DNA from: Streptomyces sp. RFCAC02
Lineage (GTDB): Bacteria; Actinomycetota; Actinomycetes; Streptomycetales; Streptomycetaceae
Length of the DNA stretch: 64,000 bases
Direction of reading: 5' to 3'
NCBI RefSeq assembly: GCF_004193175.1
Contig: NZ_SAUH01000001.1
Span: 5,737,501-5,801,500, forward strand
The translations under genes and the position numbers were made by a program. Below the pieces are notes generated by a model that searched no databases, was not told the DNA's origin, and saw only the letters and a program-made list of their open reading frames with translations. Positions 1 through 64,000 of this stretch are shown piece by piece (position 1 is the first letter of the stretch; every line of letters begins with the position of its first letter).

Positions 1-35
1 GCCGTCGGGCGGGCGCGGAGCTGAGCCTGTGGGCG

Positions 36-83
36 GCGCCGTACGACGCGGGTCCGGCCGGCGGGCCCGCGCCGTACGACGCG
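36..83. repeat. 15-bp direct repeat downstream of rpsN paralogue
   Basis: The 15-mer GCGCCGTACGACGCG occurs at 36-50 and again at 69-83, in the short stretch after the leftward S14 gene stops. The GC-rich spacer GGCCGGCGGGCC is self-complementary, so the region may act as a transcription terminator for the L32-L28-S14 operon. Nothing else is visible in bases 1-87. Confidence 0.35.
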
Positions 84-87
84 CGGG

Positions 88-393
88 TCACCAGCTCGAC
101 TTGGTCACGCCGGGGAGTTCGCCCGCATGGGCCATGGTGCGGAGGTTGACCCGGGACAGGCCGAAGGTCCGCAGGTAGCCGCGGGGCCGGCCGTCGACGC
201 TGTCGCGGTTGCGGACGCGCGTGGCACTCGCGTCGCGCGGCTGGCGCTCCAGCTCCCGCCGCGCCGCGGCGCGCTCCTCGGGGGAGGTGCCGGGGGCGCG
301 GATGATCCGCTTCAGCTCGGCCCGCCGGGCCGCGTGGCGTGCGACGACGCCCTTCCGCTGCTCGTTCTTCGCGATCTTGCTCTTCTTGGCCAT
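88..393 (-). CDS. rpsN: 30S ribosomal protein S14, zinc-independent paralogue
   Basis: This encodes a 101-aa S14 protein of the long type, a component of the 30S subunit head. It starts [13 protein letters not shown] and ends near [21 protein letters not shown], typical of S14. It has no cysteine at all, so the CxxC zinc knuckle of the short zinc form is absent. It is the last gene of a leftward operon with L32 and L28 (10-nt gap to L28) and has a GAGGAG ribosome site upstream of its ATG. Families known in Streptomyces and Mycobacterium express such Zn-free copies when Zur is released under zinc starvation. The Zur-type box upstream of the operon supports the same role here. Confidence 0.95.
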
Positions 394-403
394 GGGGCGC
401 TCC

Positions 404-640
404 TCAGACCTTCTCGCCGCGGGCGCGGATGCGGGCGACGGCGGCCTCGATGCCGATGCTGTCCACCGTCTTGATGGCCTGCGCGCTCAGCCGCAGCCGG
501 ACGTGCCGGCCCTCGCTCGGCAGCCAGTAGCGCTTGGACTGGATGTTGGGGTCGAACCGCCGCCGGGTACGGCGGTGGGAGTGGGAGATGCTGTTGCCGA
601 ACAGGGGCGCGCGGCCCGTGAGCTGGCAGTGGGCGGACAT
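404..640 (-). CDS. rpmB: 50S ribosomal protein L28, zinc-independent paralogue
   Basis: This is a 78-aa L28 of the large subunit, with the family signature [16 protein letters not shown] at about residues 19-34. Only one cysteine (residue 5) is present, so the paired CxxC motifs that bind zinc in the housekeeping copy are missing. It lies between the L32 and S14 genes, all leftward and closely spaced, and should be co-transcribed from the Zur-box promoter near 900. It probably replaces the zinc-containing L28 during zinc shortage and so frees zinc from ribosomes. Confidence 0.95.
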
Positions 641-668
641 GGTGCTTCCTTCGGTCGTCGTCGCCGGG

Positions 669-833
669 TTACGGGGTCAGCAGGCCGCGCTGGTAGGCGC
701 GCACGAGGCTGCGGGGCACGAGGTGCCGCCGGCCGTCGACGACGATCGGCACCAGGTCGGGCGGCGTCGCCTTCCACTGGGCACGCCGGTGACGGGTGTT
801 GCTGCGGGACATGCGGCGCTTCGGTACGGCCAC
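669..833 (-). CDS. rpmF: 50S ribosomal protein L32, zinc-independent paralogue
   Basis: A 54-aa L32 starting with GTG: the sequence reads [22 protein letters not shown], the canonical L32 N-terminus, and fixes the start. A GGAGGG ribosome site lies 9 nt upstream. The C-terminal half ([20 protein letters not shown]) has no cysteines where zinc-binding L32 has two CxxC pairs. It is the first gene of the L32-L28-S14 operon and sits about 60 bp downstream of the Zur-type box at 892-910. The gene is easily missed because it is short and lies inside a longer open frame. Confidence 0.93.
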
Positions 834-891
834 GGGGCGCCCTCCATCGGACACGGGACATCGCGGGCGGGCCGGCGGGCCCGCCCTTGAT

Positions 892-910
892 GAAAATGAT
901 TGCTGTTTTC
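892..910. promoter_or_regulatory. Zur-type operator, box 1
   Basis: GAAAATGATTGCTGTTTTC is a 19-bp imperfect inverted repeat (GAAAA...TTTTC arms). It closely matches five other boxes in this window upstream of zinc-starvation genes, and resembles the Zur box known in Streptomyces and mycobacteria. It lies between the L32 start (833) and the end of the epoxide hydrolase gene (944), so it can only control the leftward ribosomal operon. Confidence 0.8.
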
Positions 911-943
911 GTATCCTAACCCGCTCGCGCCCCGTGCGGCCGA

Positions 944-2179
944 TCAGGGCCTGCGGTCGCGGAAGGTGCGGCGCAGGTCGTCCACCCAGGCGCCGGGGTT
1001 CTCCCACGGGATGAAGTGCCCGCCGTGATCGTGGGCGTTGACGTTGACGTGGTTGAACCACGCGCCCTGCGGACCGGTCTCGAACGCCCGGACGCGCTCC
1101 TCGGCGGAGTGGATGCCGGGCGGGTTCTCGTACGCGACGAAGGTGAGGCCGACCGGGGCCTGCACGACCGGTGTGCGGTCGTGTGCCGGGGTCCAGGGGT
1201 AGCGGTTGGCGTTGGCGTAGTAGCGCATCGACGTGGCGATCGAGTTGTTCACCCAGTAGATCGTGGCGTGGGTGAGCAGGTCGTCCCTGGTGAAGACGGA
1301 CTCGATGGCGCCGCCGTTGTCGCTCCAGGCGTTCCAGCGCTCCAGCAGCCAGGCGAGCAGCCCGGCGGGCGAGTCGCTCAGCCCGTGGGCCAGGGTGGCG
1401 CCGTCGAGCATGTGCACGGTGAGGTGGGACGCCGAACGGCGGTCCAGCTCGACGATCCGGGCGCGGACGTCGGCGGGCTGGTCGTCGGTGAGGGGCCGGT
1501 TCCGCGCGAAGCTCCAGGCGCGGGGGCCGTTGAAGAAGTCGAGCGGCAGCCCGGAGCCGATGTGGATGCCGTACAGCTCGTCGGCGTACTTGTGGCCGAG
1601 CTGGCTGGAGACGATCCCGCCGATGTCGCAGCCCCCGGCGGCGTACTTCGCGTACCCGAGGGTCTCGGTCATCAGGGTGTGCCAGAGGTCCGCGACCTTC
1701 CAGAAGTTGACGTCGGGGAAGCCGGTGAGCGGGCCGGGGAAGCCGAAACCCGGCAGGGACGGCACGATGACGTCGAACGCGTCGGCCGGGTCGCCGCCGA
1801 ACGCCGCCGGGTCGGCGAGCGGACCGATCACCTTCGACCAGTGCCAGAACGTCCACGGCCAGCCGTGGGTGAGGATCAGCGGGATCGGACGGGGGCCGCG
1901 GCCCGGTTCGCGCATGAAGTGCACCGGCACGCCGGCGACGTCCACCCGGTAGTGCTCGTGGGCGTTGATGGCGGCCTCGGCCCTGCGCCAGTCGTAGCCG
2001 TCCCGCCAGTGGGCGACCAGCTCGCGCAGGTAGTCGGCGGGGACGCCGTAGGACCAGTCCTCGTTCCCCTCGTCCAGCGGCGGACGGGTCAGCGCGAGCC
2101 GGGCGCGCAGGTCGTCGAGCACCTCGTCGGCCACGTGGATCGGGGTGGGCTCCAGGGGGAAGGCGTGCGGAGCGGTCAT
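944..2179 (-). CDS. Epoxide hydrolase, EPHX1-like alpha/beta hydrolase
   Basis: A 411-aa protein with the epoxide-hydrolase N-terminal (EHN) region at about 1-110, followed by an alpha/beta-hydrolase core. The oxyanion-hole motif HGWP is at 105-108, the nucleophile elbow GGCDIGG puts the nucleophilic Asp at 185, and the catalytic His is in GGHF at 386-389. It should hydrolyse an epoxide to a diol, probably in the cytosol since no signal peptide is seen. The start MTAPHAF was chosen because the longer open frame upstream is arginine/proline shadow sequence and the family begins with this EHN segment. The substrate is unknown; neighbours do not indicate a pathway. Confidence 0.88.
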
Positions 2180-2346
2180 CGCGTGGTTCCTCACGTGCAG
2201 GGGACGGCATCGTCGGTGTGGCGCCGGCAGCGGAGCCCGGCACGGAACACGGACGCGTCCCCGACCGCACTCCCGGCGGCCACGAGTCGGGGCCAGCATA
2301 TGCAGGGGCGGTTTCGGTGGTGCGCGGCGGCGGGGATGAGGGGGGA

Positions 2347-3327
2347 TCAGGACCCGTGGCCGGCAGCCGCGCCGGTCCAGCGGCGATGGGCGTCCATGTC
2401 CACGTTGCCGCCGCACACGACGGTGACGACGTGCCGGCCGGCGAAGCGCTCACGGTCCTCCAGCACCGCGGCGACGCCGAGCGCGGCCGACGGCTCCACG
2501 ACGAGCCCCGCGTGGTCGAGGAGCAGCCGCATGCCGGCGACGATCGACGCCTCCCGCACGAGCACGGCGTCGTCGGCGACCAGGAGCAGGTCGTCCAGGA
2601 CGGCCGGGATCGGACACCGGCCGGCGACGCCGTCGGCGATGGTGTCCGTCGGACCCGTCGTCACGACGCGCCGCCCGCGCCACGAGAGGGTCATCGCCGG
2701 CGCGCCGAGCGGCTGGACGCACACCACGTCGACCTCCGGCGCGAGGGACTTCAGCACGTGTCCCACTCCGGTGGCCAGCGCCCCGCCGCCGAGGGCGATC
2801 AGGACGGTGTCGAACGGGGCGGCGGACTCCGCCAGTTCCAGGCCGATGGTGGCGGCGCCCTCGCACGTCTCGATGTCGAGGCTGTCCTCGACGAGCCGGA
2901 CGCCGTCGCGGCGCGCGATGGCCGCCGCCCGCTCGCGGGCCGCCTCGTGGTCGCCGTCCACCAGGTCGAGCCGGGCGCCCAGCGCGCGGATGCGCTCCAG
3001 CTTGGCCGCCGTCGCGGAGCGGGACGCCACGACGGTGACCTCGATCCCGCGTCCGCGCCCGGACCAGGCGAGGGCCTGGCCGAGGTTGCCCGCGCTGGCG
3101 CACACCACCGCCCGGGGACCGTCCCCGGGCAGCAGGCTCGTGACCACCTCGGTGCCGCGTCCCTTGAAACTGCGGACGGGGTTGGCCGTCTCCAGCTTGA
3201 CGCTCACCGCGCAGCCGAGTTCCGGCTCCAGGGCCTCGCAGCGGTACAGCGGCGTGTCGAGGAACACCGGGTCGATCAGCCGGCGGGCCGCGCGGATCCG
3301 GTCGGTGTCGAGGCGCGTCTGCTGCAT
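2347..3327 (-). CDS. PLP-dependent threonine dehydratase-like enzyme
   Basis: A 326-aa fold-type II PLP enzyme of the serine/threonine dehydratase group. SFKGRG at 53-58 supplies the PLP lysine (K55), followed by a cofactor-binding loop [11 protein letters not shown] and a glycine-rich phosphate loop LGGGALATG. The family removes ammonia from L-threonine, L-serine or related hydroxyamino acids. Length fits the catabolic single-domain form without an ACT regulatory domain, so feedback inhibition is not expected. It lies 167 nt upstream of the epoxide hydrolase on the same strand. Substrate cannot be settled from sequence; a racemase-like or other beta-eliminating role is possible. Confidence 0.8.
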
Positions 3328-3535
3328 GGCACGGCAGCGTAGCGCCCAACGCGACCCGCAGCGCCGTGCGTTGTGCCCCCGGCGGCGGCCGAGCCGCGGG
3401 CGGGCGTGCGCCGGGGAGCGCACCCCGAGGACGTCGCGCTCTGCCTCCAACTCGACCGGTTCCCCTCCGCCATGGTGGCGGCCCCCGAGGACTCGCCCAT
3501 GGTGCTCGGGGCACACGGCGGGGACCCCGCGCCGG

Positions 3536-4723
3536 TCAGCGCCCCTCGACGACGAACGCCCTGATCGCCTCGACGGCGCCGCCGCGCGCCCACTCGGTGA
3601 AGGAGGAGGACAGCATCGGGATGCTGAGGGAACGGTGGCCGCGCAGCCGCCGCTCACCGATGCCCCGGTCGATGTCCCGCCGCCCCGCGCGGGCCACGTC
3701 CACGCTCTCACCCGCGACCACGACCGTGCGCACGGTGGTGAGCCCGGCGACGGCCGCCACGGTCGCGCCCAGTGCCCAGCCGGCCTCGCGGACGACGCCC
3801 GCGCACACCGCGTCGCCCTCGCGCGCCCCCCGCACGATCTCCTCCAGGGTGACCGGGCGGCGCAGCCCGTGGGACGCGGCGGCGAGCACCGACGCCGTCG
3901 AGAGGTACGCCGACACGCAGCCCCGGTGCCCGGCGGGGCACATCGGGCCGCCGGGGTCGAGTACGTGGTGGCTGAACTCGACGAGGTCGTCCTCCGTGGT
4001 CTCCACGATGCGGCCGTGCAGGCACAGGGCGTACCCGACGCCCGCGCCGACGGTGACCAGCGCGAAGTCCGAGAGGCCGCGGGCCACGCCGAACCAGCGC
4101 TGGCTGTGGGCGAGCGCCGAGACGTCGTTGCGGACCACGCAGGGGATGCCGATGGCGTCGTTCAGCACGGACTCGACGGGCACCCGGCGCCAGTCGAGGT
4201 ACGGCGCGTCGAACAGCGGGGACGGCGCGGGGCGGGCGCCGGCGGAGGGGTTCCCGCCCATGGTGAACCCCGCGGCGACCGGTGGCGCGCCGGTCCGGGC
4301 CAGCCGCTGCGCGAGCGCGCGGGCCTGACGGGCGACCGCGCCGGGCGTCCGTTCGCCGAGCGGTTCGCTGTGCTCGGCGACGACCTCGGCGCGCAGGTCC
4401 GTGATCACGCCGTGCATGTGGTCGGACGTCAGCTTCACGCCGAGGAAGTGGTGGTCGCGCGCGACGATGTCCAGCGGGCGCGTGGGGCGGCCGTTCACCG
4501 GGTCGTGGACGATGCCGCGCTCGACCAGGAGCCCCGAGCCGACCAGCGGTTTCGTCAGGCGGGTGAGGCTGCCGGTCGAGAGCCCCAGGGTGCGGGCCAG
4601 CGTCGTCCTGGTCAGGGGGCCGTTGACCAGGACTTCCCTGATGACGGGGCGGGCGGGGCGGGAGACGGCCTCCCACACCCCGATCGTCGGCCGGTCGCCG
4701 CCCGGGCTGGATACCGCGTGCAC
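3536..4723 (-). CDS. ROK-family transcriptional repressor
   Basis: A 395-aa sugar-responsive repressor: a winged helix-turn-helix at about 25-80 ([19 protein letters not shown]) followed by a ROK kinase-like domain. It faces away from a sugar ABC transporter operon starting at 4891 and probably represses it. The ROK zinc signature, normally CxCGxxGCxE, reads [10 protein letters not shown] here, so the second cysteine and the acidic residue are gone. Kinase activity is unlikely, as in most ROK repressors, but the incomplete zinc site is unusual even for them. The inducer is probably a sugar or oligosaccharide carried by the neighbouring transporter. Confidence 0.88.
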
Positions 4724-4769
4724 CCGCGCAGCTTACCGGGAGCATCGAACAGCTCCACCGTGAAGCCTT

Positions 4770-4793
4770 GTTCCAACAGAGACGCACAACAAA
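4770..4793. promoter_or_regulatory. Possible ROK operator, TTGTT/AACAA inverted repeat
   Basis: In the 167-bp gap between the divergent ROK repressor and the transporter operon there is an A/T-rich inverted pair: TTGTTCCAACA followed by CACAACAAAC. ROK and related repressors usually bind such A/T-rich palindromes in otherwise GC-rich intergenic DNA. The assignment rests only on position and composition. Confidence 0.35.
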
Positions 4794-4855
4794 CACCGGA
4801 AAACCCAAAAAAGTTGCGGCACGACTGGTGACATGCGTCTCACCTCCACCTAACT

Positions 4856-4874
4856 TGGCTTCGGTCCGAAGCCA
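4856..4874. promoter_or_regulatory. Perfect palindrome just before the binding-protein gene
   Basis: TGGCTTCGG-T-CCGAAGCCA is a perfect 9-bp inverted repeat with a one-base centre. It ends one base before the ribosome site (AAGGGGAG) of the solute-binding protein gene. It could be a repressor operator in the leader, or a DNA palindrome that slows transcription; as RNA the one-base loop is too tight for a good hairpin without opening the central pairs. Confidence 0.5.
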
Positions 4875-4890
4875 GAAGGGGAGTCACCGC

Positions 4891-6180
4891 ATGCCCAATC
4901 GAAAAACCGTCCGCCCCGGGGTCCTGGTCGGCGCGGTGATGACACTCCTGCTGTCCGCCTGCTCGGGCGCCGGGGCGGGCGACGGCGCCGTGACGCTGGA
5001 CTACTGGTGCTGGAGCGCGTCCCAGGACGACAAGGTGGCCGCCTTCAACGCCGCCCACCCGGACATCCAGGTCCGCCACACCGACGCCGGGGGCGGCACC
5101 GACACGGCGACCAAGCTGCTCACCGCGAGCCGCGCGGGGAACGCCCCCGACATCGCCTGCGCCGAGTACCAGACGATTCCCGCCCTGATCGTCTCGGACG
5201 TGCTGGCCGACATCTCCGAATGGACCGGCCCGGTGGAGGACCAGTTCACCGACGAGGTCTGGCAGATGACCCGGTTCGACGGCCAGGTCTACGGCATCGC
5301 GCAGGACATCGGCCCCATGGTGATGGTCTACAACCGGGCGCGCTTCGAGGAACTCGGCATCGAGGTCCCCGCGACCTGGGAGGAGTTCGCCGAGGCGGCC
5401 GCCCAGGTGCGCGAGCGCGACCCGTCCGCCCATCTCGCCACCTTCGCCCCGGCCGAGTTCGGCAACTTCGCCGGCCTCGCCCAGCAGGCCGGCGCGTCCT
5501 GGTGGTCGGTGGAGGACCGGGAATGGACCGTCGGCATCGCCGACGAGCCCACCCTGCGCGTCGCCGAGTACTGGCAGGGGCTGGTCGACGACGACCTGGT
5601 CACGGCCGAGCCGCTGCTCACCCCGGAGTGGAACAACCGCCTCAACCGCGGCGACATCCTCACCTGGCCCTCGGCCCTGTGGGCGCCCGGCGTGCTGTAC
5701 GGGATCGCCGAGGGACAGGCGGGGGACTGGGCCATCGCACCGCTGCCCCGCTGGGAGGGGGACGACGACTCCGTGGCGCTCCAGGGCGGTACGGCCCTGA
5801 CCGTCACGAAGAACTCCGACCACCCCGAGGAGGCCGCCGAGTTCGCCATGTGGATGAACACCGACGAGACCGCCTACGAACTGGCGATCGCCGACGGCAT
5901 GTACCCGGCGTGCCTCGCCGGTCAGGCCGCCACCCGGGAGAATCCCCCGCCGCCCCTGGCGGGTGACCAGGCCGACTACTGGGACATCGCCACCGAGGCG
6001 GCGGCGAACACCGTCCCCGGCATCACCTGGGGCCCCAACGTCAGCACGGCGGCCGACGCGTTCACGGACGCCATGGCGGCGGCCGTCAGGAACGGCACCC
6101 CGCTGACCGACGCCATCCGCGACACGCAGCGCGCGGTGGTCGACGACATGGAACGCGTCGGCTTCGACGTGACCGAGTGA
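4891..6180 (+). CDS. Sugar ABC transporter, solute-binding lipoprotein
   Basis: A 429-aa extracellular solute-binding protein of the CUT1 (sugar) group. The N-terminal signal ends in the lipobox LSAC with the lipidated Cys at 24, so it is anchored to the outer face of the membrane. The mature part has the family's DYW...FNAAHPDIQV start and two-lobed length. The ATG at 4891 has a strong AAGGGGAG ribosome site and gives a complete signal peptide, unlike the upstream in-frame start. Two permease genes follow in the same direction, and a ROK repressor faces away. The carried sugar is not evident. Confidence 0.9.
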   Translation: MPNRKTVRPGVLVGAVMTLLLSACSGAGAGDGAVTLDYWCWSASQDDKVAAFNAAHPDIQVRHTDAGGGTDTATKLLTASRAGNAPDIACAEYQTIPALIVSDVLADISEWTGPVEDQFTDEVWQMTRFDGQVYGIAQDIGPMVMVYNRARFEELGIEVPATWEEFAEAAAQVRERDPSAHLATFAPAEFGNFAGLAQQAGASWWSVEDREWTVGIADEPTLRVAEYWQGLVDDDLVTAEPLLTPEWNNRLNRGDILTWPSALWAPGVLYGIAEGQAGDWAIAPLPRWEGDDDSVALQGGTALTVTKNSDHPEEAAEFAMWMNTDETAYELAIADGMYPACLAGQAATRENPPPPLAGDQADYWDIATEAAANTVPGITWGPNVSTAADAFTDAMAAAVRNGTPLTDAIRDTQRAVVDDMERVGFDVTE

Positions 6181-6223
6181 ACCCGGCGATCAGCTCCCGT
6201 CCCCCTCATCAGGCAGGCACACC

Positions 6224-7168
6224 ATGACTCCCACCACCCCGCCCCCGCGGCGGACCGCCGGCAGGCGCCGGGCCGCGACCCCCGTCGCCGCGCCCTGGCT
6301 GTTCCTGACGCCCGCGCTCCTCCTCTTCGTCGCCTTCATGGCCATCCCCATCGGCTACGCGCTGTGGCTCAGCGTCCAGGGGCTGCGCATCGTGGACGAG
6401 GGCATCTTCGGCATCAGGACCGAGGTGTTCGTCGGCCTGGCCAACTACCGGCAGATGCTCACCGACGCGGACTTCTGGACGGGCTTCGGACGGCTGGCGC
6501 TCTACGGCCTGATCGCCGTCCCCCTGACCCTCGGTCTCGCGCTGCTGTTCGCGCTGCTCCTGGACCACGGGGCCTCACGCGCCAAGCGGTTCTCCCGGAC
6601 CCTGATCTTCCTCCCGTACGCGGTCCCCGGCGTGATCGCGTCCCTGATGTGGGGCTTCATGTACCTGCCCTCCACCAGCCCGTTCAGCCACATCACCGAG
6701 CAACTGGGCCTCGACGCCATCCCGTTCCTCGACGCCGGGACCATCTACCCGTCGCTGGCGAACATCGCCGTCTGGGGCGGGGTCGGCTTCAACATGATCA
6801 TCATCTACACGTCGCTGCGCGGCATCCCGCCCGAGCTGTACGACGCCGCCCGCATCGACGGCTGCAGCGAGTGGCGGATCGCCTGGCGCATCAAGGTGCC
6901 GCTCGTCGCGCCCGCCCTGGTCCTCACCGGCCTCTTCGCCCTCATCGGCACCCTCCAGGTCTACGGCGAGCCGACCATGCTCAAGCCGATGACGACGGAG
7001 ATCTCCCAGACCTGGGTGCCGATGATGCAGATCTACCGCGACGGCTTCGTGCGCGACGACCTGCCGCTCGCGGCGGCCGGCTCGGTGATCCTGGCCGCCG
7101 GCACCCTGATCGTCTCGCTGGTCCTCCTCAAGGTCACCCAGCGCCGCGCCATCGGAGGCATCCAGTGA
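6224..7168 (+). CDS. Sugar ABC transporter permease, MalF type
   Basis: A 314-aa membrane protein with about six transmembrane helices and the inner-membrane EAA loop near 206-230 (ELYDAARIDGCSEWRIAWRI), which contacts the ATPase subunit. It starts 43 nt after the binding-protein gene and overlaps the next permease by 4 nt, so the three genes form one operon. No ATP-binding gene is present nearby. Streptomyces CUT1 sugar transporters commonly share the general ATPase MsiK encoded elsewhere, and I infer the same here. Confidence 0.9.
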   Translation: MTPTTPPPRRTAGRRRAATPVAAPWLFLTPALLLFVAFMAIPIGYALWLSVQGLRIVDEGIFGIRTEVFVGLANYRQMLTDADFWTGFGRLALYGLIAVPLTLGLALLFALLLDHGASRAKRFSRTLIFLPYAVPGVIASLMWGFMYLPSTSPFSHITEQLGLDAIPFLDAGTIYPSLANIAVWGGVGFNMIIIYTSLRGIPPELYDAARIDGCSEWRIAWRIKVPLVAPALVLTGLFALIGTLQVYGEPTMLKPMTTEISQTWVPMMQIYRDGFVRDDLPLAAAGSVILAAGTLIVSLVLLKVTQRRAIGGIQ

Positions 7169-8034
7169 CCGACACCGCGACGAATGCACGCGGACTGCTC
7201 CCGCACCAGCGCGCGAAGGTCGCGCCGACCGTCATCCTGCTGATCGGCGCCGCGTACTGCCTGGTGCCCCTGGCGTGGATCGTCGTCGCCGCGACGAAGT
7301 CCAACACGGAGCTGTTCTCGACCTTCACCTTCCGGCCGGGCACCGGCCTGTTCGACAACCTGCGCGACCTGTTCGCCCACGAGGACGGCGTGTTCGCCCG
7401 CTGGGCCGCGAACAGCCTCCTGTACGCGGGCGTCGGCGCCCTGCTGTGCACGCTGATATCGACGCTGGCCGGCTACGCGTTCTCCAAGTACCGCTTCCGC
7501 GGCCGGAACCCGCTCTTCGCCGTCATCCTCGCGGGCGTCCTCCTGCCCGGCATGACGCTCGCCATCCCGCAGTACATCATCATGGCCGAGGTGGGCATGG
7601 TGGGCAGCTACTGGTCCGTGCTCCTGCCCGGCCTGATCTCGCCGTTCGGCATCTACCTGGCCCGGGTCTACGCGGACGCCTCGGTGCCCGACTCGACCAT
7701 CGAGTCCGCCCGGATCGACGGCGCGAGCGAGTACCGCATCTTCACGTCCATCGGCCTGCCGATGATGTTCCCCGGCATGGTCACCATCTTCATGCTGCAG
7801 TTCGTCGGGAGCTGGAACAACTTCCTGCTCCCCTTCATCATGCTGTCCGACGAGAGCAAGTTCCCGATCAACCTCGGCCTCTACACCCTGCTCTCCAAGG
7901 GATCTGGCGAACCGTCGCTCTACAGCCTGGCCATTGTCGGCACCGCCGTCTCGGTCATCCCGCTCATCTGCCTGCTGCTGTTCCTCCAGCGGTTCTGGCG
8001 GCTCGACATGATCAGCGGCGGGCTCAAGGGCTGA
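7165..8034 (+). CDS. Sugar ABC transporter permease, MalG type
   Basis: A 289-aa partner permease with about six membrane helices and an EAA loop (ESARIDGASEYRIFTSIGLP). Translation starts at a GTG within the GTGA overlap with the stop of the first permease, so the two should be made in equal amounts. It closes the three-gene sugar uptake operon. The stop lies only 9 bp from the end of the convergent regulator gene at 8044, with no clear terminator between them. Confidence 0.9.
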   Translation: MTDTATNARGLLPHQRAKVAPTVILLIGAAYCLVPLAWIVVAATKSNTELFSTFTFRPGTGLFDNLRDLFAHEDGVFARWAANSLLYAGVGALLCTLISTLAGYAFSKYRFRGRNPLFAVILAGVLLPGMTLAIPQYIIMAEVGMVGSYWSVLLPGLISPFGIYLARVYADASVPDSTIESARIDGASEYRIFTSIGLPMMFPGMVTIFMLQFVGSWNNFLLPFIMLSDESKFPINLGLYTLLSKGSGEPSLYSLAIVGTAVSVIPLICLLLFLQRFWRLDMISGGLKG

Positions 8035-8043
8035 GGCACGCCG

Positions 8044-10956
8044 TCACCCGCCCGCGCGCCGCCGCCGCACCTCCGCGACGGCGGCGCGCACGCGTTCCTC
8101 CCGCACCGGGTCGCCGATGCGCCGGGCGACCCGGAGGCAGCCGAGGAGCGGCAGCAGCCGCACGCCGTCGCCGCGGATCCGCGCCACCTCGTCGAACGCG
8201 AGGTCCAGCCGTTCCGCGGCCACCACCCGGTCCGCCGTGCCGAGCGCCGCCACCTGGTGGCCCAGCACCCGCGTCTCCCAGCTGTCGGCGCCCTCCGGCC
8301 GCGGCGGCGGAGGGCCGACCGGGTCCTGGACGTACGCCCGCATCGCGCACTGGGCCGCCGTGCGGTCGGCCCCCAGGGCCGCGTACGCCACGGCCGCCTG
8401 CCTCGCGTACCGGGCCGCGCCCGCGTCGTCCCCCGCCAGCTCGGCGACGCTGCCGCCGAATTCAAGGGCGCCGGCCCGGCCCGGCTCGTGCCCCATCGCC
8501 TCGAACACGGCCCGCGCGTCCGCGAGCATCGACCGGGCCGCCGCCGCGTCGCCGGTCAGCTGTTCGAGCACAGCGGCCGAGCAGCTCACCACCGCGTGCA
8601 GCACCGGCGCGTCCGCGACCTCGTCGCGCAGCCGCAGACAGCGTTCCAGAGCCCGGGGGAGCGGCGTGTCCCCGTACACGAGGAACAGCGACAGGTTGCC
8701 GTACACCTCGGCCGCACCCAGCTCCGCCCCGAACCGCCGCAGCCGCCCGTACGCCGACTCCAGCAGCGCCTCCGCGCGCCCGTAGTCGCCCGCGCGGGCG
8801 GACCGCAGGCCGTCCCACGTCTCCAGCCGCGCCAGGGCGCCCGGATCGTCCACCGCCAGCGCGAGGTCCCGCAGCGCCGGGTGCTCCCGGTCGCGCAGCA
8901 CCGCGTCCGTGACCAGCAGATGACAGGCCGCCGGGGCGTTCGCCGTGTGCCGGGCCGAGGTGACGCGGGGGTCGGCCGTGACGGCGGCGATCCGCGCCAG
9001 CGCCTCGTCCGCCCTGCCCACCGCCCCGAGGGCGTACGTCTCCAGGGCCGCCGTCTCCAGGGCCAGGGCCGCGTCGCCGTCCCCGCCGCCCGAGAGCTCC
9101 CCGGCCCGGGCGCACAGCTCGACCGCCCTCGCCACCTCGGACCGCGCGATGGCCTGCCGCGCCGCCGCCACCAGCGACCGCGCCGCCAGCTCGGTGGCCG
9201 CCGTCTCCGCCGCGGACCCCGGGTCGAACTCCCGCCAGTGCCGCTGCCCGCGCACCGCGTGCAGCACCGCCGGCTCCAGCAGCGACGGGTCGTCCTGCAC
9301 GGACCGCAGCAGCCCCTCGGCGATCGCCACGTGCACCCGCGCCCGGTCGCCGAGGACCATCTGCGCGTACGCCACCTCGGCCGCGATCCGGTTGCCGAAC
9401 AGCCCGGCGGCGTGCAGCTCCTCCAGCGCCCCGTGCAGCTCCGCCTCGGTCAGGCCGCACACCGGGTCGAGGTCACCCGGCGCGATGTCGTGCTCCCCGG
9501 CGCCGAGGCAGGCCAGGACGTGCCGCGCCGCCGCGCCCAGCGGCTCGATGCGTGCCCCGATCACCGCCTCCGCCGACGGCGCGATCTCGTCCGTGATGCC
9601 GTCGCCCGCCAGCGCGGCGAGCTGTTCGAGGAACAGCGGGTTGCCCCGGCCGCGCCGCACCAGCAGCTCGGCGGTCCCGGCGGCGTGCAGCGTGAGGTCC
9701 CCGCCGACGGCGTCGAGCAGCGCCTCCGCGTCCGCGTCCGTGAGCGGCGGCACCCGGTACGTCCGGTCGGCGCCGTACCGGTCCGTGTCACGCCCGGCCA
9801 GTACGAAGACGCACCGGCCGGCGCCCCCGGGCAGCGGGCGCAGCAGGTCGCGGAAGGCGGGTGACGCGTGGTGGAAGTCGTCCACCAGCAGGACGACGGC
9901 GCCCTGCCGCTCGCCGGCCTCGGCCAGCGACCGGCGTACCGTCCAGGCCAGTTCCCTGGGCGACGGGGCCGGACCGCCGCCCCTGCGGGGCGCGGCACGG
10001 CCGGTGTCAGCCACGGCGGCGGCCAGGTCGCGGCGCACCCGCTCCAGACGCACCAGCTCGTGGTCGGCGTCGCCGGGGCGGCAGGTGACGCGGACGACCG
10101 CGCCGGGGCCGCCGTCCTCCCGAGCCAGCGCGTCGGCGAGCCGGTCGAGCACCCGGGACTTGCCGCTGCCGATCTCGCCGCGCAGCGCCAGCACGGTCAC
10201 CCCGCCGCGGGCCGCCGCGTCCAGCACGTCGCGCCGCAGCCGGCCGAGCAGATCGGTCTGGTTCACGAACGTGCCGCCGGCCGCGCCCCGCGCGCCCGCC
10301 GCCCCGTCGGGGACGGCCGCCCAGGCGCGCAGCGGCCGTGCGAAGCCCTTCGCCGCGACCGGCGGCACCGGCTCGCACCGGACGCGGTCGCGGACCAGCA
10401 GCCAGGTGCGGACGTCCACGACCACGCCGTCCGCCGGGGCCGCCGCCTGGAGCCTGGCGGCGCGGTTCATCACCGGCCCGGTGGCGAACGACGAGTCGCG
10501 GTCCGTGGTCACCGCGCGCCCCGACGCGAGGCCGAAGCGCACCGTGAGCCGTACGCCGTGCCGTGCGGTGAACTCCGCGTTGCGCGCCGCGAGGCCGGCC
10601 AGCGCGTCGAGTGCCCCGCGGACGGCGCGCACCGCGTCGTCCTCGCCCGCCGCGTCCGCGCCGAAGACGCCGACCACCGCGTCGCCGATGAACTTCTCCA
10701 GGCGCCCGCCCGCCGCCGTCAGCGCCCCGCCGACCTCGGCGAAGTACCCCTCCAGGATGCCGTGCCACACCTGCGGGTCGAAGCGCTCCGCCAGCCGCGT
10801 CGAGCCCGAGATGTCGCAGAACACGACCGTGACGAGACGCAGCCGCGACGGTTCCGGCGCCTGCGCGAGCGAGCCGCCGCAGTACATGCAGAACACCGCC
10901 ATCGGCGGATTCACCGCGTGGCACGCCGCGCACGCGAGACCGTCACCGCTCACCAC
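8044..10956 (-). CDS. Adenylate/guanylate cyclase-domain AAA-TPR regulator
   Basis: A 970-aa cytosolic protein with four parts. A short zinc ribbon has Cys at 9, 12, 23 and 26. A class III cyclase domain spans about 40-210, with FCDISGS (Asp48) and GDAVVGVFG (Asp92) as the likely metal-binding aspartates. A STAND/AAA-type ATPase follows with Walker A GEIGSGKS at 260-267. The C-terminal half is a helical TPR-like array. Such proteins are thought to sense a ligand through the repeats. It starts with GTG inside the end of the 62-aa peptide gene, so it is the last gene of the leftward peptide operon and may regulate it. An upstream or adjacent second GTG is also possible. Confidence 0.8.
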   Translation of the reverse strand: MVSGDGLACAACHAVNPPMAVFCMYCGGSLAQAPEPSRLRLVTVVFCDISGSTRLAERFDPQVWHGILEGYFAEVGGALTAAGGRLEKFIGDAVVGVFGADAAGEDDAVRAVRGALDALAGLAARNAEFTARHGVRLTVRFGLASGRAVTTDRDSSFATGPVMNRAARLQAAAPADGVVVDVRTWLLVRDRVRCEPVPPVAAKGFARPLRAWAAVPDGAAGARGAAGGTFVNQTDLLGRLRRDVLDAAARGGVTVLALRGEIGSGKSRVLDRLADALAREDGGPGAVVRVTCRPGDADHELVRLERVRRDLAAAVADTGRAAPRRGGGPAPSPRELAWTVRRSLAEAGERQGAVVLLVDDFHHASPAFRDLLRPLPGGAGRCVFVLAGRDTDRYGADRTYRVPPLTDADAEALLDAVGGDLTLHAAGTAELLVRRGRGNPLFLEQLAALAGDGITDEIAPSAEAVIGARIEPLGAAARHVLACLGAGEHDIAPGDLDPVCGLTEAELHGALEELHAAGLFGNRIAAEVAYAQMVLGDRARVHVAIAEGLLRSVQDDPSLLEPAVLHAVRGQRHWREFDPGSAAETAATELAARSLVAAARQAIARSEVARAVELCARAGELSGGGDGDAALALETAALETYALGAVGRADEALARIAAVTADPRVTSARHTANAPAACHLLVTDAVLRDREHPALRDLALAVDDPGALARLETWDGLRSARAGDYGRAEALLESAYGRLRRFGAELGAAEVYGNLSLFLVYGDTPLPRALERCLRLRDEVADAPVLHAVVSCSAAVLEQLTGDAAAARSMLADARAVFEAMGHEPGRAGALEFGGSVAELAGDDAGAARYARQAAVAYAALGADRTAAQCAMRAYVQDPVGPPPPRPEGADSWETRVLGHQVAALGTADRVVAAERLDLAFDEVARIRGDGVRLLPLLGCLRVARRIGDPVREERVRAAVAEVRRRRAGG

Positions 10957-11138
10957 ACGACGCCACCGCCTTCCAGACCGTGCCCCTCCACGTCGCCCGC
11001 CACGTCGCCGATCTTGTGCCGGATGCGCACGAGGACCTCGATCTCCTCGTCGGTGAGGGAGTCCAGGGCGGCGAGCTGCTCCGGGCTCAGGCCGTCGGGG
11101 TCGAGCCCGAGCGGTGCCAGGCGTGATCGGTCGGTCAT
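10950..11138 (-). CDS. 62-aa candidate RiPP precursor, aroma-sacti-like
   Basis: A 62-aa peptide starting MTDRSRLAPLGLDPDGLSPE and ending DVEGHGLEGGGVVW. A helical acidic leader-like part (LSPEQLAALDSLTDEEIEVL) is followed by a glycine-rich tail that ends in tryptophan. This resembles the actinomycete 'aroma-sacti cluster' peptides, which sit beside radical SAM genes and end in an aromatic residue; I rely on memory of that family. It overlaps the heme-oxygenase-like gene by 4 nt and the cyclase gene by 7 nt, inside an operon with three radical SAM genes. It has no cysteine, so a classical sactionine thioether cannot form; C-C or C-O links, or epimerisation, are more likely if it is a substrate. 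It could instead be an accessory recognition protein. Confidence 0.7.
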   Translation of the reverse strand: MTDRSRLAPLGLDPDGLSPEQLAALDSLTDEEIEVLVRIRHKIGDVAGDVEGHGLEGGGVVW

Positions 11139-11770
11139 GGGTCGGCCCCCAGTTCTGTCAACAGCTCCACCAGTCCGTACGCGGTGGCCAGCGCGCTCGT
11201 GCGCACGAGCCGGCGCCGGCCCGCGTCGAGCGGCAGTTCCGCCAGCAGCCGCTCCAGGGCGGCGCCGTGGCCGAGGTCGAGTTCCGCGTGGCGCGCGAGC
11301 GTCCGGAACGCGTCGGGCGGCAGCCCCGTGCGTCCCGCGAGCAGCGCGTCGGCGCCCGGCCGGGGCGGGTTCCATTCGAGGACGGCGATGTGCCCGAGCA
11401 GCGCCACCGGGTGGGCGTGCCGCAGGTAGTAGTACTGGGCTCCCGCGAGCCGGGCCACGGCCGGGGATGGCACGCGGTCCACGAGGTCGCCCGGACTCCC
11501 GCCGGACGCGGCGTAGTCCTCGGCGAGCCACACCTCGTGGCCGTTCTCCTCGGCCGCCTGCTCGGCGAAGTACGCCGCGAGGCGGGTCTCGCCGCGCCGC
11601 ACCGACTCCGCGAGCGCGTCGGCCAGCAGGGGAGAGGTCGCCCGCACCAGGTCGTGGGAGGTGAGGAGCCAGCGGCGGTACGCGGCGGCGGTGGACACCG
11701 AACGCCACATGGCCGCCGACGCCCGCCGCAGGTCGGGGCTCACCACGTCCAGCAGTCCGCGCAGCGTCAT
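11135..11770 (-). CDS. Heme-oxygenase-like / iron-containing redox enzyme family protein
   Basis: A 211-aa all-helical protein resembling the TenA/PqqC/heme-oxygenase-like superfamily. Candidate metal ligands are in EQAAEENGHEVW (Glu and His, about residues 67-78) and HAELDLGHGAAL near 165-176. Diiron members of this superfamily (HDOs) oxidise amino acids or fatty acids, and PqqC-type members act in peptide-derived cofactor synthesis. It sits between a radical SAM gene (4-nt overlap) and the 62-aa peptide (4-nt overlap), so it is likely a maturation enzyme of the peptide operon. The exact reaction is unknown. Confidence 0.7.
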   Translation of the reverse strand: MTLRGLLDVVSPDLRRASAAMWRSVSTAAAYRRWLLTSHDLVRATSPLLADALAESVRRGETRLAAYFAEQAAEENGHEVWLAEDYAASGGSPGDLVDRVPSPAVARLAGAQYYYLRHAHPVALLGHIAVLEWNPPRPGADALLAGRTGLPPDAFRTLARHAELDLGHGAALERLLAELPLDAGRRRLVRTSALATAYGLVELLTELGADP

Positions 11771-12747
11771 TCCGCTCCTCCCTCCGCCGCCCCCGACGTC
11801 AGGCCCGCGGCGTACGCCGCCCGCCGCGCGAGGACGCGCCGCGCCGCCGGGTCGGCGGCGGCCCGCCGCGCTGCCGCCCAGCACGGCCCGCACACCGAAC
11901 GGGCCGTGTCCGGCACCACACCGGCGAGCCCGACGGGACCCGCCGTGCGCATCAGCCGCAGCACCGGGTCGGCGCGGAAGGCGGCCAGGGCGGCGCCCAC
12001 GCCGGCGCCCGTCACGCGCCGCCGCAGCGCGTCGGGACCCGAACCGGTGATCACCGACTCGTTGCAGCACGCGGTGACCACGCCGTCGTAGCGCACGGTC
12101 GGCGAGTCCAGCAGCGCGCAGGGGCCGAAATCGGCGGACGGGCGGCCCGGCCCGGCGGGGAAGTGCCGCGCGCCGCGCCCGGCCGGCAGCCGCGGGACGA
12201 CGCTCACCTCGGCCGCCGGGTGCGTGAAGCCCGCAGCCGGCGGTCCCCCGTCCGGCCCGGCCAGCACCTGGAGCACCAGATGGCAGCCCGCCGCCAGCAC
12301 CGCTTCCGCTGCCCGCGCCGGCGTGCCGCCGCCCATGCCGGGCCGTTCGGCGTGGAACACGTCGGTGCTCAGGTAGACGGTGCCGACCGACGCAAGCACG
12401 GCGCGGACCCAGGCGGGCACGGCGCGCCGCGCCCAGGAACCGCTGGTGAACACGACCACGGCCTTGCCCGCGTCGCCCAGCCGCCGCACGGCGTACTCGA
12501 GTCCGCGCCGCTCCGCGAACGGCTCCCCGCCGGTGATGGCCACCGCGCGCAGCCCGGGCAGGTCCGCGAGCCCTCCCACGATCCCCTCGAACAGCGGCCG
12601 GTCCGTGATCGTCGGCCCCCGGGCCACCGAACCGACCGAGCAGTGCGCGCACTCCACCGGGCACCGGTCCGTCAGGAACAGCGCCACCGTCGCCCCGGGC
12701 ACGCGCCGCAGCGCCGTCGCCCCCGCGTGCGTCAGACGTCGTCTCAC
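11767..12747 (-). CDS. Radical SAM protein, first of three in peptide operon
   Basis: A 326-aa radical SAM enzyme. The Fe-S cluster motif CPVECAHC gives Cys 29, 33 and 36 (Cx3Cx2C), and ITGGEPF is the SAM-binding GGEP motif. C-terminal cysteines occur in CALLDSP, TACCNE and VCGPCW, suggesting an auxiliary cluster like a shortened SPASM. It would generate a 5'-deoxyadenosyl radical to modify a peptide. It overlaps both neighbours by 4 nt and resembles the adjacent radical SAM protein (12744-13766), so the pair probably arose by duplication. The substrate is presumably one of the small peptides in the locus. Confidence 0.85.
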   Translation of the reverse strand: MRRRLTHAGATALRRVPGATVALFLTDRCPVECAHCSVGSVARGPTITDRPLFEGIVGGLADLPGLRAVAITGGEPFAERRGLEYAVRRLGDAGKAVVVFTSGSWARRAVPAWVRAVLASVGTVYLSTDVFHAERPGMGGGTPARAAEAVLAAGCHLVLQVLAGPDGGPPAAGFTHPAAEVSVVPRLPAGRGARHFPAGPGRPSADFGPCALLDSPTVRYDGVVTACCNESVITGSGPDALRRRVTGAGVGAALAAFRADPVLRLMRTAGPVGLAGVVPDTARSVCGPCWAAARRAAADPAARRVLARRAAYAAGLTSGAAEGGAE

Positions 12748-13766
12748 CGACCCCTCCAGCCGAGCTCCACCGCGTCGCCGAAGCGTCCCGCGCCCCAGCG
12801 CCTGGCGAGGTCGCGGGGCCGCAGGCCGTCGAGCAGCGCCTCGACGGCCACCGTCATCCCGGCCGGCACCTCAGGGGCCGCCCCGAGCCCGACGCACGTC
12901 GCGCAGTACCCGTCGCACACGGGGGAGCCCGTGCGGCGTGCCGTCTCGACCGGGCCGAGGACCCGTACAGCGCGCAGCACCGCGTCCTGCGCCGACCGGC
13001 GTCTGATCTCCGGCCACCCGTCCCGTTCCGCGTGCCCGATGATCAGGTGCCGGGGCCGGTGCCGCCGGGCCAGGCTCTGGCGGGGGCAGGCGAGCACCGT
13101 GCCGTCGATGTCGAGCAGCGGCCACTGCGCGAACTCGCACGGATCGGCCGCCGCGTGCCCGGGACCGGCCCGCTCTGGCGCGGTGAACGCCCGCGCGCGG
13201 CCGGTCGGCTGCACCCGGCCGACGAGGGCCGGCACCCGGTCCCCGAACACGGCCCGCACATCGGCCAGTACCGCTTCGGTGTACGCGTCGTCGTCCGACG
13301 TGATGTGCACGCTCACCTCCGGCACGAGGCCGGCGACCGTCTCCAGGGCCGCCAGGGCGCCGGCGCGCGGCACCTCCCGTTCGTGGAAGGCGTCCAGGCT
13401 CGCCGAGAAGTGGTCGACGCCGGCCAGCGCCCGCAGCACCGGGGGCGGCACCCGGCCGTCGCGCGCGAAGAACATGCCCGACAGCACGGCGGTCCGCGCG
13501 CCGACCGCGCGGCAGCGTGCCGCGATGCCGGCGACCAGCGCGGGGCGCAGCAAAGGCTCGCCCCCGGACATGAGGACGGCCTCGGGGCGGTCGGCGGCCG
13601 TGAACGTCTCGGCGAACCGCAGGAACGGCGCCGCGCCGTACTGGGGCGCCCCGGGTCCCGACCGGGTCGAGCAGTGGGCGCAGCTCAGCGGGCAGCGGTC
13701 GGTCAGGGCGAGGAGCAGCCCCGCCGCCGGCCGGGTCCGCAGCCGCAGCAGGTCGGCCAGATGCAC
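12744..13766 (-). CDS. Radical SAM protein, second of three in peptide operon
   Basis: A 340-aa radical SAM protein with the cluster motif CPLSCAHC (Cys 25, 29, 32) and the SAM motif MSGGEPLL. C-terminal cysteines in CEFAQWP, LACPRQ and CDGYCATC suggest auxiliary iron-sulfur binding. N-terminal sequence and architecture parallel the following gene at 11767-12747, with which it overlaps by 4 nt. Two similar radical SAM proteins side by side may form a heterodimer or act on different positions of the same peptide. The gap to the upstream GAF gene is only 13 nt. Confidence 0.85.
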   Translation of the reverse strand: MHLADLLRLRTRPAAGLLLALTDRCPLSCAHCSTRSGPGAPQYGAAPFLRFAETFTAADRPEAVLMSGGEPLLRPALVAGIAARCRAVGARTAVLSGMFFARDGRVPPPVLRALAGVDHFSASLDAFHEREVPRAGALAALETVAGLVPEVSVHITSDDDAYTEAVLADVRAVFGDRVPALVGRVQPTGRARAFTAPERAGPGHAAADPCEFAQWPLLDIDGTVLACPRQSLARRHRPRHLIIGHAERDGWPEIRRRSAQDAVLRAVRVLGPVETARRTGSPVCDGYCATCVGLGAAPEVPAGMTVAVEALLDGLRPRDLARRWGAGRFGDAVELGWRGR

Positions 13767-13779
13767 AACGACCCCTCCG

Positions 13780-14367
13780 TCACGACAGCAGTTTCGTCAG
13801 GGCGTCGACCAGGTCCTCCACGGCGTCCTCCTTCTCCGGACCGACCCGGTCCACGAGCGCGGCGAACCGGGTGACCACCCCCGACACCTCGGCCCGCCGG
13901 GCACGCGCCCTGCGGTCGGCGAGCATCAGGGCGAGGGCCGCGCAGCTCTGGTTGGCCAGCTCGGTCAGCAGGTCGATGGCCGACAGCTCGCCGATGCCGT
14001 CCAGCCGGGGATCGAGCACCTCGAGCACGCCCAGCACGTCGCCGTCGTGCTCGATCGGCGCGGCGAGGATCGTGTCGGGGACGAGCCCGGTGCCGGCGGC
14101 GAAGTCCCGGTTGAACCGCTCGTCGTCCGCGACGCCGCGCACGACGATGGGCTCGCCCGTGCCCGCGACCCAGCCGGCGATGCCGTGGTCGGCGGGGATG
14201 GCGACACCGATCAGCCGGTCCTCGCCCTCGCCGGACGACGCCTCGAAGACCAGCTCTTGCGACTCCTGGTCGTACAGGCACACCGAGGCGGCCGACGCGG
14301 CGAACGACAGGCGCGCGAGCCGGACCGTGGAGCGGAGGATCTCGTCATGGGTCGCGGTGGGATTCAT
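13780..14367 (-). CDS. GAF-domain protein
   Basis: A 195-aa protein made almost entirely of one GAF domain (about 10-165: SVCLYDQESQELVFEASSG, then GIAGWVAGTGEP and ILAAPIEHDGDVLGVLEV). GAF domains bind small ligands or cofactors or sense redox state. There is no output domain and no signal peptide, so it probably senses something and acts by contact with a partner. It lies between the subtilase gene (4-nt overlap) and the second radical SAM gene. It may tune peptide maturation or link the operon to the C-terminal cyclase regulator; this is inference. Confidence 0.75.
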   Translation of the reverse strand: MNPTATHDEILRSTVRLARLSFAASAASVCLYDQESQELVFEASSGEGEDRLIGVAIPADHGIAGWVAGTGEPIVVRGVADDERFNRDFAAGTGLVPDTILAAPIEHDGDVLGVLEVLDPRLDGIGELSAIDLLTELANQSCAALALMLADRRARARRAEVSGVVTRFAALVDRVGPEKEDAVEDLVDALTKLLS

Positions 14368-15203
14368 GCTCGTGTGCTCCTCGCCGGTCTGCGCTCCACG
14401 TTGTCGGCGACGGCGGCGAGCACGTGCCGGAGCTGCGCGGTGCGGAAACGGGGGTGGCGCTCCAGCACGCGGGCGGCGAGACCGGCCACGTGCGGGGTCG
14501 CGAAGCTGTTGCCGGAGACGACCTTGGTGCCGCCGCCCGGCCAGGGGACCCGGACGTTCACCCCCGGCGCGAACACGTCCACCGGCGGTTCCGGGTTCAC
14601 CTCCAGGTACTCGGGGTCGTCCACGGCGTGCGACCCGACCGAGATGACGGACGGGAAACGCCATGGATAGCTGATGATCGGACTGTTGTGGGCCGCCGAC
14701 ACGAGGGTCACGCCCGCGAACCAGGCGCGGTCGGCGAGGTCGTGCAGCCGCTCCTTGAGCGCCTCCTTGCGCGTCGACAGGCTCATGTTCACCAGGTCGA
14801 AACGCTGGTCCACGGCCCACTGGAGGGCGGCGAGCATCGCCTCGCCGTTGCCGCGCAGGTTGCGCGTCAGCACGCGGACGCTCGTCGTCTCGCAGTCGGG
14901 GGCCAGCCGCCGGATGATGCCCGCGCACGCCGTGCCGTGCCCGGCGACGTCCCCCACGTCGTCCGGCCCGACGGTCCACCCGCCGCCGTCCGTCTCCGCC
15001 GCCGCGAACAGCGCGACGTCGCCCACCAGCGGATGCGACGGATCGACGCCGCTGTCGATGACGCACACCCGCACGCCGCGTCCCGTCGCGTCCCCCCACG
15101 CCCAGGCACGGTCCACCGCGCCGGGCAGCGGCAGCACGTCGGGCGGCACGGTCGCGCCGGTCGAGGTGTGCGCGAACCGCACGGTGCGCGCCGCGCCGCT
15201 CAT
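14364..15203 (-). CDS. S8 subtilisin-like peptidase, cytosolic
   Basis: A 279-aa subtilase with a complete catalytic triad: Asp50 (CVIDSGVD), His89 (GHGTACAGI) and Ser233 (GNSFATPHV); the oxyanion Asn is probably in SAAHNSP. There is no signal peptide and no inhibitor propeptide, so it should act inside the cell. In a peptide locus that points to leader removal or to cleavage of a modified precursor before export by the MFS protein. It overlaps the SPASM enzyme gene and the GAF gene by 4 nt each. The length equals a bare catalytic domain. Confidence 0.87.
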   Translation of the reverse strand: MSGAARTVRFAHTSTGATVPPDVLPLPGAVDRAWAWGDATGRGVRVCVIDSGVDPSHPLVGDVALFAAAETDGGGWTVGPDDVGDVAGHGTACAGIIRRLAPDCETTSVRVLTRNLRGNGEAMLAALQWAVDQRFDLVNMSLSTRKEALKERLHDLADRAWFAGVTLVSAAHNSPIISYPWRFPSVISVGSHAVDDPEYLEVNPEPPVDVFAPGVNVRVPWPGGGTKVVSGNSFATPHVAGLAARVLERHPRFRTAQLRHVLAAVADNVERRPARSTRA

Positions 15204-16561
15204 CCCGCGCCCACGGGCCGGTAGCCGAGGCCGCGCGCGACCGCGTCGAGCCGCTCGGGCCAGTTGAACTTGACGCTGGGGCACGGCCGGTGGCCCTCCC
15301 GCCACAGCTTGGGGCAGCTCCCGCCGCACACCGGCAGCAGCGGGCAGCGGCCGCACTGCTGCTTTCCGTCGCCCACCTGGTCGTACCAGTCGTCGAACTG
15401 CCCGGCGGGCCGCGGCGCGGAGTCGGCCAGTCCGTCCACCGTGGCGACGACCCCCGTGGCCTCGGCGCCGGGCACCAGCGGGTGCTCGGAGCAGGCGAAG
15501 ACCCGGCCCGACGGGTCCAGGATCTCCCGCCGCCGCGAGGTCGCGGCGCAGGTGGTGCGCTTGACGACGTTCGGCATGGCCGGGAAGCCGAGCCCGAGGC
15601 GCCGCGCCAGCCGCAGCCACTCGGCCTCGCGCCGGGCGTAGCGCCTGGCCTCCAGCTCGACGGCGGACACGTCGTTGCCCCAGGAGTGGACCGGCATGGG
15701 GTGCACCTCGACCTGCGGGGACGCGAGGCCGAAGCACGCGAGGTCCACCAAGAGGTCGGCGACGTCGTCCTCGTTGGTCTCGTCGACGTTCATGCGGATG
15801 CCGATCCGCAGCCCGGGCACGGTCCGCTCCCGCACCGCACGGGCCAGCGCGGCGACGGTGCGGTGGAAGCTGCCGCGCCCGTTCCGCTTGAGGCGGCGCC
15901 GGTCGTGCACCGCCTGCGGGCCGTCGATCGTGACCTCCAGGGCGGCGACCTTGAGGTCGTGATGCAGTTCGTGGAGGGTGCGCGGGGTCAGCAGGCTGCC
16001 GTTCGTCACGAGGCGGGCGCGGTAACGCTTCCCGTGCTCCCCGGCCGCCGCGAGGAAACGCCGCGTCATGTCCCGCACGACGCGCAGCGCGAGCAGCGGT
16101 TCGCCGCCGAACCAGGTGACGGTGACCTCGTCCACCTCCGGGTCGGCGAACATGGCCTCGACGCGCGCGACGACCCGCTCCACCCGCGCGCGGTCCACCG
16201 GGGCCTTGAAGTGCTCCTGGCCGCAGTAGTCGCACGCCATGTTGCAGTAGCTCGTCGGCATGATCGTCACGCCGCGCGCGCCCGGCGCGTCCGACGCCGC
16301 GCGGTAGCCGGCGAGGACGGCGCCGAGTTCGTCCTCGGCCGTGTCCACGACGGCGTGCCGGGCGGCCAGGTCGGACAGACCGTCGGCGCCGATGGCCGCG
16401 ATGGCGTCCGCGTCGCCCCGGGCCAGCAGTGCCGCCGTGTCCGCGTCCACGGCGAAGGCGGCCGCGTCGCGCGCCGAGTACGCCATCCGCACGGTACGCC
16501 CCGCGCCGTCGCGGTACTCCGTGTCGCCCAGCAGCAGGTAGCGGCTGCGTGCCCAGGTCAT
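15200..16561 (-). CDS. Radical SAM/SPASM peptide maturase
   Basis: A 453-aa radical SAM enzyme with an N-terminal region of about 95 residues, which may be the peptide-recognition part, followed by the cluster motif CNMACDYC (Cys 106, 110, 113) and WFGGEPLL. The C-terminal SPASM domain has seven or more cysteines (TTCAATS, FACSEHP, QCGRCPLLPVCGGSCPKLW, CPSVKFNW) for two auxiliary 4Fe-4S clusters. This architecture is typical of RiPP enzymes that form sactionine, ether or carbon-carbon links. It is the strongest single indicator that the operon modifies a ribosomal peptide. It overlaps both neighbours by 4 nt. Confidence 0.9.
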   Translation of the reverse strand: MTWARSRYLLLGDTEYRDGAGRTVRMAYSARDAAAFAVDADTAALLARGDADAIAAIGADGLSDLAARHAVVDTAEDELGAVLAGYRAASDAPGARGVTIMPTSYCNMACDYCGQEHFKAPVDRARVERVVARVEAMFADPEVDEVTVTWFGGEPLLALRVVRDMTRRFLAAAGEHGKRYRARLVTNGSLLTPRTLHELHHDLKVAALEVTIDGPQAVHDRRRLKRNGRGSFHRTVAALARAVRERTVPGLRIGIRMNVDETNEDDVADLLVDLACFGLASPQVEVHPMPVHSWGNDVSAVELEARRYARREAEWLRLARRLGLGFPAMPNVVKRTTCAATSRRREILDPSGRVFACSEHPLVPGAEATGVVATVDGLADSAPRPAGQFDDWYDQVGDGKQQCGRCPLLPVCGGSCPKLWREGHRPCPSVKFNWPERLDAVARGLGYRPVGAG

Positions 16562-17412
16562 GACCAGTCTCCCGACGCCGCCGTGAGGTCGATCCGCAGG
16601 TCCGCCGACGCCGCGTTGAACGCGTCGCCCGGACCCACCGCGAGCCGCAGGGTCACGCCCCGCCCGGGCGCGCCCGCCGGGCCGGCGGGCAGGCACAGGG
16701 CTGCCGCCGTGCGCACTCCGTGGACGTCCGCCGCCCGCCCGATGAACCGCGCCACCGTCCGGTCGGCGCACTCCACCCCGCGCACCCCGCCGCCGGCCAC
16801 CGTCACCGTCACCGGGTGGCCGGCGAGGTCGGTGCCGAGCGCGGTCGCCCGGTTCACCAGGAGGGTGCCGTCCGCGACGAACACGCCGTCGGCGCCCGTG
16901 AGCGGCGCCTCCGCCGTGCCGCGCGCGCTGCCGCGCCGGGCACCTGACGTCGTGCAGACCAGTTCGGCCGCGCCGCCGCCCGAGCCGACCCGGATCCGCC
17001 GCCCGAGACCGGCGGCCAGCGCGTCCGCCGCCGCGTCGAGTTCGGCGTCGGGGCGCCACAGGTCGAGCGGTGAGCGGTCCGCCGTGCCCGCGAGCCGCAG
17101 CACCCCGGGGGGCAGGCCGAGCACCGCGTCGGACAGCACGACGACGGCCGTGCGCGGTTCCGCCGCGTCGGCGGCGACGCGCCGCTCCACCGCCGCAGGG
17201 GGCGCGTGCCCCGCCGCGCGTACGACGCACCGGGCGCCGTACGCCCTGGCGTACGCCGCGAGCAGCGCCGCCTCCGCCGCGCGGTGCGGCGCGAAGACGA
17301 CGACGAAGCGCTCCGCACCGCTGCCGCGCAGGAGACCGCCGGTGATCTGCCGCACCGCCGGACGCCAGCGGTCCGTCCGCGCCGCCTCCCGCGGCTGCGC
17401 CGGGGCCGCCAT
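16558..17412 (-). CDS. Unknown protein, weakly aminopeptidase T-like
   Basis: A 284-aa protein I cannot assign firmly. The middle (GRRIRVGSGGGAAELVCTTS) and the following GTDLAGHPVTVTVAGG and FNAASADLRIDLTA stretches recall the M29 aminopeptidase/NicX-like fold, but the metal-binding Glu/His pattern of M29 is not clear. No signal peptide or membrane helix. It is translationally coupled to the MFS gene (1-nt TGATG overlap) and to the SPASM gene (4-nt overlap), so a role in processing or recognising the peptide is likely. Composition is very GC-rich, in contrast with the MFS gene next to it. Confidence 0.5.
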   Translation of the reverse strand: MAAPAQPREAARTDRWRPAVRQITGGLLRGSGAERFVVVFAPHRAAEAALLAAYARAYGARCVVRAAGHAPPAAVERRVAADAAEPRTAVVVLSDAVLGLPPGVLRLAGTADRSPLDLWRPDAELDAAADALAAGLGRRIRVGSGGGAAELVCTTSGARRGSARGTAEAPLTGADGVFVADGTLLVNRATALGTDLAGHPVTVTVAGGGVRGVECADRTVARFIGRAADVHGVRTAAALCLPAGPAGAPGRGVTLRLAVGPGDAFNAASADLRIDLTAASGDWS

Positions 17413-18827
17413 CAGGCCGCCCCGTCCGACGTCATGACCTTCTCGCCCGTCCCGCCGGCGCCGTCGTCCCGCTCACCGGCCTCCGCCGCGCGCGCCGCGT
17501 ACCGGGCGAGCGGGCGGATCGCGCACACTCCCGCGATGATCATCATGAGTGCCCCGCATCCATAGATGGTGTCGATCCGGCCGACATGCACACCCCACAC
17601 CTCGCCGTCCAGATCGCGCAGCGCCGTACTGGCGAGGAAACCGGTCACCGCCATCGAGAGAATCGATGCCAGATAAACGGTCGGATTGAGCACCGAGTTG
17701 ATGCGTCCGAGCAGATGCTGTGGCGTCGCCCGCAGCACCAGCGGCCCGACGACGACATTCACCGAAGCGATGGAAATGCTCGCGAGCGAGAGCAGCGCGA
17801 GAGCGAACCAGAGGGACGACTGCCGCGAATAGAGCAGCACGATGACACCGGTCACCAGAATGCCGTACGCGAACGTCCGGGTCTCCCCGAGTTTCCGCGC
17901 GAACTTCGCGGCGACGAGCGACCCGGCGATACTTCCCACGCCGAACGCGGCATTCAGCGTGCCGAGCCAGCCGGCGTCCGTGTGCAGATTGTCCGTGACG
18001 AAGAAGACGTTCAGCACATTGAGGGCGCCGACCCCCACCATGTAGACGAAGACCGTGCCGACGACGACGAGAAGCATCCGGTTTCCCACGAAGAACCGGA
18101 AACCCTCCAGCAACTCCGCGCGGAACGCCCGGGATCCCTTTCCGTCCTCGCGCGCCCGGCCGCCGGCCGGCACCCGGATCAGCCGGATCGCCGCGTACGA
18201 CACGAGGAAGGAGCAGACATTGACCACGAGGGCCCACTGCTCCCCGACACCGAACAGCAGGGGCGCGGCGAGCGGCGGGCCGATGATGGCCGCCGTCCCC
18301 GACGTCGCCGTGAGCAGGCCGAACGCCCGGGTGCGGTGGTCCGCGTGGACCATGGACGCGATCAGCGAGAACCGCGCCGGGTTGAAGAACTGCGCCGCCG
18401 AACTGCTGAGCGCCACCATCAGGTAGATCAGCGCCACCTGGAGCCAGGCCGGCCAGCTCCCGCCCGCCAGCGGGATGACCAGCAGCACGCCGATGAACGC
18501 CGCGCGCAGCAGGTCCGCCACCCGCATGACGCGCGCGTGGTCCCACCGGTCCACGTACACCCCGGCCACCGGGCCGACCAGCAGCACCGGCAGCGCCGCG
18601 GCGAGCAGCACCCCGCTCACCGCGGCGGGCGCCCACGGCTCGCCCGCCGCGACGCTCGCACCGATCCACAGGAGCACGGTCGTGTTGAACACCTGGTCGC
18701 CGATGACGGACACGGCCTGGCTGAACCACAGACGCTGCCAGTTGCGCTCCCGCCACAGGGGCACCGGCGCACCGGGCACCCCGCCGGCCGCGGCCTCCGT
18801 GCCGCGCGCCGCGCCGCCGTCGCTCAC
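17412..18827 (-). CDS. MFS transporter, probable peptide exporter
   Basis: A 471-aa major facilitator with 12 predicted membrane helices. An early motif VDRWDHARVMRVADLLRA follows helix 2, as in the enterobactin exporter/macrolide efflux (MFS_3) group. In the peptide operon it probably exports the product or confers self-resistance. The middle and C-terminal coding part (about 17540-18140) uses visibly more A/T at third positions than its neighbours, which hints at a different origin from the flanking genes. It overlaps the cupin gene by 4 nt and the unknown gene by 1 nt. Confidence 0.85.
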   Translation of the reverse strand: MSDGGAARGTEAAAGGVPGAPVPLWRERNWQRLWFSQAVSVIGDQVFNTTVLLWIGASVAAGEPWAPAAVSGVLLAAALPVLLVGPVAGVYVDRWDHARVMRVADLLRAAFIGVLLVIPLAGGSWPAWLQVALIYLMVALSSSAAQFFNPARFSLIASMVHADHRTRAFGLLTATSGTAAIIGPPLAAPLLFGVGEQWALVVNVCSFLVSYAAIRLIRVPAGGRAREDGKGSRAFRAELLEGFRFFVGNRMLLVVVGTVFVYMVGVGALNVLNVFFVTDNLHTDAGWLGTLNAAFGVGSIAGSLVAAKFARKLGETRTFAYGILVTGVIVLLYSRQSSLWFALALLSLASISIASVNVVVGPLVLRATPQHLLGRINSVLNPTVYLASILSMAVTGFLASTALRDLDGEVWGVHVGRIDTIYGCGALMMIIAGVCAIRPLARYAARAAEAGERDDGAGGTGEKVMTSDGAA

Positions 18828-19747
18828 TCGGCGCCCCCGGGCGCCCGCAGCGCGCTCAGCAGGGGGCCGGGGGAGCGGGCGGCCGGGGTCTCGCGGGCCA
18901 GCAGCTCCCGCGCCCGTCCCGACGCGGCCAGGTCCGCCGTGTACGCGGCGAACAGCGCGGCGCGCTCCCGCAGCAGTTCCCCGCGGTCCGCGCCGGCGAA
19001 CACCGGGGGCAGCGCCTCACGCAGTTCGGGCCGTTCGTCCGCCGCGCGCTCCAGCGCCTTCCGCAGGAGCAGCGCCCACGTGACGGGGCGCAGCGCCACC
19101 GACAGGTGCAGCGACGGCTCGTCCGCCGCCTCGGCCGCGTGGACGAACCCGCGCGGCACGTACAGGCAGTCGCCCGGCCGCAGGACCACGTCGACGACCG
19201 GATCGTCCGGCGCCGTGCCGGGGGCGCCGCGGTGCTCGCGCAGCGGCCAGGGGGTGACGGGCGGGCTCACGCGCCAGTGCTTCGAGCCGGCGACCTGCCG
19301 GACGAAGACGCTCGCCGTGTCGTGGTGCGGCGCGACGCCCGGGTGCCCGGCGGGGGTCAGGAACGCCGTCACGTACGTGTCGTAACCCGTCGCCTCGGAC
19401 ACGGCGCCCGCAAAATCCGCTATCGGCGGGGAATACGCCTTGAGGTTCTCCAGGATCAGGGTCGCGCCGGCGTCCACACGCCGCGCGACTTCCGCGCCGT
19501 CGGCCACCCGGTCGTTCGCGGAACGGCCGTAGACACCGGGTAATGCCAACGCCATTGGCCTCACGGGTCGGCCACCCGCGGTCAGCCGTACGGAATCGAG
19601 CGGGAAGCCGCGGGCGAGCATCGCGTCGACGCTTTCCCACGACAGAAGATCGTCGCAGTCGCCCAGCCCGGTGCTGAGGAGGGGGTGGCGTTCCCACGCG
19701 GATTCCAGCGCCGTGGTGTCTTCGACGAGGCGGAGCAGGCAGTCCAT
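18824..19747 (-). CDS. JmjC-like cupin dioxygenase, first gene of peptide operon
   Basis: A 307-aa cupin related to the No66/MINA/YcfD JmjC hydroxylases, which hydroxylate ribosomal proteins or peptides with Fe(II) and 2-oxoglutarate. Metal ligands are likely His141 and Asp143 (PHHDTASVFVRQ) plus a later His in YVPRGFVHAAE. The ATG at 19747 has a strong AAGGAGG ribosome site, which decides against longer upstream starts. Codon 69 is TTA (complement of 19541-19543), the rare leucine codon read by bldA tRNA in Streptomyces, so translation of the first operon gene may depend on development. Codons nearby are also A/T richer. It probably hydroxylates the peptide of this locus. Confidence 0.8.
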   Translation of the reverse strand: MDCLLRLVEDTTALESAWERHPLLSTGLGDCDDLLSWESVDAMLARGFPLDSVRLTAGGRPVRPMALALPGVYGRSANDRVADGAEVARRVDAGATLILENLKAYSPPIADFAGAVSEATGYDTYVTAFLTPAGHPGVAPHHDTASVFVRQVAGSKHWRVSPPVTPWPLREHRGAPGTAPDDPVVDVVLRPGDCLYVPRGFVHAAEAADEPSLHLSVALRPVTWALLLRKALERAADERPELREALPPVFAGADRGELLRERAALFAAYTADLAASGRARELLARETPAARSPGPLLSALRAPGGAE

Positions 19748-20121
19748 GGCCCTCCTTCGAGGGTGCGCCCGGGATCTCGCGAGGAGAGTACGCCCGGTCA
19801 CCCAGCGGCAGCAACCGTTGACAGAAACATGCGGCTGTGCAACCGCGTGACGCGTAATGGAGTCATGCGGCGCGGCCGGGAAAAGCCTTCGGAAACCCTC
19901 TTCACGTTTTCTTCGCCGGACTTGACAGGTATCTGGCGGGGCGGGAATCTGAACTGCGCCGCGCTCGCGGCGCTCGATCGTGTCGGGGGGCACCGGGAAC
20001 CGGTTCGTAAAACCGGCCGGAAATACAGGTCATCCCCTGCCGCGACGTTCCACAGCAATGGCGCCATTCGCGCCGGCATGCGCCGGCGACCCCATGCACC
20101 GACACGCGATGGAGGTATGCC
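19748..20121. promoter_or_regulatory. Divergent promoter region of the peptide locus
   Basis: These 374 bp separate the leftward eleven-gene operon from the rightward 48-aa peptide gene and are clearly less GC-rich than the flanks. A consensus TTGACA (19922-19927) followed after 17 bp by GAATCT (19945-19950) is a plausible rightward promoter, giving a leader of about 165 nt before the peptide. Ribosome sites for both sides are clear (AAGGAGG for the cupin, GGAGG at 20111 for the peptide). I see no further gene in it; open frames here have no family resemblance. Confidence 0.55.
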
Positions 20122-20268
20122 ATGTCCGAGGAGAACGAGCCCGGCAAGGAAGAGATCGAGGCCGCCGAGACCGAGGTCGAGCAGGCCGAGGCCGACGTCG
20201 AGGGCCACGGCATCAGCGCCGAGGTGGAGGTCGACTCGCCCGTGCTCGACGTCAACTTCGGCTGCTGA
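20122..20268 (+). CDS. 48-aa candidate RiPP precursor
   Basis: A 48-aa acidic peptide starting MSEENEPGKEEIEAAETEVE, followed by QAEADVEGHGISAEVEVDSP and ending VLDVNFGC. A GGAGG ribosome site lies 6 nt before the ATG. Residues 1-24 form a highly charged helix that looks like a leader; DVEGHG (25-30) is shared with the 62-aa peptide at the other end of the locus; the tail has one Ser, Asp residues and a C-terminal Cys. It faces away from the radical SAM operon and is followed by a helical-repeat protein and a SagB-type dehydrogenase. It is too short for routine gene calls. The idea that it is a precursor is inference from size, layout and context. Confidence 0.75.
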   Translation: MSEENEPGKEEIEAAETEVEQAEADVEGHGISAEVEVDSPVLDVNFGC

Positions 20269-20365
20269 CCAGCCCTCCGGCCCGGCCCCGCGGCGGCACC
20301 GCTCCCGCCCCGGCGCCGGGCCACCCCGACGCGCACGCGACCGGCCGGACGGCGGAGGGACCCTC

Positions 20366-21481
20366 GTGACCGACACCATGACACGTCGCTCGACACCGTT
20401 CGGCTTCCTCTCCGACACCCGCCGCGCGCCCACCGGCCGCGCCGAGGCCCTGCGCACCGTGACGGAACTCCTCGACCGGGACGGGACGGCGAGCCTCTAC
20501 CGCGCCTGCAACCTCCTCGCCCTCGTCCACTTCCGCACCGGCGACGCCGCCGGGGCACGCAGGCTCTGCCTCGCCCAGATCGCGTACGCGCGCGCCCACC
20601 GGCACACCGACCGCGGCCTGCGCCTCGCCGTCCTCGCGCTCCAGCCGCAGGTCAACCTCATCCGCCTCAAGGGGTACGCACCCCGGCACGCGGACACGGC
20701 GCTGCGTGAACTGGCCGCCCTGGAACCGCTGATCGACGGCCGGGGCACCCGTCTTCCCGACTACGCGCTCGACGACGCCACCGCCCGCCGCGCCGTGGAC
20801 GAGGGCGTGCTCGACCGCACGGTGCTGCGCAACGTCGTCGTCCAGGACACCTGCCAGATCCTGTGGCGCCACCACCGGCACGACCGGCTCACCGCCGCCG
20901 CCGCGCGCCTCGCCGGCCGGTGGCCCGGACTGCCCGAGACCCGGTGCGTGCAGCACGCCGCCGAAGCGCCCTGGCTGGTGGACGCGGCGGCGCAGCCGGA
21001 GGTCCGGCCCGGACTCCTCGACGGGCCGCCCGGCGCCGCCCGCCGCCTCGCGTACGTCCGTCTCCTGCACATCGCCCACGCCGGCACCGACCCGGCGGCC
21101 GGTGACGGCCGCCGCGCACGGGCGCGGGAACTCGTCACCCACCTCGCGGCGCGCCGGGACGTCCTCGACGGCCCGTTCGCCGATCCGGTGACCCCGCTGC
21201 GCTGGCTCGGCTCGCTCGCCCTCACCGCCGAACGGGCCGGTCTCCCGGCCGTCGCCCGGTCGCTGTTCGCCGAACTCGCCGCTGACCCGGCCGCGGCGGC
21301 CGACCCCGTGCTCGACCGCCTCACGCGCGAGCGGGCCGGCCTCGGCCCCCGCCCGGCGCCCCCCGGCGAGAAGGACCCCGTGCCGGCCGCCCTGACCGCC
21401 CGCGTCAGCGCGCGGCTCGGCGCCGGAACCGGCCACCGGGACGACTGGACGGGACCAGTGCACGAACGACTCGAGGAGTGA
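20366..21481 (+). CDS. Helical-repeat (TPR-like) protein of peptide locus
   Basis: A 371-aa, alanine/arginine-rich helical protein resembling TPR solenoids; I do not recognise a specific family. The GTG at 20366 has a GGAGGG site 8 nt upstream, which fixes the start (VTDTMTRRSTPFGFL). It lies 97 nt after the 48-aa peptide and its stop overlaps or nearly touches the SagB-type gene. TPR-like proteins in peptide clusters often bind the leader or scaffold the enzymes, so a chaperone or recognition role is plausible. No catalytic motif was seen. Confidence 0.6.
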   Translation: MTDTMTRRSTPFGFLSDTRRAPTGRAEALRTVTELLDRDGTASLYRACNLLALVHFRTGDAAGARRLCLAQIAYARAHRHTDRGLRLAVLALQPQVNLIRLKGYAPRHADTALRELAALEPLIDGRGTRLPDYALDDATARRAVDEGVLDRTVLRNVVVQDTCQILWRHHRHDRLTAAAARLAGRWPGLPETRCVQHAAEAPWLVDAAAQPEVRPGLLDGPPGAARRLAYVRLLHIAHAGTDPAAGDGRRARARELVTHLAARRDVLDGPFADPVTPLRWLGSLALTAERAGLPAVARSLFAELAADPAAAADPVLDRLTRERAGLGPRPAPPGEKDPVPAALTARVSARLGAGTGHRDDWTGPVHERLEE

Positions 21482-21486
21482 CGAGG

Positions 21487-22572
21487 GTGCCCGACGGCGA
21501 CCTGCTCTACCCCGTGGACCCGCTGGTCGTCGAATCGACGGGCGGCGCCCTCGTCCTCTCCAGCCCGCGGCTGCGCACCCGCCTGCGCGTCATCCCCTCC
21601 GTCGCCGCCCTGCTGCTCGCCGCGCGCGACGGTGTGCCCGACGACGGCGACGGCACGGTGACCCGCCTGGCCGAGGCCGGGTTCCTGGTCCGCAAGGAGG
21701 AGGCCGCCGACGCGCCGGGGACGCCGTGGGACGTGTGGGGCACCACCGCGTGGAGCCTGCACAACCGCACCCGCGACACCCCGTTCGTCGGCACGCGCGC
21801 GGACGACCCGGCCGCGCGCGAGCGGGTGCTCGCCGCGATCGAGGCGTACCCGCGGCCCCCGTCCGTCCGCGCCCCGGCGAGCGACCGCGTGCTGCTGCTG
21901 CCGCGCGTCCGCACCGTATCGAGCGTGCCGTACCGCGATGTCCTCGAACAGCGCCGCACACACCGCGACTTCGAGGAAGCGCCGATCGCCCTCGACGCGT
22001 TCTCCGACATGCTGCACTACTGCTTCGCGCCCCTGCGGTTCGCGGACGCGGGCCCCATGGGGGTCCTCCAGCTCCGCGCCGCCGCGTCGGGCGGGGCACG
22101 GCACGAGACCGAGGCGTTCGTCTTCGTCCTCGACGTCGAGCACGTCCGGCCCGGCCTCTACCACTACGACGGCATCCGCCACGGCCTCGTCCCGCTCGAT
22201 CCGTCCGCCGGCCGCGACGTTCTGGAGCACCTGACGCACCACCAAGGTTTTTTCAAGCGCGCCGCGTTCGGGGTGCTCACCGCCGCCGTGGCCCACCGCA
22301 TGGCCTGGAAGTACCAGCACCCCCGGGCCTACAAGCTGCTGCTGCAGAACATCGGGCACGTCGCACAGGTCTTCTCCATGACCGCGACCGCGCTCGGCCT
22401 GGGCGCCGCGCTCACCGGCGCGATCCGCGACACGGAGGCGGACACCCTGCTCGGCCTCGAACAGCCCGCCGAGTTCACGACGTTCGCCCTGGCCTGCGGC
22501 GTCCCCGTGCGCCGCCCCGACGGGCTGCCGCTGTCGATCCGGACGCCCGGCGAACCGTTCGGCGGCCACTGA
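21487..22572 (+). CDS. SagB-type FMN-dependent peptide dehydrogenase
   Basis: A 361-aa nitroreductase-fold protein of the SagB/ThcOx group: YRDVLEQRRTHRDFEEAP near 145-165 is the typical FMN-binding start, and a substrate-facing helix and GHVAQVFSMTATALGLG follow. SagB enzymes oxidise azolines to azoles in RiPPs, and relatives desaturate other peptide residues. The GTG at 21487 is preferred because GAGGAG lies 8 nt upstream; a GTG at 21478 overlapping the previous stop is an alternative. No YcaO cyclodehydratase is present in the window, so if this acts on the peptides the reaction may not be azole formation. Confidence 0.82.
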   Translation: MPDGDLLYPVDPLVVESTGGALVLSSPRLRTRLRVIPSVAALLLAARDGVPDDGDGTVTRLAEAGFLVRKEEAADAPGTPWDVWGTTAWSLHNRTRDTPFVGTRADDPAARERVLAAIEAYPRPPSVRAPASDRVLLLPRVRTVSSVPYRDVLEQRRTHRDFEEAPIALDAFSDMLHYCFAPLRFADAGPMGVLQLRAAASGGARHETEAFVFVLDVEHVRPGLYHYDGIRHGLVPLDPSAGRDVLEHLTHHQGFFKRAAFGVLTAAVAHRMAWKYQHPRAYKLLLQNIGHVAQVFSMTATALGLGAALTGAIRDTEADTLLGLEQPAEFTTFALACGVPVRRPDGLPLSIRTPGEPFGGH

Positions 22573-22603
22573 CCCGCGCGGGAACGGGCCGGCGCCGCCC
22601 GGT

Positions 22604-23053
22604 TCACCAGCCCGCGCCGGCCCGCACCCGGTTCGCGCGATTGATCCGGTTGAAGAAGTTCGTCAGCGCGACCTCCAGGACGAGCGTGCCCATCTGCTCC
22701 TCGGTGAAGTGGGCGGCGGCGGCCTCCCGTATCCCGTCGGTCACGCCCGCCGCACCGTCCTGCACGCGGGTCGCCGCCTCGGCCAAAGCGAGCGCCGCCC
22801 GCTCCTCGTCGGTGAAGTACGGCGTCTCCCGCCAGGCGGCCACGGCGTGCAGCCGCGTATCGGTCTCGCCGTGCGGCTTCGCCCCCTCGACACCGGCGAC
22901 CACGCACGGGCTGCAGCCGTTGATCTGACTGGTCCGCAGGTGGACGAGCTGCAGCAGGCGCGGTTCGACGCCGCCGGCGTGCACCGCCCTGACGAGCTGC
23001 TGGATCGCCGTGACCACGTCGGGCTCCGCCGTCCTCTTCGCGCGTGTTTCCAT
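22604..23053 (-). CDS. Carboxymuconolactone decarboxylase / AhpD-family protein
   Basis: A 149-aa AhpD-like protein. The redox pair is present (INGCSPCV, CxxC near residues 47-50), but the following position that is usually His in CxxCxxxH is Gly here, so the proton relay is altered. Such proteins act as peroxide or organic-radical reductases, and they are the classic genomic partners and regulatory targets of ECF41 sigma factors. A remnant of exactly such a sigma factor lies head to head with it at 23105-23535, which identifies the pair. Confidence 0.87.
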   Translation of the reverse strand: METRAKRTAEPDVVTAIQQLVRAVHAGGVEPRLLQLVHLRTSQINGCSPCVVAGVEGAKPHGETDTRLHAVAAWRETPYFTDEERAALALAEAATRVQDGAAGVTDGIREAAAAHFTEEQMGTLVLEVALTNFFNRINRANRVRAGAGW

Positions 23054-23104
23054 CGGTCCGCTCCTTCGTCGGTCACCTGGACCGGTCGGGGTTCGTCATC
23101 ACCC

Positions 23105-23535
23105 ATGACGGAGCAGGCCCGAGAAAGGGAAGCCGTGCCCGCAGGAAGCTGCGGGGCGCCGGCTCGCCGGCCGCCGCGGGGCCACCGCAGCGGGAGGTGG
23201 TGCGGGCCTTCCTGGCGGCGGCGCGCGAGGGGGATTTCGAGGGGCTGCTGCGCGTGCTCGACCCCGGTGTCCGGCTGACGGCCGAGACCCCCGGCGGCAC
23301 CGTGGTCACCCTCGGCGCCACCCGGGTCGCCGCCGGCGCGCGGCCGGCCGGTGACACGGCCGTGCGGGGGCGCGACGTCATCGTGGACGGCCGGCCCGGC
23401 ATCGTGTCCTGGCGCGCGGACGGCACGCCGCTGTCGGTCATGGCGTTCACCGTCGCCGGCGGCAGGATCACCGCCATCACCGTCGTGGCCGATCCGGGCC
23501 GGCTCGCGTCGCTCGACCTGCCGGCCCCGGTGTGA
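23105..23535 (+). pseudogene. Remnant of an ECF41 (SigJ-like) sigma factor
   Basis: Only the C-terminal SnoaL-like extension of an ECF41 sigma factor survives (from about 23185: QREVVRAFLAAAREGDFEGL through GRPGIVSWRADGTPL to the stop). The short RARRKLRG segment before it matches the end of the sigma-4 region. An ATG at 23105 opens a typical ECF N-terminus (MTEQARERE) but in another frame, so an out-of-frame deletion has removed sigma-2 and most of sigma-4, about 200 residues. ECF41 genes normally pair with a carboxymuconolactone decarboxylase, which is intact next door. The fragment cannot act as a sigma factor. Confidence 0.8.
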
Positions 23536-23548
23536 GCGGCGCCCGTGC

Positions 23549-24595
23549 TCAGGCCCGCGGGTCGACCAGGACCTTGGCGTGCGTGCTGCGGCCGGAGTCC
23601 AGCTCCGCCAGCATGCCGTCGAGGTCCGACAGGCCGATGGTGCCGGTGTGCAGCGCGGCGACGTCGATGCGCCCCTGGGCGATGGCCCGCATCGTCCCGA
23701 CGAAGTCCTCGTGGTTGTAGGCGAGCGAGCCGATGACGGTCAGCTCCCGGCTCTGCCAGTCCCCGTAGCTCACGGTGGAAGGGGTGAGCGGGAAGCCGAG
23801 CAGCGCGAGGACACCGCCGCGCCGCACGAGTTCGGCGGACGGCTGGAGCAGGGACGCGACGCCCGCGCACTCGAACAGCACGTCGGCGCCGAGCCCGCCG
23901 GTGACGTCCTGGAGCAGCGGGGCCAGACCGTCCGGCGCCACGACGTCGGTGAAGCCGAGCCGCTGCGCCGCCGCCCTGCGCGCCTCCGACGGCTCGGAGA
24001 CGATGATCCGTCCGGCGCCGGCGTTCCGCGCGTGCTGGGCCGTCAGCAGGCCGATCGGCCCCGCGCCCTGGACGACGGCGACGGAGCCCAGCTCCATCCC
24101 GACGCGGCGGACGGCGTGGAAGGTGACGGTCGCCGGCTCCACGAGCGCGGCCTCGACGTCGGTGATCCCGTCCGGCACCGGCAGGACCCGCCGCGCGGCC
24201 ACCCGCACCCGCGTGGCGAACGCCCCGTGCGCCGGCGCCGCCGCGTCCACGCCGTTGGCCTCGGCGAACACGGTGTCGCACTGGCGGGCGTGTCCGGCGA
24301 CGCACTGACGGCACCGTCCGCACGCCGGGCCGACCCCGCCGACGACCCGCTGGCCCACCGCCAGCCCCGTGACCCCGTCACCGACGGCGCGGATCGTCCC
24401 GGTCCACTCGTGGCCGAAGACGGCGGGCGGCAGCATGTGGCCGTCCGTCCAGCCGTGGACGTCCGTCCCGCAGATGCCGGTGTACGTGATGTCCACGACG
24501 ACACCGTCGGGCGCCGGCAGGTCCACCGGGGCGTCCTCGGCCCACCGGAGCTGCCGGGGGCCGCTCACCGTCGCGTAGCGTTCTCCATCATTCAT
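23549..24595 (-). CDS. Zinc-dependent alcohol/polyol dehydrogenase
   Basis: A 348-aa medium-chain dehydrogenase. Catalytic zinc ligands are in GICGTDVHG and the GHEWTG motif, and the structural zinc site is intact (CGRCRQCVAGHARQC). The NAD(P)-binding loop is GAGPIGLL. It resembles threonine, sorbitol or butanediol dehydrogenases that oxidise a secondary alcohol. The start MNDGERY follows an AAGGA-type site and removes an unrelated upstream extension. It stands alone, convergent with the sigma remnant, so its substrate is open. Confidence 0.87.
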   Translation of the reverse strand: MNDGERYATVSGPRQLRWAEDAPVDLPAPDGVVVDITYTGICGTDVHGWTDGHMLPPAVFGHEWTGTIRAVGDGVTGLAVGQRVVGGVGPACGRCRQCVAGHARQCDTVFAEANGVDAAAPAHGAFATRVRVAARRVLPVPDGITDVEAALVEPATVTFHAVRRVGMELGSVAVVQGAGPIGLLTAQHARNAGAGRIIVSEPSEARRAAAQRLGFTDVVAPDGLAPLLQDVTGGLGADVLFECAGVASLLQPSAELVRRGGVLALLGFPLTPSTVSYGDWQSRELTVIGSLAYNHEDFVGTMRAIAQGRIDVAALHTGTIGLSDLDGMLAELDSGRSTHAKVLVDPRA

Positions 24596-24752
24596 GACAA
24601 AAACGTTCCTTCGCTCCTGTTGCCGCGACCCGCCAGGAGTCCGGCTTATCCCTCCATTCAACACCGGCGCCGGACGGCACACGGGACCGCCCGGCGGTGC
24701 GCGCCCGGGTGGCGGGGGCCGCGGGGCAGGGACGCCGCGGCCCCCCGCCCTG

Positions 24753-25610
24753 TCAGCCCGCCCGCACGGTATGGAGCGCGGCGAAGTCCAGCAGGGGGAC
24801 GGCGGTCCGCACCGGATCCTCCAGCAGGGGGGAGTGGCCGAGTCCGGGCAGCAGCTCGACCCTCGCGCCGGGGACGACGCGGTAGTCGGCGGCGGACGAC
24901 GCCCGCCATCTGCGGTCGTCCTCGCCGAAGACCACGAGCAGCGGCTTGCCGAGGACCGCGAGCCGATCCGGCAGTGCCCGCTCCGTCAGATAGGCGAGGG
25001 TGCCCCGCATCGTCGCGGTGAACGTGTGGAGCGTCATGGCGCGCACGTCATCCAGCAGTTCGTCCGGGAACCGGTAGCCCGCCCGGCTGAACCCCGTGCT
25101 CGCGAACGCACGGAGCTGCTCGTCGGTGGGCGGCCACTGCGACGGGCCGTCTCCCCCCGTCTGCGGCGCGATGAAGGCGTCGAGGTGGGGACCGGTGTTG
25201 ACGAGCGCGAGCGCGGTCACCAGGCCGGGCCGCTCCTCGGCGAGGGCGGTCGCGACCACGCCGCCGCTGGAGTGCCCCACGACGACGGCGTGGCCGACGC
25301 CGAGCCGGTCCAGTGCCGCGCCGGCCCGGCGCGCCTGGTCGGGGACGGCGTAACCGCGGTCCGCGGGTTTCGCCGACCGGCCGTGCCCGAGCAGGTCGAT
25401 CCGGATGACACGGTGCGCCGCCGTCAGCAGCGGGACCAGCGGGTCCCAGGAGCGGGTCGATGAGGCCGTCCCGTGGATGAGCAGGAGCGCGGGGGCGTCG
25501 CGCGGTCCGTCCTGGCGCACGTGGATGTCGCCGTCGTCCAGCGGCAGCGACGAACTCGCGGTGGTCCCGGCGCCGTCGTCCACGCGCGGCCCGTTGTCGG
25601 AATCAGTCAT
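24753..25610 (-). CDS. Alpha/beta hydrolase
   Basis: A 285-aa alpha/beta-hydrolase with the nucleophile elbow GHSSGG, an oxyanion-type HGTASSTRSW segment at about 48-58, and a C-terminal acid/His pair in VFGEDDRRW and LPGLGHSP. No signal peptide. It could be an esterase, lactonase or haloperoxidase-like enzyme. It is divergent from an AraC regulator starting 77 bp away, which probably controls it. Confidence 0.85.
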   Translation of the reverse strand: MTDSDNGPRVDDGAGTTASSSLPLDDGDIHVRQDGPRDAPALLLIHGTASSTRSWDPLVPLLTAAHRVIRIDLLGHGRSAKPADRGYAVPDQARRAGAALDRLGVGHAVVVGHSSGGVVATALAEERPGLVTALALVNTGPHLDAFIAPQTGGDGPSQWPPTDEQLRAFASTGFSRAGYRFPDELLDDVRAMTLHTFTATMRGTLAYLTERALPDRLAVLGKPLLVVFGEDDRRWRASSAADYRVVPGARVELLPGLGHSPLLEDPVRTAVPLLDFAALHTVRAG

Positions 25611-25687
25611 GAGGCCCACTGTCCCCACGGGTACCCGCCGCCGTATTGGACGAATGTTCCCCCGCACGGCGGGCGTAGCCTGGGACG

Positions 25688-26575
25688 GTGCGATCGTTCG
25701 TGCACGGCGCGGCTGTCTGGGACGTCGCGCGCCCGCGTCGGCCCAGCCGCATGGCCGGTGTCACCATGGCCGGGTTCCACGCCCCGGGCCTGGACGCGCT
25801 CCGCATGGTGCCGCACCCGGCGGTGACGCTCCTGCTGGTCTTCGGCGACGGCTCGCCCGTCCTCGACGACGCCGGCGGGAGGCGGCACCGGGACAGTCTG
25901 GTCGCCGGGCCCGGGCTCGGGTCCGGTGGCGCGGTCCGGGCGAGCGGGGAGAACGTCGCGTGCGTGCAGGTGCGTCTGTCCCCGGTCATCGCACGCGCGG
26001 TGCTGGGTGTGTCCCCCGCCGAACTCGACGGCGCCACCGTACCGCTGGAGGACCTGTGGGGCAGGGAGGCGGCACGGGTCCGGGAGCGGCTCGGGGAAGC
26101 CGTGTCCTGGCAGCAGCGCTTCGACCTGGCGGACACGCTGCTCGCCCGCCGGTACGGGGCGGGGCCGCCGGTGGACCCGGAGGTGGCCGGGGCCTGGCAC
26201 CGTGTCGTCGCCGCCCGCGGCCGGGTCAGGGTCGACAGTCTCGCGGCCGGGGCCGGATGGAGCCGCAAGCGGCTGTGGTCCCGCTTCAGGACGCAGCTCG
26301 GACCGACCCCCAAGCGCGCCGCGCGGCTGGTCCGCTTCGACCACGCCGTCCACCGCCTGGTCGCGGGGGAGGGCGCGGCCCGTGTCGCGGCCGACGCGGG
26401 CTACGCGGACCAGTCGCATCTGCACCGGGACGTCGTGGCGTTCGCCGGGGTGACGCCCGCGGCCGTGGCCGGCGAGCCGTTCCTCGCCGTCGACGACATC
26501 GCGTGGCCCGGCGGGTTCCCCGCCTCCGCGGGGACACCGGCCCGTCCGCCCGCTGGCCGGACCGCGCGCGGCTGA
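25688..26575 (+). CDS. AraC-family transcriptional regulator
   Basis: A 295-aa regulator with an N-terminal ligand-binding half and a C-terminal double helix-turn-helix (VDSLAAGAGWSRKRLWSRFR and AARVAADAGYADQSHLHRDV). It starts with GTG and reads away from the alpha/beta hydrolase gene, its probable target. A perfect hairpin terminator follows directly after its stop at 26576-26603. The inducer is unknown. Confidence 0.85.
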   Translation: MRSFVHGAAVWDVARPRRPSRMAGVTMAGFHAPGLDALRMVPHPAVTLLLVFGDGSPVLDDAGGRRHRDSLVAGPGLGSGGAVRASGENVACVQVRLSPVIARAVLGVSPAELDGATVPLEDLWGREAARVRERLGEAVSWQQRFDLADTLLARRYGAGPPVDPEVAGAWHRVVAARGRVRVDSLAAGAGWSRKRLWSRFRTQLGPTPKRAARLVRFDHAVHRLVAGEGAARVAADAGYADQSHLHRDVVAFAGVTPAAVAGEPFLAVDDIAWPGGFPASAGTPARPPAGRTARG

Positions 26576-26603
26576 CCGGCGCGCCCCGACGGGGGCGCGC
26601 CGG
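26576..26603. terminator. Bidirectional terminator between convergent genes
   Basis: CCGGCGCGCCCC pairs perfectly with GGGGCGCGCCGG around a 4-nt loop, in the 35-bp gap between the convergent AraC gene and ABC exporter gene. There is no U-run, as is common for Streptomyces terminators. Confidence 0.8.
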
Positions 26604-26610
26604 ACGCGGG

Positions 26611-28422
26611 TCAGTCCGCCGCCGAGGGGGCGGGCGTCCCGTCGAGGAAGCCGCCCGACTGGTGGCGCCACAGCTTCGCGTAGGCGCCGTCGGCCGCGAG
26701 CAGTTCCTTGTGCGTGCCCTGTTCGACGATCCGCCCGCGGTCGAGGACGACCAGCCGGTCCATTCCGGCGACCGTGCTCAGCCGGTGCGCGACGACCAGC
26801 GCCGTCCGCCGCTCCATGAGCCGCCACAGCGCCTCCTGCACGAGGATCTCGCTCTCGGAGTCGAGCGCGCTGGTCGCCTCGTCCAGCAGCAGGATCGGCG
26901 CGTCGCGCAGGATCGCGCGAGCGAGGGCCACCCGCTGGCGCTGGCCGCCCGACAGCTTCACCCCGCGCTCGCCCACCATCGTGCCGAAGCCGTCGGGCAG
27001 CGCGTCGGCGAACGGGGTGACGTGCGCCGCGTCGGCCGCGCGGCGGATCTCCTCGTCGGTCGCCCCCGGCCGGGCGAACGCGATGTTGTCCCGCAGCGTG
27101 CGGTGGAACATCGCCGGCTCCTGCGGCACGTAGGCGATCAGGCTGCGCAGGTCCGCCTGGCTCATCCGGCTGATGTCCTGCCCGCCGATCGTGATGCGCC
27201 CGCCGTCGACGTCCGTCATCCGCAGCAGCAGCCGGGTGAGCGTCGTCTTGCCGCCGCCGGACCGGCCGACGAGCCCGACCTTCGAGCCGCTCGGCACCTC
27301 CAGGTCGAGGCCGTCGAACAGCGGTTCCGTCCCCGAGTGGGTGAAGGTGACGCCCTTGAAGCGGATGCCTCCAGCCCGGGACGCCAGCGGCTCGGGCGAC
27401 GGCGGGTCGAGCACGGTCGGCGGTGTCAGCAGCAGCCCGGTGAACTGGGCGGCCTCCGTCATCGAGTTCTCCAGGTGCCGGTAGGTCTGGTTGAACTCGA
27501 ACATGATGCGGGTCGCGTTGGTGTAGTAGGTGAACGTGACGACCAGCGCCTCCACGTCGAGGCCGCCGCCGAGCGAGATCACGAGCAGCAGGCCCAGCGT
27601 GTTGGTCAGGACCGACATCGGGGCGACCAGCGTGTCGATGCGGAGGTTGCCGTAGTCCCACGACCGCAGTTGCAGCCGCCGCGCCTCGGCGGCGCGCCGC
27701 CGGTGCTCCCGGGCCTCGCGCTCCTCGGCGGCGAACGCCCGGATCGTCTCCATGTGCATCAGGCTGTCGGCCACGTGCCCGGACAGGCGGGCGATCGCCT
27801 CCTCGCGCGCGGAGACGAGCGCCTGGCGGCGCCGGATGAGCGGCGTCACGCACAGCACCGTCACCGCGATCACGGTGAGGAGCCCGGCGACGAGCAGCGG
27901 CTCGTACTGCCACAGCACCACCGACCCGAACGCCAGCGGAACGAGGCGGGCGACGACCGAGAACGCCAGGGTGTCGATGAACTGCTCGAACCGTGACGCG
28001 AAGCTCAGTACCCGTTTGGTCAGCGCCCCGGCGAAGTTGTCGTGGAAGAACGTGGCGTCCTTGGCGAACAGTTCGTCCATGCCGATCACGTACAGGTTCT
28101 CGATGCCGAGGGCGTCGAGGCGGTTCAGGCAGTGGAGGCCGACGCGCCACAGCGTCTCCGCGAGCAGCAGGGTGGCGGCGAACCCGAGGACGTAGGGCAG
28201 CGCCGAGCCGGCGGAGGCGTCGGCGTCACCGGCGATGTGGCCGACGAGCTTCGCGACGATCAGCGGCGCGATGTAGTCGATGCAGATGTTCCCCAGCGCG
28301 GGGAGCAGCATCCCGGGCAGGGCGAACCGCCGCAGCCGGGTCAACTGGCGCATGTAGTGCCGAAGGGCCAGCAGCACGGTCCCCTTCTGCGGCGGACCTT
28401 GGTGCGACTCAGGCGTTCCCAT
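26611..28422 (-). CDS. ABC exporter, fused membrane and ATPase domains
   Basis: A 603-aa half-transporter: a six-helix membrane domain (about 30-340) and an ATPase domain with Walker A GRSGGGKT, signature LSGGQRQR, Walker B ILLLDEAT and an H-loop VVAHRLS. It should work as a homodimer exporting a lipid, peptide or drug. The ATG at 28422 follows GGGGTGGG and removes an unrelated low-complexity extension. It ends against the terminator at 26576-26603. The operon context gives no substrate. Confidence 0.88.
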   Translation of the reverse strand: MGTPESHQGPPQKGTVLLALRHYMRQLTRLRRFALPGMLLPALGNICIDYIAPLIVAKLVGHIAGDADASAGSALPYVLGFAATLLLAETLWRVGLHCLNRLDALGIENLYVIGMDELFAKDATFFHDNFAGALTKRVLSFASRFEQFIDTLAFSVVARLVPLAFGSVVLWQYEPLLVAGLLTVIAVTVLCVTPLIRRRQALVSAREEAIARLSGHVADSLMHMETIRAFAAEEREAREHRRRAAEARRLQLRSWDYGNLRIDTLVAPMSVLTNTLGLLLVISLGGGLDVEALVVTFTYYTNATRIMFEFNQTYRHLENSMTEAAQFTGLLLTPPTVLDPPSPEPLASRAGGIRFKGVTFTHSGTEPLFDGLDLEVPSGSKVGLVGRSGGGKTTLTRLLLRMTDVDGGRITIGGQDISRMSQADLRSLIAYVPQEPAMFHRTLRDNIAFARPGATDEEIRRAADAAHVTPFADALPDGFGTMVGERGVKLSGGQRQRVALARAILRDAPILLLDEATSALDSESEILVQEALWRLMERRTALVVAHRLSTVAGMDRLVVLDRGRIVEQGTHKELLAADGAYAKLWRHQSGGFLDGTPAPSAAD

Positions 28423-28793
28423 CCCACCCCTGTGTGGTCGTGCGGCAGCCCGCCGCGCGCCTCCCGCGGGGGTGGGCGTGCGGCTCACCGGCCGGCCGCG
28501 GTGAGTGTCGGTCTCTGCGAGTGCCGCGCCCGGGACGTCGGCCGGGGGCGGGGGGCCGCCGGAGCCGAAGAGCGGGTCCTGGCGGCGCGTCGGGTACGTA
28601 ACACGGTCCGTGGAACGGCCAGTCTCCCGTGGCGGCACCGGCGCAGTCCAAGCGTTTTCCCGGCGGCCGCGCCCAGCCCGGGCCGATTGTCAGTGCCCGC
28701 GTGTAGAAACTTCCCAACGCACCGATGAATCAAGGCGGTTGGGCGTGTCCTACTGATGACGGCCCAGCCCGGGGACATGAATGGAGACTTGAC
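28423..28793. other. Intergenic region between ABC exporter and AHSA1 gene
   Basis: This 371-bp stretch lies between divergent genes and should hold both promoters. I see no open frame with family resemblance and no strong inverted repeat. The segment 28700-28745 is less GC-rich than the rest and may contain the rightward promoter, but no convincing -35/-10 pair with normal spacing was found. Confidence 0.5.
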
Positions 28794-29246
28794 ATGAGCG
28801 CTGAGCAGGAGACCGCGGCGGACGGTTTCACCTACACGCTGACCCGGACGCTCGACGTGCCGGTGGCGGCGGTGTGGCGTGCGTGGACGACCGCCGACCA
28901 GTACGCCCGGTGGACGGGCGCGGCGGAGGGCACCGTCGAGATGGACGTCCGGCCGGGCGGCGCGTGGAAGGCGACGATGGTCACCCCCGACGGGCAGCAG
29001 TTCCCCCTGACCGGCTCCTACATCGAGGTCGAGACGGACCGCCGGCTGGTGACCGGCATGGACGTGCCGGGCAGGGCCGAGCCCGCCACCATGGTCCTGG
29101 ACCTCGCCGCACTCGACGGCGGCCGCACGGAGGCGACGCTGAGCCAGACCTGCGACACGGCCGAGGAGCGCGACATGGCCGAGCAGGGCAGCACCATGCT
29201 CCTCGACGGCCTGACCGCCTTCCTCGCCGGGGCGTCCGAGGACTGA
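28794..29246 (+). CDS. AHSA1/SRPBCC-family protein
   Basis: A 150-aa START-like domain protein of the AHSA1 group (FTYTLTRTLDVPVAAVWRAW, then WTGAAEGTVEMDVRPGG). Members bind hydrophobic ligands or act as small co-chaperone-like proteins; function is rarely known. The ATG at 28794 follows GGAGA. A hairpin terminator follows at 29266-29310. Confidence 0.85.
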   Translation: MSAEQETAADGFTYTLTRTLDVPVAAVWRAWTTADQYARWTGAAEGTVEMDVRPGGAWKATMVTPDGQQFPLTGSYIEVETDRRLVTGMDVPGRAEPATMVLDLAALDGGRTEATLSQTCDTAEERDMAEQGSTMLLDGLTAFLAGASED

Positions 29247-29265
29247 TCCCGCACCGCAGCCCCGC

Positions 29266-29310
29266 CGCCGGCCCCCGACGCGCACTCGTCGTCGGAGGGC
29301 CGGCGTTCGT
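29266..29310 (+). terminator. Hairpin terminator after AHSA1 gene
   Basis: CGCCGGCCCCCGACG pairs with CGTCGGAGGGCCGGCG with one bulge, and is followed by TTCGTTTT, a rare U-rich tail in this GC-rich DNA. It separates the AHSA1 gene from the LacI-controlled operon. Confidence 0.75.
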
Positions 29311-29331
29311 TTTCCGCCGGCGAGGACCCTC

Positions 29332-29361
29332 TTGACATGGCGACCGCAGCGGCGTCACAGT
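29332..29361 (+). promoter_or_regulatory. Candidate promoter of the LacI-controlled operon
   Basis: A perfect TTGACA (29332-29337) is followed after 18 bp by CACAGT (29356-29361). The first LacI operator copy begins 5 bp further on, so bound repressor would block initiation. Confidence 0.55.
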
Positions 29362-29366
29362 AGCGG

Positions 29367-29422
29367 CTAATCCGCATTAGTACGACCGAGTGGCGCTGTG
29401 GCCCGCGACTAATGCGCATTAG
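29367..29422. promoter_or_regulatory. Pair of LacI-type operators, 42 bp apart
   Basis: CTAATCCGCATTAG (29367-29380) and CTAATGCGCATTAG (29409-29422) are 14-bp palindromes, the second perfect and with the central CG typical of LacI-family sites. The start-to-start distance of 42 bp is four helical turns, so both copies face the same side and could be bridged by dimers or a tetramer. They lie between the promoter and the GTG of the LacI gene, so the regulator should repress itself and the operon. Confidence 0.85.
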
Positions 29423-29438
29423 TAGCGAGAGGTGCGAC

Positions 29439-30500
29439 GTGGCCGACAACGTACGCAGGCGAGGACGCCCCCGGCAGGCCGAGGTGGCGCGGCTGGCCGG
29501 CGTCTCGCAGACGACCGTCTCGCTGGTGCTCGGCGGGAACAAGCAGGGCATCGTCATCCAGGAGGCGACCCGGCAGCGGGTCCTGGACGCGGCGCGCTCG
29601 CTCGGCTACGTGCCCGACCCGGCCGCCCGGCGGCTCGCCGCCGCCCGCAACGACCTGCTCGGCGTCTTCAGCTTCACCGCGACCTTCCCCACCGATCTCG
29701 CGCACTCGTACTACCCCTTCCTGGTGGGCGTCGAGCGCGAGGCCGCGGCCAGGGGCTACGACCTGGTGCTGTTCACCGGGTCGAGCACCGGCGGCGCCGG
29801 CGCCGGCGCGCCCGGCGCCCTGCAGCGGGTCAGGCTCGCCGACGGCTGCCTCCTCCTGGGCCGTCATGTGCCCGCCGGGGAGCTGCGCCGGCTCCTGGAC
29901 GACGGCTTCCCGCTCGTCCACCTCGGGCGGCGCGACGAGCCCGAGGACCTGGCCTGGGTCGGCGCCGACTACGTCGCCGCAAGCGCCGAGGTCGTCCGGC
30001 ACCTGGCCGCCCTCGGCCACCGCCGGATCGTGCTGGTGCGCGAGGACGACGACGCCCCGGCGTCCACCGACCGCGAGCGCGGCTTCCGCGCCGGCCTGGA
30101 CGGCACCGCGGCGGGCGAGGTCGTACGGCTCACCGACCCCGCGGGGGAGCTGACGCCCGCCTGGCTGCGCGCCAGGCTCGACGAGGGGGTCACCGCCTTC
30201 GTCACCGAGGAGACCGACACCCACGACATCTGGCGCGCCCTGCGCGCCGCCGTCGCCGGCACCGGGCTCAGCGTGCCGGGCGACGTGTCGCTCGCGCTGC
30301 TCGGCTCGCCGCCCCCCGACCTGGCCGGCGAGGCGTCCCCCACCGGCTTCGACATCCCCCGCGCGGAGCTGGGCGCCGCAGCCGTCCGCCTGCTGACCGA
30401 CCTGCTGGCCGGGGAGACGCGCTCCGGCGAGCTGGTGGCCTGCCACTTCCGCCCCGGCACGACGGCGGGTCCGCCGGCCTCCGCACCACCGCGCCACTGA
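29439..30500 (+). CDS. LacI-family transcriptional regulator
   Basis: A 353-aa LacI-type repressor: helix-turn-helix near 10-35 (VARLAGVSQTTVSLVLGG) with hinge YVPDPAARRLA, then a periplasmic-binding-like sensor domain. The GTG at 29439 with GAGAGG upstream is chosen over an ATG at 29412, because that ATG lies inside the second operator palindrome. It is the first gene of a rightward operon with a flavoprotein, a hydantoinase-like protein, an unknown protein and a permease, so it probably senses the substrate or an intermediate of that pathway. Confidence 0.88.
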   Translation: MADNVRRRGRPRQAEVARLAGVSQTTVSLVLGGNKQGIVIQEATRQRVLDAARSLGYVPDPAARRLAAARNDLLGVFSFTATFPTDLAHSYYPFLVGVEREAAARGYDLVLFTGSSTGGAGAGAPGALQRVRLADGCLLLGRHVPAGELRRLLDDGFPLVHLGRRDEPEDLAWVGADYVAASAEVVRHLAALGHRRIVLVREDDDAPASTDRERGFRAGLDGTAAGEVVRLTDPAGELTPAWLRARLDEGVTAFVTEETDTHDIWRALRAAVAGTGLSVPGDVSLALLGSPPPDLAGEASPTGFDIPRAELGAAAVRLLTDLLAGETRSGELVACHFRPGTTAGPPASAPPRH

Positions 30501-30535
30501 GACCGATGACGCACCACACCGAGGAGTACCCCCGC

Positions 30536-32191
30536 ATGTCCCCCACCACCGCCCCCACCGCACCCGCCCCGGGCGCGACAGGGTCCGAGAGCGCCACCGA
30601 CGTCCTGATCGTCGGCGGCGGGCTCGGCGGAGTGGCCGCCGCCCTCGCCGTCTGCCGCGCCGGGCGCCGCGCCGTGCTGACCGAGGAGACCGACTGGATC
30701 GGCGGCCAGCTCACCGCCCAGGCGGTGCCGCCGGACGAGCACCCCTGGGTCGAACAGTTCGGCACCACGGCCTCCTACCGGGAGCTGCGCGAGAACATCC
30801 GCGCCTACTACCGCACGTGGTACCCGCTGCGTGCCGAGGCCCTCGGCCTCACGGACCTGAACCCGGGCGCCGGCCGGGTGAGCAAGCTGTGCCACGAGCC
30901 GCGCGTCGCGCTCGCCGTGCTGGAGGGCATGCTCGCCCCGCACCGCGCCGCGGGGCGGCTCACCGTGCTGACCGGGCACCGGCCGGTCGCGGCCGAGAGC
31001 GACGGCGACTCGGTGCGCGCGGTCACCCTCGCAGGCCCGGACGGACGGCCGCACACCGTCACGGCGCCCTACGTCCTGGACGCGACCGAGACCGGTGAGC
31101 TGCTCGCGCTCGCGGGCGTCGAACACGCGCTGGGCGCCGAGGCCCGCGCCGAGTTCGACGAGCCGCACGCCCCCGACACCGCGCAGCCCGACAACCAGCA
31201 GGGCATCACCGTCTGCTTCGCCCTCTCGCACCACGAGGGCGAGGACCACACGATCGACCGGCCGGCCGACTACGGCTTCTGGCGCTCGTACCGTCCGGAC
31301 TTCTGGCCCGGCCCGCTCCTCGGCTTCAACGCCCCCGACCCGCGCACCCTGGAGCCCGTGGTCCGCACCTTCGAGCCGAACCCGGCCACCGACCCCCTGG
31401 CCGTCGCCGCCGACCAGAGCGCCGACGCGGGCGACAAGGAGCTGTGGGGCTTCCGCCGCATCCTGGCCCGCGGGATGCACCGGCCCGGCGCGTTCGACTC
31501 GGACATCACGCTGGTGAACTGGCCGCTGAACGACTACTGGCTGAAGCCCCTCGTCGGCACGGAGGCGGCGCCGGCGCAGGAGGCGATCGACGGGGCGCGC
31601 CGGCTCTCGCTGTCCGTCCTGTACTGGCTCCAGACCGAGGCGCCGCGGCCCGACGGCGGCACCGGCTTCCCGGGGCTGCGGCCCCGCCCCGACGTCACGG
31701 GCACGCCCGACGGGCTCGCCAAGTCCGCGTACGTGCGCGAGGCGCGCCGCATCAAGGCCGTCACCACCGTGACGGAGCACGACGTGGCCATCGACCTCGT
31801 CGGCCCCTACGGCGGCACGCGCTACGACGACTCCGTCGGCGTGGGCGGCTACCGCATCGACCTGCACCCGTCGACCGCCGGCGACAACTACATCGACATC
31901 GGTTCGGTGCCCTTCGAGATCCCCCTGGGCGCCCTGCTGCCGCGCCGCGTGCGCAACCTGCTGCCCGCGGGCAAGAACATCGGCACCACCCACATCACCA
32001 ACGGCTGCTACCGCCTCCACCCCGTGGAGTGGAACATCGGCGAGGTCGCGGGCGCGCTCGCGGCGCACTGCCTCACCGAGGGCGTCGCCCCGCACGAGGT
32101 GCGCGAGAAGGACGGGCGGCTCACCGACTTCACCCGCTCGCTGGACCGCGCGGGCGTCCAGCGGCACTGGCCCGACGTCCGCGGCTACTGA
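30536..32191 (+). CDS. FAD-dependent oxidoreductase
   Basis: A 551-aa flavoprotein of the FAD_oxidored group. The dinucleotide fold is at about 22-50 (VLIVGGGLGGVAAALAV), followed by EETDWIGGQLTAQ, and a C-terminal KNIGTTHITNGCYRLHP segment closes the FAD site. The ATG at 30536 has GAGGAG 9 nt upstream; an in-frame ATG at 30506 is an alternative. With a hydantoinase-like protein and a carboxylate-type permease in the same operon, it probably oxidises the imported compound. The substrate is not known. Confidence 0.82.
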   Translation: MSPTTAPTAPAPGATGSESATDVLIVGGGLGGVAAALAVCRAGRRAVLTEETDWIGGQLTAQAVPPDEHPWVEQFGTTASYRELRENIRAYYRTWYPLRAEALGLTDLNPGAGRVSKLCHEPRVALAVLEGMLAPHRAAGRLTVLTGHRPVAAESDGDSVRAVTLAGPDGRPHTVTAPYVLDATETGELLALAGVEHALGAEARAEFDEPHAPDTAQPDNQQGITVCFALSHHEGEDHTIDRPADYGFWRSYRPDFWPGPLLGFNAPDPRTLEPVVRTFEPNPATDPLAVAADQSADAGDKELWGFRRILARGMHRPGAFDSDITLVNWPLNDYWLKPLVGTEAAPAQEAIDGARRLSLSVLYWLQTEAPRPDGGTGFPGLRPRPDVTGTPDGLAKSAYVREARRIKAVTTVTEHDVAIDLVGPYGGTRYDDSVGVGGYRIDLHPSTAGDNYIDIGSVPFEIPLGALLPRRVRNLLPAGKNIGTTHITNGCYRLHPVEWNIGEVAGALAAHCLTEGVAPHEVREKDGRLTDFTRSLDRAGVQRHWPDVRGY

Positions 32192-32227
32192 TCCCGCCGC
32201 CGGCCCCGTACCGGCCCGGCGGGAGAC

Positions 32228-32259
32228 CCGGGCGGGACAGCTCCACCTGTCCCGCCCGG
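32228..32259 (+). terminator. Intra-operon hairpin after the flavoprotein gene
   Basis: CCGGGCGGGACAG pairs perfectly with CTGTCCCGCCCGG around a 6-nt loop in the 124-bp gap between flavoprotein and hydantoinase genes. With no U-run it may be a partial terminator or an RNA-stability element that lowers expression of downstream genes. Confidence 0.6.
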
Positions 32260-32315
32260 TACCGCCCGGGTCGCCGATCTCTTCCGAAAGGGACGACACA
32301 AGGAGGTGTCAGACG

Positions 32316-34469
32316 ATGACCACTGACCGGCCCGTTCATCCGTCCACCCACCGCATCCGCGTCGGCATCGACGTGGGCGGGACCTTCACCGACGCCGTGG
32401 CCGTGGACGCCGCGACCCTGGAACTCGTCGGCCAGGTCAAGGTGCCCACCAGCCACCACCACGAGGACGGTGTCGCGCACGGCATCGTGACGGCGCTCGC
32501 GAGGCTGCTGTCCGAGACCGGCCACGACGCCGCCGATGTGGCGTTCCTGGCGCACGGCACCACCCAAGCTACCAACGCCCTGCTGGAGGGCGATGTCGCC
32601 CCCGTCGGACTGCTGGGCATCGGCACCGGGCCGAGCGCGGCACTGACCAGGCGTCTCGCCGCCCTCGGGAAGCTCCGTCTGACGGAGAACCACCGGCTGC
32701 CCCTGCACTACGCCCACGTGCCCGACCCGTTCGACACCGCGGCCGTACGGTCCGCGGTCGCCTCCGTCACGGACGCGGGCGCGCAGGTCCTCGTGGTCTC
32801 CGAGCCGTTCAGCGTGGACGCGCCGGAGGGCGAGGACGCGGTGCTCGCCGTCGCGCGCGAGGCCGGTCTGCCGATGACGGCGGCGCACGGGATCACGTCC
32901 CTGTACGGGCTGAACAAGCGGACCCGCACGGCCGTGGTGAACGCGGCGATCCTGCCGCGCATGCTCGCCACCGCCGACCTCGTGGACGCGAGCATCGTCA
33001 AGGCCGGCGTCACCGCGCCGCTGATGGTGATGCGCTGCGACGGCGGCGTCATGTCGCTGGACGAGATGCGCCGCAGGCCGCTGCTGACCGTGCTGTCGGG
33101 TCCCGCGGCCGGCGTGGCGGGCGCGCTGATGCGCGAGCGGGTGAGCGAGGGCGTCTTCCTGGAGACCGGCGGCACCTCGACCGACATCAGCGTCATCCAC
33201 CGGGGCAAGGTGGCCGTGCGCCACGCCACGCTGCTCGGCCGCTCCTCCTACCTCCCGGCGCTCGACGTGCGCACGGTCGGGGTCGGCGGCGGCTCCATGG
33301 TGCGGGTCTCGGGCGGCGCGGTGGTGACCGCCGGGCCGCGCAGCGCGCACATCGCGGGGCTGCCGTACGCCTGCTTCGCCGCCCCTGACGACCTGCGGGA
33401 CGCCCGCCTCGCGACCGTGTCGCCGCTCCCCGGCGACCCGGCGGACCACGCGGTGCTCGACGCGGCGGGCGGCCGGTTCGCGATCACCATGACCTGCGCG
33501 GCGAACGCCCTCGGCCTCGTCGGCGAGGGCGACTTCGCCCGCTCCGACCAGGAGACGGCCAGGGCGGCCCTGCGGCCGCTGGCCGACGCCCTCGGCACCG
33601 ACGTCGCCGGCGCGGCGCGCGCCGTGCTGGACGCGGGCGTGCGCCAGGTCCAGGAGGTCGTGGACGCGATGATCCGCGACTACCGCCTCGACCGGGACGC
33701 GGTCCGGCTGGTGGGCGGCGGCGGGGGAGCGGCGTCCGTGACCCCGCACCTGGCCGCGACGACCGGCCTGCCGGGCGCCATCGCCGAGCACGCCGAGGTG
33801 ATCAGCCCCATCGGCGTGGCCCTCGCGCTGGTCCGCGAGCAGATCGAGCGCATCATCCCCGGCGCCACCCAGGAGCAGATCCTCGGAGTGCGCAACGAGG
33901 CGGAGCGCGCCGTGGTCGCCCAGGGTGCGGCGGCCGGCGGCGTCGAGGTCGAGGTGACCGTCGATCCGCAGACCAACACCGTCCGGGCGGTGGCCACCGG
34001 CGCCACCGAACTGCGCACCCAGGACCGCGCCCACCGCGCCGACGACGCCGAGCGGCTCGCGACGGCGGCGGCCAGCCTGCGCACCGACCCCGGCGAGGTG
34101 GCCGTCCTGGGCCGCACCCCGGCCCACACCGTGTACGGCGCCACCTCCCGCCGCCGCTTCCGCAGGACGCTGCACCCCGTGCGCGTGGTGGACGCCGACG
34201 GCGTGGTGCGGCTGCACTCGCGCGACGCCCGGGTCGTGACCGGCACCGTCGCCGAGGCGCCGGAGCTGCTGGCCCGCCTCGTGACCGAGGGCACCAGCTA
34301 CGGTGACGGCGGCGTGCGCGCCCCGGCCGTACGCCTGCTGCTCGGCTCGCGGATCGCCGACTTCTCCGGAGTCCTCGACGCCCAGCCGCTGCTCGCGCTG
34401 GCCCGCGGCGAACTCCGGTCCAGGTCGGGCGACGAGCCGGTCATCGCCGTCGTGGAGACCCGGTCATGA
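32316..34469 (+). CDS. Hydantoinase A / oxoprolinase-family protein
   Basis: A 717-aa protein of the HyuA family: the N-terminal actin-like ATP-binding motif VGIDVGGTFTDAV at 17-29, HGTTQATNALLEG near 82-95, and a middle ETGGTSTDISV. HyuA proteins hydrolyse cyclic amides such as hydantoins or oxoproline with ATP, or carboxylate ketones. The usual partner HyuB is absent; an unrelated 209-aa protein follows with a 4-nt overlap. Its ATG has an AAGGAGG site. It is probably the central enzyme of this LacI-controlled catabolic operon. Confidence 0.85.
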   Translation: MTTDRPVHPSTHRIRVGIDVGGTFTDAVAVDAATLELVGQVKVPTSHHHEDGVAHGIVTALARLLSETGHDAADVAFLAHGTTQATNALLEGDVAPVGLLGIGTGPSAALTRRLAALGKLRLTENHRLPLHYAHVPDPFDTAAVRSAVASVTDAGAQVLVVSEPFSVDAPEGEDAVLAVAREAGLPMTAAHGITSLYGLNKRTRTAVVNAAILPRMLATADLVDASIVKAGVTAPLMVMRCDGGVMSLDEMRRRPLLTVLSGPAAGVAGALMRERVSEGVFLETGGTSTDISVIHRGKVAVRHATLLGRSSYLPALDVRTVGVGGGSMVRVSGGAVVTAGPRSAHIAGLPYACFAAPDDLRDARLATVSPLPGDPADHAVLDAAGGRFAITMTCAANALGLVGEGDFARSDQETARAALRPLADALGTDVAGAARAVLDAGVRQVQEVVDAMIRDYRLDRDAVRLVGGGGGAASVTPHLAATTGLPGAIAEHAEVISPIGVALALVREQIERIIPGATQEQILGVRNEAERAVVAQGAAAGGVEVEVTVDPQTNTVRAVATGATELRTQDRAHRADDAERLATAAASLRTDPGEVAVLGRTPAHTVYGATSRRRFRRTLHPVRVVDADGVVRLHSRDARVVTGTVAEAPELLARLVTEGTSYGDGGVRAPAVRLLLGSRIADFSGVLDAQPLLALARGELRSRSGDEPVIAVVETRS

Positions 34470-35095
34470 ACGCCACGGCGACACGGGAGGCCCTGCGGGC
34501 GGCGGCTGACCTCGCCGCCCTGGACGACGCCGAGTTCGGCCGCAGGCTGCTGGCCGGGACACCGACCAACGAGCACCGCGACGCGGACCTGCTGCGCCGC
34601 TGGGCCACGGAGGCCGAGGCGTTCGGCGCGCAGCTCGCGGCGGCCCGGTCCGGACCCCGGCGGGAGCCGGGCGCCGGGAGCACCGTCACGGAGCTGACGG
34701 GCGGCCTCGACCCGGACGTCCTCCTGCTGGCCCGGTACCGCTCCCGCCCCGCGCCGGTGATCGAGCTGTACACCGACGCCGTGGAACGGGCCGAGGAGCT
34801 GACGGGGCTGCTGGGCTGGCGGGAGTGGTTCCCGGCCGGCTCGGTGCGGCGGGTGGCGCTCGCCCACGAGGACGCCCACCGGCTGCTGCACGAGGGGACG
34901 GCCAAGCGGGAGCTGCGCCGCCGCCTCGGACACACGGTGCTGCGGCTCGGCCGCCACCGCTGGTACGGACACGTGGCGGGGGCCGACGAGCTCGCCGCCC
35001 ACGGCTACGCCCGCGCCGTGTGCGGGCTCGGCCGCAGTCCGCTGTTGCTGACCGCCGCGCTGGCCCGCGCGGCACGTCCCGGACGGGAGAGCTGA
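34466..35095 (+). CDS. Unknown protein in hydantoinase operon
   Basis: A 209-aa protein of unknown family. It is helical and rich in Ala, Arg and Leu. The segment VALAHEDAHRLLHEG, with closely spaced His, Glu and Asp, could bind metal or form an active site. It overlaps hydantoinase A by 4 nt and lies 8 nt before the permease, taking the position where the HyuB subunit would be expected. No signal peptide or membrane helix. It may be an accessory subunit specific to this operon type. Confidence 0.6.
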   Translation: MNATATREALRAAADLAALDDAEFGRRLLAGTPTNEHRDADLLRRWATEAEAFGAQLAAARSGPRREPGAGSTVTELTGGLDPDVLLLARYRSRPAPVIELYTDAVERAEELTGLLGWREWFPAGSVRRVALAHEDAHRLLHEGTAKRELRRRLGHTVLRLGRHRWYGHVAGADELAAHGYARAVCGLGRSPLLLTAALARAARPGRES

Positions 35096-35102
35096 GGGCG
35101 CC

Positions 35103-36392
35103 ATGGGAATCGTCATTCTGCTGATCATGCTGGCGGGCGTCGTGCTGATGCTCACCGGCAAGCTGCCCACGGCCTTCGCCCTGGTGATCCTGGGCGTCGT
35201 CATCGCCCTGGTCGCCGGTGCGCCGCTGTCGGGCGAGAACAGCGTGCTGGACACGGTGCTCCAGGAGGGCGCCGGGAAACTCGCCGCCACCATGATCGCG
35301 ATCCTGCTGGGGTCGTGGCTCGGCCGGCTGCTGGACGAGACCGGCATCGCCGGCACACTGGTGCGCAAGATCGTCGAGTTCGGCGGTGACCGGCCGACGC
35401 TGGTCGCCCTCGGCGTCCTGGTGGTCTCCGCGCTCATCGGCACGGTCACCGGCTCGGCGCCGGCGGCCATGCTCGCCGGCATCATCGGCATCCCCGCGAT
35501 GATCGCGGTCGGCGTGCCGAAGGTGACCGCCGCCGGCACCATCCTGATGGGCATCGCGGCGGGCATGCCGTTCGAGCTGCCGGTGTGGCAGTTCTTCTCC
35601 ACGGCGCTCGACCTGCCGGTGGACACCGTGCGGTCGTTCATGCTGAAGCTCTTCCCGTTCGCCGCCGCGTTCGCCGTGCTGTTCGTGCTGGTGGAGACGC
35701 GCCGCCGGGGCGTGGAGCACGCCTGGTCGCTGCGCTCGGCCGACGCCGCGGCGGACCGGCGCCCGTCGCGCCGCGAGCGCCTGGGCGACGCCCCGTGGTA
35801 CGCGCTGTTCACCCCGCTCGTGCCGCTGGTCCTGGCGCTCGTCCTCGACGTGCCCATCATCCCCTCGCTGCTGGCGGGCGTGCTGTTCGCGCTGGTCACG
35901 ACCACGCGGCCCCGGGACATGAACAAGCGGCTCCTGCGCACGCTCTACTCGGCGTTCGACGTGGCCGCCGCGCCGATCACCCTGTTCGTCGCCATCGGCG
36001 TCCTGCTCGCCGCCGTCTCGCTGCCCGGCTCGATAGAGACGCTGGAGCCGCTGGTGAAGAACGTCAGCCCGCAGAACCCGGTGCTGTTCGTGATCGTCTT
36101 CGCCGCCCTGGTGCCGCTGTGCCTGTACCGGGGACCGCTCAACGTGTACGGCCTCGGCGCCGGCATCGCGGGCGTGCTGATCGCGACCGGCATCTACCCG
36201 GCCGTCGCCGTCCTCGGTCTCATGGCGTCCTACAACCAGGTGTTCGGCGTCGCCGACCCTACGAGCACCCAGACGGTGTGGAGCGCCCAGTACTCGGGCG
36301 TGAAACCGCAGCAGGTCATGGTGCGCACCCTGCCGTACGTGTGGGGCGTGGCGCTCGGCGGTCTGATCGTGACGGCGTCCCTGTACGTCTGA
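35103..36392 (+). CDS. Ion-transporter-superfamily permease (carboxylate type)
   Basis: A 429-aa membrane protein with about 11-12 helices, of the GntP/CitMHS-like ion transporter superfamily. Glycine- and proline-rich re-entrant regions (VSALIGTVTGSAPAAMLAG and CLYRGPLNVYGLGAG) fit substrate-binding loops. It likely imports the organic acid or cyclic amide degraded by the operon. It is the last gene; a perfect hairpin terminator follows at 36408. Confidence 0.78.
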   Translation: MGIVILLIMLAGVVLMLTGKLPTAFALVILGVVIALVAGAPLSGENSVLDTVLQEGAGKLAATMIAILLGSWLGRLLDETGIAGTLVRKIVEFGGDRPTLVALGVLVVSALIGTVTGSAPAAMLAGIIGIPAMIAVGVPKVTAAGTILMGIAAGMPFELPVWQFFSTALDLPVDTVRSFMLKLFPFAAAFAVLFVLVETRRRGVEHAWSLRSADAAADRRPSRRERLGDAPWYALFTPLVPLVLALVLDVPIIPSLLAGVLFALVTTTRPRDMNKRLLRTLYSAFDVAAAPITLFVAIGVLLAAVSLPGSIETLEPLVKNVSPQNPVLFVIVFAALVPLCLYRGPLNVYGLGAGIAGVLIATGIYPAVAVLGLMASYNQVFGVADPTSTQTVWSAQYSGVKPQQVMVRTLPYVWGVALGGLIVTASLYV

Positions 36393-36407
36393 CGCACTCC
36401 GCGCACC

Positions 36408-36443
36408 GGCCCCGTGCCGCCGGCCGACCGGCGGCACGGGGCC
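36408..36443 (+). terminator. Strong terminator of the LacI-controlled operon
   Basis: GGCCCCGTGCCGCCGG pairs perfectly with CCGGCGGCACGGGGCC (16 bp) around the loop CCGA, 16 nt after the permease stop. Confidence 0.85.
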
Positions 36444-36580
36444 ATCTGCACGAACGGGACCACTCCTTCCGGTGCACCGCCGCGCAGGGTTGCCCGCCCT
36501 CCGGGGCCGGCGCGTCCAGGATCGTCCGTGTCCGGCGGGCGACTGACGGACACAGAGACCCCTTCGCAGGAGGAACACAG

Positions 36581-36811
36581 ATGCGTATCCGTACCGCGCT
36601 CTCGACCGGTGCCCTGGCCGTCGCCATCGTCCTCGGCGGCGCCGGCGGCGCCATCGCCCACGGCATGTCCACCGACGGCGGCCACGACGGCTCCGTCAGC
36701 AAGACCGGCGCCGTCTTCGGCGGCTGCGGCATTTTCGCCGGCATCGTCGACGACAACCCCGTCTACGGCGAGGGCTGTGCGTTCGGCGGCTTCAAGTCGG
36801 TCCAGCGCTGA
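36581..36811 (+). CDS. Small secreted protein of unknown function
   Basis: A 76-aa protein with a clear signal peptide (cleavage near AIA-HG, about residue 26). The mature part is about 50 residues, glycine-rich, with two cysteines (GGCGIFAG and EGCAFGG) that could form a disulfide. The ATG has an excellent AGGAGG site. Size and composition recall chaplins, but the chaplin motif is missing, so I leave it unnamed. It has its own intergenic region of 188 bp and appears to be a single-gene unit. Confidence 0.7.
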   Translation: MRIRTALSTGALAVAIVLGGAGGAIAHGMSTDGGHDGSVSKTGAVFGGCGIFAGIVDDNPVYGEGCAFGGFKSVQR

Positions 36812-36903
36812 CCCGACACACCACTCCACGCGACGGGCGGGACCGCACACGAGCGGCCCGCCCGCCGCCATTTCCGACACCACGGCGCGCCGCGGGGCGG
36901 GGG

Positions 36904-37593
36904 TCAGGCCCCCTCGGCGAGGACCGTGCCGTTCTCGTCGTAGGCGACGACGCGGAAGTCGAGGGGGAAGTCCGGGTAGCGGCTCGCGTCGAAGAAGTAG
37001 GCGCCCCAGTCCGGTTCCCCGGCGAGTGCGACCACCGTGGCCGGATAGGCGGTGTCCCGCCCCACCGGGATGATCATGATCCGCGCCGGCCTCCGGTCCA
37101 GGTGCCAGGCGCCCTCGATCAGGGAGGCGGCACCCCGGTCGCCGGAGACACCGGTGCTGACGCTGCCGGGCCTGAGGTTGTTGCCGGGCAGGAGCCTGGC
37201 CGCCTCGATGTCCTCGGCGAAGTCCTCGGGGGCCGAGATCACGTAGTTGTGGTCGCCCTCGGGCAGCAGCCCCATCACCAGCCGGTCGCTGATCGCCACG
37301 GGTTCGTAGGGCCGCACCTCCACCGGCGCGCCGCCCCCGGGGCCGCGGTCGGGGGCGGACGGCGTCGCGGGCGGTACGGGGTCGGCGGGGTCCGGGCCGG
37401 CCGGTGACCACACCAGACCGGCCGCCAGCACGGCCGCGAGCACACCGGCCACCCCCGCACCCGCCGTCACCCGGCGGCGGGTGCGGAGCGCGCGGCCCCG
37501 TGCGATCATCTCCCGCACCGGAGCCGGCCCGGCCGCCACCGCCCCGGCCGCGCGGCGCAGCTCATCGATGAGCTCGCTCTCCCGCTCCGGCAC
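36904..37593 (-). CDS. Membrane protein, probable regulator of the adjacent sigma factor
   Basis: A 229-aa protein: cytosolic residues 1-41 (SELIDELRRAAGAVAAGPAP), one membrane helix at about 43-62, a proline-rich linker and an outer domain of about 140 residues. GTG start; its first 32 nt overlap the end of the sigma-factor gene. Position and topology are those of an anti-sigma factor, but the zinc-binding HxxxCxxC motif is absent. The outer domain (RPYEPVAISDRLVMGLLPEG) is paralogous to the secreted protein at 38146-38691, which flanks the sigma factor on the other side. Confidence 0.7.
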   Translation of the reverse strand: MPERESELIDELRRAAGAVAAGPAPVREMIARGRALRTRRRVTAGAGVAGVLAAVLAAGLVWSPAGPDPADPVPPATPSAPDRGPGGGAPVEVRPYEPVAISDRLVMGLLPEGDHNYVISAPEDFAEDIEAARLLPGNNLRPGSVSTGVSGDRGAASLIEGAWHLDRRPARIMIIPVGRDTAYPATVVALAGEPDWGAYFFDASRYPDFPLDFRVVAYDENGTVLAEGA

Positions 37594-38125
37594 GGAACAT
37601 CACCTCCTGTCCTCCCGCCGCGCGCAGGTCTCTGACGGCCCGGTCGGCGCGCAGCTTCTCCAGGCCGCGCGCCGACCGGCTCCGCACCGTCCCCACCCGG
37701 ACGCCGAGCAGCGCGGCGACCTCCGTCTCGGTGCGGTCCTCGACGTACCGCAGGACGACGGCGGCGCGCTGCCGCGCCGGGAGCCGCTGCAGCGCCGCCG
37801 TCAGCACGTCGCGGGCGACGACCTGATCGGCCCGATCCCCGACGGTCCGCTCCGGGAACCGGGTCGTCAGCGACTCGCGGATCCGTGAGCGGCGGACGCG
37901 GTCGTGGTCGGCGTTGATCATGATCCGCCACACGTACGCGTCCGGATCGTCCGCCCGCACCACACGCTCCCACCGCGCGTACGCCTTGACCAGCGCCGCC
38001 TGGACCAGATCCTCGGCGTCGTGGTGGTGGCCGGTCAACAGGTACGCGGTCCGGAGCAGCCGGGGCCACCGGCTGACCGCGTAGACCTCGAAACCGGCGT
38101 CGTCCGTCCCGCGTGCACGGGTCAT
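37562..38125 (-). CDS. SigE-family RNA polymerase sigma factor
   Basis: A 187-aa ECF sigma factor of the actinobacterial SigE-like group. Region 2 is at about 15-80 (RTAYLLTGHHHDAEDLVQAA) and region 4 at about 105-160 (LQRLPARQRAAVVLRYVEDR, TETEVAALLGVRVGTVRSR). It is translationally coupled to the membrane protein downstream and lies 20 bp after the secreted paralogue gene. The three genes look like one signalling unit responding to something outside the cell. Confidence 0.9.
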   Translation of the reverse strand: MTRARGTDDAGFEVYAVSRWPRLLRTAYLLTGHHHDAEDLVQAALVKAYARWERVVRADDPDAYVWRIMINADHDRVRRSRIRESLTTRFPERTVGDRADQVVARDVLTAALQRLPARQRAAVVLRYVEDRTETEVAALLGVRVGTVRSRSARGLEKLRADRAVRDLRAAGGQEVMFRAGAGERAHR

Positions 38126-38145
38126 CACGGATGCCGGACGCCGGG

Positions 38146-38691
38146 TCAGAAGCCGACGGAGACCTCGAACTCCGTGATCACCTCGCCGTACCCGTCGGTC
38201 GCCTCGATGGTGTACGTGTCGACGCCCTCGACCCCCCACTGGGCGGGATCGAAGTAGAACGTGCCCCAGCCGTCCTCGTTCTCCAGCACCACCGGCTGCG
38301 CCCCGTACCCCCAGGACTGGCCCTCCGGGGTGACGGTGATGAACGGCACCCCCTCGTCGAGCCGCCAGACGCCCTCGATGAGGACGATCCCGCCGTCCTC
38401 GCCGTGGACACCGGCGCTGACGCTGTCGGGCCGGATGCTGCTGCCCGGATAGCCCTTCGCGGCCTCGATGTCCTCGTCGAAGCTCCCGGGGGAGGAGACC
38501 ACGTAGTTCTGCTCGCCCTCGGGCAGCAGCCCCATCACGAAGTGGTCGTTGATCTCCACCCGCTCGTAGGGCTGCGCCTCGATGAGGTCCATGCCGCCCG
38601 CCTGTGCCCCCTGCGGGAGGAGGAGGACCACCGCGGCGGCGGCAGCGGCGCCGGTGATCAGGGAACGCTTCAGGGACGAGTGTCCGGTCAT
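38146..38691 (-). CDS. Secreted protein, paralogue of the sigma-linked membrane protein
   Basis: A 181-aa protein with a signal peptide (cleavage near AQA, about residue 31) and a mature domain that aligns with the outer domain of the protein at 36904-37593: both have QPYERVEINDHFVMGLLPEG-like starts, then NYVVSSP, EDIEAA and LIEGVWRLD. It lacks a membrane anchor. It starts with ATG behind GGAGG. A soluble copy of an anti-sigma-like sensor domain could be a ligand-binding decoy, a substrate of the same protease or a co-sensor. I do not recognise the domain. Confidence 0.75.
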   Translation of the reverse strand: MTGHSSLKRSLITGAAAAAAVVLLLPQGAQAGGMDLIEAQPYERVEINDHFVMGLLPEGEQNYVVSSPGSFDEDIEAAKGYPGSSIRPDSVSAGVHGEDGGIVLIEGVWRLDEGVPFITVTPEGQSWGYGAQPVVLENEDGWGTFYFDPAQWGVEGVDTYTIEATDGYGEVITEFEVSVGF

Positions 38692-38774
38692 GAATCCTCC
38701 AACGGTCCGTCATTGGCCGGTCATGAGGTAAGACGCGGACGGCACGGCGGATCTATCCGCCCGGTGCCGGCGCG

Positions 38775-39701
38775 TCATGTCCGCCGTGACGCGCCGCCGC
38801 CGGACCGCTCGACGAGTGCCGCGACGCCGTCCAGCATCCGGTCGAGCCCGAACTCGAAGAGCGACGTGAGGTCGAGCGTGTACTCGTCCAGTTCGAAGAG
38901 CGCCCCCAGCGTGGGGTAGTCCCCCGTGGACTGGACCGCGGCCGCCCGCGCCTCGTTCGCCGCCAGCCACTCGTCGGCGGTCATGCCGGTGTCCTGCCAC
39001 GCCCGCGACTCCGACTCCGCGGCCATCGCGACGCCCTGGACGAAGCCGAAGAGGGACAGGTGGACGTGCAGCATCTGGGGAGCGGTGAGCCCGAGGCCGC
39101 TCAGGGCGTTCAGGACCCGCTCGGTGTACCGCATCGCGTGGGGGGACGCCATCGGCCGGGTGAACGTGGCCATCACGCCGGCCAGCCAGGGGTGGCGCTC
39201 GTACCGTGTCCACAGCCAGCGGCACTCCGCCGCCAGGCGCTCGCGCCAGCCGGCCGGCTCGGGCCCCGGCGGCCCGTCGCTGAAGACCGTCTCCGACATC
39301 AGGCGGATCAGTTCGCCCCGGTTCGGCACGTGCCGGTACAGGGCCATGGTGGAGACGCCGAACTCGGCGGCCACGCGGCGCATGGAGAGGGCGGCGAACC
39401 CCTCGGTGTCGGCCAGCGCGATCGAGGTCCGGACGATCCGCTCCCGGGTGAGGCCCCGGCCGGCCGGCACATGGCGTTCGCGCCGGGGCTCGGTGACGAC
39501 CGTGCCGACGCCCCGGACGGCGTGGACCAGCCCCTCCTGGCGCAGGGTGGTGAGGACCTTCGTGGCGGTCGCCATCGCGACGCCCCACTGCGCGGTGATG
39601 TCCCGGGTCGACGGCACCCGGTCGCCGGGGGCGAGGTCGCCGGACTCGATGCGGCGGCGGATGCGTCCGGCGATACGGAGGTAGGGCGGTTCGTCGGCCA
39701 T
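38775..39701 (-). CDS. GntR-TetR hybrid transcriptional regulator
   Basis: A 308-aa regulator with two DNA-binding domains: an N-terminal GntR-type winged helix at about 5-75 (YLRIAGRIRRRIESGDLAPG) and a TetR helix-turn-helix at about 95-135 (SMRRVAAEFGVSTMALYRHV) with a TetR ligand domain to the C-terminus. This fusion is known in actinobacteria beside drug exporters. It is divergent from a DHA2 exporter gene with two inverted operator copies between, so it most likely represses that exporter and itself. Confidence 0.87.
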   Translation of the reverse strand: MADEPPYLRIAGRIRRRIESGDLAPGDRVPSTRDITAQWGVAMATATKVLTTLRQEGLVHAVRGVGTVVTEPRRERHVPAGRGLTRERIVRTSIALADTEGFAALSMRRVAAEFGVSTMALYRHVPNRGELIRLMSETVFSDGPPGPEPAGWRERLAAECRWLWTRYERHPWLAGVMATFTRPMASPHAMRYTERVLNALSGLGLTAPQMLHVHLSLFGFVQGVAMAAESESRAWQDTGMTADEWLAANEARAAAVQSTGDYPTLGALFELDEYTLDLTSLFEFGLDRMLDGVAALVERSGGGASRRT

Positions 39702-39713
39702 CCCCCCACCGTA

Positions 39714-39771
39714 CTAGTGCACCGGTCACGCGTACTCCCGGGTCGGAGCGTCCCTTCGGGCGGTGCACTAG
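39714..39771. promoter_or_regulatory. Inverted operator pair for the GntR-TetR regulator
   Basis: CTAGTGCACC (39714-39723) and GGTGCACTAG (39762-39771) are perfect inverse copies separated by 38 bp, each built on the palindrome GTGCAC. They lie in the 105-bp gap between regulator and exporter, one near each gene, as expected for a divergent repressor. Confidence 0.75.
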
Positions 39772-39806
39772 GGAACTGTTTGTGGCGTACGCGGCGGGCC
39801 GTTTCC

Positions 39807-41378
39807 ATGACGCCCATGCAGCACACATCAGGCCCCCGTGCGGGCCGCAAGGAGTGGACGGCCCTCGTCGTCCTGATGCTCCCCCTGCTCCTGGTCTCGA
39901 TGGACGTCTCGGTCCTCTACTTCACGATCCCCGCCATCAGCAGCGACCTCGGCCCCACCGCCACACAGCAGTTGTGGATCCTCGACGTCTACGGCTTCGT
40001 CCTCGCCGGGCTGCTCATCACCATGGGAACGCTCGGCGACCGGATCGGCCGGCGTGCCCTGCTCCTCGGGGGCGCCGCGGTCTTCGGCGCGGCATCGCTG
40101 GCCGCCGCGTACGCGCACTCGCCGGGGGCGCTCATCGCCGCCCGCGCGCTGCTCGGCGTGGGCGGCGCGGCCCTCATGCCGTCGACACTCGCCCTGATAC
40201 GCAACCTCTTCCGCGACGAGCGGCAGCGCGGGAAGGCGGTCACCCTGTGGACGGCCGTCATGACGTCGGGCATCTCGCTCGGCCCCGTGATCAGCGGACT
40301 GCTGCTCGAACACTTCTGGTGGGGCTCGGTCTTCGTGATCAACCTCCCCGCGATGGTCCTGCTGCTCGTGCTGGTGCCGTTCCTGGTGCCGGAGTTCAAG
40401 CCGTCGGGACCCGGCCGGTTCGACCTGCTGAGCGCGGTGCTGTCGCTCGCGGCCCTCCTCCCGGTCATCCACGGCGTCAAGACGATGGCCCAGGACGGGT
40501 TCGAAGCCGCCCCCGCCCTGACCGTCGTCGCCGGCCTGGCGGTCGGCGCCCTCTTCGTCCGCCGGCAGCGGCGTCTCGACCACCCGATGATCGACCTGTC
40601 CCTGCTGGGGCGGCGCACCTTCGGCGGGCCGCTGCTGGCGAACCTGCTGGCCATGTTCGCCACGGTCGGCATGGCGGTCTACCTGACGCAGTACCTCCAA
40701 TCCGTCCTCGGCATGGACCCGTTCGAGGCCGCGCTGTGGAGTCTGGTCCCGGCCGCCGGTGTGTCCGTGACGGCTCCGGTGGCCGCGGCGCTGGCGCAGC
40801 GCGTCGACCGCGCGTACGTCATGGGCGGCGGCTTCCTCGTCTCCGCCACCGGGTTCTTCGCGCTGACCTTCGTCCACGCCGATTCGGCGCTCTGGTACGT
40901 CCTCGTCTGCGCCGCCCTGTACGCGGGCGGCCTGGTCGCGGCCATGACGCTCGCCAACGAACTCGCGCTCGGCGCCGCCCCGCCGGAGCGCGCGGGGTCG
41001 GCCGCCGCCGTGCTCGAATCGGGCCACGAACTCGGCGGGGCACTGGGCATGGCGCTGCTCGGGTCCATCGGCGCCGCCGTCTACGGCCGGGACATGGCCG
41101 ACGCGGTGCCGGCCGGCGTACCGGACGCCGACGCGGTCCGGGAGACCCTGGGCGGGGCGATGGCGGTCACGGCCCGCCTGCCGGAGGCCACGGCGGACAC
41201 CGTGCTGAGCGCCGCCCGCGACGCCTTCAGCCACGGCATGGGTGTCGCCGCGATCGGCGCGACCGCGGTCATGGCCGGCTCGGCCCTCTTCTCGTTCCTC
41301 CTCCTGCGGGGCGCGGGCACCGCGCCGGAGCACCCGGCCGGGACGGCGGAACCCGACCACGCCACCGCCGGGGTCTGA
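39807..41378 (+). CDS. DHA2-type MFS drug exporter
   Basis: A 523-aa transporter with 14 predicted helices of the QacA/EmrB group. Helix 1 has the SMDVSVLYFTIPAI motif, then TMGTLGDRIGRRALLLGG (motif A), and motif C in SGISLGPVISGLLLEHFWW. The start is the ATG at 39807, with an alternative at 39816 (MTPMQHT). It is probably induced by a drug that releases the neighbouring GntR-TetR regulator. Confidence 0.9.
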   Translation: MTPMQHTSGPRAGRKEWTALVVLMLPLLLVSMDVSVLYFTIPAISSDLGPTATQQLWILDVYGFVLAGLLITMGTLGDRIGRRALLLGGAAVFGAASLAAAYAHSPGALIAARALLGVGGAALMPSTLALIRNLFRDERQRGKAVTLWTAVMTSGISLGPVISGLLLEHFWWGSVFVINLPAMVLLLVLVPFLVPEFKPSGPGRFDLLSAVLSLAALLPVIHGVKTMAQDGFEAAPALTVVAGLAVGALFVRRQRRLDHPMIDLSLLGRRTFGGPLLANLLAMFATVGMAVYLTQYLQSVLGMDPFEAALWSLVPAAGVSVTAPVAAALAQRVDRAYVMGGGFLVSATGFFALTFVHADSALWYVLVCAALYAGGLVAAMTLANELALGAAPPERAGSAAAVLESGHELGGALGMALLGSIGAAVYGRDMADAVPAGVPDADAVRETLGGAMAVTARLPEATADTVLSAARDAFSHGMGVAAIGATAVMAGSALFSFLLLRGAGTAPEHPAGTAEPDHATAGV

Positions 41379-41539
41379 CACGGCGCCGGCCGCGCGCGAC
41401 GATGGCGACCGGACCCTTCCCCGGCGGTCGGGCCGCCATTACCCTCCTGTCCCGGGAGCGCACCGGAACGACATCTTTCACCGAGGGGCCGCGGGCACCG
41501 CCCGCGGCCGACCGATCGACGTCGGAAGTGTGGTGTCCC

Positions 41540-42622
41540 GTGACGACCGAGAGTCCGATGGCCTCCCAGGACGGCAGGCGGAGGAGACGCGTCCGCTTCG
41601 ACGCGCGCGGGCTCCGCGCCGACCTGCGGGCGGCCGTACCTGACGCGTCGATGGCGCTCCTGGCCACGGCGCTGATCTACTGGCTGCTCCGCACCCGGGT
41701 GGAGAACGGCACGTCGGCGACGGTGCAGGTGATGCCGATGCTGGCGGACGCCGACGCGTTCTGGATGTACTGGATGTGCCAGGCGTTCGGCTGGTCCGCG
41801 CTGCTGTGGTCGTACATCACCGTGGTCCTGGGGCTGCTGCGCTCCGGACCGCGGCCCCGCCGGTCGTGGTTGCCGGCCGCGCGGGTGGAGAGGTGGCACC
41901 GGACGACCAGCCTCACCACCATGGGCCTGATGTTCATGCACGCGCTGTTCTTCTTCGCGGACCAGTTGCGTACCAACCAGCAGCAGTGGGCCTTCGGCAG
42001 GAGCCTGTGGACCGCCTTCGTGGACGTCTTCGTGCCCGGCGGATACGCCACGGGGACGGGCCGGATCGCGATCCTCATCGGCCTGCTCGCCCTCTACCTC
42101 TCCGTCCCGCTCGGCCTGGCGTTCTACATGCGGCACACCACCGGCCCCCGGATGTGGCGGGCACTGCACCGCTCGGTGATCGTTGTCTACGTGCTGAGCG
42201 TGTGGCACACCCTCCTGTACGGAACCAACGTCTGGTACGACGGGGCGTTCCGCACGCTGGTCTGGGCGCTGCAGATGCCCGTCGCCGCGCTCTTCCTGCT
42301 CCGCCTGCTGCTGCCAGCGCGTCCGGGCGAGCGGCTGCGCCCGCGGGGCCGCACGCTGTCCCTGACGGCACGGGTGGCCGGGCGGATCGCCGCCGCGGCC
42401 ACCGTGCTGGGCCTGTTCGCCGTCGTCCTGAGCGGTGTCGACGGCGGTCGGGACCCCGACGCGACGGGGCCGTCCCCGGGCCTGTGGCCCGACCGGTGGG
42501 TCATCTGGCTCGGCCTGCTCGTGTTCACGCTCGCCCTCGTCGCCGTGGCGTACCGGCGCCGCCCGACGGCCGTACGACCGCCCCGGAACAGCGGTGCCCG
42601 AGCAGCGAACGGCGGCGGGTGA
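41540..42622 (+). CDS. Ferric-reductase-like heme-binding membrane protein
   Basis: A 360-aa membrane protein with about six to seven helices and a ferric reductase-like (cytochrome b) core. Two His pairs on successive helices can bind two hemes: ERWHRTTSLTTMGLMFMHAL and LHRSVIVVYVLSVWHTLL. There is no flavin or NADPH domain, so an electron donor partner would be needed. Start is the GTG at 41540 or the ATG at 41558. It is not clearly linked to its neighbours; it could reduce metals or quinones. Confidence 0.75.
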   Translation: MTTESPMASQDGRRRRRVRFDARGLRADLRAAVPDASMALLATALIYWLLRTRVENGTSATVQVMPMLADADAFWMYWMCQAFGWSALLWSYITVVLGLLRSGPRPRRSWLPAARVERWHRTTSLTTMGLMFMHALFFFADQLRTNQQQWAFGRSLWTAFVDVFVPGGYATGTGRIAILIGLLALYLSVPLGLAFYMRHTTGPRMWRALHRSVIVVYVLSVWHTLLYGTNVWYDGAFRTLVWALQMPVAALFLLRLLLPARPGERLRPRGRTLSLTARVAGRIAAAATVLGLFAVVLSGVDGGRDPDATGPSPGLWPDRWVIWLGLLVFTLALVAVAYRRRPTAVRPPRNSGARAANGGG

Positions 42623-42624
42623 GG

Positions 42625-42873
42625 TCAGGCCGGTGGGATCGGTCGCGGGTCGGGCGTCGGCAGGAGGACGACCGCACCGAGGGGCAGGTTGACGAGAAAG
42701 ACGGCGGGCCGGCCGAAGGTGTCGGTCAGGAGGCCGCCGAGCAGTGGGCCGAGGACCACGGCCAGTGCGGTCACCGCGCCCCGCAGGCCGATGATCCGTG
42801 CGCGACGGGCCGGGACGGGGTGCCCCTGGGCGAGCGTGGGTGGACATCGGGCCGGCTGCGGGGTGGCGTCCAC
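42625..42873 (-). pseudogene. Fragment of a DHA2-type MFS transporter
   Basis: An 82-aa frame whose middle 50 residues match helices 5-6 of QacA/EmrB transporters (IGLRGAVTALAVVLGPLLGG, then LTDTFGRPAVFLVNLPLGAV). The rest of the roughly 480-residue protein is absent on both sides. It is a decayed remnant and not a functional gene. Confidence 0.7.
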
Positions 42874-42964
42874 CTTGCCACCTTGCCACCTCGACCCGGG
42901 CCGAGGTCAAAGCGGTCCGCCACCGGAGCCGGCACCCCGCGCGGTGTCCGTGGTGCCCGGGTGC

Positions 42965-43201
42965 TCACCGCGGGTAGGGGAGCAGGGCCATGTCCCGGGC
43001 GTTCTTGATCGCCGTGGCCATCTGCCGCTGCTGCTGGACGGTCAGACGGGTGACGCGCCGGCTGCGGATCTTGCCCCGGTCGGAGATGAACTTCCGCAGC
43101 AGGTCGGTGTCCTTGTAGTCGATGACGGTGATGCCCGCCGCGATCAGCGGGTTCGGGCGGGGCCGCGGGGGCCTGCCGGTGCGGGAGGGACGCTTCGGCA
43201 T
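42965..43201 (-). CDS. rpsR: 30S ribosomal protein S18, zinc-independent paralogue
   Basis: A 78-aa S18 with the family core [20 protein letters not shown] and [20 protein letters not shown]. It has no cysteine, so the zinc-binding residues of the other S18 copy are absent. It reads away from the L33 gene; the Zur-type box at 43264-43282 lies between them and likely controls both. Its ATG is preceded by AAGGAG at a longish 12-nt spacing. Confidence 0.93.
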
Positions 43202-43263
43202 GAGGGGTGGACGCTCCTTCGTCTCCGCCGCCGGGACGGGCGGGCGCCCCGGCGCAGCTTGAT

Positions 43264-43282
43264 GAAAATGATTGCCGTTTCC
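43264..43282. promoter_or_regulatory. Zur-type operator, box 2
   Basis: GAAAATGATTGCCGTTTCC, nearly identical to box 1 (892-910), sits between divergent S18 and L33 genes. It ends 1 bp before a TATACT -10 element that drives L33. Confidence 0.82.
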
Positions 43283-43283
43283 G

Positions 43284-43289
43284 TATACT
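43284..43289 (+). promoter_or_regulatory. -10 element giving a probably leaderless rpmG mRNA
   Basis: TATACT lies 6 nt upstream of the L33 ATG (43296), and no ribosome site fits between. Transcription should begin at or within a base or two of the ATG, so the mRNA would be leaderless. A weak TTGATG is found 19 bp upstream. Confidence 0.6.
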
Positions 43290-43295
43290 ACCCGC

Positions 43296-43460
43296 ATGGC
43301 GAGAAACGACATCCGTCCGGTCATCAAGCTGCGCTCGACCGCCGGCACCGGCTACACGTATGTGACCCGCAAGAACCGCAGGAACAACCCAGACCGTCTG
43401 GAACTGCGGAAGTACGACCCGGTGGCCCGCCGGCACGTGCTCTTCCGCGAGGAGCGCTGA
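43296..43460 (+). CDS. rpmG: 50S ribosomal protein L33, zinc-independent paralogue
   Basis: A 54-aa L33 ([20 protein letters not shown], then [20 protein letters not shown]). The CxxC pairs of the zinc form are absent. The ATG directly follows a -10 element, suggesting a leaderless transcript. The stop codon overlaps the start of a methyltransferase gene (TGATG), so the two are translationally coupled. Zur box 2 controls it. Confidence 0.95.
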
Positions 43461-44205
43461 TGGGCGCCGACCCGTACGCGTCGAGCGCGCCCTACATCGA
43501 CCCGCTGATAGCGGGCTTCTGGTACGGCATCGCACCGGCCCTGGTGGACGAACTGCGGACGCTGCGCGCGGACATCGGGCCGGTCGTCGACATCGGCGCC
43601 GGTTCGGGGCGCGGCGTGCGCGTGATCCACGACGCCCTGCCGGACGCCCCCGTCCTGGCCGTGGAGCCCTCCGTGCCGATGCGGGCCGCGCTCCTCGCGC
43701 GGCTGGCCGACGACCCCCTGCTGGGCGACCGCGTGACCGTGACGGCCTCGGACGCCCTGGACTGCCCGCTTCCCGACCGGATGCGGGCTGCCGTGTGCAT
43801 GAACATGCTCGGTCATCTGGCGCCGGACGAGCGGCGGTCGTTCTGGAGACGGCTGGCGCGGCGCCTCGCCCCCGGGGAGCGATCTTCGTCAACAACCCGC
43901 CCCCGACGACCCCGCGCGCGGTGCGGCTCACCGAGGGGCCGTCCTTCCGTGTCGGGGAGACGGAGTACCGGAGCCGGTCGGAGGCCGAACCCTCGGGCGA
44001 GCGGCGCGTCGTGTGGCGCATGACCCACGAGGAGCTGCGGCAGGGCGAACGGATCGCCTCGGTCACCACCGAGTACGACTGGTGGGTCGTCACCGGGGAG
44101 CAATTGCGCGAGGAGTGGGCCGCGGAAGGGCTCACGGCCCGCGAGTGCGCGGCGGGCGCCTTCCACGCGGTCACCGCCGCGCAGCCGGCCGGACCTCCGC
44201 GCTGA
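43460..44205 (+). pseudogene. Class I SAM methyltransferase, frameshifted
   Basis: A SAM-dependent methyltransferase coupled to L33 by a TGATG overlap. The N-terminal part has the SAM motif VVDIGAGSGRGVRV (near residues 41-54) and VLAVEPSVPM. At the CCCCCGGGG run (43869-43877) the frame breaks: the first frame goes on into arginine-rich nonsense, while the expected continuation LAPGGAIFVNNPP is in the next frame and runs to 44205. One added base would restore a 248-aa protein. Either a sequencing error or a real inactivating deletion. Its link to the Zur-controlled L33 suggests a role in zinc starvation, perhaps in metallophore or ribosome modification. Confidence 0.75.
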
Positions 44206-44213
44206 GACGGCCG

Positions 44214-44245
44214 CCGGGGGCGGGGCTCCGGAGCCCCGCCCCCGG
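44214..44245. terminator. Bidirectional terminator, 16-bp palindrome
   Basis: CCGGGGGCGGGGCTCC is followed immediately by its exact complement GGAGCCCCGCCCCCGG, in the 49-bp gap between the convergent methyltransferase and COG0523 genes. Confidence 0.8.
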
Positions 44246-44254
44246 CCGGCGCCG

Positions 44255-45400
44255 TCAGGGGACGGGGGTGAGCAGGCGGTCGAAGCCCGAGCCGATGCGC
44301 GCCCAACTGCCCGGTCCCGCCGCGTACTCGGCCTCGGTGAGCAGGCAGGACTCCAGCACCGTCGCCAGGCCGTCCGTGTCGAGACCGGGGGAGACGAAGA
44401 CCAGGTGCTGCTCCCGGTCGCCGTGCTCCGGGTGCCAGTCCAGGGCGGCCGCCGCCCGCCGCGCGGCGGGGACCCGCTGCCACGCCTCGTCGGGCGAGGC
44501 CACGAGCCAGAGCCCGGCGTCGTTCACGCACAGCGCCCCGCCGGCGGCGTCCCACGAGAGCAGGGTGCCGGGCCGGTCGGCGAGCCAGAACCGGCCGCGG
44601 CTGCGGACCGCCGCGCAGGCCAGGTCCTCCAGCGCGGCGTACAGGCGGCCCGGGTGGAACGGCCGCCGGGAGCGCCACACGTACGTGGTCACGCCCCGCT
44701 CGTCGCGTTCCTGGGGGAGGAGCGCCGTCGCCGGGTGCAGCCGTGCCGCGGCGGCCGTCGCGTCGAACCCGGCCGTGGCCGCGCGGAGCAGCGCCTCCGG
44801 GACCGTGACGCCGACCGTCCGCGCGGTGGGGTGGAGTTGGGACAGCAGGGCGTGATCGGACGCGTCGGCCGTCTCGCCGCCGTCCACCAGGGCGAGCACC
44901 GTGGCGTACTCGAGTTGCCTCGCCGACGTGTCCCCCACCGTGCGCCGGTCCCCGCGCGCCGCCGCGAGGCCGACGTCCGCCAGGTCGTCCCCGTTCGCCA
45001 GGTACGGCAGGACGAGGGCGGGATCGACGGCGGTGACGACGCCCACCAGGGAGATCCCCTCGCCCGCGTGCCGGGTGATGACGTCGACCACGCTCTCCGG
45101 TTCGACCGAGTCCCACAGTTCGACGACGGCGAGCCGGCACAGGCCCCCCGCGGCGAGCCGTTCCACCTCCGGCAGGAGGTCCTCGCGCAGGGCGCAGCAC
45201 GGGCAGTTGTTCACGAGCGGGGCTTCGCCCCGGTCCAGTACGCCGTGGGCGTCGCGCACGGTCCTGGTGACGGACCCTCCGGTGGCCGTGGACAGGTCGT
45301 GGTGGAGGGCCGCGCCCGTGGGGACGGCGCGGAGCAGCGTCTCGACGACCGTGCGGCGCGCGTCCGCGTGGAGTCCGCCGACGATGACGACCGGCAGCAT
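44255..45400 (-). CDS. COG0523 (CobW/ZNG-like) protein with degenerate P-loop
   Basis: A 381-aa member of the COG0523 metal-chaperone family, many of which are Zur-controlled. The metal-binding CxCC motif is intact (NNCPCCALREDLL; Cys 66, 68, 69), and the C-terminal domain with FHPGRLYAAL and GRFWLADRPG is typical. The N-terminal P-loop, normally GxxGxGKT, reads VIVGGLHADARRTVVE with no Lys-Thr, so GTP binding should be weak or absent. The start overlaps the stop of a 26-codon reading frame. Zur box 3 lies upstream. It may be a non-GTPase zinc handler. Confidence 0.87.
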   Translation of the reverse strand: MLPVVIVGGLHADARRTVVETLLRAVPTGAALHHDLSTATGGSVTRTVRDAHGVLDRGEAPLVNNCPCCALREDLLPEVERLAAGGLCRLAVVELWDSVEPESVVDVITRHAGEGISLVGVVTAVDPALVLPYLANGDDLADVGLAAARGDRRTVGDTSARQLEYATVLALVDGGETADASDHALLSQLHPTARTVGVTVPEALLRAATAGFDATAAAARLHPATALLPQERDERGVTTYVWRSRRPFHPGRLYAALEDLACAAVRSRGRFWLADRPGTLLSWDAAGGALCVNDAGLWLVASPDEAWQRVPAARRAAAALDWHPEHGDREQHLVFVSPGLDTDGLATVLESCLLTEAEYAAGPGSWARIGSGFDRLLTPVP

Positions 45401-45480
45401 CAGCGGACTCCGCCGGCCTGCCGGGGACCCCGGGCCGGGTCGGTCGGCCCGGGGTGCGGGGGATGGGTTGCGAGCTTCAT
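45400..45480 (-). CDS. 26-aa upstream reading frame coupled to COG0523 gene
   Basis: A short frame starting MKLATHPPHPGPTDPARGPR with an AAAGG site 8 nt upstream. Its TGA overlaps the ATG of the COG0523 gene (TGATG), so ribosomes could re-initiate. It lies between Zur box 3 and the COG0523 gene. It has two His and several Pro residues and no known relatives that I recognise; it may be a leader peptide or chance. Confidence 0.45.
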   Translation of the reverse strand: MKLATHPPHPGPTDPARGPRQAGGVR

Positions 45481-45547
45481 GGTGCGTGCCTTTCGTGGGC
45501 CGGGACGGCGCCGGCCGGCGTCCCGTCGGCTGATGACCTCAATCTAC

Positions 45548-45566
45548 AGTAATGGTAATCATTTTC
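45548..45566. promoter_or_regulatory. Zur-type operator, box 3
   Basis: On the minus strand GAAAATGATTACCATTACT matches the Zur-like consensus seen at boxes 1 and 2. It is the box nearer to the leftward COG0523 unit in this divergent region. Confidence 0.8.
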
Positions 45567-45609
45567 AGTAAGGGGTTCACCCCCCGTGGGGGTGCGGGCG
45601 GGGATGACT

Positions 45610-45628
45610 GGAAATGATTGTCGTTTCA
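45610..45628. promoter_or_regulatory. Zur-type operator, box 4
   Basis: GGAAATGATTGTCGTTTCA lies 63 bp before the rightward surface-protein gene at 45691, so it probably controls the surface protein and the ZnuABC-like operon behind it. Confidence 0.75.
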
Positions 45629-45690
45629 TATGGTCTAATGAGGCGTGTCATGGGCCTGACCCGCAGGGGGATGAGGAGGCGTTGCACGAC

Positions 45691-47694
45691 ATGGGAATCC
45701 GTACACGCCCGGGATGGCGCTCCGCCGTCGTCTGCGGGCTGGCCGCGGCGCTGGCCGCGGGGACGGTCGGTGCCGCGCGCGCCGACAGCGAGGGGGAGAC
45801 TCCGCTGGTCCTGGAGCGCGGCCACATCGACGCGTTCGACGTGGCGGCCGACGGCGACCGGCTGCTCCTGCAGCTCAAGGAGGACGTGACCGGCTCGGGC
45901 GTGGTGCACGACCCCGAGGACGTCGTCCTGAAGGTCGGCGAGCACGCGTGGGCCTCGGGCATAGCCGACATCTACCCGGGAGCACCCGAGGCGTACGTCC
46001 TGCCGCTCACCCAGGACCCGGACCTGATCTGGCCCGGCTGGGACACGAACGGGGTCGCCGGCAGTGACTACACCGATGTGACGATCGACATCGAGGACGT
46101 GACCGGGCCGGGGACGGTCCACCTCTACAGCCTGTCCGTCTTCGGCGAGCCGGTGTCGCTCCTCGACGGGGGCGGCTACGAACTCCCGGGCGCCGTCCGC
46201 CAGAAGCAGCCGTCGCACACGCACGCCCAGTGGTCGTTCTCCGACGCGGGTGAGTACACCCTGACCGTCAGGGCCGTGGCGACCGACCCGGACAGCGGCG
46301 ACTCCATCACCAGCGGCACCGAGACGTACACCTTCGCCGTGGGCGACTACGAGGAACCGGGCACGGCTTCGCTCACCCTGGACGGGCTGGCCGAGCAGTA
46401 CCGGCCGGGGGACACCGTCGAACTGACGGCCGTTCCCGACGGGGCGACGGATGCCGGCGCGTACCACTGGTACACGCGGGAGCCCGGGGGCGAATGGGTC
46501 CGCGACGACACGGCGACGGGTCCGGAGTACGGCTTCCGGGTCGATGAGGAGGACGACGGCCGTCAGGTCCACGCGCGGCTCGACGACGCGGAGGGGAACG
46601 AGATCGCGACCTCACCCGCCGTCACCGTGCGCGTCAGCGCCGACGACGACCCGCCGTCCGGCGACCCGCCGACGGATGAGCCGACGGACGACGCCCCGCC
46701 GGCCACCGCACCGGCGACTCCCACGACCCCGCCCGCCGACGACGGCACCGAGCCCGCCCCGGACGACTCCGGGCAGCAGGACGACGACACCGGCGGCGAC
46801 ACCGGTACCCCGTCCGCCGCCCAGGAGCCGACCGACCCGAAGTGCTACCCCGTCGAGGAGAGCGGCGACGCGGACGGCAGCGGCACGGAGGGCGGCGCGG
46901 CCGAGCGCCTCGTCCTCGACCACGGGCACATCGACGCCTTCGACGTCGCCGAGGACGGCGGCGAACTGGTCCTCACGCTCAAGGAGGACGTGACCGGCGC
47001 CGACGTCGTGCACGAACCGGGCGACGTCGTCCTGCACGTCAAGCCGGAGGCCCTCGTCGACACCATCCCCGCCGGCTATCCGGGCAGCCCCACCGGCTAC
47101 CTCCTGCCGCTCACCCAGGACCCCGACCTGATCTGGCCCGGCTGGGACACGAACGGGGTCGCCGGCGGCGACCACACCGACGTCAGCATCACCGTCACGG
47201 AGGTCGAGGGACCGGGACAGGTCTTCCTCTACTCCACCACCACGTTCGGCGGCGCGTCCTCCCTCCTGGAGGGCGGCGGATACGAACTCCCCGGCACGGT
47301 CCGCGAGGAGACGCCCGCGCACACCCACGCGCAGTGGACGTTCTCCGAGGAGGGCGAGTACACGCTGTCCGTCAGGGCCGTGGCGACCGACCCGGACAGC
47401 GGCGAGTCGATCAGCAGCTCCACGGAGACCTACACCTTCGCCGTGGGCGACCTGCCCGAGGACACCGGGACGCCCGTGGCCGACGACACGCAGGACACCG
47501 TGGCCGGCAGGACGGCCGACGGCGAGGAGTGCGACCCGGGCACCGACCCCGCGGCGGACAGCGGCCCCGGCGGGTCGCTCGCCAGCACGGGTTCGGGCAT
47601 CGGCCCCTCGGCCCTCGCCCTGTGCGGGGCGCTGCTGGTGACGGGCGCCGCGGCGGTCACGTTCGCGAGGCGCCGCCGCGCGGCCCGCGGCTGA
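45691..47694 (+). CDS. Cell-wall surface protein with two choice-of-anchor M domains
   Basis: A 667-aa protein with a signal peptide (cleavage near ARA, residue 31), an anchor-M domain (about 40-220), an Ig-like part, a long Thr/Pro/Asp linker, a second anchor-M domain (about 410-590), and a C-terminal LASTG (630-634) with a hydrophobic helix and RRRR. LAxTG is the class E sortase signal, so it should be attached to peptidoglycan. Each domain has GHIDAFDV and SHTHAQW/AHTHAQW, possible zinc ligands. The family (TIGR03769) is tied to anchored-repeat ABC transporters. It heads the ZnuABC-like operon behind Zur box 4. Confidence 0.85.
   Translation: MGIRTRPGWRSAVVCGLAAALAAGTVGAARADSEGETPLVLERGHIDAFDVAADGDRLLLQLKEDVTGSGVVHDPEDVVLKVGEHAWASGIADIYPGAPEAYVLPLTQDPDLIWPGWDTNGVAGSDYTDVTIDIEDVTGPGTVHLYSLSVFGEPVSLLDGGGYELPGAVRQKQPSHTHAQWSFSDAGEYTLTVRAVATDPDSGDSITSGTETYTFAVGDYEEPGTASLTLDGLAEQYRPGDTVELTAVPDGATDAGAYHWYTREPGGEWVRDDTATGPEYGFRVDEEDDGRQVHARLDDAEGNEIATSPAVTVRVSADDDPPSGDPPTDEPTDDAPPATAPATPTTPPADDGTEPAPDDSGQQDDDTGGDTGTPSAAQEPTDPKCYPVEESGDADGSGTEGGAAERLVLDHGHIDAFDVAEDGGELVLTLKEDVTGADVVHEPGDVVLHVKPEALVDTIPAGYPGSPTGYLLPLTQDPDLIWPGWDTNGVAGGDHTDVSITVTEVEGPGQVFLYSTTTFGGASSLLEGGGYELPGTVREETPAHTHAQWTFSEEGEYTLSVRAVATDPDSGESISSSTETYTFAVGDLPEDTGTPVADDTQDTVAGRTADGEECDPGTDPAADSGPGGSLASTGSGIGPSALALCGALLVTGAAAVTFARRRRAARG
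45820..47445 (+). repeat. Tandem duplicated anchor-M coding units, offset 1104 bp
   Basis: Two segments of the surface-protein gene (about 45820-46347 and 46924-47445) are homologous with a constant 1104-bp offset. Nearly identical stretches are 46000-46062 versus 47104-47166 and 46267-46304 versus 47371-47408. The DNA-level identity points to recent duplication or gene conversion. Confidence 0.75.
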
Positions 47695-47780
47695 GGCACA
47701 CGACGACACACCGCGGCCCGGCGCCGGGAAGGAACGTCTCCCCGCCGCCGGGCCGCGGTCCGATGGAGGAAGGGAACACC

Positions 47781-49364
47781 GTGCGGCACGCACACCGGCG
47801 CGCGACGACCGCGCTCGCTCTCGCCGGGACGACGGCACTCCTGGCGAGCGGCTGCGGCGCGGTGACCGCGACCGAGGACGACGGCCGTCTCGACGTGGTC
47901 ACGACCACCGGCATCCTGGCCGACCTCGCCCGCAACGTCGGTGGCGACCTCGTGGACGTGCGCTCACTCGTCCCGGAAGGAGGAGACCCGCACGCGTACG
48001 AACCCTCGCTGCGCGACGTGCGGGACATCGTCTACGCCGACGCCGCCTTCAGCAACTACCTGCTGCTGGAGGAGCAAAACCTGATCCGCGCCGTCGACGC
48101 CAACCTGCCCGACGGCGTGCCGAACGTCTCCCTGGCGGAACGGGCGGGACAGTACGCGGCGGAGATCATCCCCCTCGTCGAGAACCCGAACCTGGACACC
48201 ATCTGGCTCGGCCTCCGCGTGCGCGGCACGGGCGAGACGCTCGGCGCCGACCGCTCGTCGGAAGTACGCCTCAAGGCGACCGGCCTGTCGGGCCCCGGCG
48301 ACGTGGTCGGCTATGTGACGGAGACCTTCGGCGAGCCGAACGTCTTCTTCGACTCCTCCGACGGCTTCGACGAGGGGGACGGCTACCAGGACGACTCAGC
48401 GCTGCTCCCGCCGGACGCCCACACGCACATGAGCTGGGCGTTCACGGAACCGGGCACCTACCGCCTGTCCGTCGCGGCCGAGCTGGTCACCGGCCCGGGG
48501 GAACGCCCCGTCGCTCTGGGGAGCACCACGATCACCTTCGCCGTGGGCGTCGACCCGCACGCCCTGCCCGGCATGGCGGACGCGACCGTCCTCGGCAGCG
48601 GGCACGCGGACGTGACCGTCGACCTCGACCCCGACGACCCCGACCTGCCCCTCTACCTGTACGCCGACCCCGCCGGCGGCGGCGACCTGCGCCAGGAGAC
48701 GTACGCGGCCGACAGCACGGTCATCGAGGTGCCGGGCAAGGCCCTCACCGAGGTGCCGGGCGACCCCGCGTTCCGCATGCTCGGCCGCCCCGGCGACGAC
48801 ATCCACCAGCTCCCGCAGGCCGTCCTCGGCAGCCACGTCCACGGCGAGATCGACCCGCACCTGTGGCAGAACGTCCGCAACGCCATGGCCTACGTGAAGG
48901 TCATCCGCGACACGCTCATCGAGATCGACCCGGACAACGCGGTGGCCTACCGCGCCAACGCGGACACCTACCTCGACGAGCTGACCGGACTCGACGCCTA
49001 CGTGGCGCGGACGATCGGCGAGATCCCGCCGTCCCAGCGCTACCTGGTCACCACCCACGACGCGTTCGGCTACCTCGGCGACGCGTACGGCGTGACCATC
49101 GCGGGCTTCGTCACGCCGAACCCGGCCACCGAACCGAGCCTCGCGGAACGCCGCCGGCTGAGCGAGACGATCGCCAACCTGCGGGTGCGCGCCGTGTTCC
49201 TCGAACCCAACCTGGCGTCGCGGTCCAGCACGCTCACCCAGGTCGCCGACGAACAGGGCGTCCAGGTCTGCACGATCTACGGCGACTCCTTCGACGAGGA
49301 CGTCGGCAGCTACGTCGAGATGATGCGCGCCAACGCCGACTCGCTGCGCGCGTGCCTCGCCTGA
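47781..49364 (+). CDS. ZnuA-like zinc-binding lipoprotein with inserted anchor-M domain
   Basis: A 527-aa ABC solute-binding protein of the zinc/manganese A-1 cluster, as in TIGR03772 (anchored repeat ABC transporter substrate-binding). Lipobox LASGC with Cys25. Zinc ligands by comparison with ZnuA: His71 (GGDPHAYEP), His360 (HGEIDPHLW), His426 (TTHDAFGY) and Asp502 (YGDSFDED). About 130-330 is an insert that contains an anchor-M-like domain with DAHTHMSW (His 214, 216) and GHADVT (His 275). The GTG at 47781 has GGAGGAAGG 7 nt upstream. It should deliver zinc to the permease encoded downstream, with the insert docking to the surface proteins. Confidence 0.87.
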   Translation: MRHAHRRATTALALAGTTALLASGCGAVTATEDDGRLDVVTTTGILADLARNVGGDLVDVRSLVPEGGDPHAYEPSLRDVRDIVYADAAFSNYLLLEEQNLIRAVDANLPDGVPNVSLAERAGQYAAEIIPLVENPNLDTIWLGLRVRGTGETLGADRSSEVRLKATGLSGPGDVVGYVTETFGEPNVFFDSSDGFDEGDGYQDDSALLPPDAHTHMSWAFTEPGTYRLSVAAELVTGPGERPVALGSTTITFAVGVDPHALPGMADATVLGSGHADVTVDLDPDDPDLPLYLYADPAGGGDLRQETYAADSTVIEVPGKALTEVPGDPAFRMLGRPGDDIHQLPQAVLGSHVHGEIDPHLWQNVRNAMAYVKVIRDTLIEIDPDNAVAYRANADTYLDELTGLDAYVARTIGEIPPSQRYLVTTHDAFGYLGDAYGVTIAGFVTPNPATEPSLAERRRLSETIANLRVRAVFLEPNLASRSSTLTQVADEQGVQVCTIYGDSFDEDVGSYVEMMRANADSLRACLA

Positions 49365-49420
49365 CGGACACCCCAGCGGCACGACCCACCACCGCCCACC
49401 CCGACACCGACAGGAAGACC

Positions 49421-50461
49421 ATGCCCATACGCACCGCGCGACCACGGGCGCGTCACCCGCGGGGGCGACGCACGGCACCGGCCGCCGGGTCCCTCCGCCG
49501 CGCCCTGCCGGCCGCCGTGCTCCTCGCGCTCGCGCCCGGAACCGCGCTGGCCGCCACGGAGGACCCGACCGCACCGGCCGCTCCGGACGACAGCCTGGAG
49601 CAGACCCTCTCGCCGGAGGAGGAGAGCGTCGGCGGACAAGCGGTCCTGAGCACCGGACACGTCGACATCGGACCCCGCTTCACCGACGGCACTTGGCGCA
49701 TCGAGGCCCACGACGACTCGCGCACACCGCCCGTGTGGCGGCCCGTCGCGGACACCGTCACCCAGGTCGCCGACGCGGCGGTGCAGCAGGCCCCGGACGA
49801 CCCGGCGTTCGGCTTCCTCGACGCCGAGCCCGGCAGCGACGTGTACGTCATCCCGCAGACGCAGGACCCGGACGTCGTCTGGCTCGGCTGGAACACCCAG
49901 GACCCGGAGGTCATGGAACGCGTCGACCGCGGAGTGACGCTGACGATGCACGGCGCCGAAGGGCCGGGCCACGTCTCCGTCTTCCTCCAGAACGGCGACC
50001 TCGGCGCGCCCGACGTGCTGTGGGACGGCGACGAGGACGGCGCGCAGGACCTGTGGGTCGACGTCAACACCCACACCCACGCCAACTGGGTCTTCACCGA
50101 ACCGGGCGTGTACACGATCGACTTCGAGATGTCCGCCGACCTGGTCGGCGGCGAGCACGTGTCCGACCGTACGCTCATGCGGTTCGCGGTGGGCGACGGC
50201 ACCGCCGTCGAGGACGCCTTCGCCGCCGGCACCGAGCCCGACACCACCACCGACGAGGAGTCACCCGCCGCCGGACCGGCCGGTGACCGGGACGCCACCA
50301 CGGCCCAGGACGACGGCCCGTCGATGCGCACCACGCTGCTGCTGGTCGGCGCCGCCATGGTCATGCTGCTCCTTCTGGTCCTGCTCGCCGTCCTGCGGAG
50401 CCGGCGCGCCCGACGGCTCGCCGAGCGCGAGACCGCCCCGGACGCGGAGCGGGCACCGTGA
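49421..50461 (+). CDS. Membrane-anchored choice-of-anchor M protein
   Basis: A 346-aa surface protein: signal peptide (cleavage near ALA, about residue 45), one anchor-M domain with STGHVDIGPRF and NTHTHANWVF, a short acidic linker, and a C-terminal membrane helix followed by RSRRARR. There is no LAxTG, so it stays in the membrane. It lies between the ZnuA-like gene and the ATPase gene, overlapping the latter by 4 nt, so it is part of the transporter unit and may hand zinc from wall proteins to the binding protein. Confidence 0.82.
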   Translation: MPIRTARPRARHPRGRRTAPAAGSLRRALPAAVLLALAPGTALAATEDPTAPAAPDDSLEQTLSPEEESVGGQAVLSTGHVDIGPRFTDGTWRIEAHDDSRTPPVWRPVADTVTQVADAAVQQAPDDPAFGFLDAEPGSDVYVIPQTQDPDVVWLGWNTQDPEVMERVDRGVTLTMHGAEGPGHVSVFLQNGDLGAPDVLWDGDEDGAQDLWVDVNTHTHANWVFTEPGVYTIDFEMSADLVGGEHVSDRTLMRFAVGDGTAVEDAFAAGTEPDTTTDEESPAAGPAGDRDATTAQDDGPSMRTTLLLVGAAMVMLLLLVLLAVLRSRRARRLAERETAPDAERAP

Positions 50462-51204
50462 CGGCCGCCCTGTCCGTACGCGGCCTCGGCGTCGCCCTGG
50501 GCGGGCGGCCGGTGCTGCACGACGTCACCCTCGACGTCCGGCCGGGCGAGTTCGTGGGCCTCGTCGGCCCGAACGGCGCCGGCAAGACGACCCTGCTGCG
50601 CTCGGTCCTCGGCCTGGTCGGCCGCACCGGCGGGACCGTCGAGGTCGAGGGCGGCCCCGTCGCGCGCACGCGCCACCGGGTGGGCTACGTGCCGCAGCGC
50701 CACGAGTTCGCGTGGGACTTCCCCCTCAGCGTCGAGGAGGCGGTCGTGGCCGGCCGCGTCCGGCGCATCGGCTGGCTGCGCAGGCCGGGCGTCGCCGACT
50801 ACCGCGCCGCCAGGCAGGCCCTGGAGCGGGTGGGCATGACCGCACTGCGCCGGCGCCCGGTCGGCCAGCTCTCCGGCGGACAGCGCCAACGGGTCCTCGT
50901 CGCCCGCGCGCTCGCCGTCGATCCGGGCGTCCTGCTCCTCGACGAGCCGTTCACCGGCCTCGACATCCCCACGCAGGAACTGCTGACCGACCTGTTCGCC
51001 GACCTCGGCCGGGAGGGCAGGGCACTGCTGATGACGACGCACGACCTCGTCGGCGCCATGCACACCTGCGACCGGCTGATCCTCGTCAACCGCACGGTCG
51101 TCGCCGCCGGCCGGCCGGACGAGCTGCGGGACGCCGACCTGTGGCGCGCCGCCTTCGGCATCAGGCCGGGCAGCCCCCTGCTCGCCGCGCTGGGGGTGGC
51201 GTGA
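50458..51204 (+). CDS. ZnuC-like ABC transporter ATPase
   Basis: A 248-aa ATPase: Walker A GPNGAGKT (38-45), signature LSGGQRQR, Walker B VLLLDEPF and H-loop TTHD. GTG start within a GTGA overlap with the anchor protein gene; the stop overlaps the permease start (TGATG). It resembles the ATP-binding subunit of the anchored-repeat ABC transporters (TIGR03771) and ZnuC. It powers the zinc import system. Confidence 0.9.
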   Translation: MTAALSVRGLGVALGGRPVLHDVTLDVRPGEFVGLVGPNGAGKTTLLRSVLGLVGRTGGTVEVEGGPVARTRHRVGYVPQRHEFAWDFPLSVEEAVVAGRVRRIGWLRRPGVADYRAARQALERVGMTALRRRPVGQLSGGQRQRVLVARALAVDPGVLLLDEPFTGLDIPTQELLTDLFADLGREGRALLMTTHDLVGAMHTCDRLILVNRTVVAAGRPDELRDADLWRAAFGIRPGSPLLAALGVA

Positions 51205-52108
51205 TGCTCTCCCTGCCCCAGTTCTTCGCCGACCTGTTCAACCCGGCCCTCTCGTTCCTCCCCAAGGCGCTGTTCGTCGCCCTGATGTCCTCGGCGGTCT
51301 GCGGCGTCATCGGCTGCTACGTCGTGCTGCGCGGCATGGCGTTCATCGGCGACGCCGTCTCGCACGCCGTCTTCCCCGGGCTCGCCGCCGCCTTCGTGCT
51401 CCAGGGCAACCTGGTGCTCGGCGGCTCGGTCGCCGGCGTGCTGACGGCCGTCGCGGTGGCCGTCTTCGCGCAGAACCGGCGGCTGCGGGAGGACAGCGTC
51501 ATCGGCGTGTTCTTCGTGGCGGCGTTCGCCCTCGGCATCGTCATCATCAGCCGCTCCCCGGGCTACGCCGGCTCCCTGGAACAGTTCCTCTTCGGCTCCA
51601 TCACCGGCATCCCCGACGAGGACATCTACGTCGTCGCCGTCTCCTCCGTGGTGCTCCTGTCGATCACCTTCCTGTTGCACAAGGAGTTCGTCGCCGTCAC
51701 GCTGGACCGCGAGTCGGCCCGGGCGCTCGGCCTCCCCGTCTTCGTCCTCGACCTCGTGCTCTACGTGATGGTGTCGATGGCGGTCGTGGTCTCGGTGGGG
51801 ATGATCGGCAACATCCTCGTGCTGGCGCTGCTGGTGACCCCCGCGGCTACGGCGCGCCTGCTCACCGACCGGATCGGCGTGATGATGTGTCTGGCCCCGC
51901 TGATCGGCGGGTTCTCGGCCTTCACCGGCCTCTACCTCTCCTGGAGCGTCGACCTGCCCACCGGCGGCACGATCGTGCTCGTCGCCACCTGCGTCTTCCT
52001 CCTGGCCTGGCTGCTGGCCCCCGGCACGGCCTCTGCGCCCGCCTGCTCGTGCGGCTGCGTCCTCCGCGCGCCACCGGCGACGAGGTGCCGGCGACGGCCG
52101 GCGGCTGA
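51204..52108 (+). pseudogene. ZnuB-like ABC permease, C-terminal frameshift
   Basis: A zinc/manganese-type (ABC-3) permease with about eight helices (MLSLPQFFADLFNPALSFLP start, then GMAFIGDAVSHAVFPG). Coding is intact to about residue 272. At the C-run 52018-52022 the frame shifts: as written it reads through a long nonsense tail of over 250 residues, whereas one extra C gives LLAPRHGLCARLLVRLRPP and a stop at 52108, for a normal 301 aa. All helices lie before the break, so function could survive. Probably a base-call error, but a real mutation cannot be excluded. Confidence 0.8.
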
Positions 52109-52128
52109 GCGCGCGGCACGCCGAAGCG

Positions 52129-52160
52129 AGGGGGTCCCCGCCTGCGGGCGGGGACCCCCT
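52129..52160. terminator. Bidirectional terminator between permease and wall protein
   Basis: AGGGGGTCCCCGCC pairs perfectly with GGCGGGGACCCCCT around TGCG and is followed by CTTCCTT. It separates the convergent permease and wall-protein genes. Confidence 0.85.
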
Positions 52161-52195
52161 CTTCCTTCAGCCGGACCCGGCGGAGCGCCGTGGGC

Positions 52196-54687
52196 TCAGT
52201 CCGGTCCGCCGGCGCGGCGCCACCGCCCGCGCGCGGCGAGGGCCGCCGCCCCCGCCAGCGTGAGCAGGGCCGCCGCACCGGCCGGAACCAGCAGGCCGGA
52301 GCCCGTGCTCGCGAGTGATCCGCCACCCGCCGGGTCACCACCGGTTCCCCCGCTGTCCCCGCCCGAGGCCGTCTGCCCGGCGGACGTGCCGCCGGCCGGG
52401 GACGGGGACGCCGTGTCGTCCGGCGCACCCGGCTCCGACGGGTCCGTCGGCCCCCCGGCGTCCCCGGGCGTTCCGGAATCCGCCGGGTCGTCCGGGGCGC
52501 CGGGGGTGTCCGGCCCGCCCGGCTCACCGGACCCCGCCGCGTCGGCGCAGGTCTCGGTCAGCGTCGTGGCGTCGTGCTCGAACATCGCGCCGGACGAGCG
52601 GAAGAACGGGTACGCGTCATCGCTCCTGACGGCGGAGTCGGCGGGGTCGAGCGGTCCGTCGACGACCAGCGTCAGGAGATGGTCGTCGGAGACCTCCGTG
52701 CCGTCCGGGAGGACGGCGCTCCACCGCATGGCGACGCAGTACCTGCCCGGGGCGGTCGCCGCCCACTCGTGGGTCGTGGTCTCCGCGCCGGGGATCAGGG
52801 AGTGGCTCCCGATCCCCTCGGCGGTGTCGAACACGACCCCCTGCCGGTAGGCCGAGAGCGAGAGGTCGCCCGGCCCGCCGACGTCCGTGATCTCCCACCG
52901 CACGCCGCCGTCCACCCCGCCGGCCGGCACGCCCGTGGCGTCCCACTCCAGGTACGGATTGGTGAACCGGGAGGCGTCGGGACCGCCCGCGCTGAACTCG
53001 TACGGCCGCGCTTCCCCGGCGCGCTGGTGGAAGATCACGTCGTCGATGTCGCTGGTGAACCCGGGCGACGCGGCGTACGGGTCCTCGTGGCGGAATCCGA
53101 CCGACAGCGCCCCGTCCTCCAGCCGGGCGGCGAGCGTGTTCATGCCGCCCTCGATCAGGACCGGGGACGCGTCGGGGCCGGCGACGAGGGGCTTCGGGCC
53201 GGAGACGGGATACTCCTGGGTCCCGCCGCACGAGCCGATGTCCTCGGGTACGTCCCCACGGCCCAGGTGAGTTGGCGGCTGTCCTGGGACAGCGTGCCGT
53301 CGGGCAGGCGGGCCTGCACCGTGAAGGCCATGCAGTAGACGCCGGCGGCGGTGAAGGTCCAGTTGAAGTGCGCGTGCGAGTCGAGGTACCAGGTGTAGCC
53401 GCCCGGCAGCCCCGTGCGGGTGCTGTACAGGATGCCGGCCTTGCCGAGCAGGGCGGCCTCCTGGAACCACAGGACGGCGTCGCCGGGCGCCTCGGCACCT
53501 CCGGGGCCGGTGACGGCGTCGAGCCGTACGCTCACCGGTGCCTGCGGCATGCCGTCGAGGGTCGGGGACTCGGTGGAGGCGCCGACCCAGGGGGTCGTGC
53601 CGTCGGAGCGGCCGTCCTGCGGGCTGTTCCACACGGTTCGGCCGGGATCCGCGATGAACGAGTAGTCCGCGTCATCGGTGTACGTGTCGGGCAGGCGCAG
53701 TTGCGTCTCCTGGCCGCTGTGCAGGACGAAGTCGTCCCAGTCCAGGGTGCCCAGCGTCTGGTGACGGGCACGCAGGGCGAGGTGCCCGGTGCCGTCGTCG
53801 GCGACGTCGAGTTCGGGGTAGAGGGCGTCGACGTGGCCGTTCTCGATCACCGTGATTCCGGGGTCCTGGCCATCGCCCGGCTCCTCCGGCTCTTCGGGCT
53901 CCTCCGGTTCCCCGGGGTCGTCTCCGCCACCCGGTTCCTCCGGTCCCTCCGGGACACCGGGCGTATCGGCCGCCGTGCCGCAGGGCGCGTCGTCGGCCAC
54001 CGTGTCGCCGACGGCGAAGCGCACCTCCTGGCTCACGGTCTCCGCACCGCGTGCGGCGGTGAAGGTGACGCAGTACATGCCCTCGGCGGTGAACCTGCTG
54101 ACACCGTCCCTGAACTGCGAGGACACCGAGTACGTCGTCGTGGACCCCTGCGCGGAGCCGTCGGAGCGCACGCCCGTCCCGAACTGGTACCGGCCGTCCT
54201 CCCGGGGCGGCGCCGACGCCTCGTTCCCGTTGCCGACCCGGTAGTGCGCGAACGACCCGGGCGCCGTGATGCCGCTCACCCCGAAGGTGACGGGCGCGGC
54301 GGCGGTGGCCGTCGGGTAGACGCGGAACGAGGGGCCGACCGCCGCGCCGTCCGGTGCGGCGGCGTTGGCCGTCGTCCAGCCGGCCGCGCCGGCCGTCCCG
54401 AGCCAGGCGTAGGCCGGGTCGTCCGGGTCGGGCAGGGCGCTCCGGTTCGCCGACGGCACGCGCAGGGTGGGCAGGGCGTCCACGGGGACTCCGTCGGCCA
54501 GCGGCTGCACCGCGAAGGCGCCACTGGCCGGGGCGTAGACCTGGAGGGCGAAGTCGCCCTGCGCGGCGGCGTCACCGCCGGTCTCCGCGGCGGGGACGGC
54601 GGCGGCGGTGCTCGCGCCGATGAGCAGTGCGGCGAGGAGCGGCGCGAGGAAGCGCGCGTGACGGATGGTGCGGGGCGTTCGTCTCAT
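52196..54687 (-). pseudogene. Large wall-anchored repeat protein, frameshifted
   Basis: One protein of about 830 aa, split into two frames by a missing base in the CCCC run at 53254-53257. Restoring it gives ...TWAVGDVPEDIGSCGG..., continuous across the junction, and the corrected length is exactly divisible by three. Order: signal peptide; a degenerate anchor-M domain without His; a Glu/Pro linker; a full anchor-M domain (NGHVDALYPELD, SHAHFNWTF); a third, partial one (TTHEWAAT); a Pro/Gly/Asp linker; LASTG, helix and basic tail. It matches the ABC transporter-associated wall proteins (TIGR03773 type). Likely sorted by class E sortase. Confidence 0.78.
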
Positions 54688-54812
54688 CTCTCAGCTCTCT
54701 GGTCCGTGCGCCGACGGCGTCGGCCGGTGCGCGCCGTCCGGCGCGAACGGCGGGAGGGGCGGGACCGCGCCGACGCGGTCCCGCCCCCTGCCCGTCCGGG
54801 AGGCCGGGTCGG

Positions 54813-55469
54813 TCACTCGATCACGAAGGCGCGCGGCGTGATGGTGTCGAGCAGGACGCCGTCCGCGTACACGTCGAAGGACAGCGCATAGGAGCCGCCC
54901 GTCGCCGGACCCTCGAACGTCCACACGGCGTGCTGGTGGCTGCCGGGGGAGAGGGCGATGCGGCCGGAGTCCGCCGTCGAGGTGGCGCCCGAACCGGAGG
55001 TCGCGACGGTCACGTCACCGGGGTTGGCGCCGGAGGCGGCCCTGACGTCTATCTCGACGGAGGGAGCGTTCTCGGCGCCGACGCAGGCGCCCTCCTCGTC
55101 GTAGGAGAAGCCCACGAACGGCAGGCCCTCCTCGACGATCGAGCTGTCCGAGACGACGTAGGCGCCCGCGGAGTAGGTCAGGCCGGCTTCGCCGATCGTG
55201 TGGACGAACGCGTAGTCGCCGATGTCGTCCACGCCGTCCGTGTTCCCCGGCGCGACGTGCTCGGAGGGGGAGTTCCCGTCGATGTGCGTGCCCACCTCGA
55301 GCAGCGCGTCGCCGCCGTCGAGCTCGCACTCGACCTCGGTCAGGTCGACGTGCCCGCTGGAGACGCTCTTCAGCGGGTCGAGCGCGTAGGCCGAGGACGC
55401 GGTGGCCACCCCGATGAGGGCTGCCGCGCCCAGGGTGCCGGCGATGGTGAGGGCTGTGGCGGCTTTCAT
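54813..55469 (-). CDS. Secreted anchor-M-like protein
   Basis: A 218-aa protein with signal peptide (cleavage near AYA, about residue 29) and a single anchor-M-like domain: SSGHVDLTEVEC, a Ser/Gly-rich middle, and GSHQHAVWTFEG. No wall or membrane anchor, so it is freely secreted. Zur box 5 lies about 95 bp upstream. The start MKAATALTIAG is chosen because it begins a complete signal peptide. It may capture zinc away from the cell surface. Confidence 0.78.
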   Translation of the reverse strand: MKAATALTIAGTLGAAALIGVATASSAYALDPLKSVSSGHVDLTEVECELDGGDALLEVGTHIDGNSPSEHVAPGNTDGVDDIGDYAFVHTIGEAGLTYSAGAYVVSDSSIVEEGLPFVGFSYDEEGACVGAENAPSVEIDVRAASGANPGDVTVATSGSGATSTADSGRIALSPGSHQHAVWTFEGPATGGSYALSFDVYADGVLLDTITPRAFVIE

Positions 55470-55563
55470 GACGCATCTCCTGTCTGGACCGGCCCGCCGC
55501 GCCGTGGAGGCGGGCGTGGCCATGCTGCGGCGCGGCGGCCGGGTGACACCCGCCGCGTCTGTT

Positions 55564-55582
55564 GAAAGTGATTATCAACATC
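55564..55582. promoter_or_regulatory. Zur-type operator, box 5
   Basis: GAAAGTGATTATCAACATC follows the same pattern with more differences in the right arm. It is placed upstream of the leftward secreted protein. Confidence 0.6.
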
Positions 55583-55653
55583 AGAACTGACCGGCTGTCA
55601 ATCCTCGTCCACGAACCGTGCATCCCCGGCCGGAGGGGGGTGGGGGTTGAAAC

Positions 55654-55672
55654 GAAAACGACATTCATTACC
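55654..55672. promoter_or_regulatory. Zur-type operator, box 6
   Basis: GAAAACGACATTCATTACC resembles the other boxes, mainly at GAAAA and CATTAC. It lies 45 bp before the rightward surface-protein gene at 55717 and overlaps its likely promoter. Confidence 0.55.
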
Positions 55673-55716
55673 ATCGTGGTGGGTGCTCGCCCCCGAGCGC
55701 CAGGGAAAGGAACCTC

Positions 55717-57483
55717 ATGCATCACTCCGTGAGACGACGGCGCATCGGTCGCACGACCCTCGCCGCCGGGCTGATCGGCGCGCTCGCGGCCATCACGCCC
55801 ACGACACAGGCCGCCGCCCACGACCCCGCCGAGGGACGGGAGCTGCTCGGCGCCGGAGTCCATGTCGACGCGGTCTACCCCGAGATCGAGGACGGCCGGC
55901 TCGACGTGCGGACGCTCACGCCCGACGGTGTGGTGGACCCGGACGACGTCGCGCTCCACATACCGGACACCGAGACCTCGCACGTGACCCTCCCCGAGGG
56001 CTACGACTTCCTCGGCCCCGAGGGAACGGAGGCGTGGACCTCGACCGAGGTGCAGGACCCGTCGGTCGTCTGGCCCGGCTGGTCGTTCGAGGGCATCGGG
56101 CAGGGAGTGCTGCAGGGCACCGTCAAGGTCAGCTACGCGGGTTTCAGCTACGCCGGTGAGGCGGACGAGCCCCGCTTCGCGGTCACCCAGCCCGGCGGTT
56201 TCGACGGCAGCAAGGTGAGCCGCCTGTTCGTGCCCGGATCGACGTTCACCTCCGTCACCGGCGAGGCCGGTTCGCACACGCACGCCACCTGGACGTTCAC
56301 CGAACAGGGCACGTACGACATCGACTTCACCGTCGATGTGACGCTCGCGGACGGCACCCCGCTCTCCGACGACACGACCGTCCGCTTCATCGTCGGCGAA
56401 CCCGCCGAGACCGCGACGGCACCCGTCCGGCAGACCGACCCGGAGCCCGCCGACACCGTCGAGGGGCTGACGCTCGTCCCGGACAAGGTGGACGCCGAGT
56501 ACTTCGTCGGACAGACCGTGAACCTGACCGCCCTGTCACCCGACGCGGCGGAGACGGACACCTACCGGTGGTACACGGTCGACCCGGAGACGGGGGAGGC
56601 GTCCCCGGACGACTCCCAGGACGCCCCGGTGTTCACGACGAAGCCCGTCCGGGACCTCGACGGCACGGCCGTGTACGCGGAACGCATCGCCGCCGACGGC
56701 ACGGTGGCCGAGACCTCGGACCCGGTGACGCTCCGGGTGCGGGCGCTTCCACCCACCACGGCGCTCACCGTGACGCCCGACCGGGACACCTACGAGGCGG
56801 GCGACACGGCGCACTTCACCTCGGCGCAGAACCCCCCGACCGACGACGAGCACTACCACTGGTACCTCAGGCCGGCCGGTGAGGAGTCCTACGAGTGGAT
56901 CCCCGAGTCGCGCCTCGCCGACCAGGACCTGGAGATCACCCCCGAACTCGACGGCGCCATGATCACCGCGCGGCTCTTCGACGCCGGCCACGCCGTCCTC
57001 GCCGAGTCGCCGCCGATCCGGATCTCCGTGCCGGGCGGTGACGCCGCCCCGGCCGCGACGGTCGAGGTGCGCGCGGAGCGGGACGACTACGCCGTGGGCG
57101 ACACCGCGTCGTTCACCGCCGAGACCTCGGAGCCGGGGGCGGAGATCGAGTGGTCCGTGCGCAAGAGCGGCGAGAACGGGTTCACCGTCCTGGACGGTGC
57201 GGACGGGACCACGCTGGACCAGGTCGTCGACGCCGGGTGGAACGGCGCGGAGGTCCGTGCCGTCGTGCGCGGCGACGGCGGTGAGGCGATCGCCGAGTCG
57301 AGCGCGGCGGCGCTCGCGGTCTCGGAGGAGACCGGGACGGCCGACGCGGAAACGGACGGCGACGCCGCCGACGACGCGTCCGGCGGCACCCGGATGGCCC
57401 TGATCACCGTGGGGCTCCTCGTGATCTTCGCGGTCATCGCCGTATTCGTCCTGCGCTCCCGCAGGAACCGGTCCGCCGACTGA
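55717..57483 (+). CDS. Membrane-anchored anchor-M protein with Ig-like repeats
   Basis: A 588-aa protein: signal peptide (cleavage near AAA-HD, about residue 34); one anchor-M domain at about 45-230 (GVHVDAVYPEIED, GSHTHATWTF); then three Ig-like repeats, each of about 90 residues, beginning with LTLVPDKVDAEYFVGQ, LTVTPDRDTYEAGD and VEVRAERDDYAVGD; then a C-terminal helix and RSRRNR. No LAxTG. The repeats probably act as a stalk that lifts the metal-binding head above the membrane through the wall. Zur box 6 lies upstream. Confidence 0.83.
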   Translation: MHHSVRRRRIGRTTLAAGLIGALAAITPTTQAAAHDPAEGRELLGAGVHVDAVYPEIEDGRLDVRTLTPDGVVDPDDVALHIPDTETSHVTLPEGYDFLGPEGTEAWTSTEVQDPSVVWPGWSFEGIGQGVLQGTVKVSYAGFSYAGEADEPRFAVTQPGGFDGSKVSRLFVPGSTFTSVTGEAGSHTHATWTFTEQGTYDIDFTVDVTLADGTPLSDDTTVRFIVGEPAETATAPVRQTDPEPADTVEGLTLVPDKVDAEYFVGQTVNLTALSPDAAETDTYRWYTVDPETGEASPDDSQDAPVFTTKPVRDLDGTAVYAERIAADGTVAETSDPVTLRVRALPPTTALTVTPDRDTYEAGDTAHFTSAQNPPTDDEHYHWYLRPAGEESYEWIPESRLADQDLEITPELDGAMITARLFDAGHAVLAESPPIRISVPGGDAAPAATVEVRAERDDYAVGDTASFTAETSEPGAEIEWSVRKSGENGFTVLDGADGTTLDQVVDAGWNGAEVRAVVRGDGGEAIAESSAAALAVSEETGTADAETDGDAADDASGGTRMALITVGLLVIFAVIAVFVLRSRRNRSAD

Positions 57484-57550
57484 CGCCCGGGGTGTCGCCG
57501 CCGGTGCCCGCGGCGACACCCCGGCACCTTCCCGCCCGAGAGGAAACACC

Positions 57551-58273
57551 GTGCCACGAGCCGCACGAACCCGTGTCGACGAACTGGACGAAGGCCACGC
57601 CGACATAGGCCCGGCGCTCATCGACGGCGCATGGGAGATCCGCATCAAGGACGACTCCTCCGGGAACGCCGTGTGGCGCGACCCCGCCGACGTCGTACTG
57701 CGGCTGGGCGACAACGCCGAGCAGACCGTGCCGGAGGACGGCGACTACGCCTTCCTCGGCAGCGCCGGCGATCCGGTCTTCCTGATCCCGCAGACCCGGC
57801 TGCCGGACGTGCTCTGGCTCGGCTGGAACACCCAGCACGAGGAGCTTCAGGCCGATCCCCCCGCCTCCATCACCTTCTCCCTGCACGACCTGGAAGGGCC
57901 CGGAGACCTGCACGTCTTCTTCGACTACGGGGGTTTCCGCCCGCCCCGGCAGGTCTTCGACGGGGTCGGCACGGGCCAGGACCTCGCGATCGAGCCCAAC
58001 ACCCACGCGCACGCCAACTGGGCCTTCAGCGAGCCGGGGACCTACGAGGTGACGTTCACCGCCACGATCGTCTCCGGCTCGGGGGAGACGGCGCGGCCCT
58101 CGGCCGACCTGCGCTTCCTCGTCGGCGACGCGGCCTCGGCCGCCGTCCCGGCCGACGGCGGCGCGAACACCGGCATGGCCCCGGCGGTGGCGGCCACGGC
58201 GGTCGTCCTCGCACTCGCGGCCGTGACACTGCTGCGCCGCCGCGCACACCGAACCGGCGACCGACCCGCCTGA
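57551..58273 (+). CDS. Anchor-M protein without a signal peptide
   Basis: A 240-aa protein with one anchor-M domain (DEGHADIGPALID, NTHAHANWAF) and a C-terminal helix with LLRRRAHR, closely similar to the protein at 49421-50461. Its N-terminus is only VPRAARTRVDELDEGHADIG: the signal peptide found in every paralogue here is missing, although GTG and a GAGAGG site are present. The short basic start runs directly into the domain, which suggests an internal deletion of about 30-50 codons. As it stands, secretion would fail. It follows the Ig-repeat gene by 67 nt in the same direction. Confidence 0.75.
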   Translation: MPRAARTRVDELDEGHADIGPALIDGAWEIRIKDDSSGNAVWRDPADVVLRLGDNAEQTVPEDGDYAFLGSAGDPVFLIPQTRLPDVLWLGWNTQHEELQADPPASITFSLHDLEGPGDLHVFFDYGGFRPPRQVFDGVGTGQDLAIEPNTHAHANWAFSEPGTYEVTFTATIVSGSGETARPSADLRFLVGDAASAAVPADGGANTGMAPAVAATAVVLALAAVTLLRRRAHRTGDRPA

Positions 58274-58299
58274 CGAGGCACCGCCCTCCGGCTCACGGC

Positions 58300-61200
58300 T
58301 CAGATCGGCAGCAGCGGCCCGTTCGGCTCCGTCCGCTCGAACCCCTGACTGCCCCGCTGGATGGTCAGGCAGGCCGCCCAGTGCACACGCCCCATGTTCT
58401 TCTTGACGAGATCGGACAACTGCACCGGACTGTTCACCGTGACCGGGTTCCCGGTCGGCTGCCACCACGAGTCCTTCGGCAGGAGGTGGTAGTTCGGGAT
58501 GCGCTCGCCCGGCCCGTAGACGCGGAACGGGTCGGCGGTGCCCACCTGGATCCGGCCGTTCATCGCCCCGTTGATCGAGCCGCCGTGGTGCGTGTAGACG
58601 GCGATGCTCGTGCCCTTCGGCACCTTGAACTCCGTCTTCCTGAACCTGTCCCAGAAGGAGGGGTTGCGGGGTACTTCCACGAAGACGCCGTGCCCGGTGA
58701 GGACGATCTCGCCGTCGGGCCGTCCGTCCTGTGTGTGGTTGTGGGGCGGGCGGCTGTACGGGGGCGGGCAGCACGGGGCCAGACCGGTGGGGTCGGCGAA
58801 CATCTGGGGATCGGAGACGTAGGCGACGGGGTTCGGCGACGGAGTGAGGCCCAGCGGGTCCGGCGAGGTGTAGCGGGCGGTGACCGGGTCGTAGTGCCGG
58901 TGGTAGTTGTAGTACCAGCCGGTCTCGGGGTCGGCGTACTGGCCCGGGAAGCGCAGGGGCGTGCCGTCCGTGTCGCCGCCGGCCCCCCACAGCGTCCTGC
59001 GGGCGGCCCAGGCGACGGCGCCCGTCTCGTCGATCAGCTCGGTCGGTGCCCCGACCAGGTCGGTCACGATGGCGTGGAAACGGGCGTCGACCTCGTCCTG
59101 CGGCGCCCCGCCGTCGAGCGGGACGGTGCGTTCCGTCTGGGCCAGCGGGCGCAGTTGGTCGTAGTCCCAGGTGAGCGTGGTCCGCTCAGCCCGGCCCGGG
59201 GCGGTGACGCTCTGCTCGACCAGCTCGGAACCGGACCAGACGAAGGCGGTCTCCTCCACCACGGCGCCGCCCCCGTCGAGCCGCTGCTTGGCGATGCGCC
59301 GGTCGAACGGATCGTAGAGGTAGTGCCAGTGGCTGCCGTCGGGGGTGACGACGTCGGTGAGGTGGTCCTCGGCGTCCCAGGTGTAGCGCCAGGACTCGGC
59401 CTTCTTGGAGAGCCGCTTGCGCCGTCGCAGGACGACGCGGCCCCCGGCGTCGCTCTCGTAGTGGACGCCGCCGGCGCGCGTGAGACGCAGCCCGGTGTAC
59501 TCGCGGTCGCCGGCCGCCGCCGTGTCGTGGGCCGGCCCTGACCACCGCGCCTCGGTCTGGTTCCCCGCGCCGTCGTAGCCGTAGGACTCGGTCCACTCCG
59601 GGGCGGTGACGCCGGTGACGCGGCCGTCCGCGTCATGGGTGAACGCCGTCCTGCCGTGCCGGGAGTCGTCGAGCGCGGCGAGACGGCGGTCGGGCCGGTA
59701 GGTGAAGAAGCGTGCCCACAGGGGGCCGGCCGGGGCGGTGAGGGTCTGCGTGGTGAGCCGGCTGAGGGCGTCCCACTTCTGGGTGATGCTCAGGAACGGC
59801 CGCTCCCCGACGGTCCGCCGCGTCTCCCGGCCCGTGCCGTCGCGCTCGAACCGGATCGGGCGCCCCGCACTGGTGATGAGGACGGGGACGCCGGCGGCGT
59901 CGTACGTGAGCTCCGTGCGGTGCCCGGACGGCGTGACGCGCGAGGTGTGCCGGCCCACGGCGTCGTACGTGTGCGTGACGGTGGCGCCGTTGACGGTCTC
60001 GCCGAGGACCCGGCCGATGATGTCGCGCTCGTAGGTGACGGTCGCGTCGGGATTCGTGGCCGTGAGGACACGGCCCTGCGGATCGTGGGTGAACGTGGTG
60101 CGCCGCCCGTCGGCGTCCTTCTCGACGACGTTCCCGGCGAGGTCGTGGCCGAAGGTGACCGTGTGGCCGAGGCTGTCGGTGCGGGAGACGAGCTGCCCGG
60201 CCGCGTCGTAGGCGTACGTCCGGGTGCGGCCGTCGAAGTCCGTCTCCGCGACGAGGCGTCCCGCGGCGTCCCGGGTGTACTCCCAGGTGAGTCCCTGCGG
60301 GTTGGTCACCCGGGAGACGGCCAGCTCCGTGTCGTACGCGAGGGCGAACACCGCCCCGTCCGGCCTGATCTCCGCGGTGGGCAGGTCGAAGGGACCGTAC
60401 TCGTAGCGGGTGGTCGAGCCGTCCGCCGCGGTGCGGGACAGACAGTTGCCCTCCGGGTCCCAGGTGCTGGTCTCGGTGTTGCCCTCGGGATCGGTGGTGC
60501 GCAGCAGCCGGCCCTCCACGCTCCACTCGGTGCGGTGGACGGCGCCCAGCGGGTCGGTGACGGCGACGGGGCGCCCGAAGGCGTCGCGCTCGTAGCCGAC
60601 GGTGCCGCCGAGGGGATCGGTGACCCGCAGCTCCAGGCCCGCCGCGTCGGTCTCGACGGTGGTCGTGCCGCCCGTGGGGTCGGTGATCGAGCTGACCCGG
60701 CCCCGCTCGTCGTACGTGTAGCGCGTGGTCCCGCCGAGCGGGTCGACGAGGGCGACCGGGTTGCCCCGGTCGTCGAACTCCTGGCGCCAGACCGTGCCGT
60801 CCGCCTCGACGACCGTCGTCTGCTGGCCGAACTCGTTGTGCTCGGCGAGCGTACGCAGCCCGTCGGGGCGTATCACCGCGGTCACGTGGCCGTGCTCGTC
60901 GTACTCGAAGGCTTGGGTGCGGCCCAGCGGGTCCGTGGCCGACAGCATGCGGTCGTAGCGGTCCCACGTCGTGCTGCTGGTGTGACCGAGCGGGTCGGTC
61001 ACGGCGATGAGCTGATAGCAGTCGTTGAACTGGTAGACCGTGGTGTGGCCGCGTGAGTCGGTGGCGGTCGTGCGGTGGTTCTCCGGGTCGTAGGCGTAGT
61101 GGTATTCGAGAAAGCCGCCGGTGCCGGTGGCGTGGACGCAGCGGCCGGCGTCGTCGTACTCGTAGGTGTGCCAGTGGCCGTTGCGATCCTCCCAGCGGGT

Positions 61201-62895
61201 CAGCCGCTTGTCCTCGTAGGAGAACCGCAGAGGCAGGCCGGAGGAGTTGCGGACCTCGGCGAGGTTGCCGTCCTCGTCATAGCCGTAGCGCAGGAGGACG
61301 GGCTGCTCGGGGTCGCTGAGGAGCCGCAGTTCGCTCACCCGGCCGCGGTCCGTCGTGGTGACCCCGACGCGGTAGCCGGCGGAGTGGACGAGGGCGGTGG
61401 GGCGGCCGGCGTCGTCGTGCTCGATGTCGATCCGGTTGCCGTTGCGGTCGGTGAGGGCGGTGAGGGACAGCTCGCCGCCGGGCCGGCCGGGCAGCGTGCG
61501 GAAGAGCAGCGTGCGGGCGCCCTGCCGGACGGTGAGCGGGCTGCCGGGCCGGCCGTCCCAGGCGAGGCCCCAGCGGGGACCCTCGACCGGCAGTACCGGG
61601 ATGTCGGGGTCGGTGAGCGGGACCGGGTACTCCAGGATCATGCCGTCGGCCGTGTGGAAGCGCACGCCACCCTGGTCGAGGACGAGGCGCTGGTCGAGCG
61701 TGGACGCCCAGGACCGGCCGAACGAACGGCCGCCGCGGTAGGAGGAGAGGTGATGGCGTTCGACGACCAGCGGCAGGACGCCGGGGAGTCCGACGTCGGT
61801 GGCGGACATGATCACCTCGCCGGTGGCCATGTCCACCGGGTCGCCGCACGCGCTGCGGCTGCCGATCGGGACGCCGCTGCCGCGCCCGATGTTGCCGAGC
61901 CCGCGGGCGCCGATGCCCTGGCCGCGCAGCCCCGTTTTGGCCAGGCCCTTGAGCCCGGCGGCCAGGCCGCCCAGCGTCGTGAGGCCCTTCATGCCGGGGA
62001 TGCAGTCGAGGGCGGCGAAGGCGACATCGAGGAACGATCCCTCGCCGTTGGCGAATTTGATGACCGAGTCGAGCAGGACCACGGCGGCCGCGGCCACCAC
62101 GATCCAGGTCAGCGGCCCGCCGATGATCATGACGATCACGCCGAGGACGGCGACGATCACCTTGCAGATGGCGACGATGGTGTCCCAGGCGTCGGTGACC
62201 CACTTGATGAGGTTCTCCCACCAGGACCGGTTGCGGATACCGGCGTCGGACGCCTCGTCCACGCTCTGCGCGCAGGTCCGCGCGGCCTCCTCCCGCAGCG
62301 CGAGGGCGTCCTGGGCGAGCCGGCGGGCGGCGTCGAGCCTGCCCTCGGCCTCGTCGACCTGGGACTGGGCCGTGGCCAGTGCCTCCTGGGCGGCCTGGTG
62401 GTCACGGGTGGCGGCGCGGACGGCGTTCTCGTCGGGCGATTCCGCCCCCTCGCGTTCCCCCTCCTCCCGGAGACGGTCGGCCTCGGCGCCCGCACGTCCG
62501 ACCCAGTCCTCGGAATCCCCCAACTGGCCCTGTGCCAGGCCCAGATCCGCCTGGGCGGCGATGGCGCGCTCCAGGGCGCGGTCGGCCATGCCCTGGGCCG
62601 TCTCCAACTGGGGCCAGTAGCCCTGGAGGGCGTGCGCGCACAGCTCGTAGGACGTCTGCAGTTTCGCGAGGTTGTCGGGGACACCGTCGAACTCGTCCCT
62701 GAACCGGTCGGCCGAGAGACCGGACCACTCCTGGACGGCGCCGTCGGACGCCATGCCCCGGATCTTCCCGAGAGCCTCGCCGACGTCGTCGGCGAAGGTC
62801 TGCAGCGAGTCGGCGAGTTCACGGACGTCGCTCGGATCCCCGGGCGTCGGGTCGGAGGCCAGATCGACCGGGCTCCAGTCGGACGGACGCGCCAT
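58300..62895 (-). CDS. RHS-repeat polymorphic protein with C-terminal Stv-like domain
   Basis: A 1531-aa protein. Residues 1-230 form a helical, WxG100-like N-terminus rich in coiled coil (putative T7SS-secreted domain). Two to three hydrophobic segments follow (about 245-285), then the CGDPVDMATGEV start of the RHS region (DUF6531-like), about 25 YD repeats, and the RHS core end DPLGL near 1350. The last 130 residues resemble the 'putative adhesin Stv' domain: TGHG (His1402), VPKGTSIAVYT, YGPGERIPNYHLLP, NMGRVHWAAC (Cys1509). No immunity gene is found downstream, so the tip may not be a classic toxin. Export probably by a type VII system. Confidence 0.82.
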   Translation of the reverse strand: MARPSDWSPVDLASDPTPGDPSDVRELADSLQTFADDVGEALGKIRGMASDGAVQEWSGLSADRFRDEFDGVPDNLAKLQTSYELCAHALQGYWPQLETAQGMADRALERAIAAQADLGLAQGQLGDSEDWVGRAGAEADRLREEGEREGAESPDENAVRAATRDHQAAQEALATAQSQVDEAEGRLDAARRLAQDALALREEAARTCAQSVDEASDAGIRNRSWWENLIKWVTDAWDTIVAICKVIVAVLGVIVMIIGGPLTWIVVAAAAVVLLDSVIKFANGEGSFLDVAFAALDCIPGMKGLTTLGGLAAGLKGLAKTGLRGQGIGARGLGNIGRGSGVPIGSRSACGDPVDMATGEVIMSATDVGLPGVLPLVVERHHLSSYRGGRSFGRSWASTLDQRLVLDQGGVRFHTADGMILEYPVPLTDPDIPVLPVEGPRWGLAWDGRPGSPLTVRQGARTLLFRTLPGRPGGELSLTALTDRNGNRIDIEHDDAGRPTALVHSAGYRVGVTTTDRGRVSELRLLSDPEQPVLLRYGYDEDGNLAEVRNSSGLPLRFSYEDKRLTRWEDRNGHWHTYEYDDAGRCVHATGTGGFLEYHYAYDPENHRTTATDSRGHTTVYQFNDCYQLIAVTDPLGHTSSTTWDRYDRMLSATDPLGRTQAFEYDEHGHVTAVIRPDGLRTLAEHNEFGQQTTVVEADGTVWRQEFDDRGNPVALVDPLGGTTRYTYDERGRVSSITDPTGGTTTVETDAAGLELRVTDPLGGTVGYERDAFGRPVAVTDPLGAVHRTEWSVEGRLLRTTDPEGNTETSTWDPEGNCLSRTAADGSTTRYEYGPFDLPTAEIRPDGAVFALAYDTELAVSRVTNPQGLTWEYTRDAAGRLVAETDFDGRTRTYAYDAAGQLVSRTDSLGHTVTFGHDLAGNVVEKDADGRRTTFTHDPQGRVLTATNPDATVTYERDIIGRVLGETVNGATVTHTYDAVGRHTSRVTPSGHRTELTYDAAGVPVLITSAGRPIRFERDGTGRETRRTVGERPFLSITQKWDALSRLTTQTLTAPAGPLWARFFTYRPDRRLAALDDSRHGRTAFTHDADGRVTGVTAPEWTESYGYDGAGNQTEARWSGPAHDTAAAGDREYTGLRLTRAGGVHYESDAGGRVVLRRRKRLSKKAESWRYTWDAEDHLTDVVTPDGSHWHYLYDPFDRRIAKQRLDGGGAVVEETAFVWSGSELVEQSVTAPGRAERTTLTWDYDQLRPLAQTERTVPLDGGAPQDEVDARFHAIVTDLVGAPTELIDETGAVAWAARRTLWGAGGDTDGTPLRFPGQYADPETGWYYNYHRHYDPVTARYTSPDPLGLTPSPNPVAYVSDPQMFADPTGLAPCCPPPYSRPPHNHTQDGRPDGEIVLTGHGVFVEVPRNPSFWDRFRKTEFKVPKGTSIAVYTHHGGSINGAMNGRIQVGTADPFRVYGPGERIPNYHLLPKDSWWQPTGNPVTVNSPVQLSDLVKKNMGRVHWAACLTIQRGSQGFERTEPNGPLLPI

Positions 62896-63112
62896 GCGAA
62901 ACCCTCGATCACGGTGTGGTCACTGCGGAATCACGACGTTAGCGGGCCGGTCCGCCGTGCCACAAGGCGGCCTCCGCCTGCGGGTTCTTCCGGAAACCGA
63001 CCCAAGTCGTCGCGGAATCCGACCACATGACGACCGAGTGTTCACCACCCGTCTTGGCGTCCTGCTCTAGATTGACCACTTCACCGACTCGGAGACACGA
63101 CGGGGGGTTCGG

Positions 63113-64000
63113 GTGCACGAGGGCATGACCGTCGGGGACCGCTACCGCATGGAACGGCTCCTCGGCAGGGGCGGGTGGGGCGAGGTGTGGGAGGCGGTGG
63201 ACCGCACCCTCGGCCGGCGGGTCGCCGTCAAGTTCGTCACCGGCGTGCGGGAGTACCCCGAGGCGGCCGACCGGTTCGCCCGCGAGGCCCGCACGCTCGC
63301 CGCACTGCGGCACGGCAGCATCGTCACCGTCCACGACGCGGGAACCGCCGAGCACGACGGCGTGCCCCTGCCCTACCTCGTCATGGAACTGCTCGACGGC
63401 GTCACCTGGGAGTTCGCCCGGGTCGACTCGGTCGAGGAGACCGGGGCACGGCTCGCGGACGTCCTCGCACACGTCCACGCGGCGCGGATCGTGCACCGGG
63501 ACGTGAAGCCCGCCAACATCATGATCTGCGCGGACGGGCGTACCGTGCTGATGGACTTCGGCATATCCCGCGACGACGCATCGCTCACCCGCGCCGCCAC
63601 CACCACGGGCAAGTACCTCGGCACCCCCGCTTACATGGCCCCCGAACAGCTCAGGGGCCACGCCGCGACACCTGCGTCGGACGTCTACGCGCTGGGCGTC
63701 GTCCTGGTCGAGAAGCTCACCGGCCACCGCATGCCGGTCGCGCACCTGATGCCCCATGTCCGTGCTTCGCTCCGTGAGCCCCTGCTTTCCCTGCTCACCC
63801 GTATGACCTCGGCCCACCCCGCGGAGCGGCCCACGGCCGCCGAGTGCGCGTCACTGCTGCGCGCCGCCACGGGCCCCACGACGCCGCGCCGCGAGCCGTC
63901 GACCGCGCCGGAGCGGTGGGCGCGCATCGGACCCCCGGCGCTGGCCTCGCTGCTGTACACGCTGGTCCTTCTCCTGCCCGGCTACGGGGGCGAGGGCTGG
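63113..64000 (+). CDS. Serine/threonine protein kinase, partial (runs off window)
   Basis: The first 296 residues of a PknB-type kinase; no stop before the window ends. Kinase motifs are complete: glycine loop LGRGGWGEVWEA, VAVKFV lysine, HRDVKPANIM, DFGISRDD and GTPAYMAPEQL. A hydrophobic segment begins at the very end (ALASLLYTLVLLLPGYG), suggesting a membrane helix and a distal sensor domain. Starts at GTG 63113 or ATG 63125, after a G-rich stretch. It is divergent from the RHS gene 217 bp away. Confidence 0.87.
   Translation, partial: MHEGMTVGDRYRMERLLGRGGWGEVWEAVDRTLGRRVAVKFVTGVREYPEAADRFAREARTLAALRHGSIVTVHDAGTAEHDGVPLPYLVMELLDGVTWEFARVDSVEETGARLADVLAHVHAARIVHRDVKPANIMICADGRTVLMDFGISRDDASLTRAATTTGKYLGTPAYMAPEQLRGHAATPASDVYALGVVLVEKLTGHRMPVAHLMPHVRASLREPLLSLLTRMTSAHPAERPTAAECASLLRAATGPTTPRREPSTAPERWARIGPPALASLLYTLVLLLPGYGGEGW

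Follow-up and report, generated by a model that had tools for sequence, protein, structure and literature searches.

A composite RiPP-type locus, in which both small peptides are conserved beside enzymes, is supported at positions 8044 to 22572 of the window, the 64,000-nt stretch of Streptomyces sp. RFCAC02 DNA analysed here. Its 14 genes split into two modules rather than forming one enzyme set. Module P comprises seven of the eleven operon genes (the small radical SAM proteins rS_A and rS_B, HDO, the 62-aa peptide pepA, CYC, SUB, and GAF), and module S comprises SPASM, UNK, an MFS exporter, a JmjC oxygenase, a SagB-type dehydrogenase, and TPR, which go with the 48-aa peptide pepB. On balance we lean towards a two-precursor RiPP cluster built from these modules, with one protease and one regulator serving both; we infer its reactions, cleavage sites, and ligand roles, and set them beside the observed gene content, motifs, conservation, co-occurrence, and tail correlation.

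All genes were called with a home-made codon-bias caller. It places eleven genes at 8044..19747 (-), and nine of the ten junctions overlap (by 7, 4, 4, 4, 4, 4, 4, 1, and 4 nt), the sole exception being a 13-nt gap, in agreement with the original prediction of an eleven-gene leftward operon with overlaps of 1 to 7 nt almost throughout. These figures assume a GTG start at 12747 for rS_A (326 aa). A 311-aa form was the first choice of the caller, and the L113 orthologue starts at the place equivalent to the 326-aa form, with a 4-nt overlap. The predicted divergent unit of three genes was likewise recovered by the caller at 20122..22572 (+). Within 19700 to 20400, a scan for sigma-70-like promoters found none, and one terminator-like site was found versus 0.5 expected; Rfam gave no match in the window. 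The gene families, at first read from motifs, were confirmed by Pfam and NCBIfam profiles, with rS_A just under the Pfam Radical_SAM cut-off (27.2 bits versus 29.5), and the YcaO enzyme of linear azol(in)e peptides is, as predicted, absent from the Pfam matches of the 14 genes.

Both small peptides look real on their conservation. The proposed main precursor is pepB (20122..20268, +), a codon-bias call whose only protein database match is itself; its relatives were taken from genome loci instead. Relatives at five other loci share its two motifs, DVEGH (residues 25 to 29; 20194..20208, +) and NxGC, which are invariant in all six peptides; in a seventh peptide, that of L158, they read DLEGH and NVAC. 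The single Cys of pepB corresponds to the one invariant Cys of its relatives, located in N-x-G-C, and pepB accompanies the SPASM enzyme into loci of differing layout. An acidic leader would end near DVEGH, followed by a core running to the C-terminal NFGC (residues 45 to 48; 20254..20265, +), the putative SPASM target. Short ORFs with [ND]xxC ends are found in 34 of 1324 cases within 2.5 kb of SPASM genes versus 18 of 2356 beyond 4 kb (p 1.6e-5).

SPASM (15200..16561, -; 453 aa), assigned by profile, has CxxxCxxC at 106/110/113 and eight further Cys, the combination expected of a radical SAM/SPASM maturase. Cys 338, 357, 403, 406, 412, 416, and 427 are invariant in 37 sequences, and 106/110/113 are kept in at least 90%; at L158, L173, L119, and L121, where no usable call was made, SPASM was read by tblastn. 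The enzyme would cross-link the pepB core at its Asn-x-Gly-Cys end, most likely via the single Cys. It scores 193.7 bits against TIGR04463, under the cut-off of 525. The likeness to StsA/StsB-type sactipeptides and TIGR04463 maturases lies in a SPASM enzyme of the peptide-maturase kind and a Cys in the precursor, the difference being a single invariant Cys among the pepB relatives, that of N-x-G-C.

UNK (16558..17412, -; 284 aa) has a predicted M29/CgnB/CgnE-like fold, which was not part of the original prediction. The HxD metal pair is absent from all eight UNK sequences, and the crocagin proteins CgnB and CgnE differ from UNK in sequence (11 to 14% identity), in a large rmsd, and in the enzymes around it. 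Besides UNK itself, the protein database contains three relatives, and the PDB gave no sequence match. We propose a precursor-binding protein, which, judging from the fold, would assist SPASM. The JmjC_2 protein (18824..19747, -; 307 aa; PF08007, E 2e-24), a predicted Fe(II)/2-oxoglutarate-type oxygenase, keeps HxD and the distal His, HxD...H being the hallmark motif of JmjC Fe(II) oxygenases, and would hydroxylate the pepB core. The SagB-type flavoenzyme (21487..22572, +; 361 aa; TIGR03605, 91 bits, above the cut-off of 78.4) would oxidise the core, and the MFS protein (17412..18827, -; 471 aa; Pfam) would export it. TPR (20366..21481, +; 371 aa) is all-helical in its predicted model (pLDDT 77), for which Foldseek gave no match at E <= 0.001, which is not proof of a new fold.

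The second peptide, pepA (10950..11138, -), is a full-score member of the NCBIfam family NF045560 (aroma_sacti_dom), with 61.1 bits, and 60.3 bits in a second search, against a cut-off of 30. Peptides of this family occur in 73 of 297 Streptomycetaceae genomes. The claim that the locus matches no described RiPP class has to be narrowed, since pepA falls in a named domain family and some part of the locus is thus already described. What is new here, judged against the name and description line of NF045560, is the correlation of tail and enzymes, the layout with two precursors, and the motif common to both peptides; the open-access subset of the literature yielded no account of these features and no paper using "aroma-sacti". 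That name could suggest a single sactipeptide-type pathway, with pepA as the only substrate of three radical SAM proteins and pepB as a regulator or immunity peptide, and pepA is also weakly StsA-like (NF045559, 18.5 bits, under the cut-off of 75). We consider this improbable, as the window pepA contains no Cys and cannot carry a Cys-alpha-carbon thioether, and pepB retains N-x-G-C and follows SPASM across differing layouts.

The pepA tail, LEGGGVVW (residues 55 to 62; 10953..10976, -), is the proposed substrate of rS_B (12744..13766, -; 340 aa; Radical_SAM profile), rS_A (11767..12747, -; a small radical SAM protein found by profile), and HDO. Like pepB, pepA probably undergoes modification, and it may serve as a signal or cofactor. 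The modified tail would be read by CYC (8044..10956, -; 970 aa), which profiles describe as a zinc-ribbon-like, class III cyclase, and AAA_16 regulator; it has a long C-terminal part and is encoded directly downstream of pepA, overlapping it by 7 nt. Of the 52 rS_B loci at which pepA was called, 47 keep this order, with pepA immediately before CYC and in the same orientation.

At rS_B loci, all 61 called pepA copies (55 distinct sequences) end in Phe or Trp after a Gly-rich stretch, compared with none of the eight tails at pepA-only loci. All ten Trp tails are in rS_A loci, and all 44 tails at loci without rS_A end in ALF. As the AGGALF tail is identical in 43 of the 61 copies, all in one bacterial family, the match between tail and enzyme may reflect shared descent. 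The fetched stretch of L159 contains neither rS_B nor HDO, yet its pepA ends in VKVF, which means that an aromatic end by itself is not confined to rS_B loci. Profile matches without rS_B or HDO (n = 41) comprise 23 non-aromatic tails, this one aromatic tail, 16 Cys-ending precursors, and one weak stray. A first regular expression missed many copies and was replaced by this profile, which was built from ten sequences found in this analysis, so that its hits lean to that form. The pepA gene was not called in eight of the 60 rS_B places; the L111 copy was recovered by profile.

These counts bear on whether pepA might instead serve the regulator or protease as a leader-like adaptor, leaving rS_A, rS_B, and HDO to act on pepB or other precursors, a reading that we rate as possible and rather doubtful. 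Where rS_B is absent, pepA remains, with tails such as IKLA or LKLL, beside CYC or ahead of a SARP-like gene, which by eye directly follows pepA in seven of the eight pepA-only loci (in L278 the next gene is not a SARP-like regulator). In L171, pepA comes after a LuxR-type HTH gene, and in L010-type clusters pepA-like leaders head Cys-ending precursors; Pfam gave no match to the long pepA form of L010, and an HTH fusion is not claimed there. These cases fit an adaptor, but the Gly-rich aromatic tail goes with rS_B in all 61 called copies, and at L195, L233, L235, and L249, where three pepA copies, one of them in frame with an MFS transporter, lie beside rS_A, rS_B, and HDO, a motif scan found no other precursor. 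The copies of L195, L235, and L249 that were counted as pepA end MFS frames, as does that of L233 by layout, and the count of MFS genes is accordingly a minimum.

The two-precursor reading is also suggested by a motif that the original prediction had not described, DVEGHG, which is common to both peptides (DVEGH at residues 49 to 53 of pepA; 10980..10994, -). Its general form, [DE]VxxH, was counted in short ORFs other than those matching pepA or pepB: 69 of 146 at rS_B loci carry it versus 1 of 121 at 43 control loci without rS_B, the control set omitting L113, L157, L011, and L159 (pepB-type peptides) and L188 to L202 (rS_B loci). The motif recurs ahead of the cores of multicore precursors (13 times in L193, four in L200, and three in L196), and in 59 of 61 pepA copies VxxH is no more than 22 residues from the end. 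As counter-evidence, both copies of L266, which has rS_A, rS_B, and HDO, carry VEGQ in place of VxxH and end in VGAGIF and VGVGIF. SUB (14364..15203, -; 279 aa; PF00082, E 7.5e-30), a subtilase with intact Asp/His/Ser that scores 121.9 bits against the QhpE subtilase family NF049966 (cut-off 165), would, together with the adjoining GAF-domain protein (13780..14367, -; 195 aa; Pfam), cut both peptides at or near this motif; the maturases rather than the protease could also read it. There are 17 genomes with pepA and no rS_B, eight of which were gene-called beside SPASM-bearing ones. Seven with motif-bearing pepA were searched for a subtilase, and all have a relative, 11 to 13 kb from pepA. L274 to L277 and L279 to L281, candidates for clusters without a subtilase, were rejected, the gene being just outside the fetched stretch.

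The spread of module P is wider than that of module S. The 70 rS_B matches reduce to 60 places, ten second fragments or neighbouring matches being left out, in 58 of 297 Streptomycetaceae genomes, about a fifth. Two places end at contig edges (L110 and L272), L271 has no rS_B call, and L247 has no calls; all four count as misses. A pepA relative lies within 6 kb of rS_B in 55 of the 60, and an rS_A relative is present in 11. Module P often has class III lanthipeptide genes or further radical SAM genes as neighbours, and in places it stands with no partner that could be recognised: 25 of the 60 loci have a LanKC relative nearby (query LanKC 893 bits), many of these with short ORFs carrying VEAH, and in 18 our queries matched no partner synthetase. 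LanKC is absent from the 14 genes of the window. A window-type SPASM is present in just four of the 58 rS_B genomes (G000, G037, G163, and G207), and a placement of rS_B and HDO in a SPASM-only pathway was therefore dropped.

Scattered homologues without either peptide, which the original prediction had named as evidence against itself, are thus not the pattern of rS_B; for SPASM they are found in part. SPASM relatives at about 42% identity adjoin other precursors, and two of nine loci with a SPASM at least 50% identical (L009 and L156) lack the cluster genes, save two weak 31% matches in L009. Neither genome gave a strong subtilase match, and that of L009 also gave no NF045560 match.

Two pathways that merely adjoin, by chance or through shared regulation and with no common step, would account for the 54 rS_B genomes without a window-type SPASM and for the many SPASM relatives without rS_B in the fetched stretch. 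We regard such independence as hardly likely, given the near-continuous translational coupling over the module border (SUB and SPASM overlap by 4 nt), the DVEGH common to both peptides, and the recurrence of the full set. All 14 genes occur together in three genomes of two families (the window, L113, and L157 with L286), in two gene orders, one of the other two genomes belonging to another actinobacterial family, which indicates that the genes travel together. The original prediction is supported in part: the genes recur as a set, and they form two modules, P also lying beside other RiPP classes. L157 had been considered a half cluster, which was rejected when the remainder was found in L286; there the open frame of rS_A extends upstream of the called start and contains the first part of the gene, and the lone TGA in the subtilase match is the gene's own stop.

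If the two-precursor reading is right, a conserved substrate-like peptide resides in a widespread helper module beside quite different RiPP machineries, which would explain why these clusters hold two peptides; precursors and the borders of their cores could be located with a simple motif, [DE]VxxH, and silent clusters might have in the pepA product a switch or cofactor. More tentatively, module P might be a RiPP system of its own, in which rS_B, joined by rS_A where the end is Trp, would act with a diiron-type oxidase to convert the [LVIF]-[FW] end of pepA, after its Gly-rich stretch, into a small signal or redox cofactor. The subtilase would then release this product, which the STAND-type regulator would sense, and would use the same motif to mature the partner RiPP. 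With such a portable helper, actinobacteria would link the production of several kinds of RiPP (class III lanthipeptides, radical SAM RiPPs, and the window type) to a single small molecule derived from a peptide.

The tail chemistry proposed for pepA is modelled on pathways acting on C-terminal Val-aromatic dipeptides. For mycofactocin, a passage of PMC7491314 describes how a radical SAM enzyme modifies a C-terminal Val-Tyr that follows Gly, with release by a peptidase and further oxidation. The window pepA is also a short peptide with a Gly-preceded C-terminal Val-aromatic end and differs in Trp or Phe for Tyr, the heme-oxygenase-like oxidase, the subtilase protease, and the cyclase/AAA regulator. 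MftA and MftC are absent from the two NCBIfam families found for pepA and from the best 25 of 30 matches of rS_B. The best NCBIfam match of rS_B is a weak one to PqqE of the PQQ pathway (25.9 bits, under the cut-off of 381), and pepA has no PqqA match. HDO (11135..11770, -; 211 aa; PF14518 Haem_oxygenas_2, E 3e-12) has the broad heme-oxygenase-like fold, to which PqqC also belongs, and differs in keeping metal-ligand-like residues (E75-x2-H78, E132, and H161-x3-D165-x2-H168). Against the proposed reading, the HDO of L113, the nearest relative, has lost the Asp and the second His of H-x3-D-x2-H, an unexpected change if the oxidase is essential.

Codon-bias gene calling and translation of the window (G+C about 74%, in a host genome of 6.13 Mb whose closest relatives at the protein level are Streptomyces) bore out all fourteen predicted genes with their coordinates, and also the near-continuous run of eleven minus-strand genes, whose junctions are overlaps of 7, 4, 4, 4, 4, 4, 4, 1, and 4 nt and a single 13-nt gap. 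In window order, the minus strand encodes a cyclase/AAA regulator (CYC), a 62-aa peptide (pepA), a heme-oxygenase-like oxidase (HDO), two small radical SAM proteins (rS_A and rS_B), a GAF-domain protein (GAF), a subtilase (SUB), a radical SAM/SPASM maturase (SPASM), a 284-aa protein with a predicted M29/CgnB-like fold (UNK), an exporter (MFS), and a JmjC_2 oxygenase (JMJ), while the plus strand encodes a 48-aa peptide (pepB), an all-helical protein (TPR), and a SagB-type dehydrogenase (SAGB). Most of the proposed family names are backed by profile matches; UNK, TPR, and pepB gave no Pfam family match in the profile search. The Asp-His-Ser of SUB, the HxD and distal His of JMJ, and the CxxxCxxC and SPASM cysteines of SPASM are all present, going by the usual motif definitions of these families. 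The HDO residues E75-x2-H78, E132, and H161-x3-D165-x2-H168 resemble the metal ligands typical of heme-oxygenase-like diiron oxidases; in the HDO of the nearest relative, locus L113, D165 and H168 have no counterpart. Beside the cluster, at window positions 3536-8034, a ROK-like regulator (assigned by eye) and a sugar ABC transporter unit, composed of a binding protein and two permeases, are divergently oriented, and the transporter unit extends to the CYC end at 8044.

The protein search returned at least 251 SPASM relatives, with strong genome matches in 12 of 297 genomes of the family sample, 9 of 392 of the genus sample, 25 of 250 from the family of genome G988, and 1 of 394 of the class sample, solely the window's own. 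Inspection of 51 distinct SPASM loci shows that the gene set does travel together. L113 carries all fourteen genes in the order of the window, and L157 and L286, on one contig, carry all fourteen in a different arrangement, plus an M16-peptidase-like gene pair that is not in the window (L157:14769-17248, between pepB and SagB, the second gene below the Pfam cut-off). L111 and L112 have pepB, CYC, pepA, HDO, rS_A, rS_B, GAF, SUB, SPASM, and UNK; MFS, JMJ, TPR, and SAGB were not found within the fetched 20 kb. A pepB-type peptide is present in six of the nine loci with a SPASM at least 50% identical (the window, L113, L111, L112, L157, and L158), one of the nine, L110, being interrupted by a contig end. 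However, L009 and L156 have the SPASM gene without the cluster: save two weak 31% matches in L009, no cluster genes and no candidate pepB were found in these loci, and neither genome yielded a strong subtilase match, which is evidence against a strict unit.

The rS_B gene has a much wider distribution than this set: of 297 Streptomycetaceae genomes, 58 have a match to it at E <= 1e-15, and four of the 58 have a window-type SPASM. From 70 matching rows, 60 rS_B places were kept and ten second fragments left out. A peptide of the NCBIfam family NF045560 ('aroma_sacti_dom') lies within 6 kb of rS_B at 55 of the 60 places, at a median distance of 992 bp, and exceeds the family cut-off in 56 of the 58 rS_B genomes versus 17 of the remaining 239. 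Gene calling at the 60 loci recovered rS_B in 56, HDO in 56, SUB in 55, GAF in 55, CYC in 52, and pepA in 52, with all six in 47. The partner synthetases are of several kinds. BLAST searches identified a LanKC relative at 25 of the 60 loci (the query scores 893 bits as a class III lanthionine synthetase, above the cut-off of 575), SPASM2 at 13, SPASM at four, and SPASM3 at two, LanKC and SPASM2 occurring together at two loci, and at 18 of the 60 none of the four chosen queries was matched. The module of CYC, pepA, HDO, rS_A, rS_B, GAF, and SUB is therefore common to several types of RiPP and, so far as these queries show, also stands alone.

The claim that the locus belongs to no described RiPP class stands insofar as it fits no named RiPP pathway tested, but pepA is a member of NF045560. 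In the open-access subset of the literature, we found no paper on 'aroma-sacti' and none combining heme-oxygenase-like, RiPP, radical SAM, and precursor peptide.

All 61 pepA copies called at rS_B loci, 55 of them distinct, have an aromatic last residue, Phe in 51 and Trp in 10, and this residue follows a Gly-rich stretch, AGGALF in 43 and, for example, GGGVVW, TGGVVW, or VGGLFF in others. None of the eight loci fetched as pepA-only has an aromatic end. The 41 distinct peptides from loci without rS_B or HDO, some of which come from short loci and some of which also belong to the eight pepA-only loci, comprise 23 non-aromatic tails (KLL 15, KLA 6, KML, and KVM), one VKVF end (L159), 16 Cys-ending precursors, and one stray match. 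The rS_A gene is present in 11 of the 60 rS_B loci, which hold all ten Trp tails (10 of the 17 tails there), and without rS_A the end is ALF in 44 of 44. The simplest reading of these sequence patterns is that rS_B and HDO would act on pepA as their substrate, joined by rS_A where the tail ends in Trp. Part of the correlation between tail and enzymes may reflect common descent, since 43 tails share one sequence and three of the loci (L195, L233, and L235) are near copies. In mycofactocin biosynthesis, MftC carries out an oxidative decarboxylation and cyclisation of the Gly-preceded C-terminal Val-Tyr of MftA, and a peptidase then releases it (PMC7491314); pepA resembles MftA in layout rather than by kinship. 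L195, L233, L235, and L249 have three pepA copies each, one in frame with an MFS transporter, and a motif scan found no further precursor in them. In three of these loci (L195:12230-13960, L235:5837-7546, and L249:5840-7345), the MFS frame has at its end a whole pepA-like domain whose tail is GGLVW, possibly a transporter fused to the peptide.

Both window peptides contain DVEGHG, located before the pepA tail and before the pepB core. Of the 61 pepA copies called beside rS_B, 59 have a VxxH motif, with Ala or Gly in third position, among their 22 C-terminal residues; the two exceptions, both in L266, have VEGQ instead. With pepA and annotated genes set aside, 69 of 146 short ORFs at rS_B loci contain the pattern [DE][DEV]?[VI]x[AG]H, versus 1 of 121 at 43 control loci. 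It is repeated before the cores of multicore precursors, thirteen times within 314 aa in L193 (once with Ser for Ala), six times in L245, five in L243, four in L200, and three in L196. Such recurrence with each core would be expected of a site of processing or recognition. SUB, called in 55 of the 60 rS_B loci, also has a relative in all seven queried genomes with a VEGH-bearing pepA without rS_B, 11-13 kb from pepA, and is the putative protease that goes with the motif; alternatively, the motif could be recognised by the maturases rather than by a protease.

The multicore precursors (L193:10755-11699, L243, L244, L245, L248, L196, L200, and L238), with up to 13 cores with a WC pair, adjoin the gene of a SPASM-like enzyme and, in many cases, a prolyl-oligopeptidase-like gene. 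Short ORFs ending in DTGWGH near these clusters (L193:18235-18429 and L200:1349-1570) are possibly another small peptide family.

In 47 of 52 loci, pepA is immediately followed by CYC on the same strand. Seven of the eight pepA-only loci have a SARP-like regulator (by eye) as the next gene; L278 has a different gene there. A LuxR-type HTH gene (Pfam GerE) precedes pepA in L171, and L020 and L167 look similar by eye. This pairing with regulator genes suggests that pepA or its product may be read by the regulator.

The six pepB sequences share eight invariant residues only, namely, D, V, E, G, and H, followed by the N, G, and C of N-x-G-C; the L158 peptide has DLEGHS and the C-terminal end NVACCC. 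Short ORFs ending in [ND]xxC are enriched near SPASM relatives, with 34 of 1324 within 2.5 kb versus 18 of 2356 beyond 4 kb (p 1.6e-5), part of the 34 being chance ORFs and related loci not being independent. In L010, Cys is the last precursor residue, and SPASM is followed by a Cys-decarboxylase-like flavoprotein (PF02441). The pepB invariance, the [ND]xxC enrichment, and the terminal Cys of L010 point to N-x-G-C as the likely site of SPASM action.

The L010 cluster (L010:9688-15655) encodes a precursor with an NF045560 leader and a C-terminal Cys (NTNVVC), a SPASM enzyme, the HFCD flavoprotein (PF02441), and a radical SAM protein whose B12-binding match is weak, possibly combining Cys decarboxylation with a radical SAM cross-link; L018, L122, and L123 resemble it by eye only. 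Six loci from the family of G988 (L164, L165, L166, L168, L169, and L174; at positions of about 8.9-11.1 kb) pair the SPASM relative with a neighbouring short ORF whose N-terminus is Ala-rich and signal-peptide-like and which has NFGC or NFAC close to its end. In L164, the gene that follows has a match to an ArsR-like HTH; in other loci of this group, the assignment is by eye only. Elsewhere in the window, at positions 58300-62895, a 1531-aa RHS-repeat protein has a T7SS-signal-like N-terminus and an Stv adhesin-like C-terminal domain.
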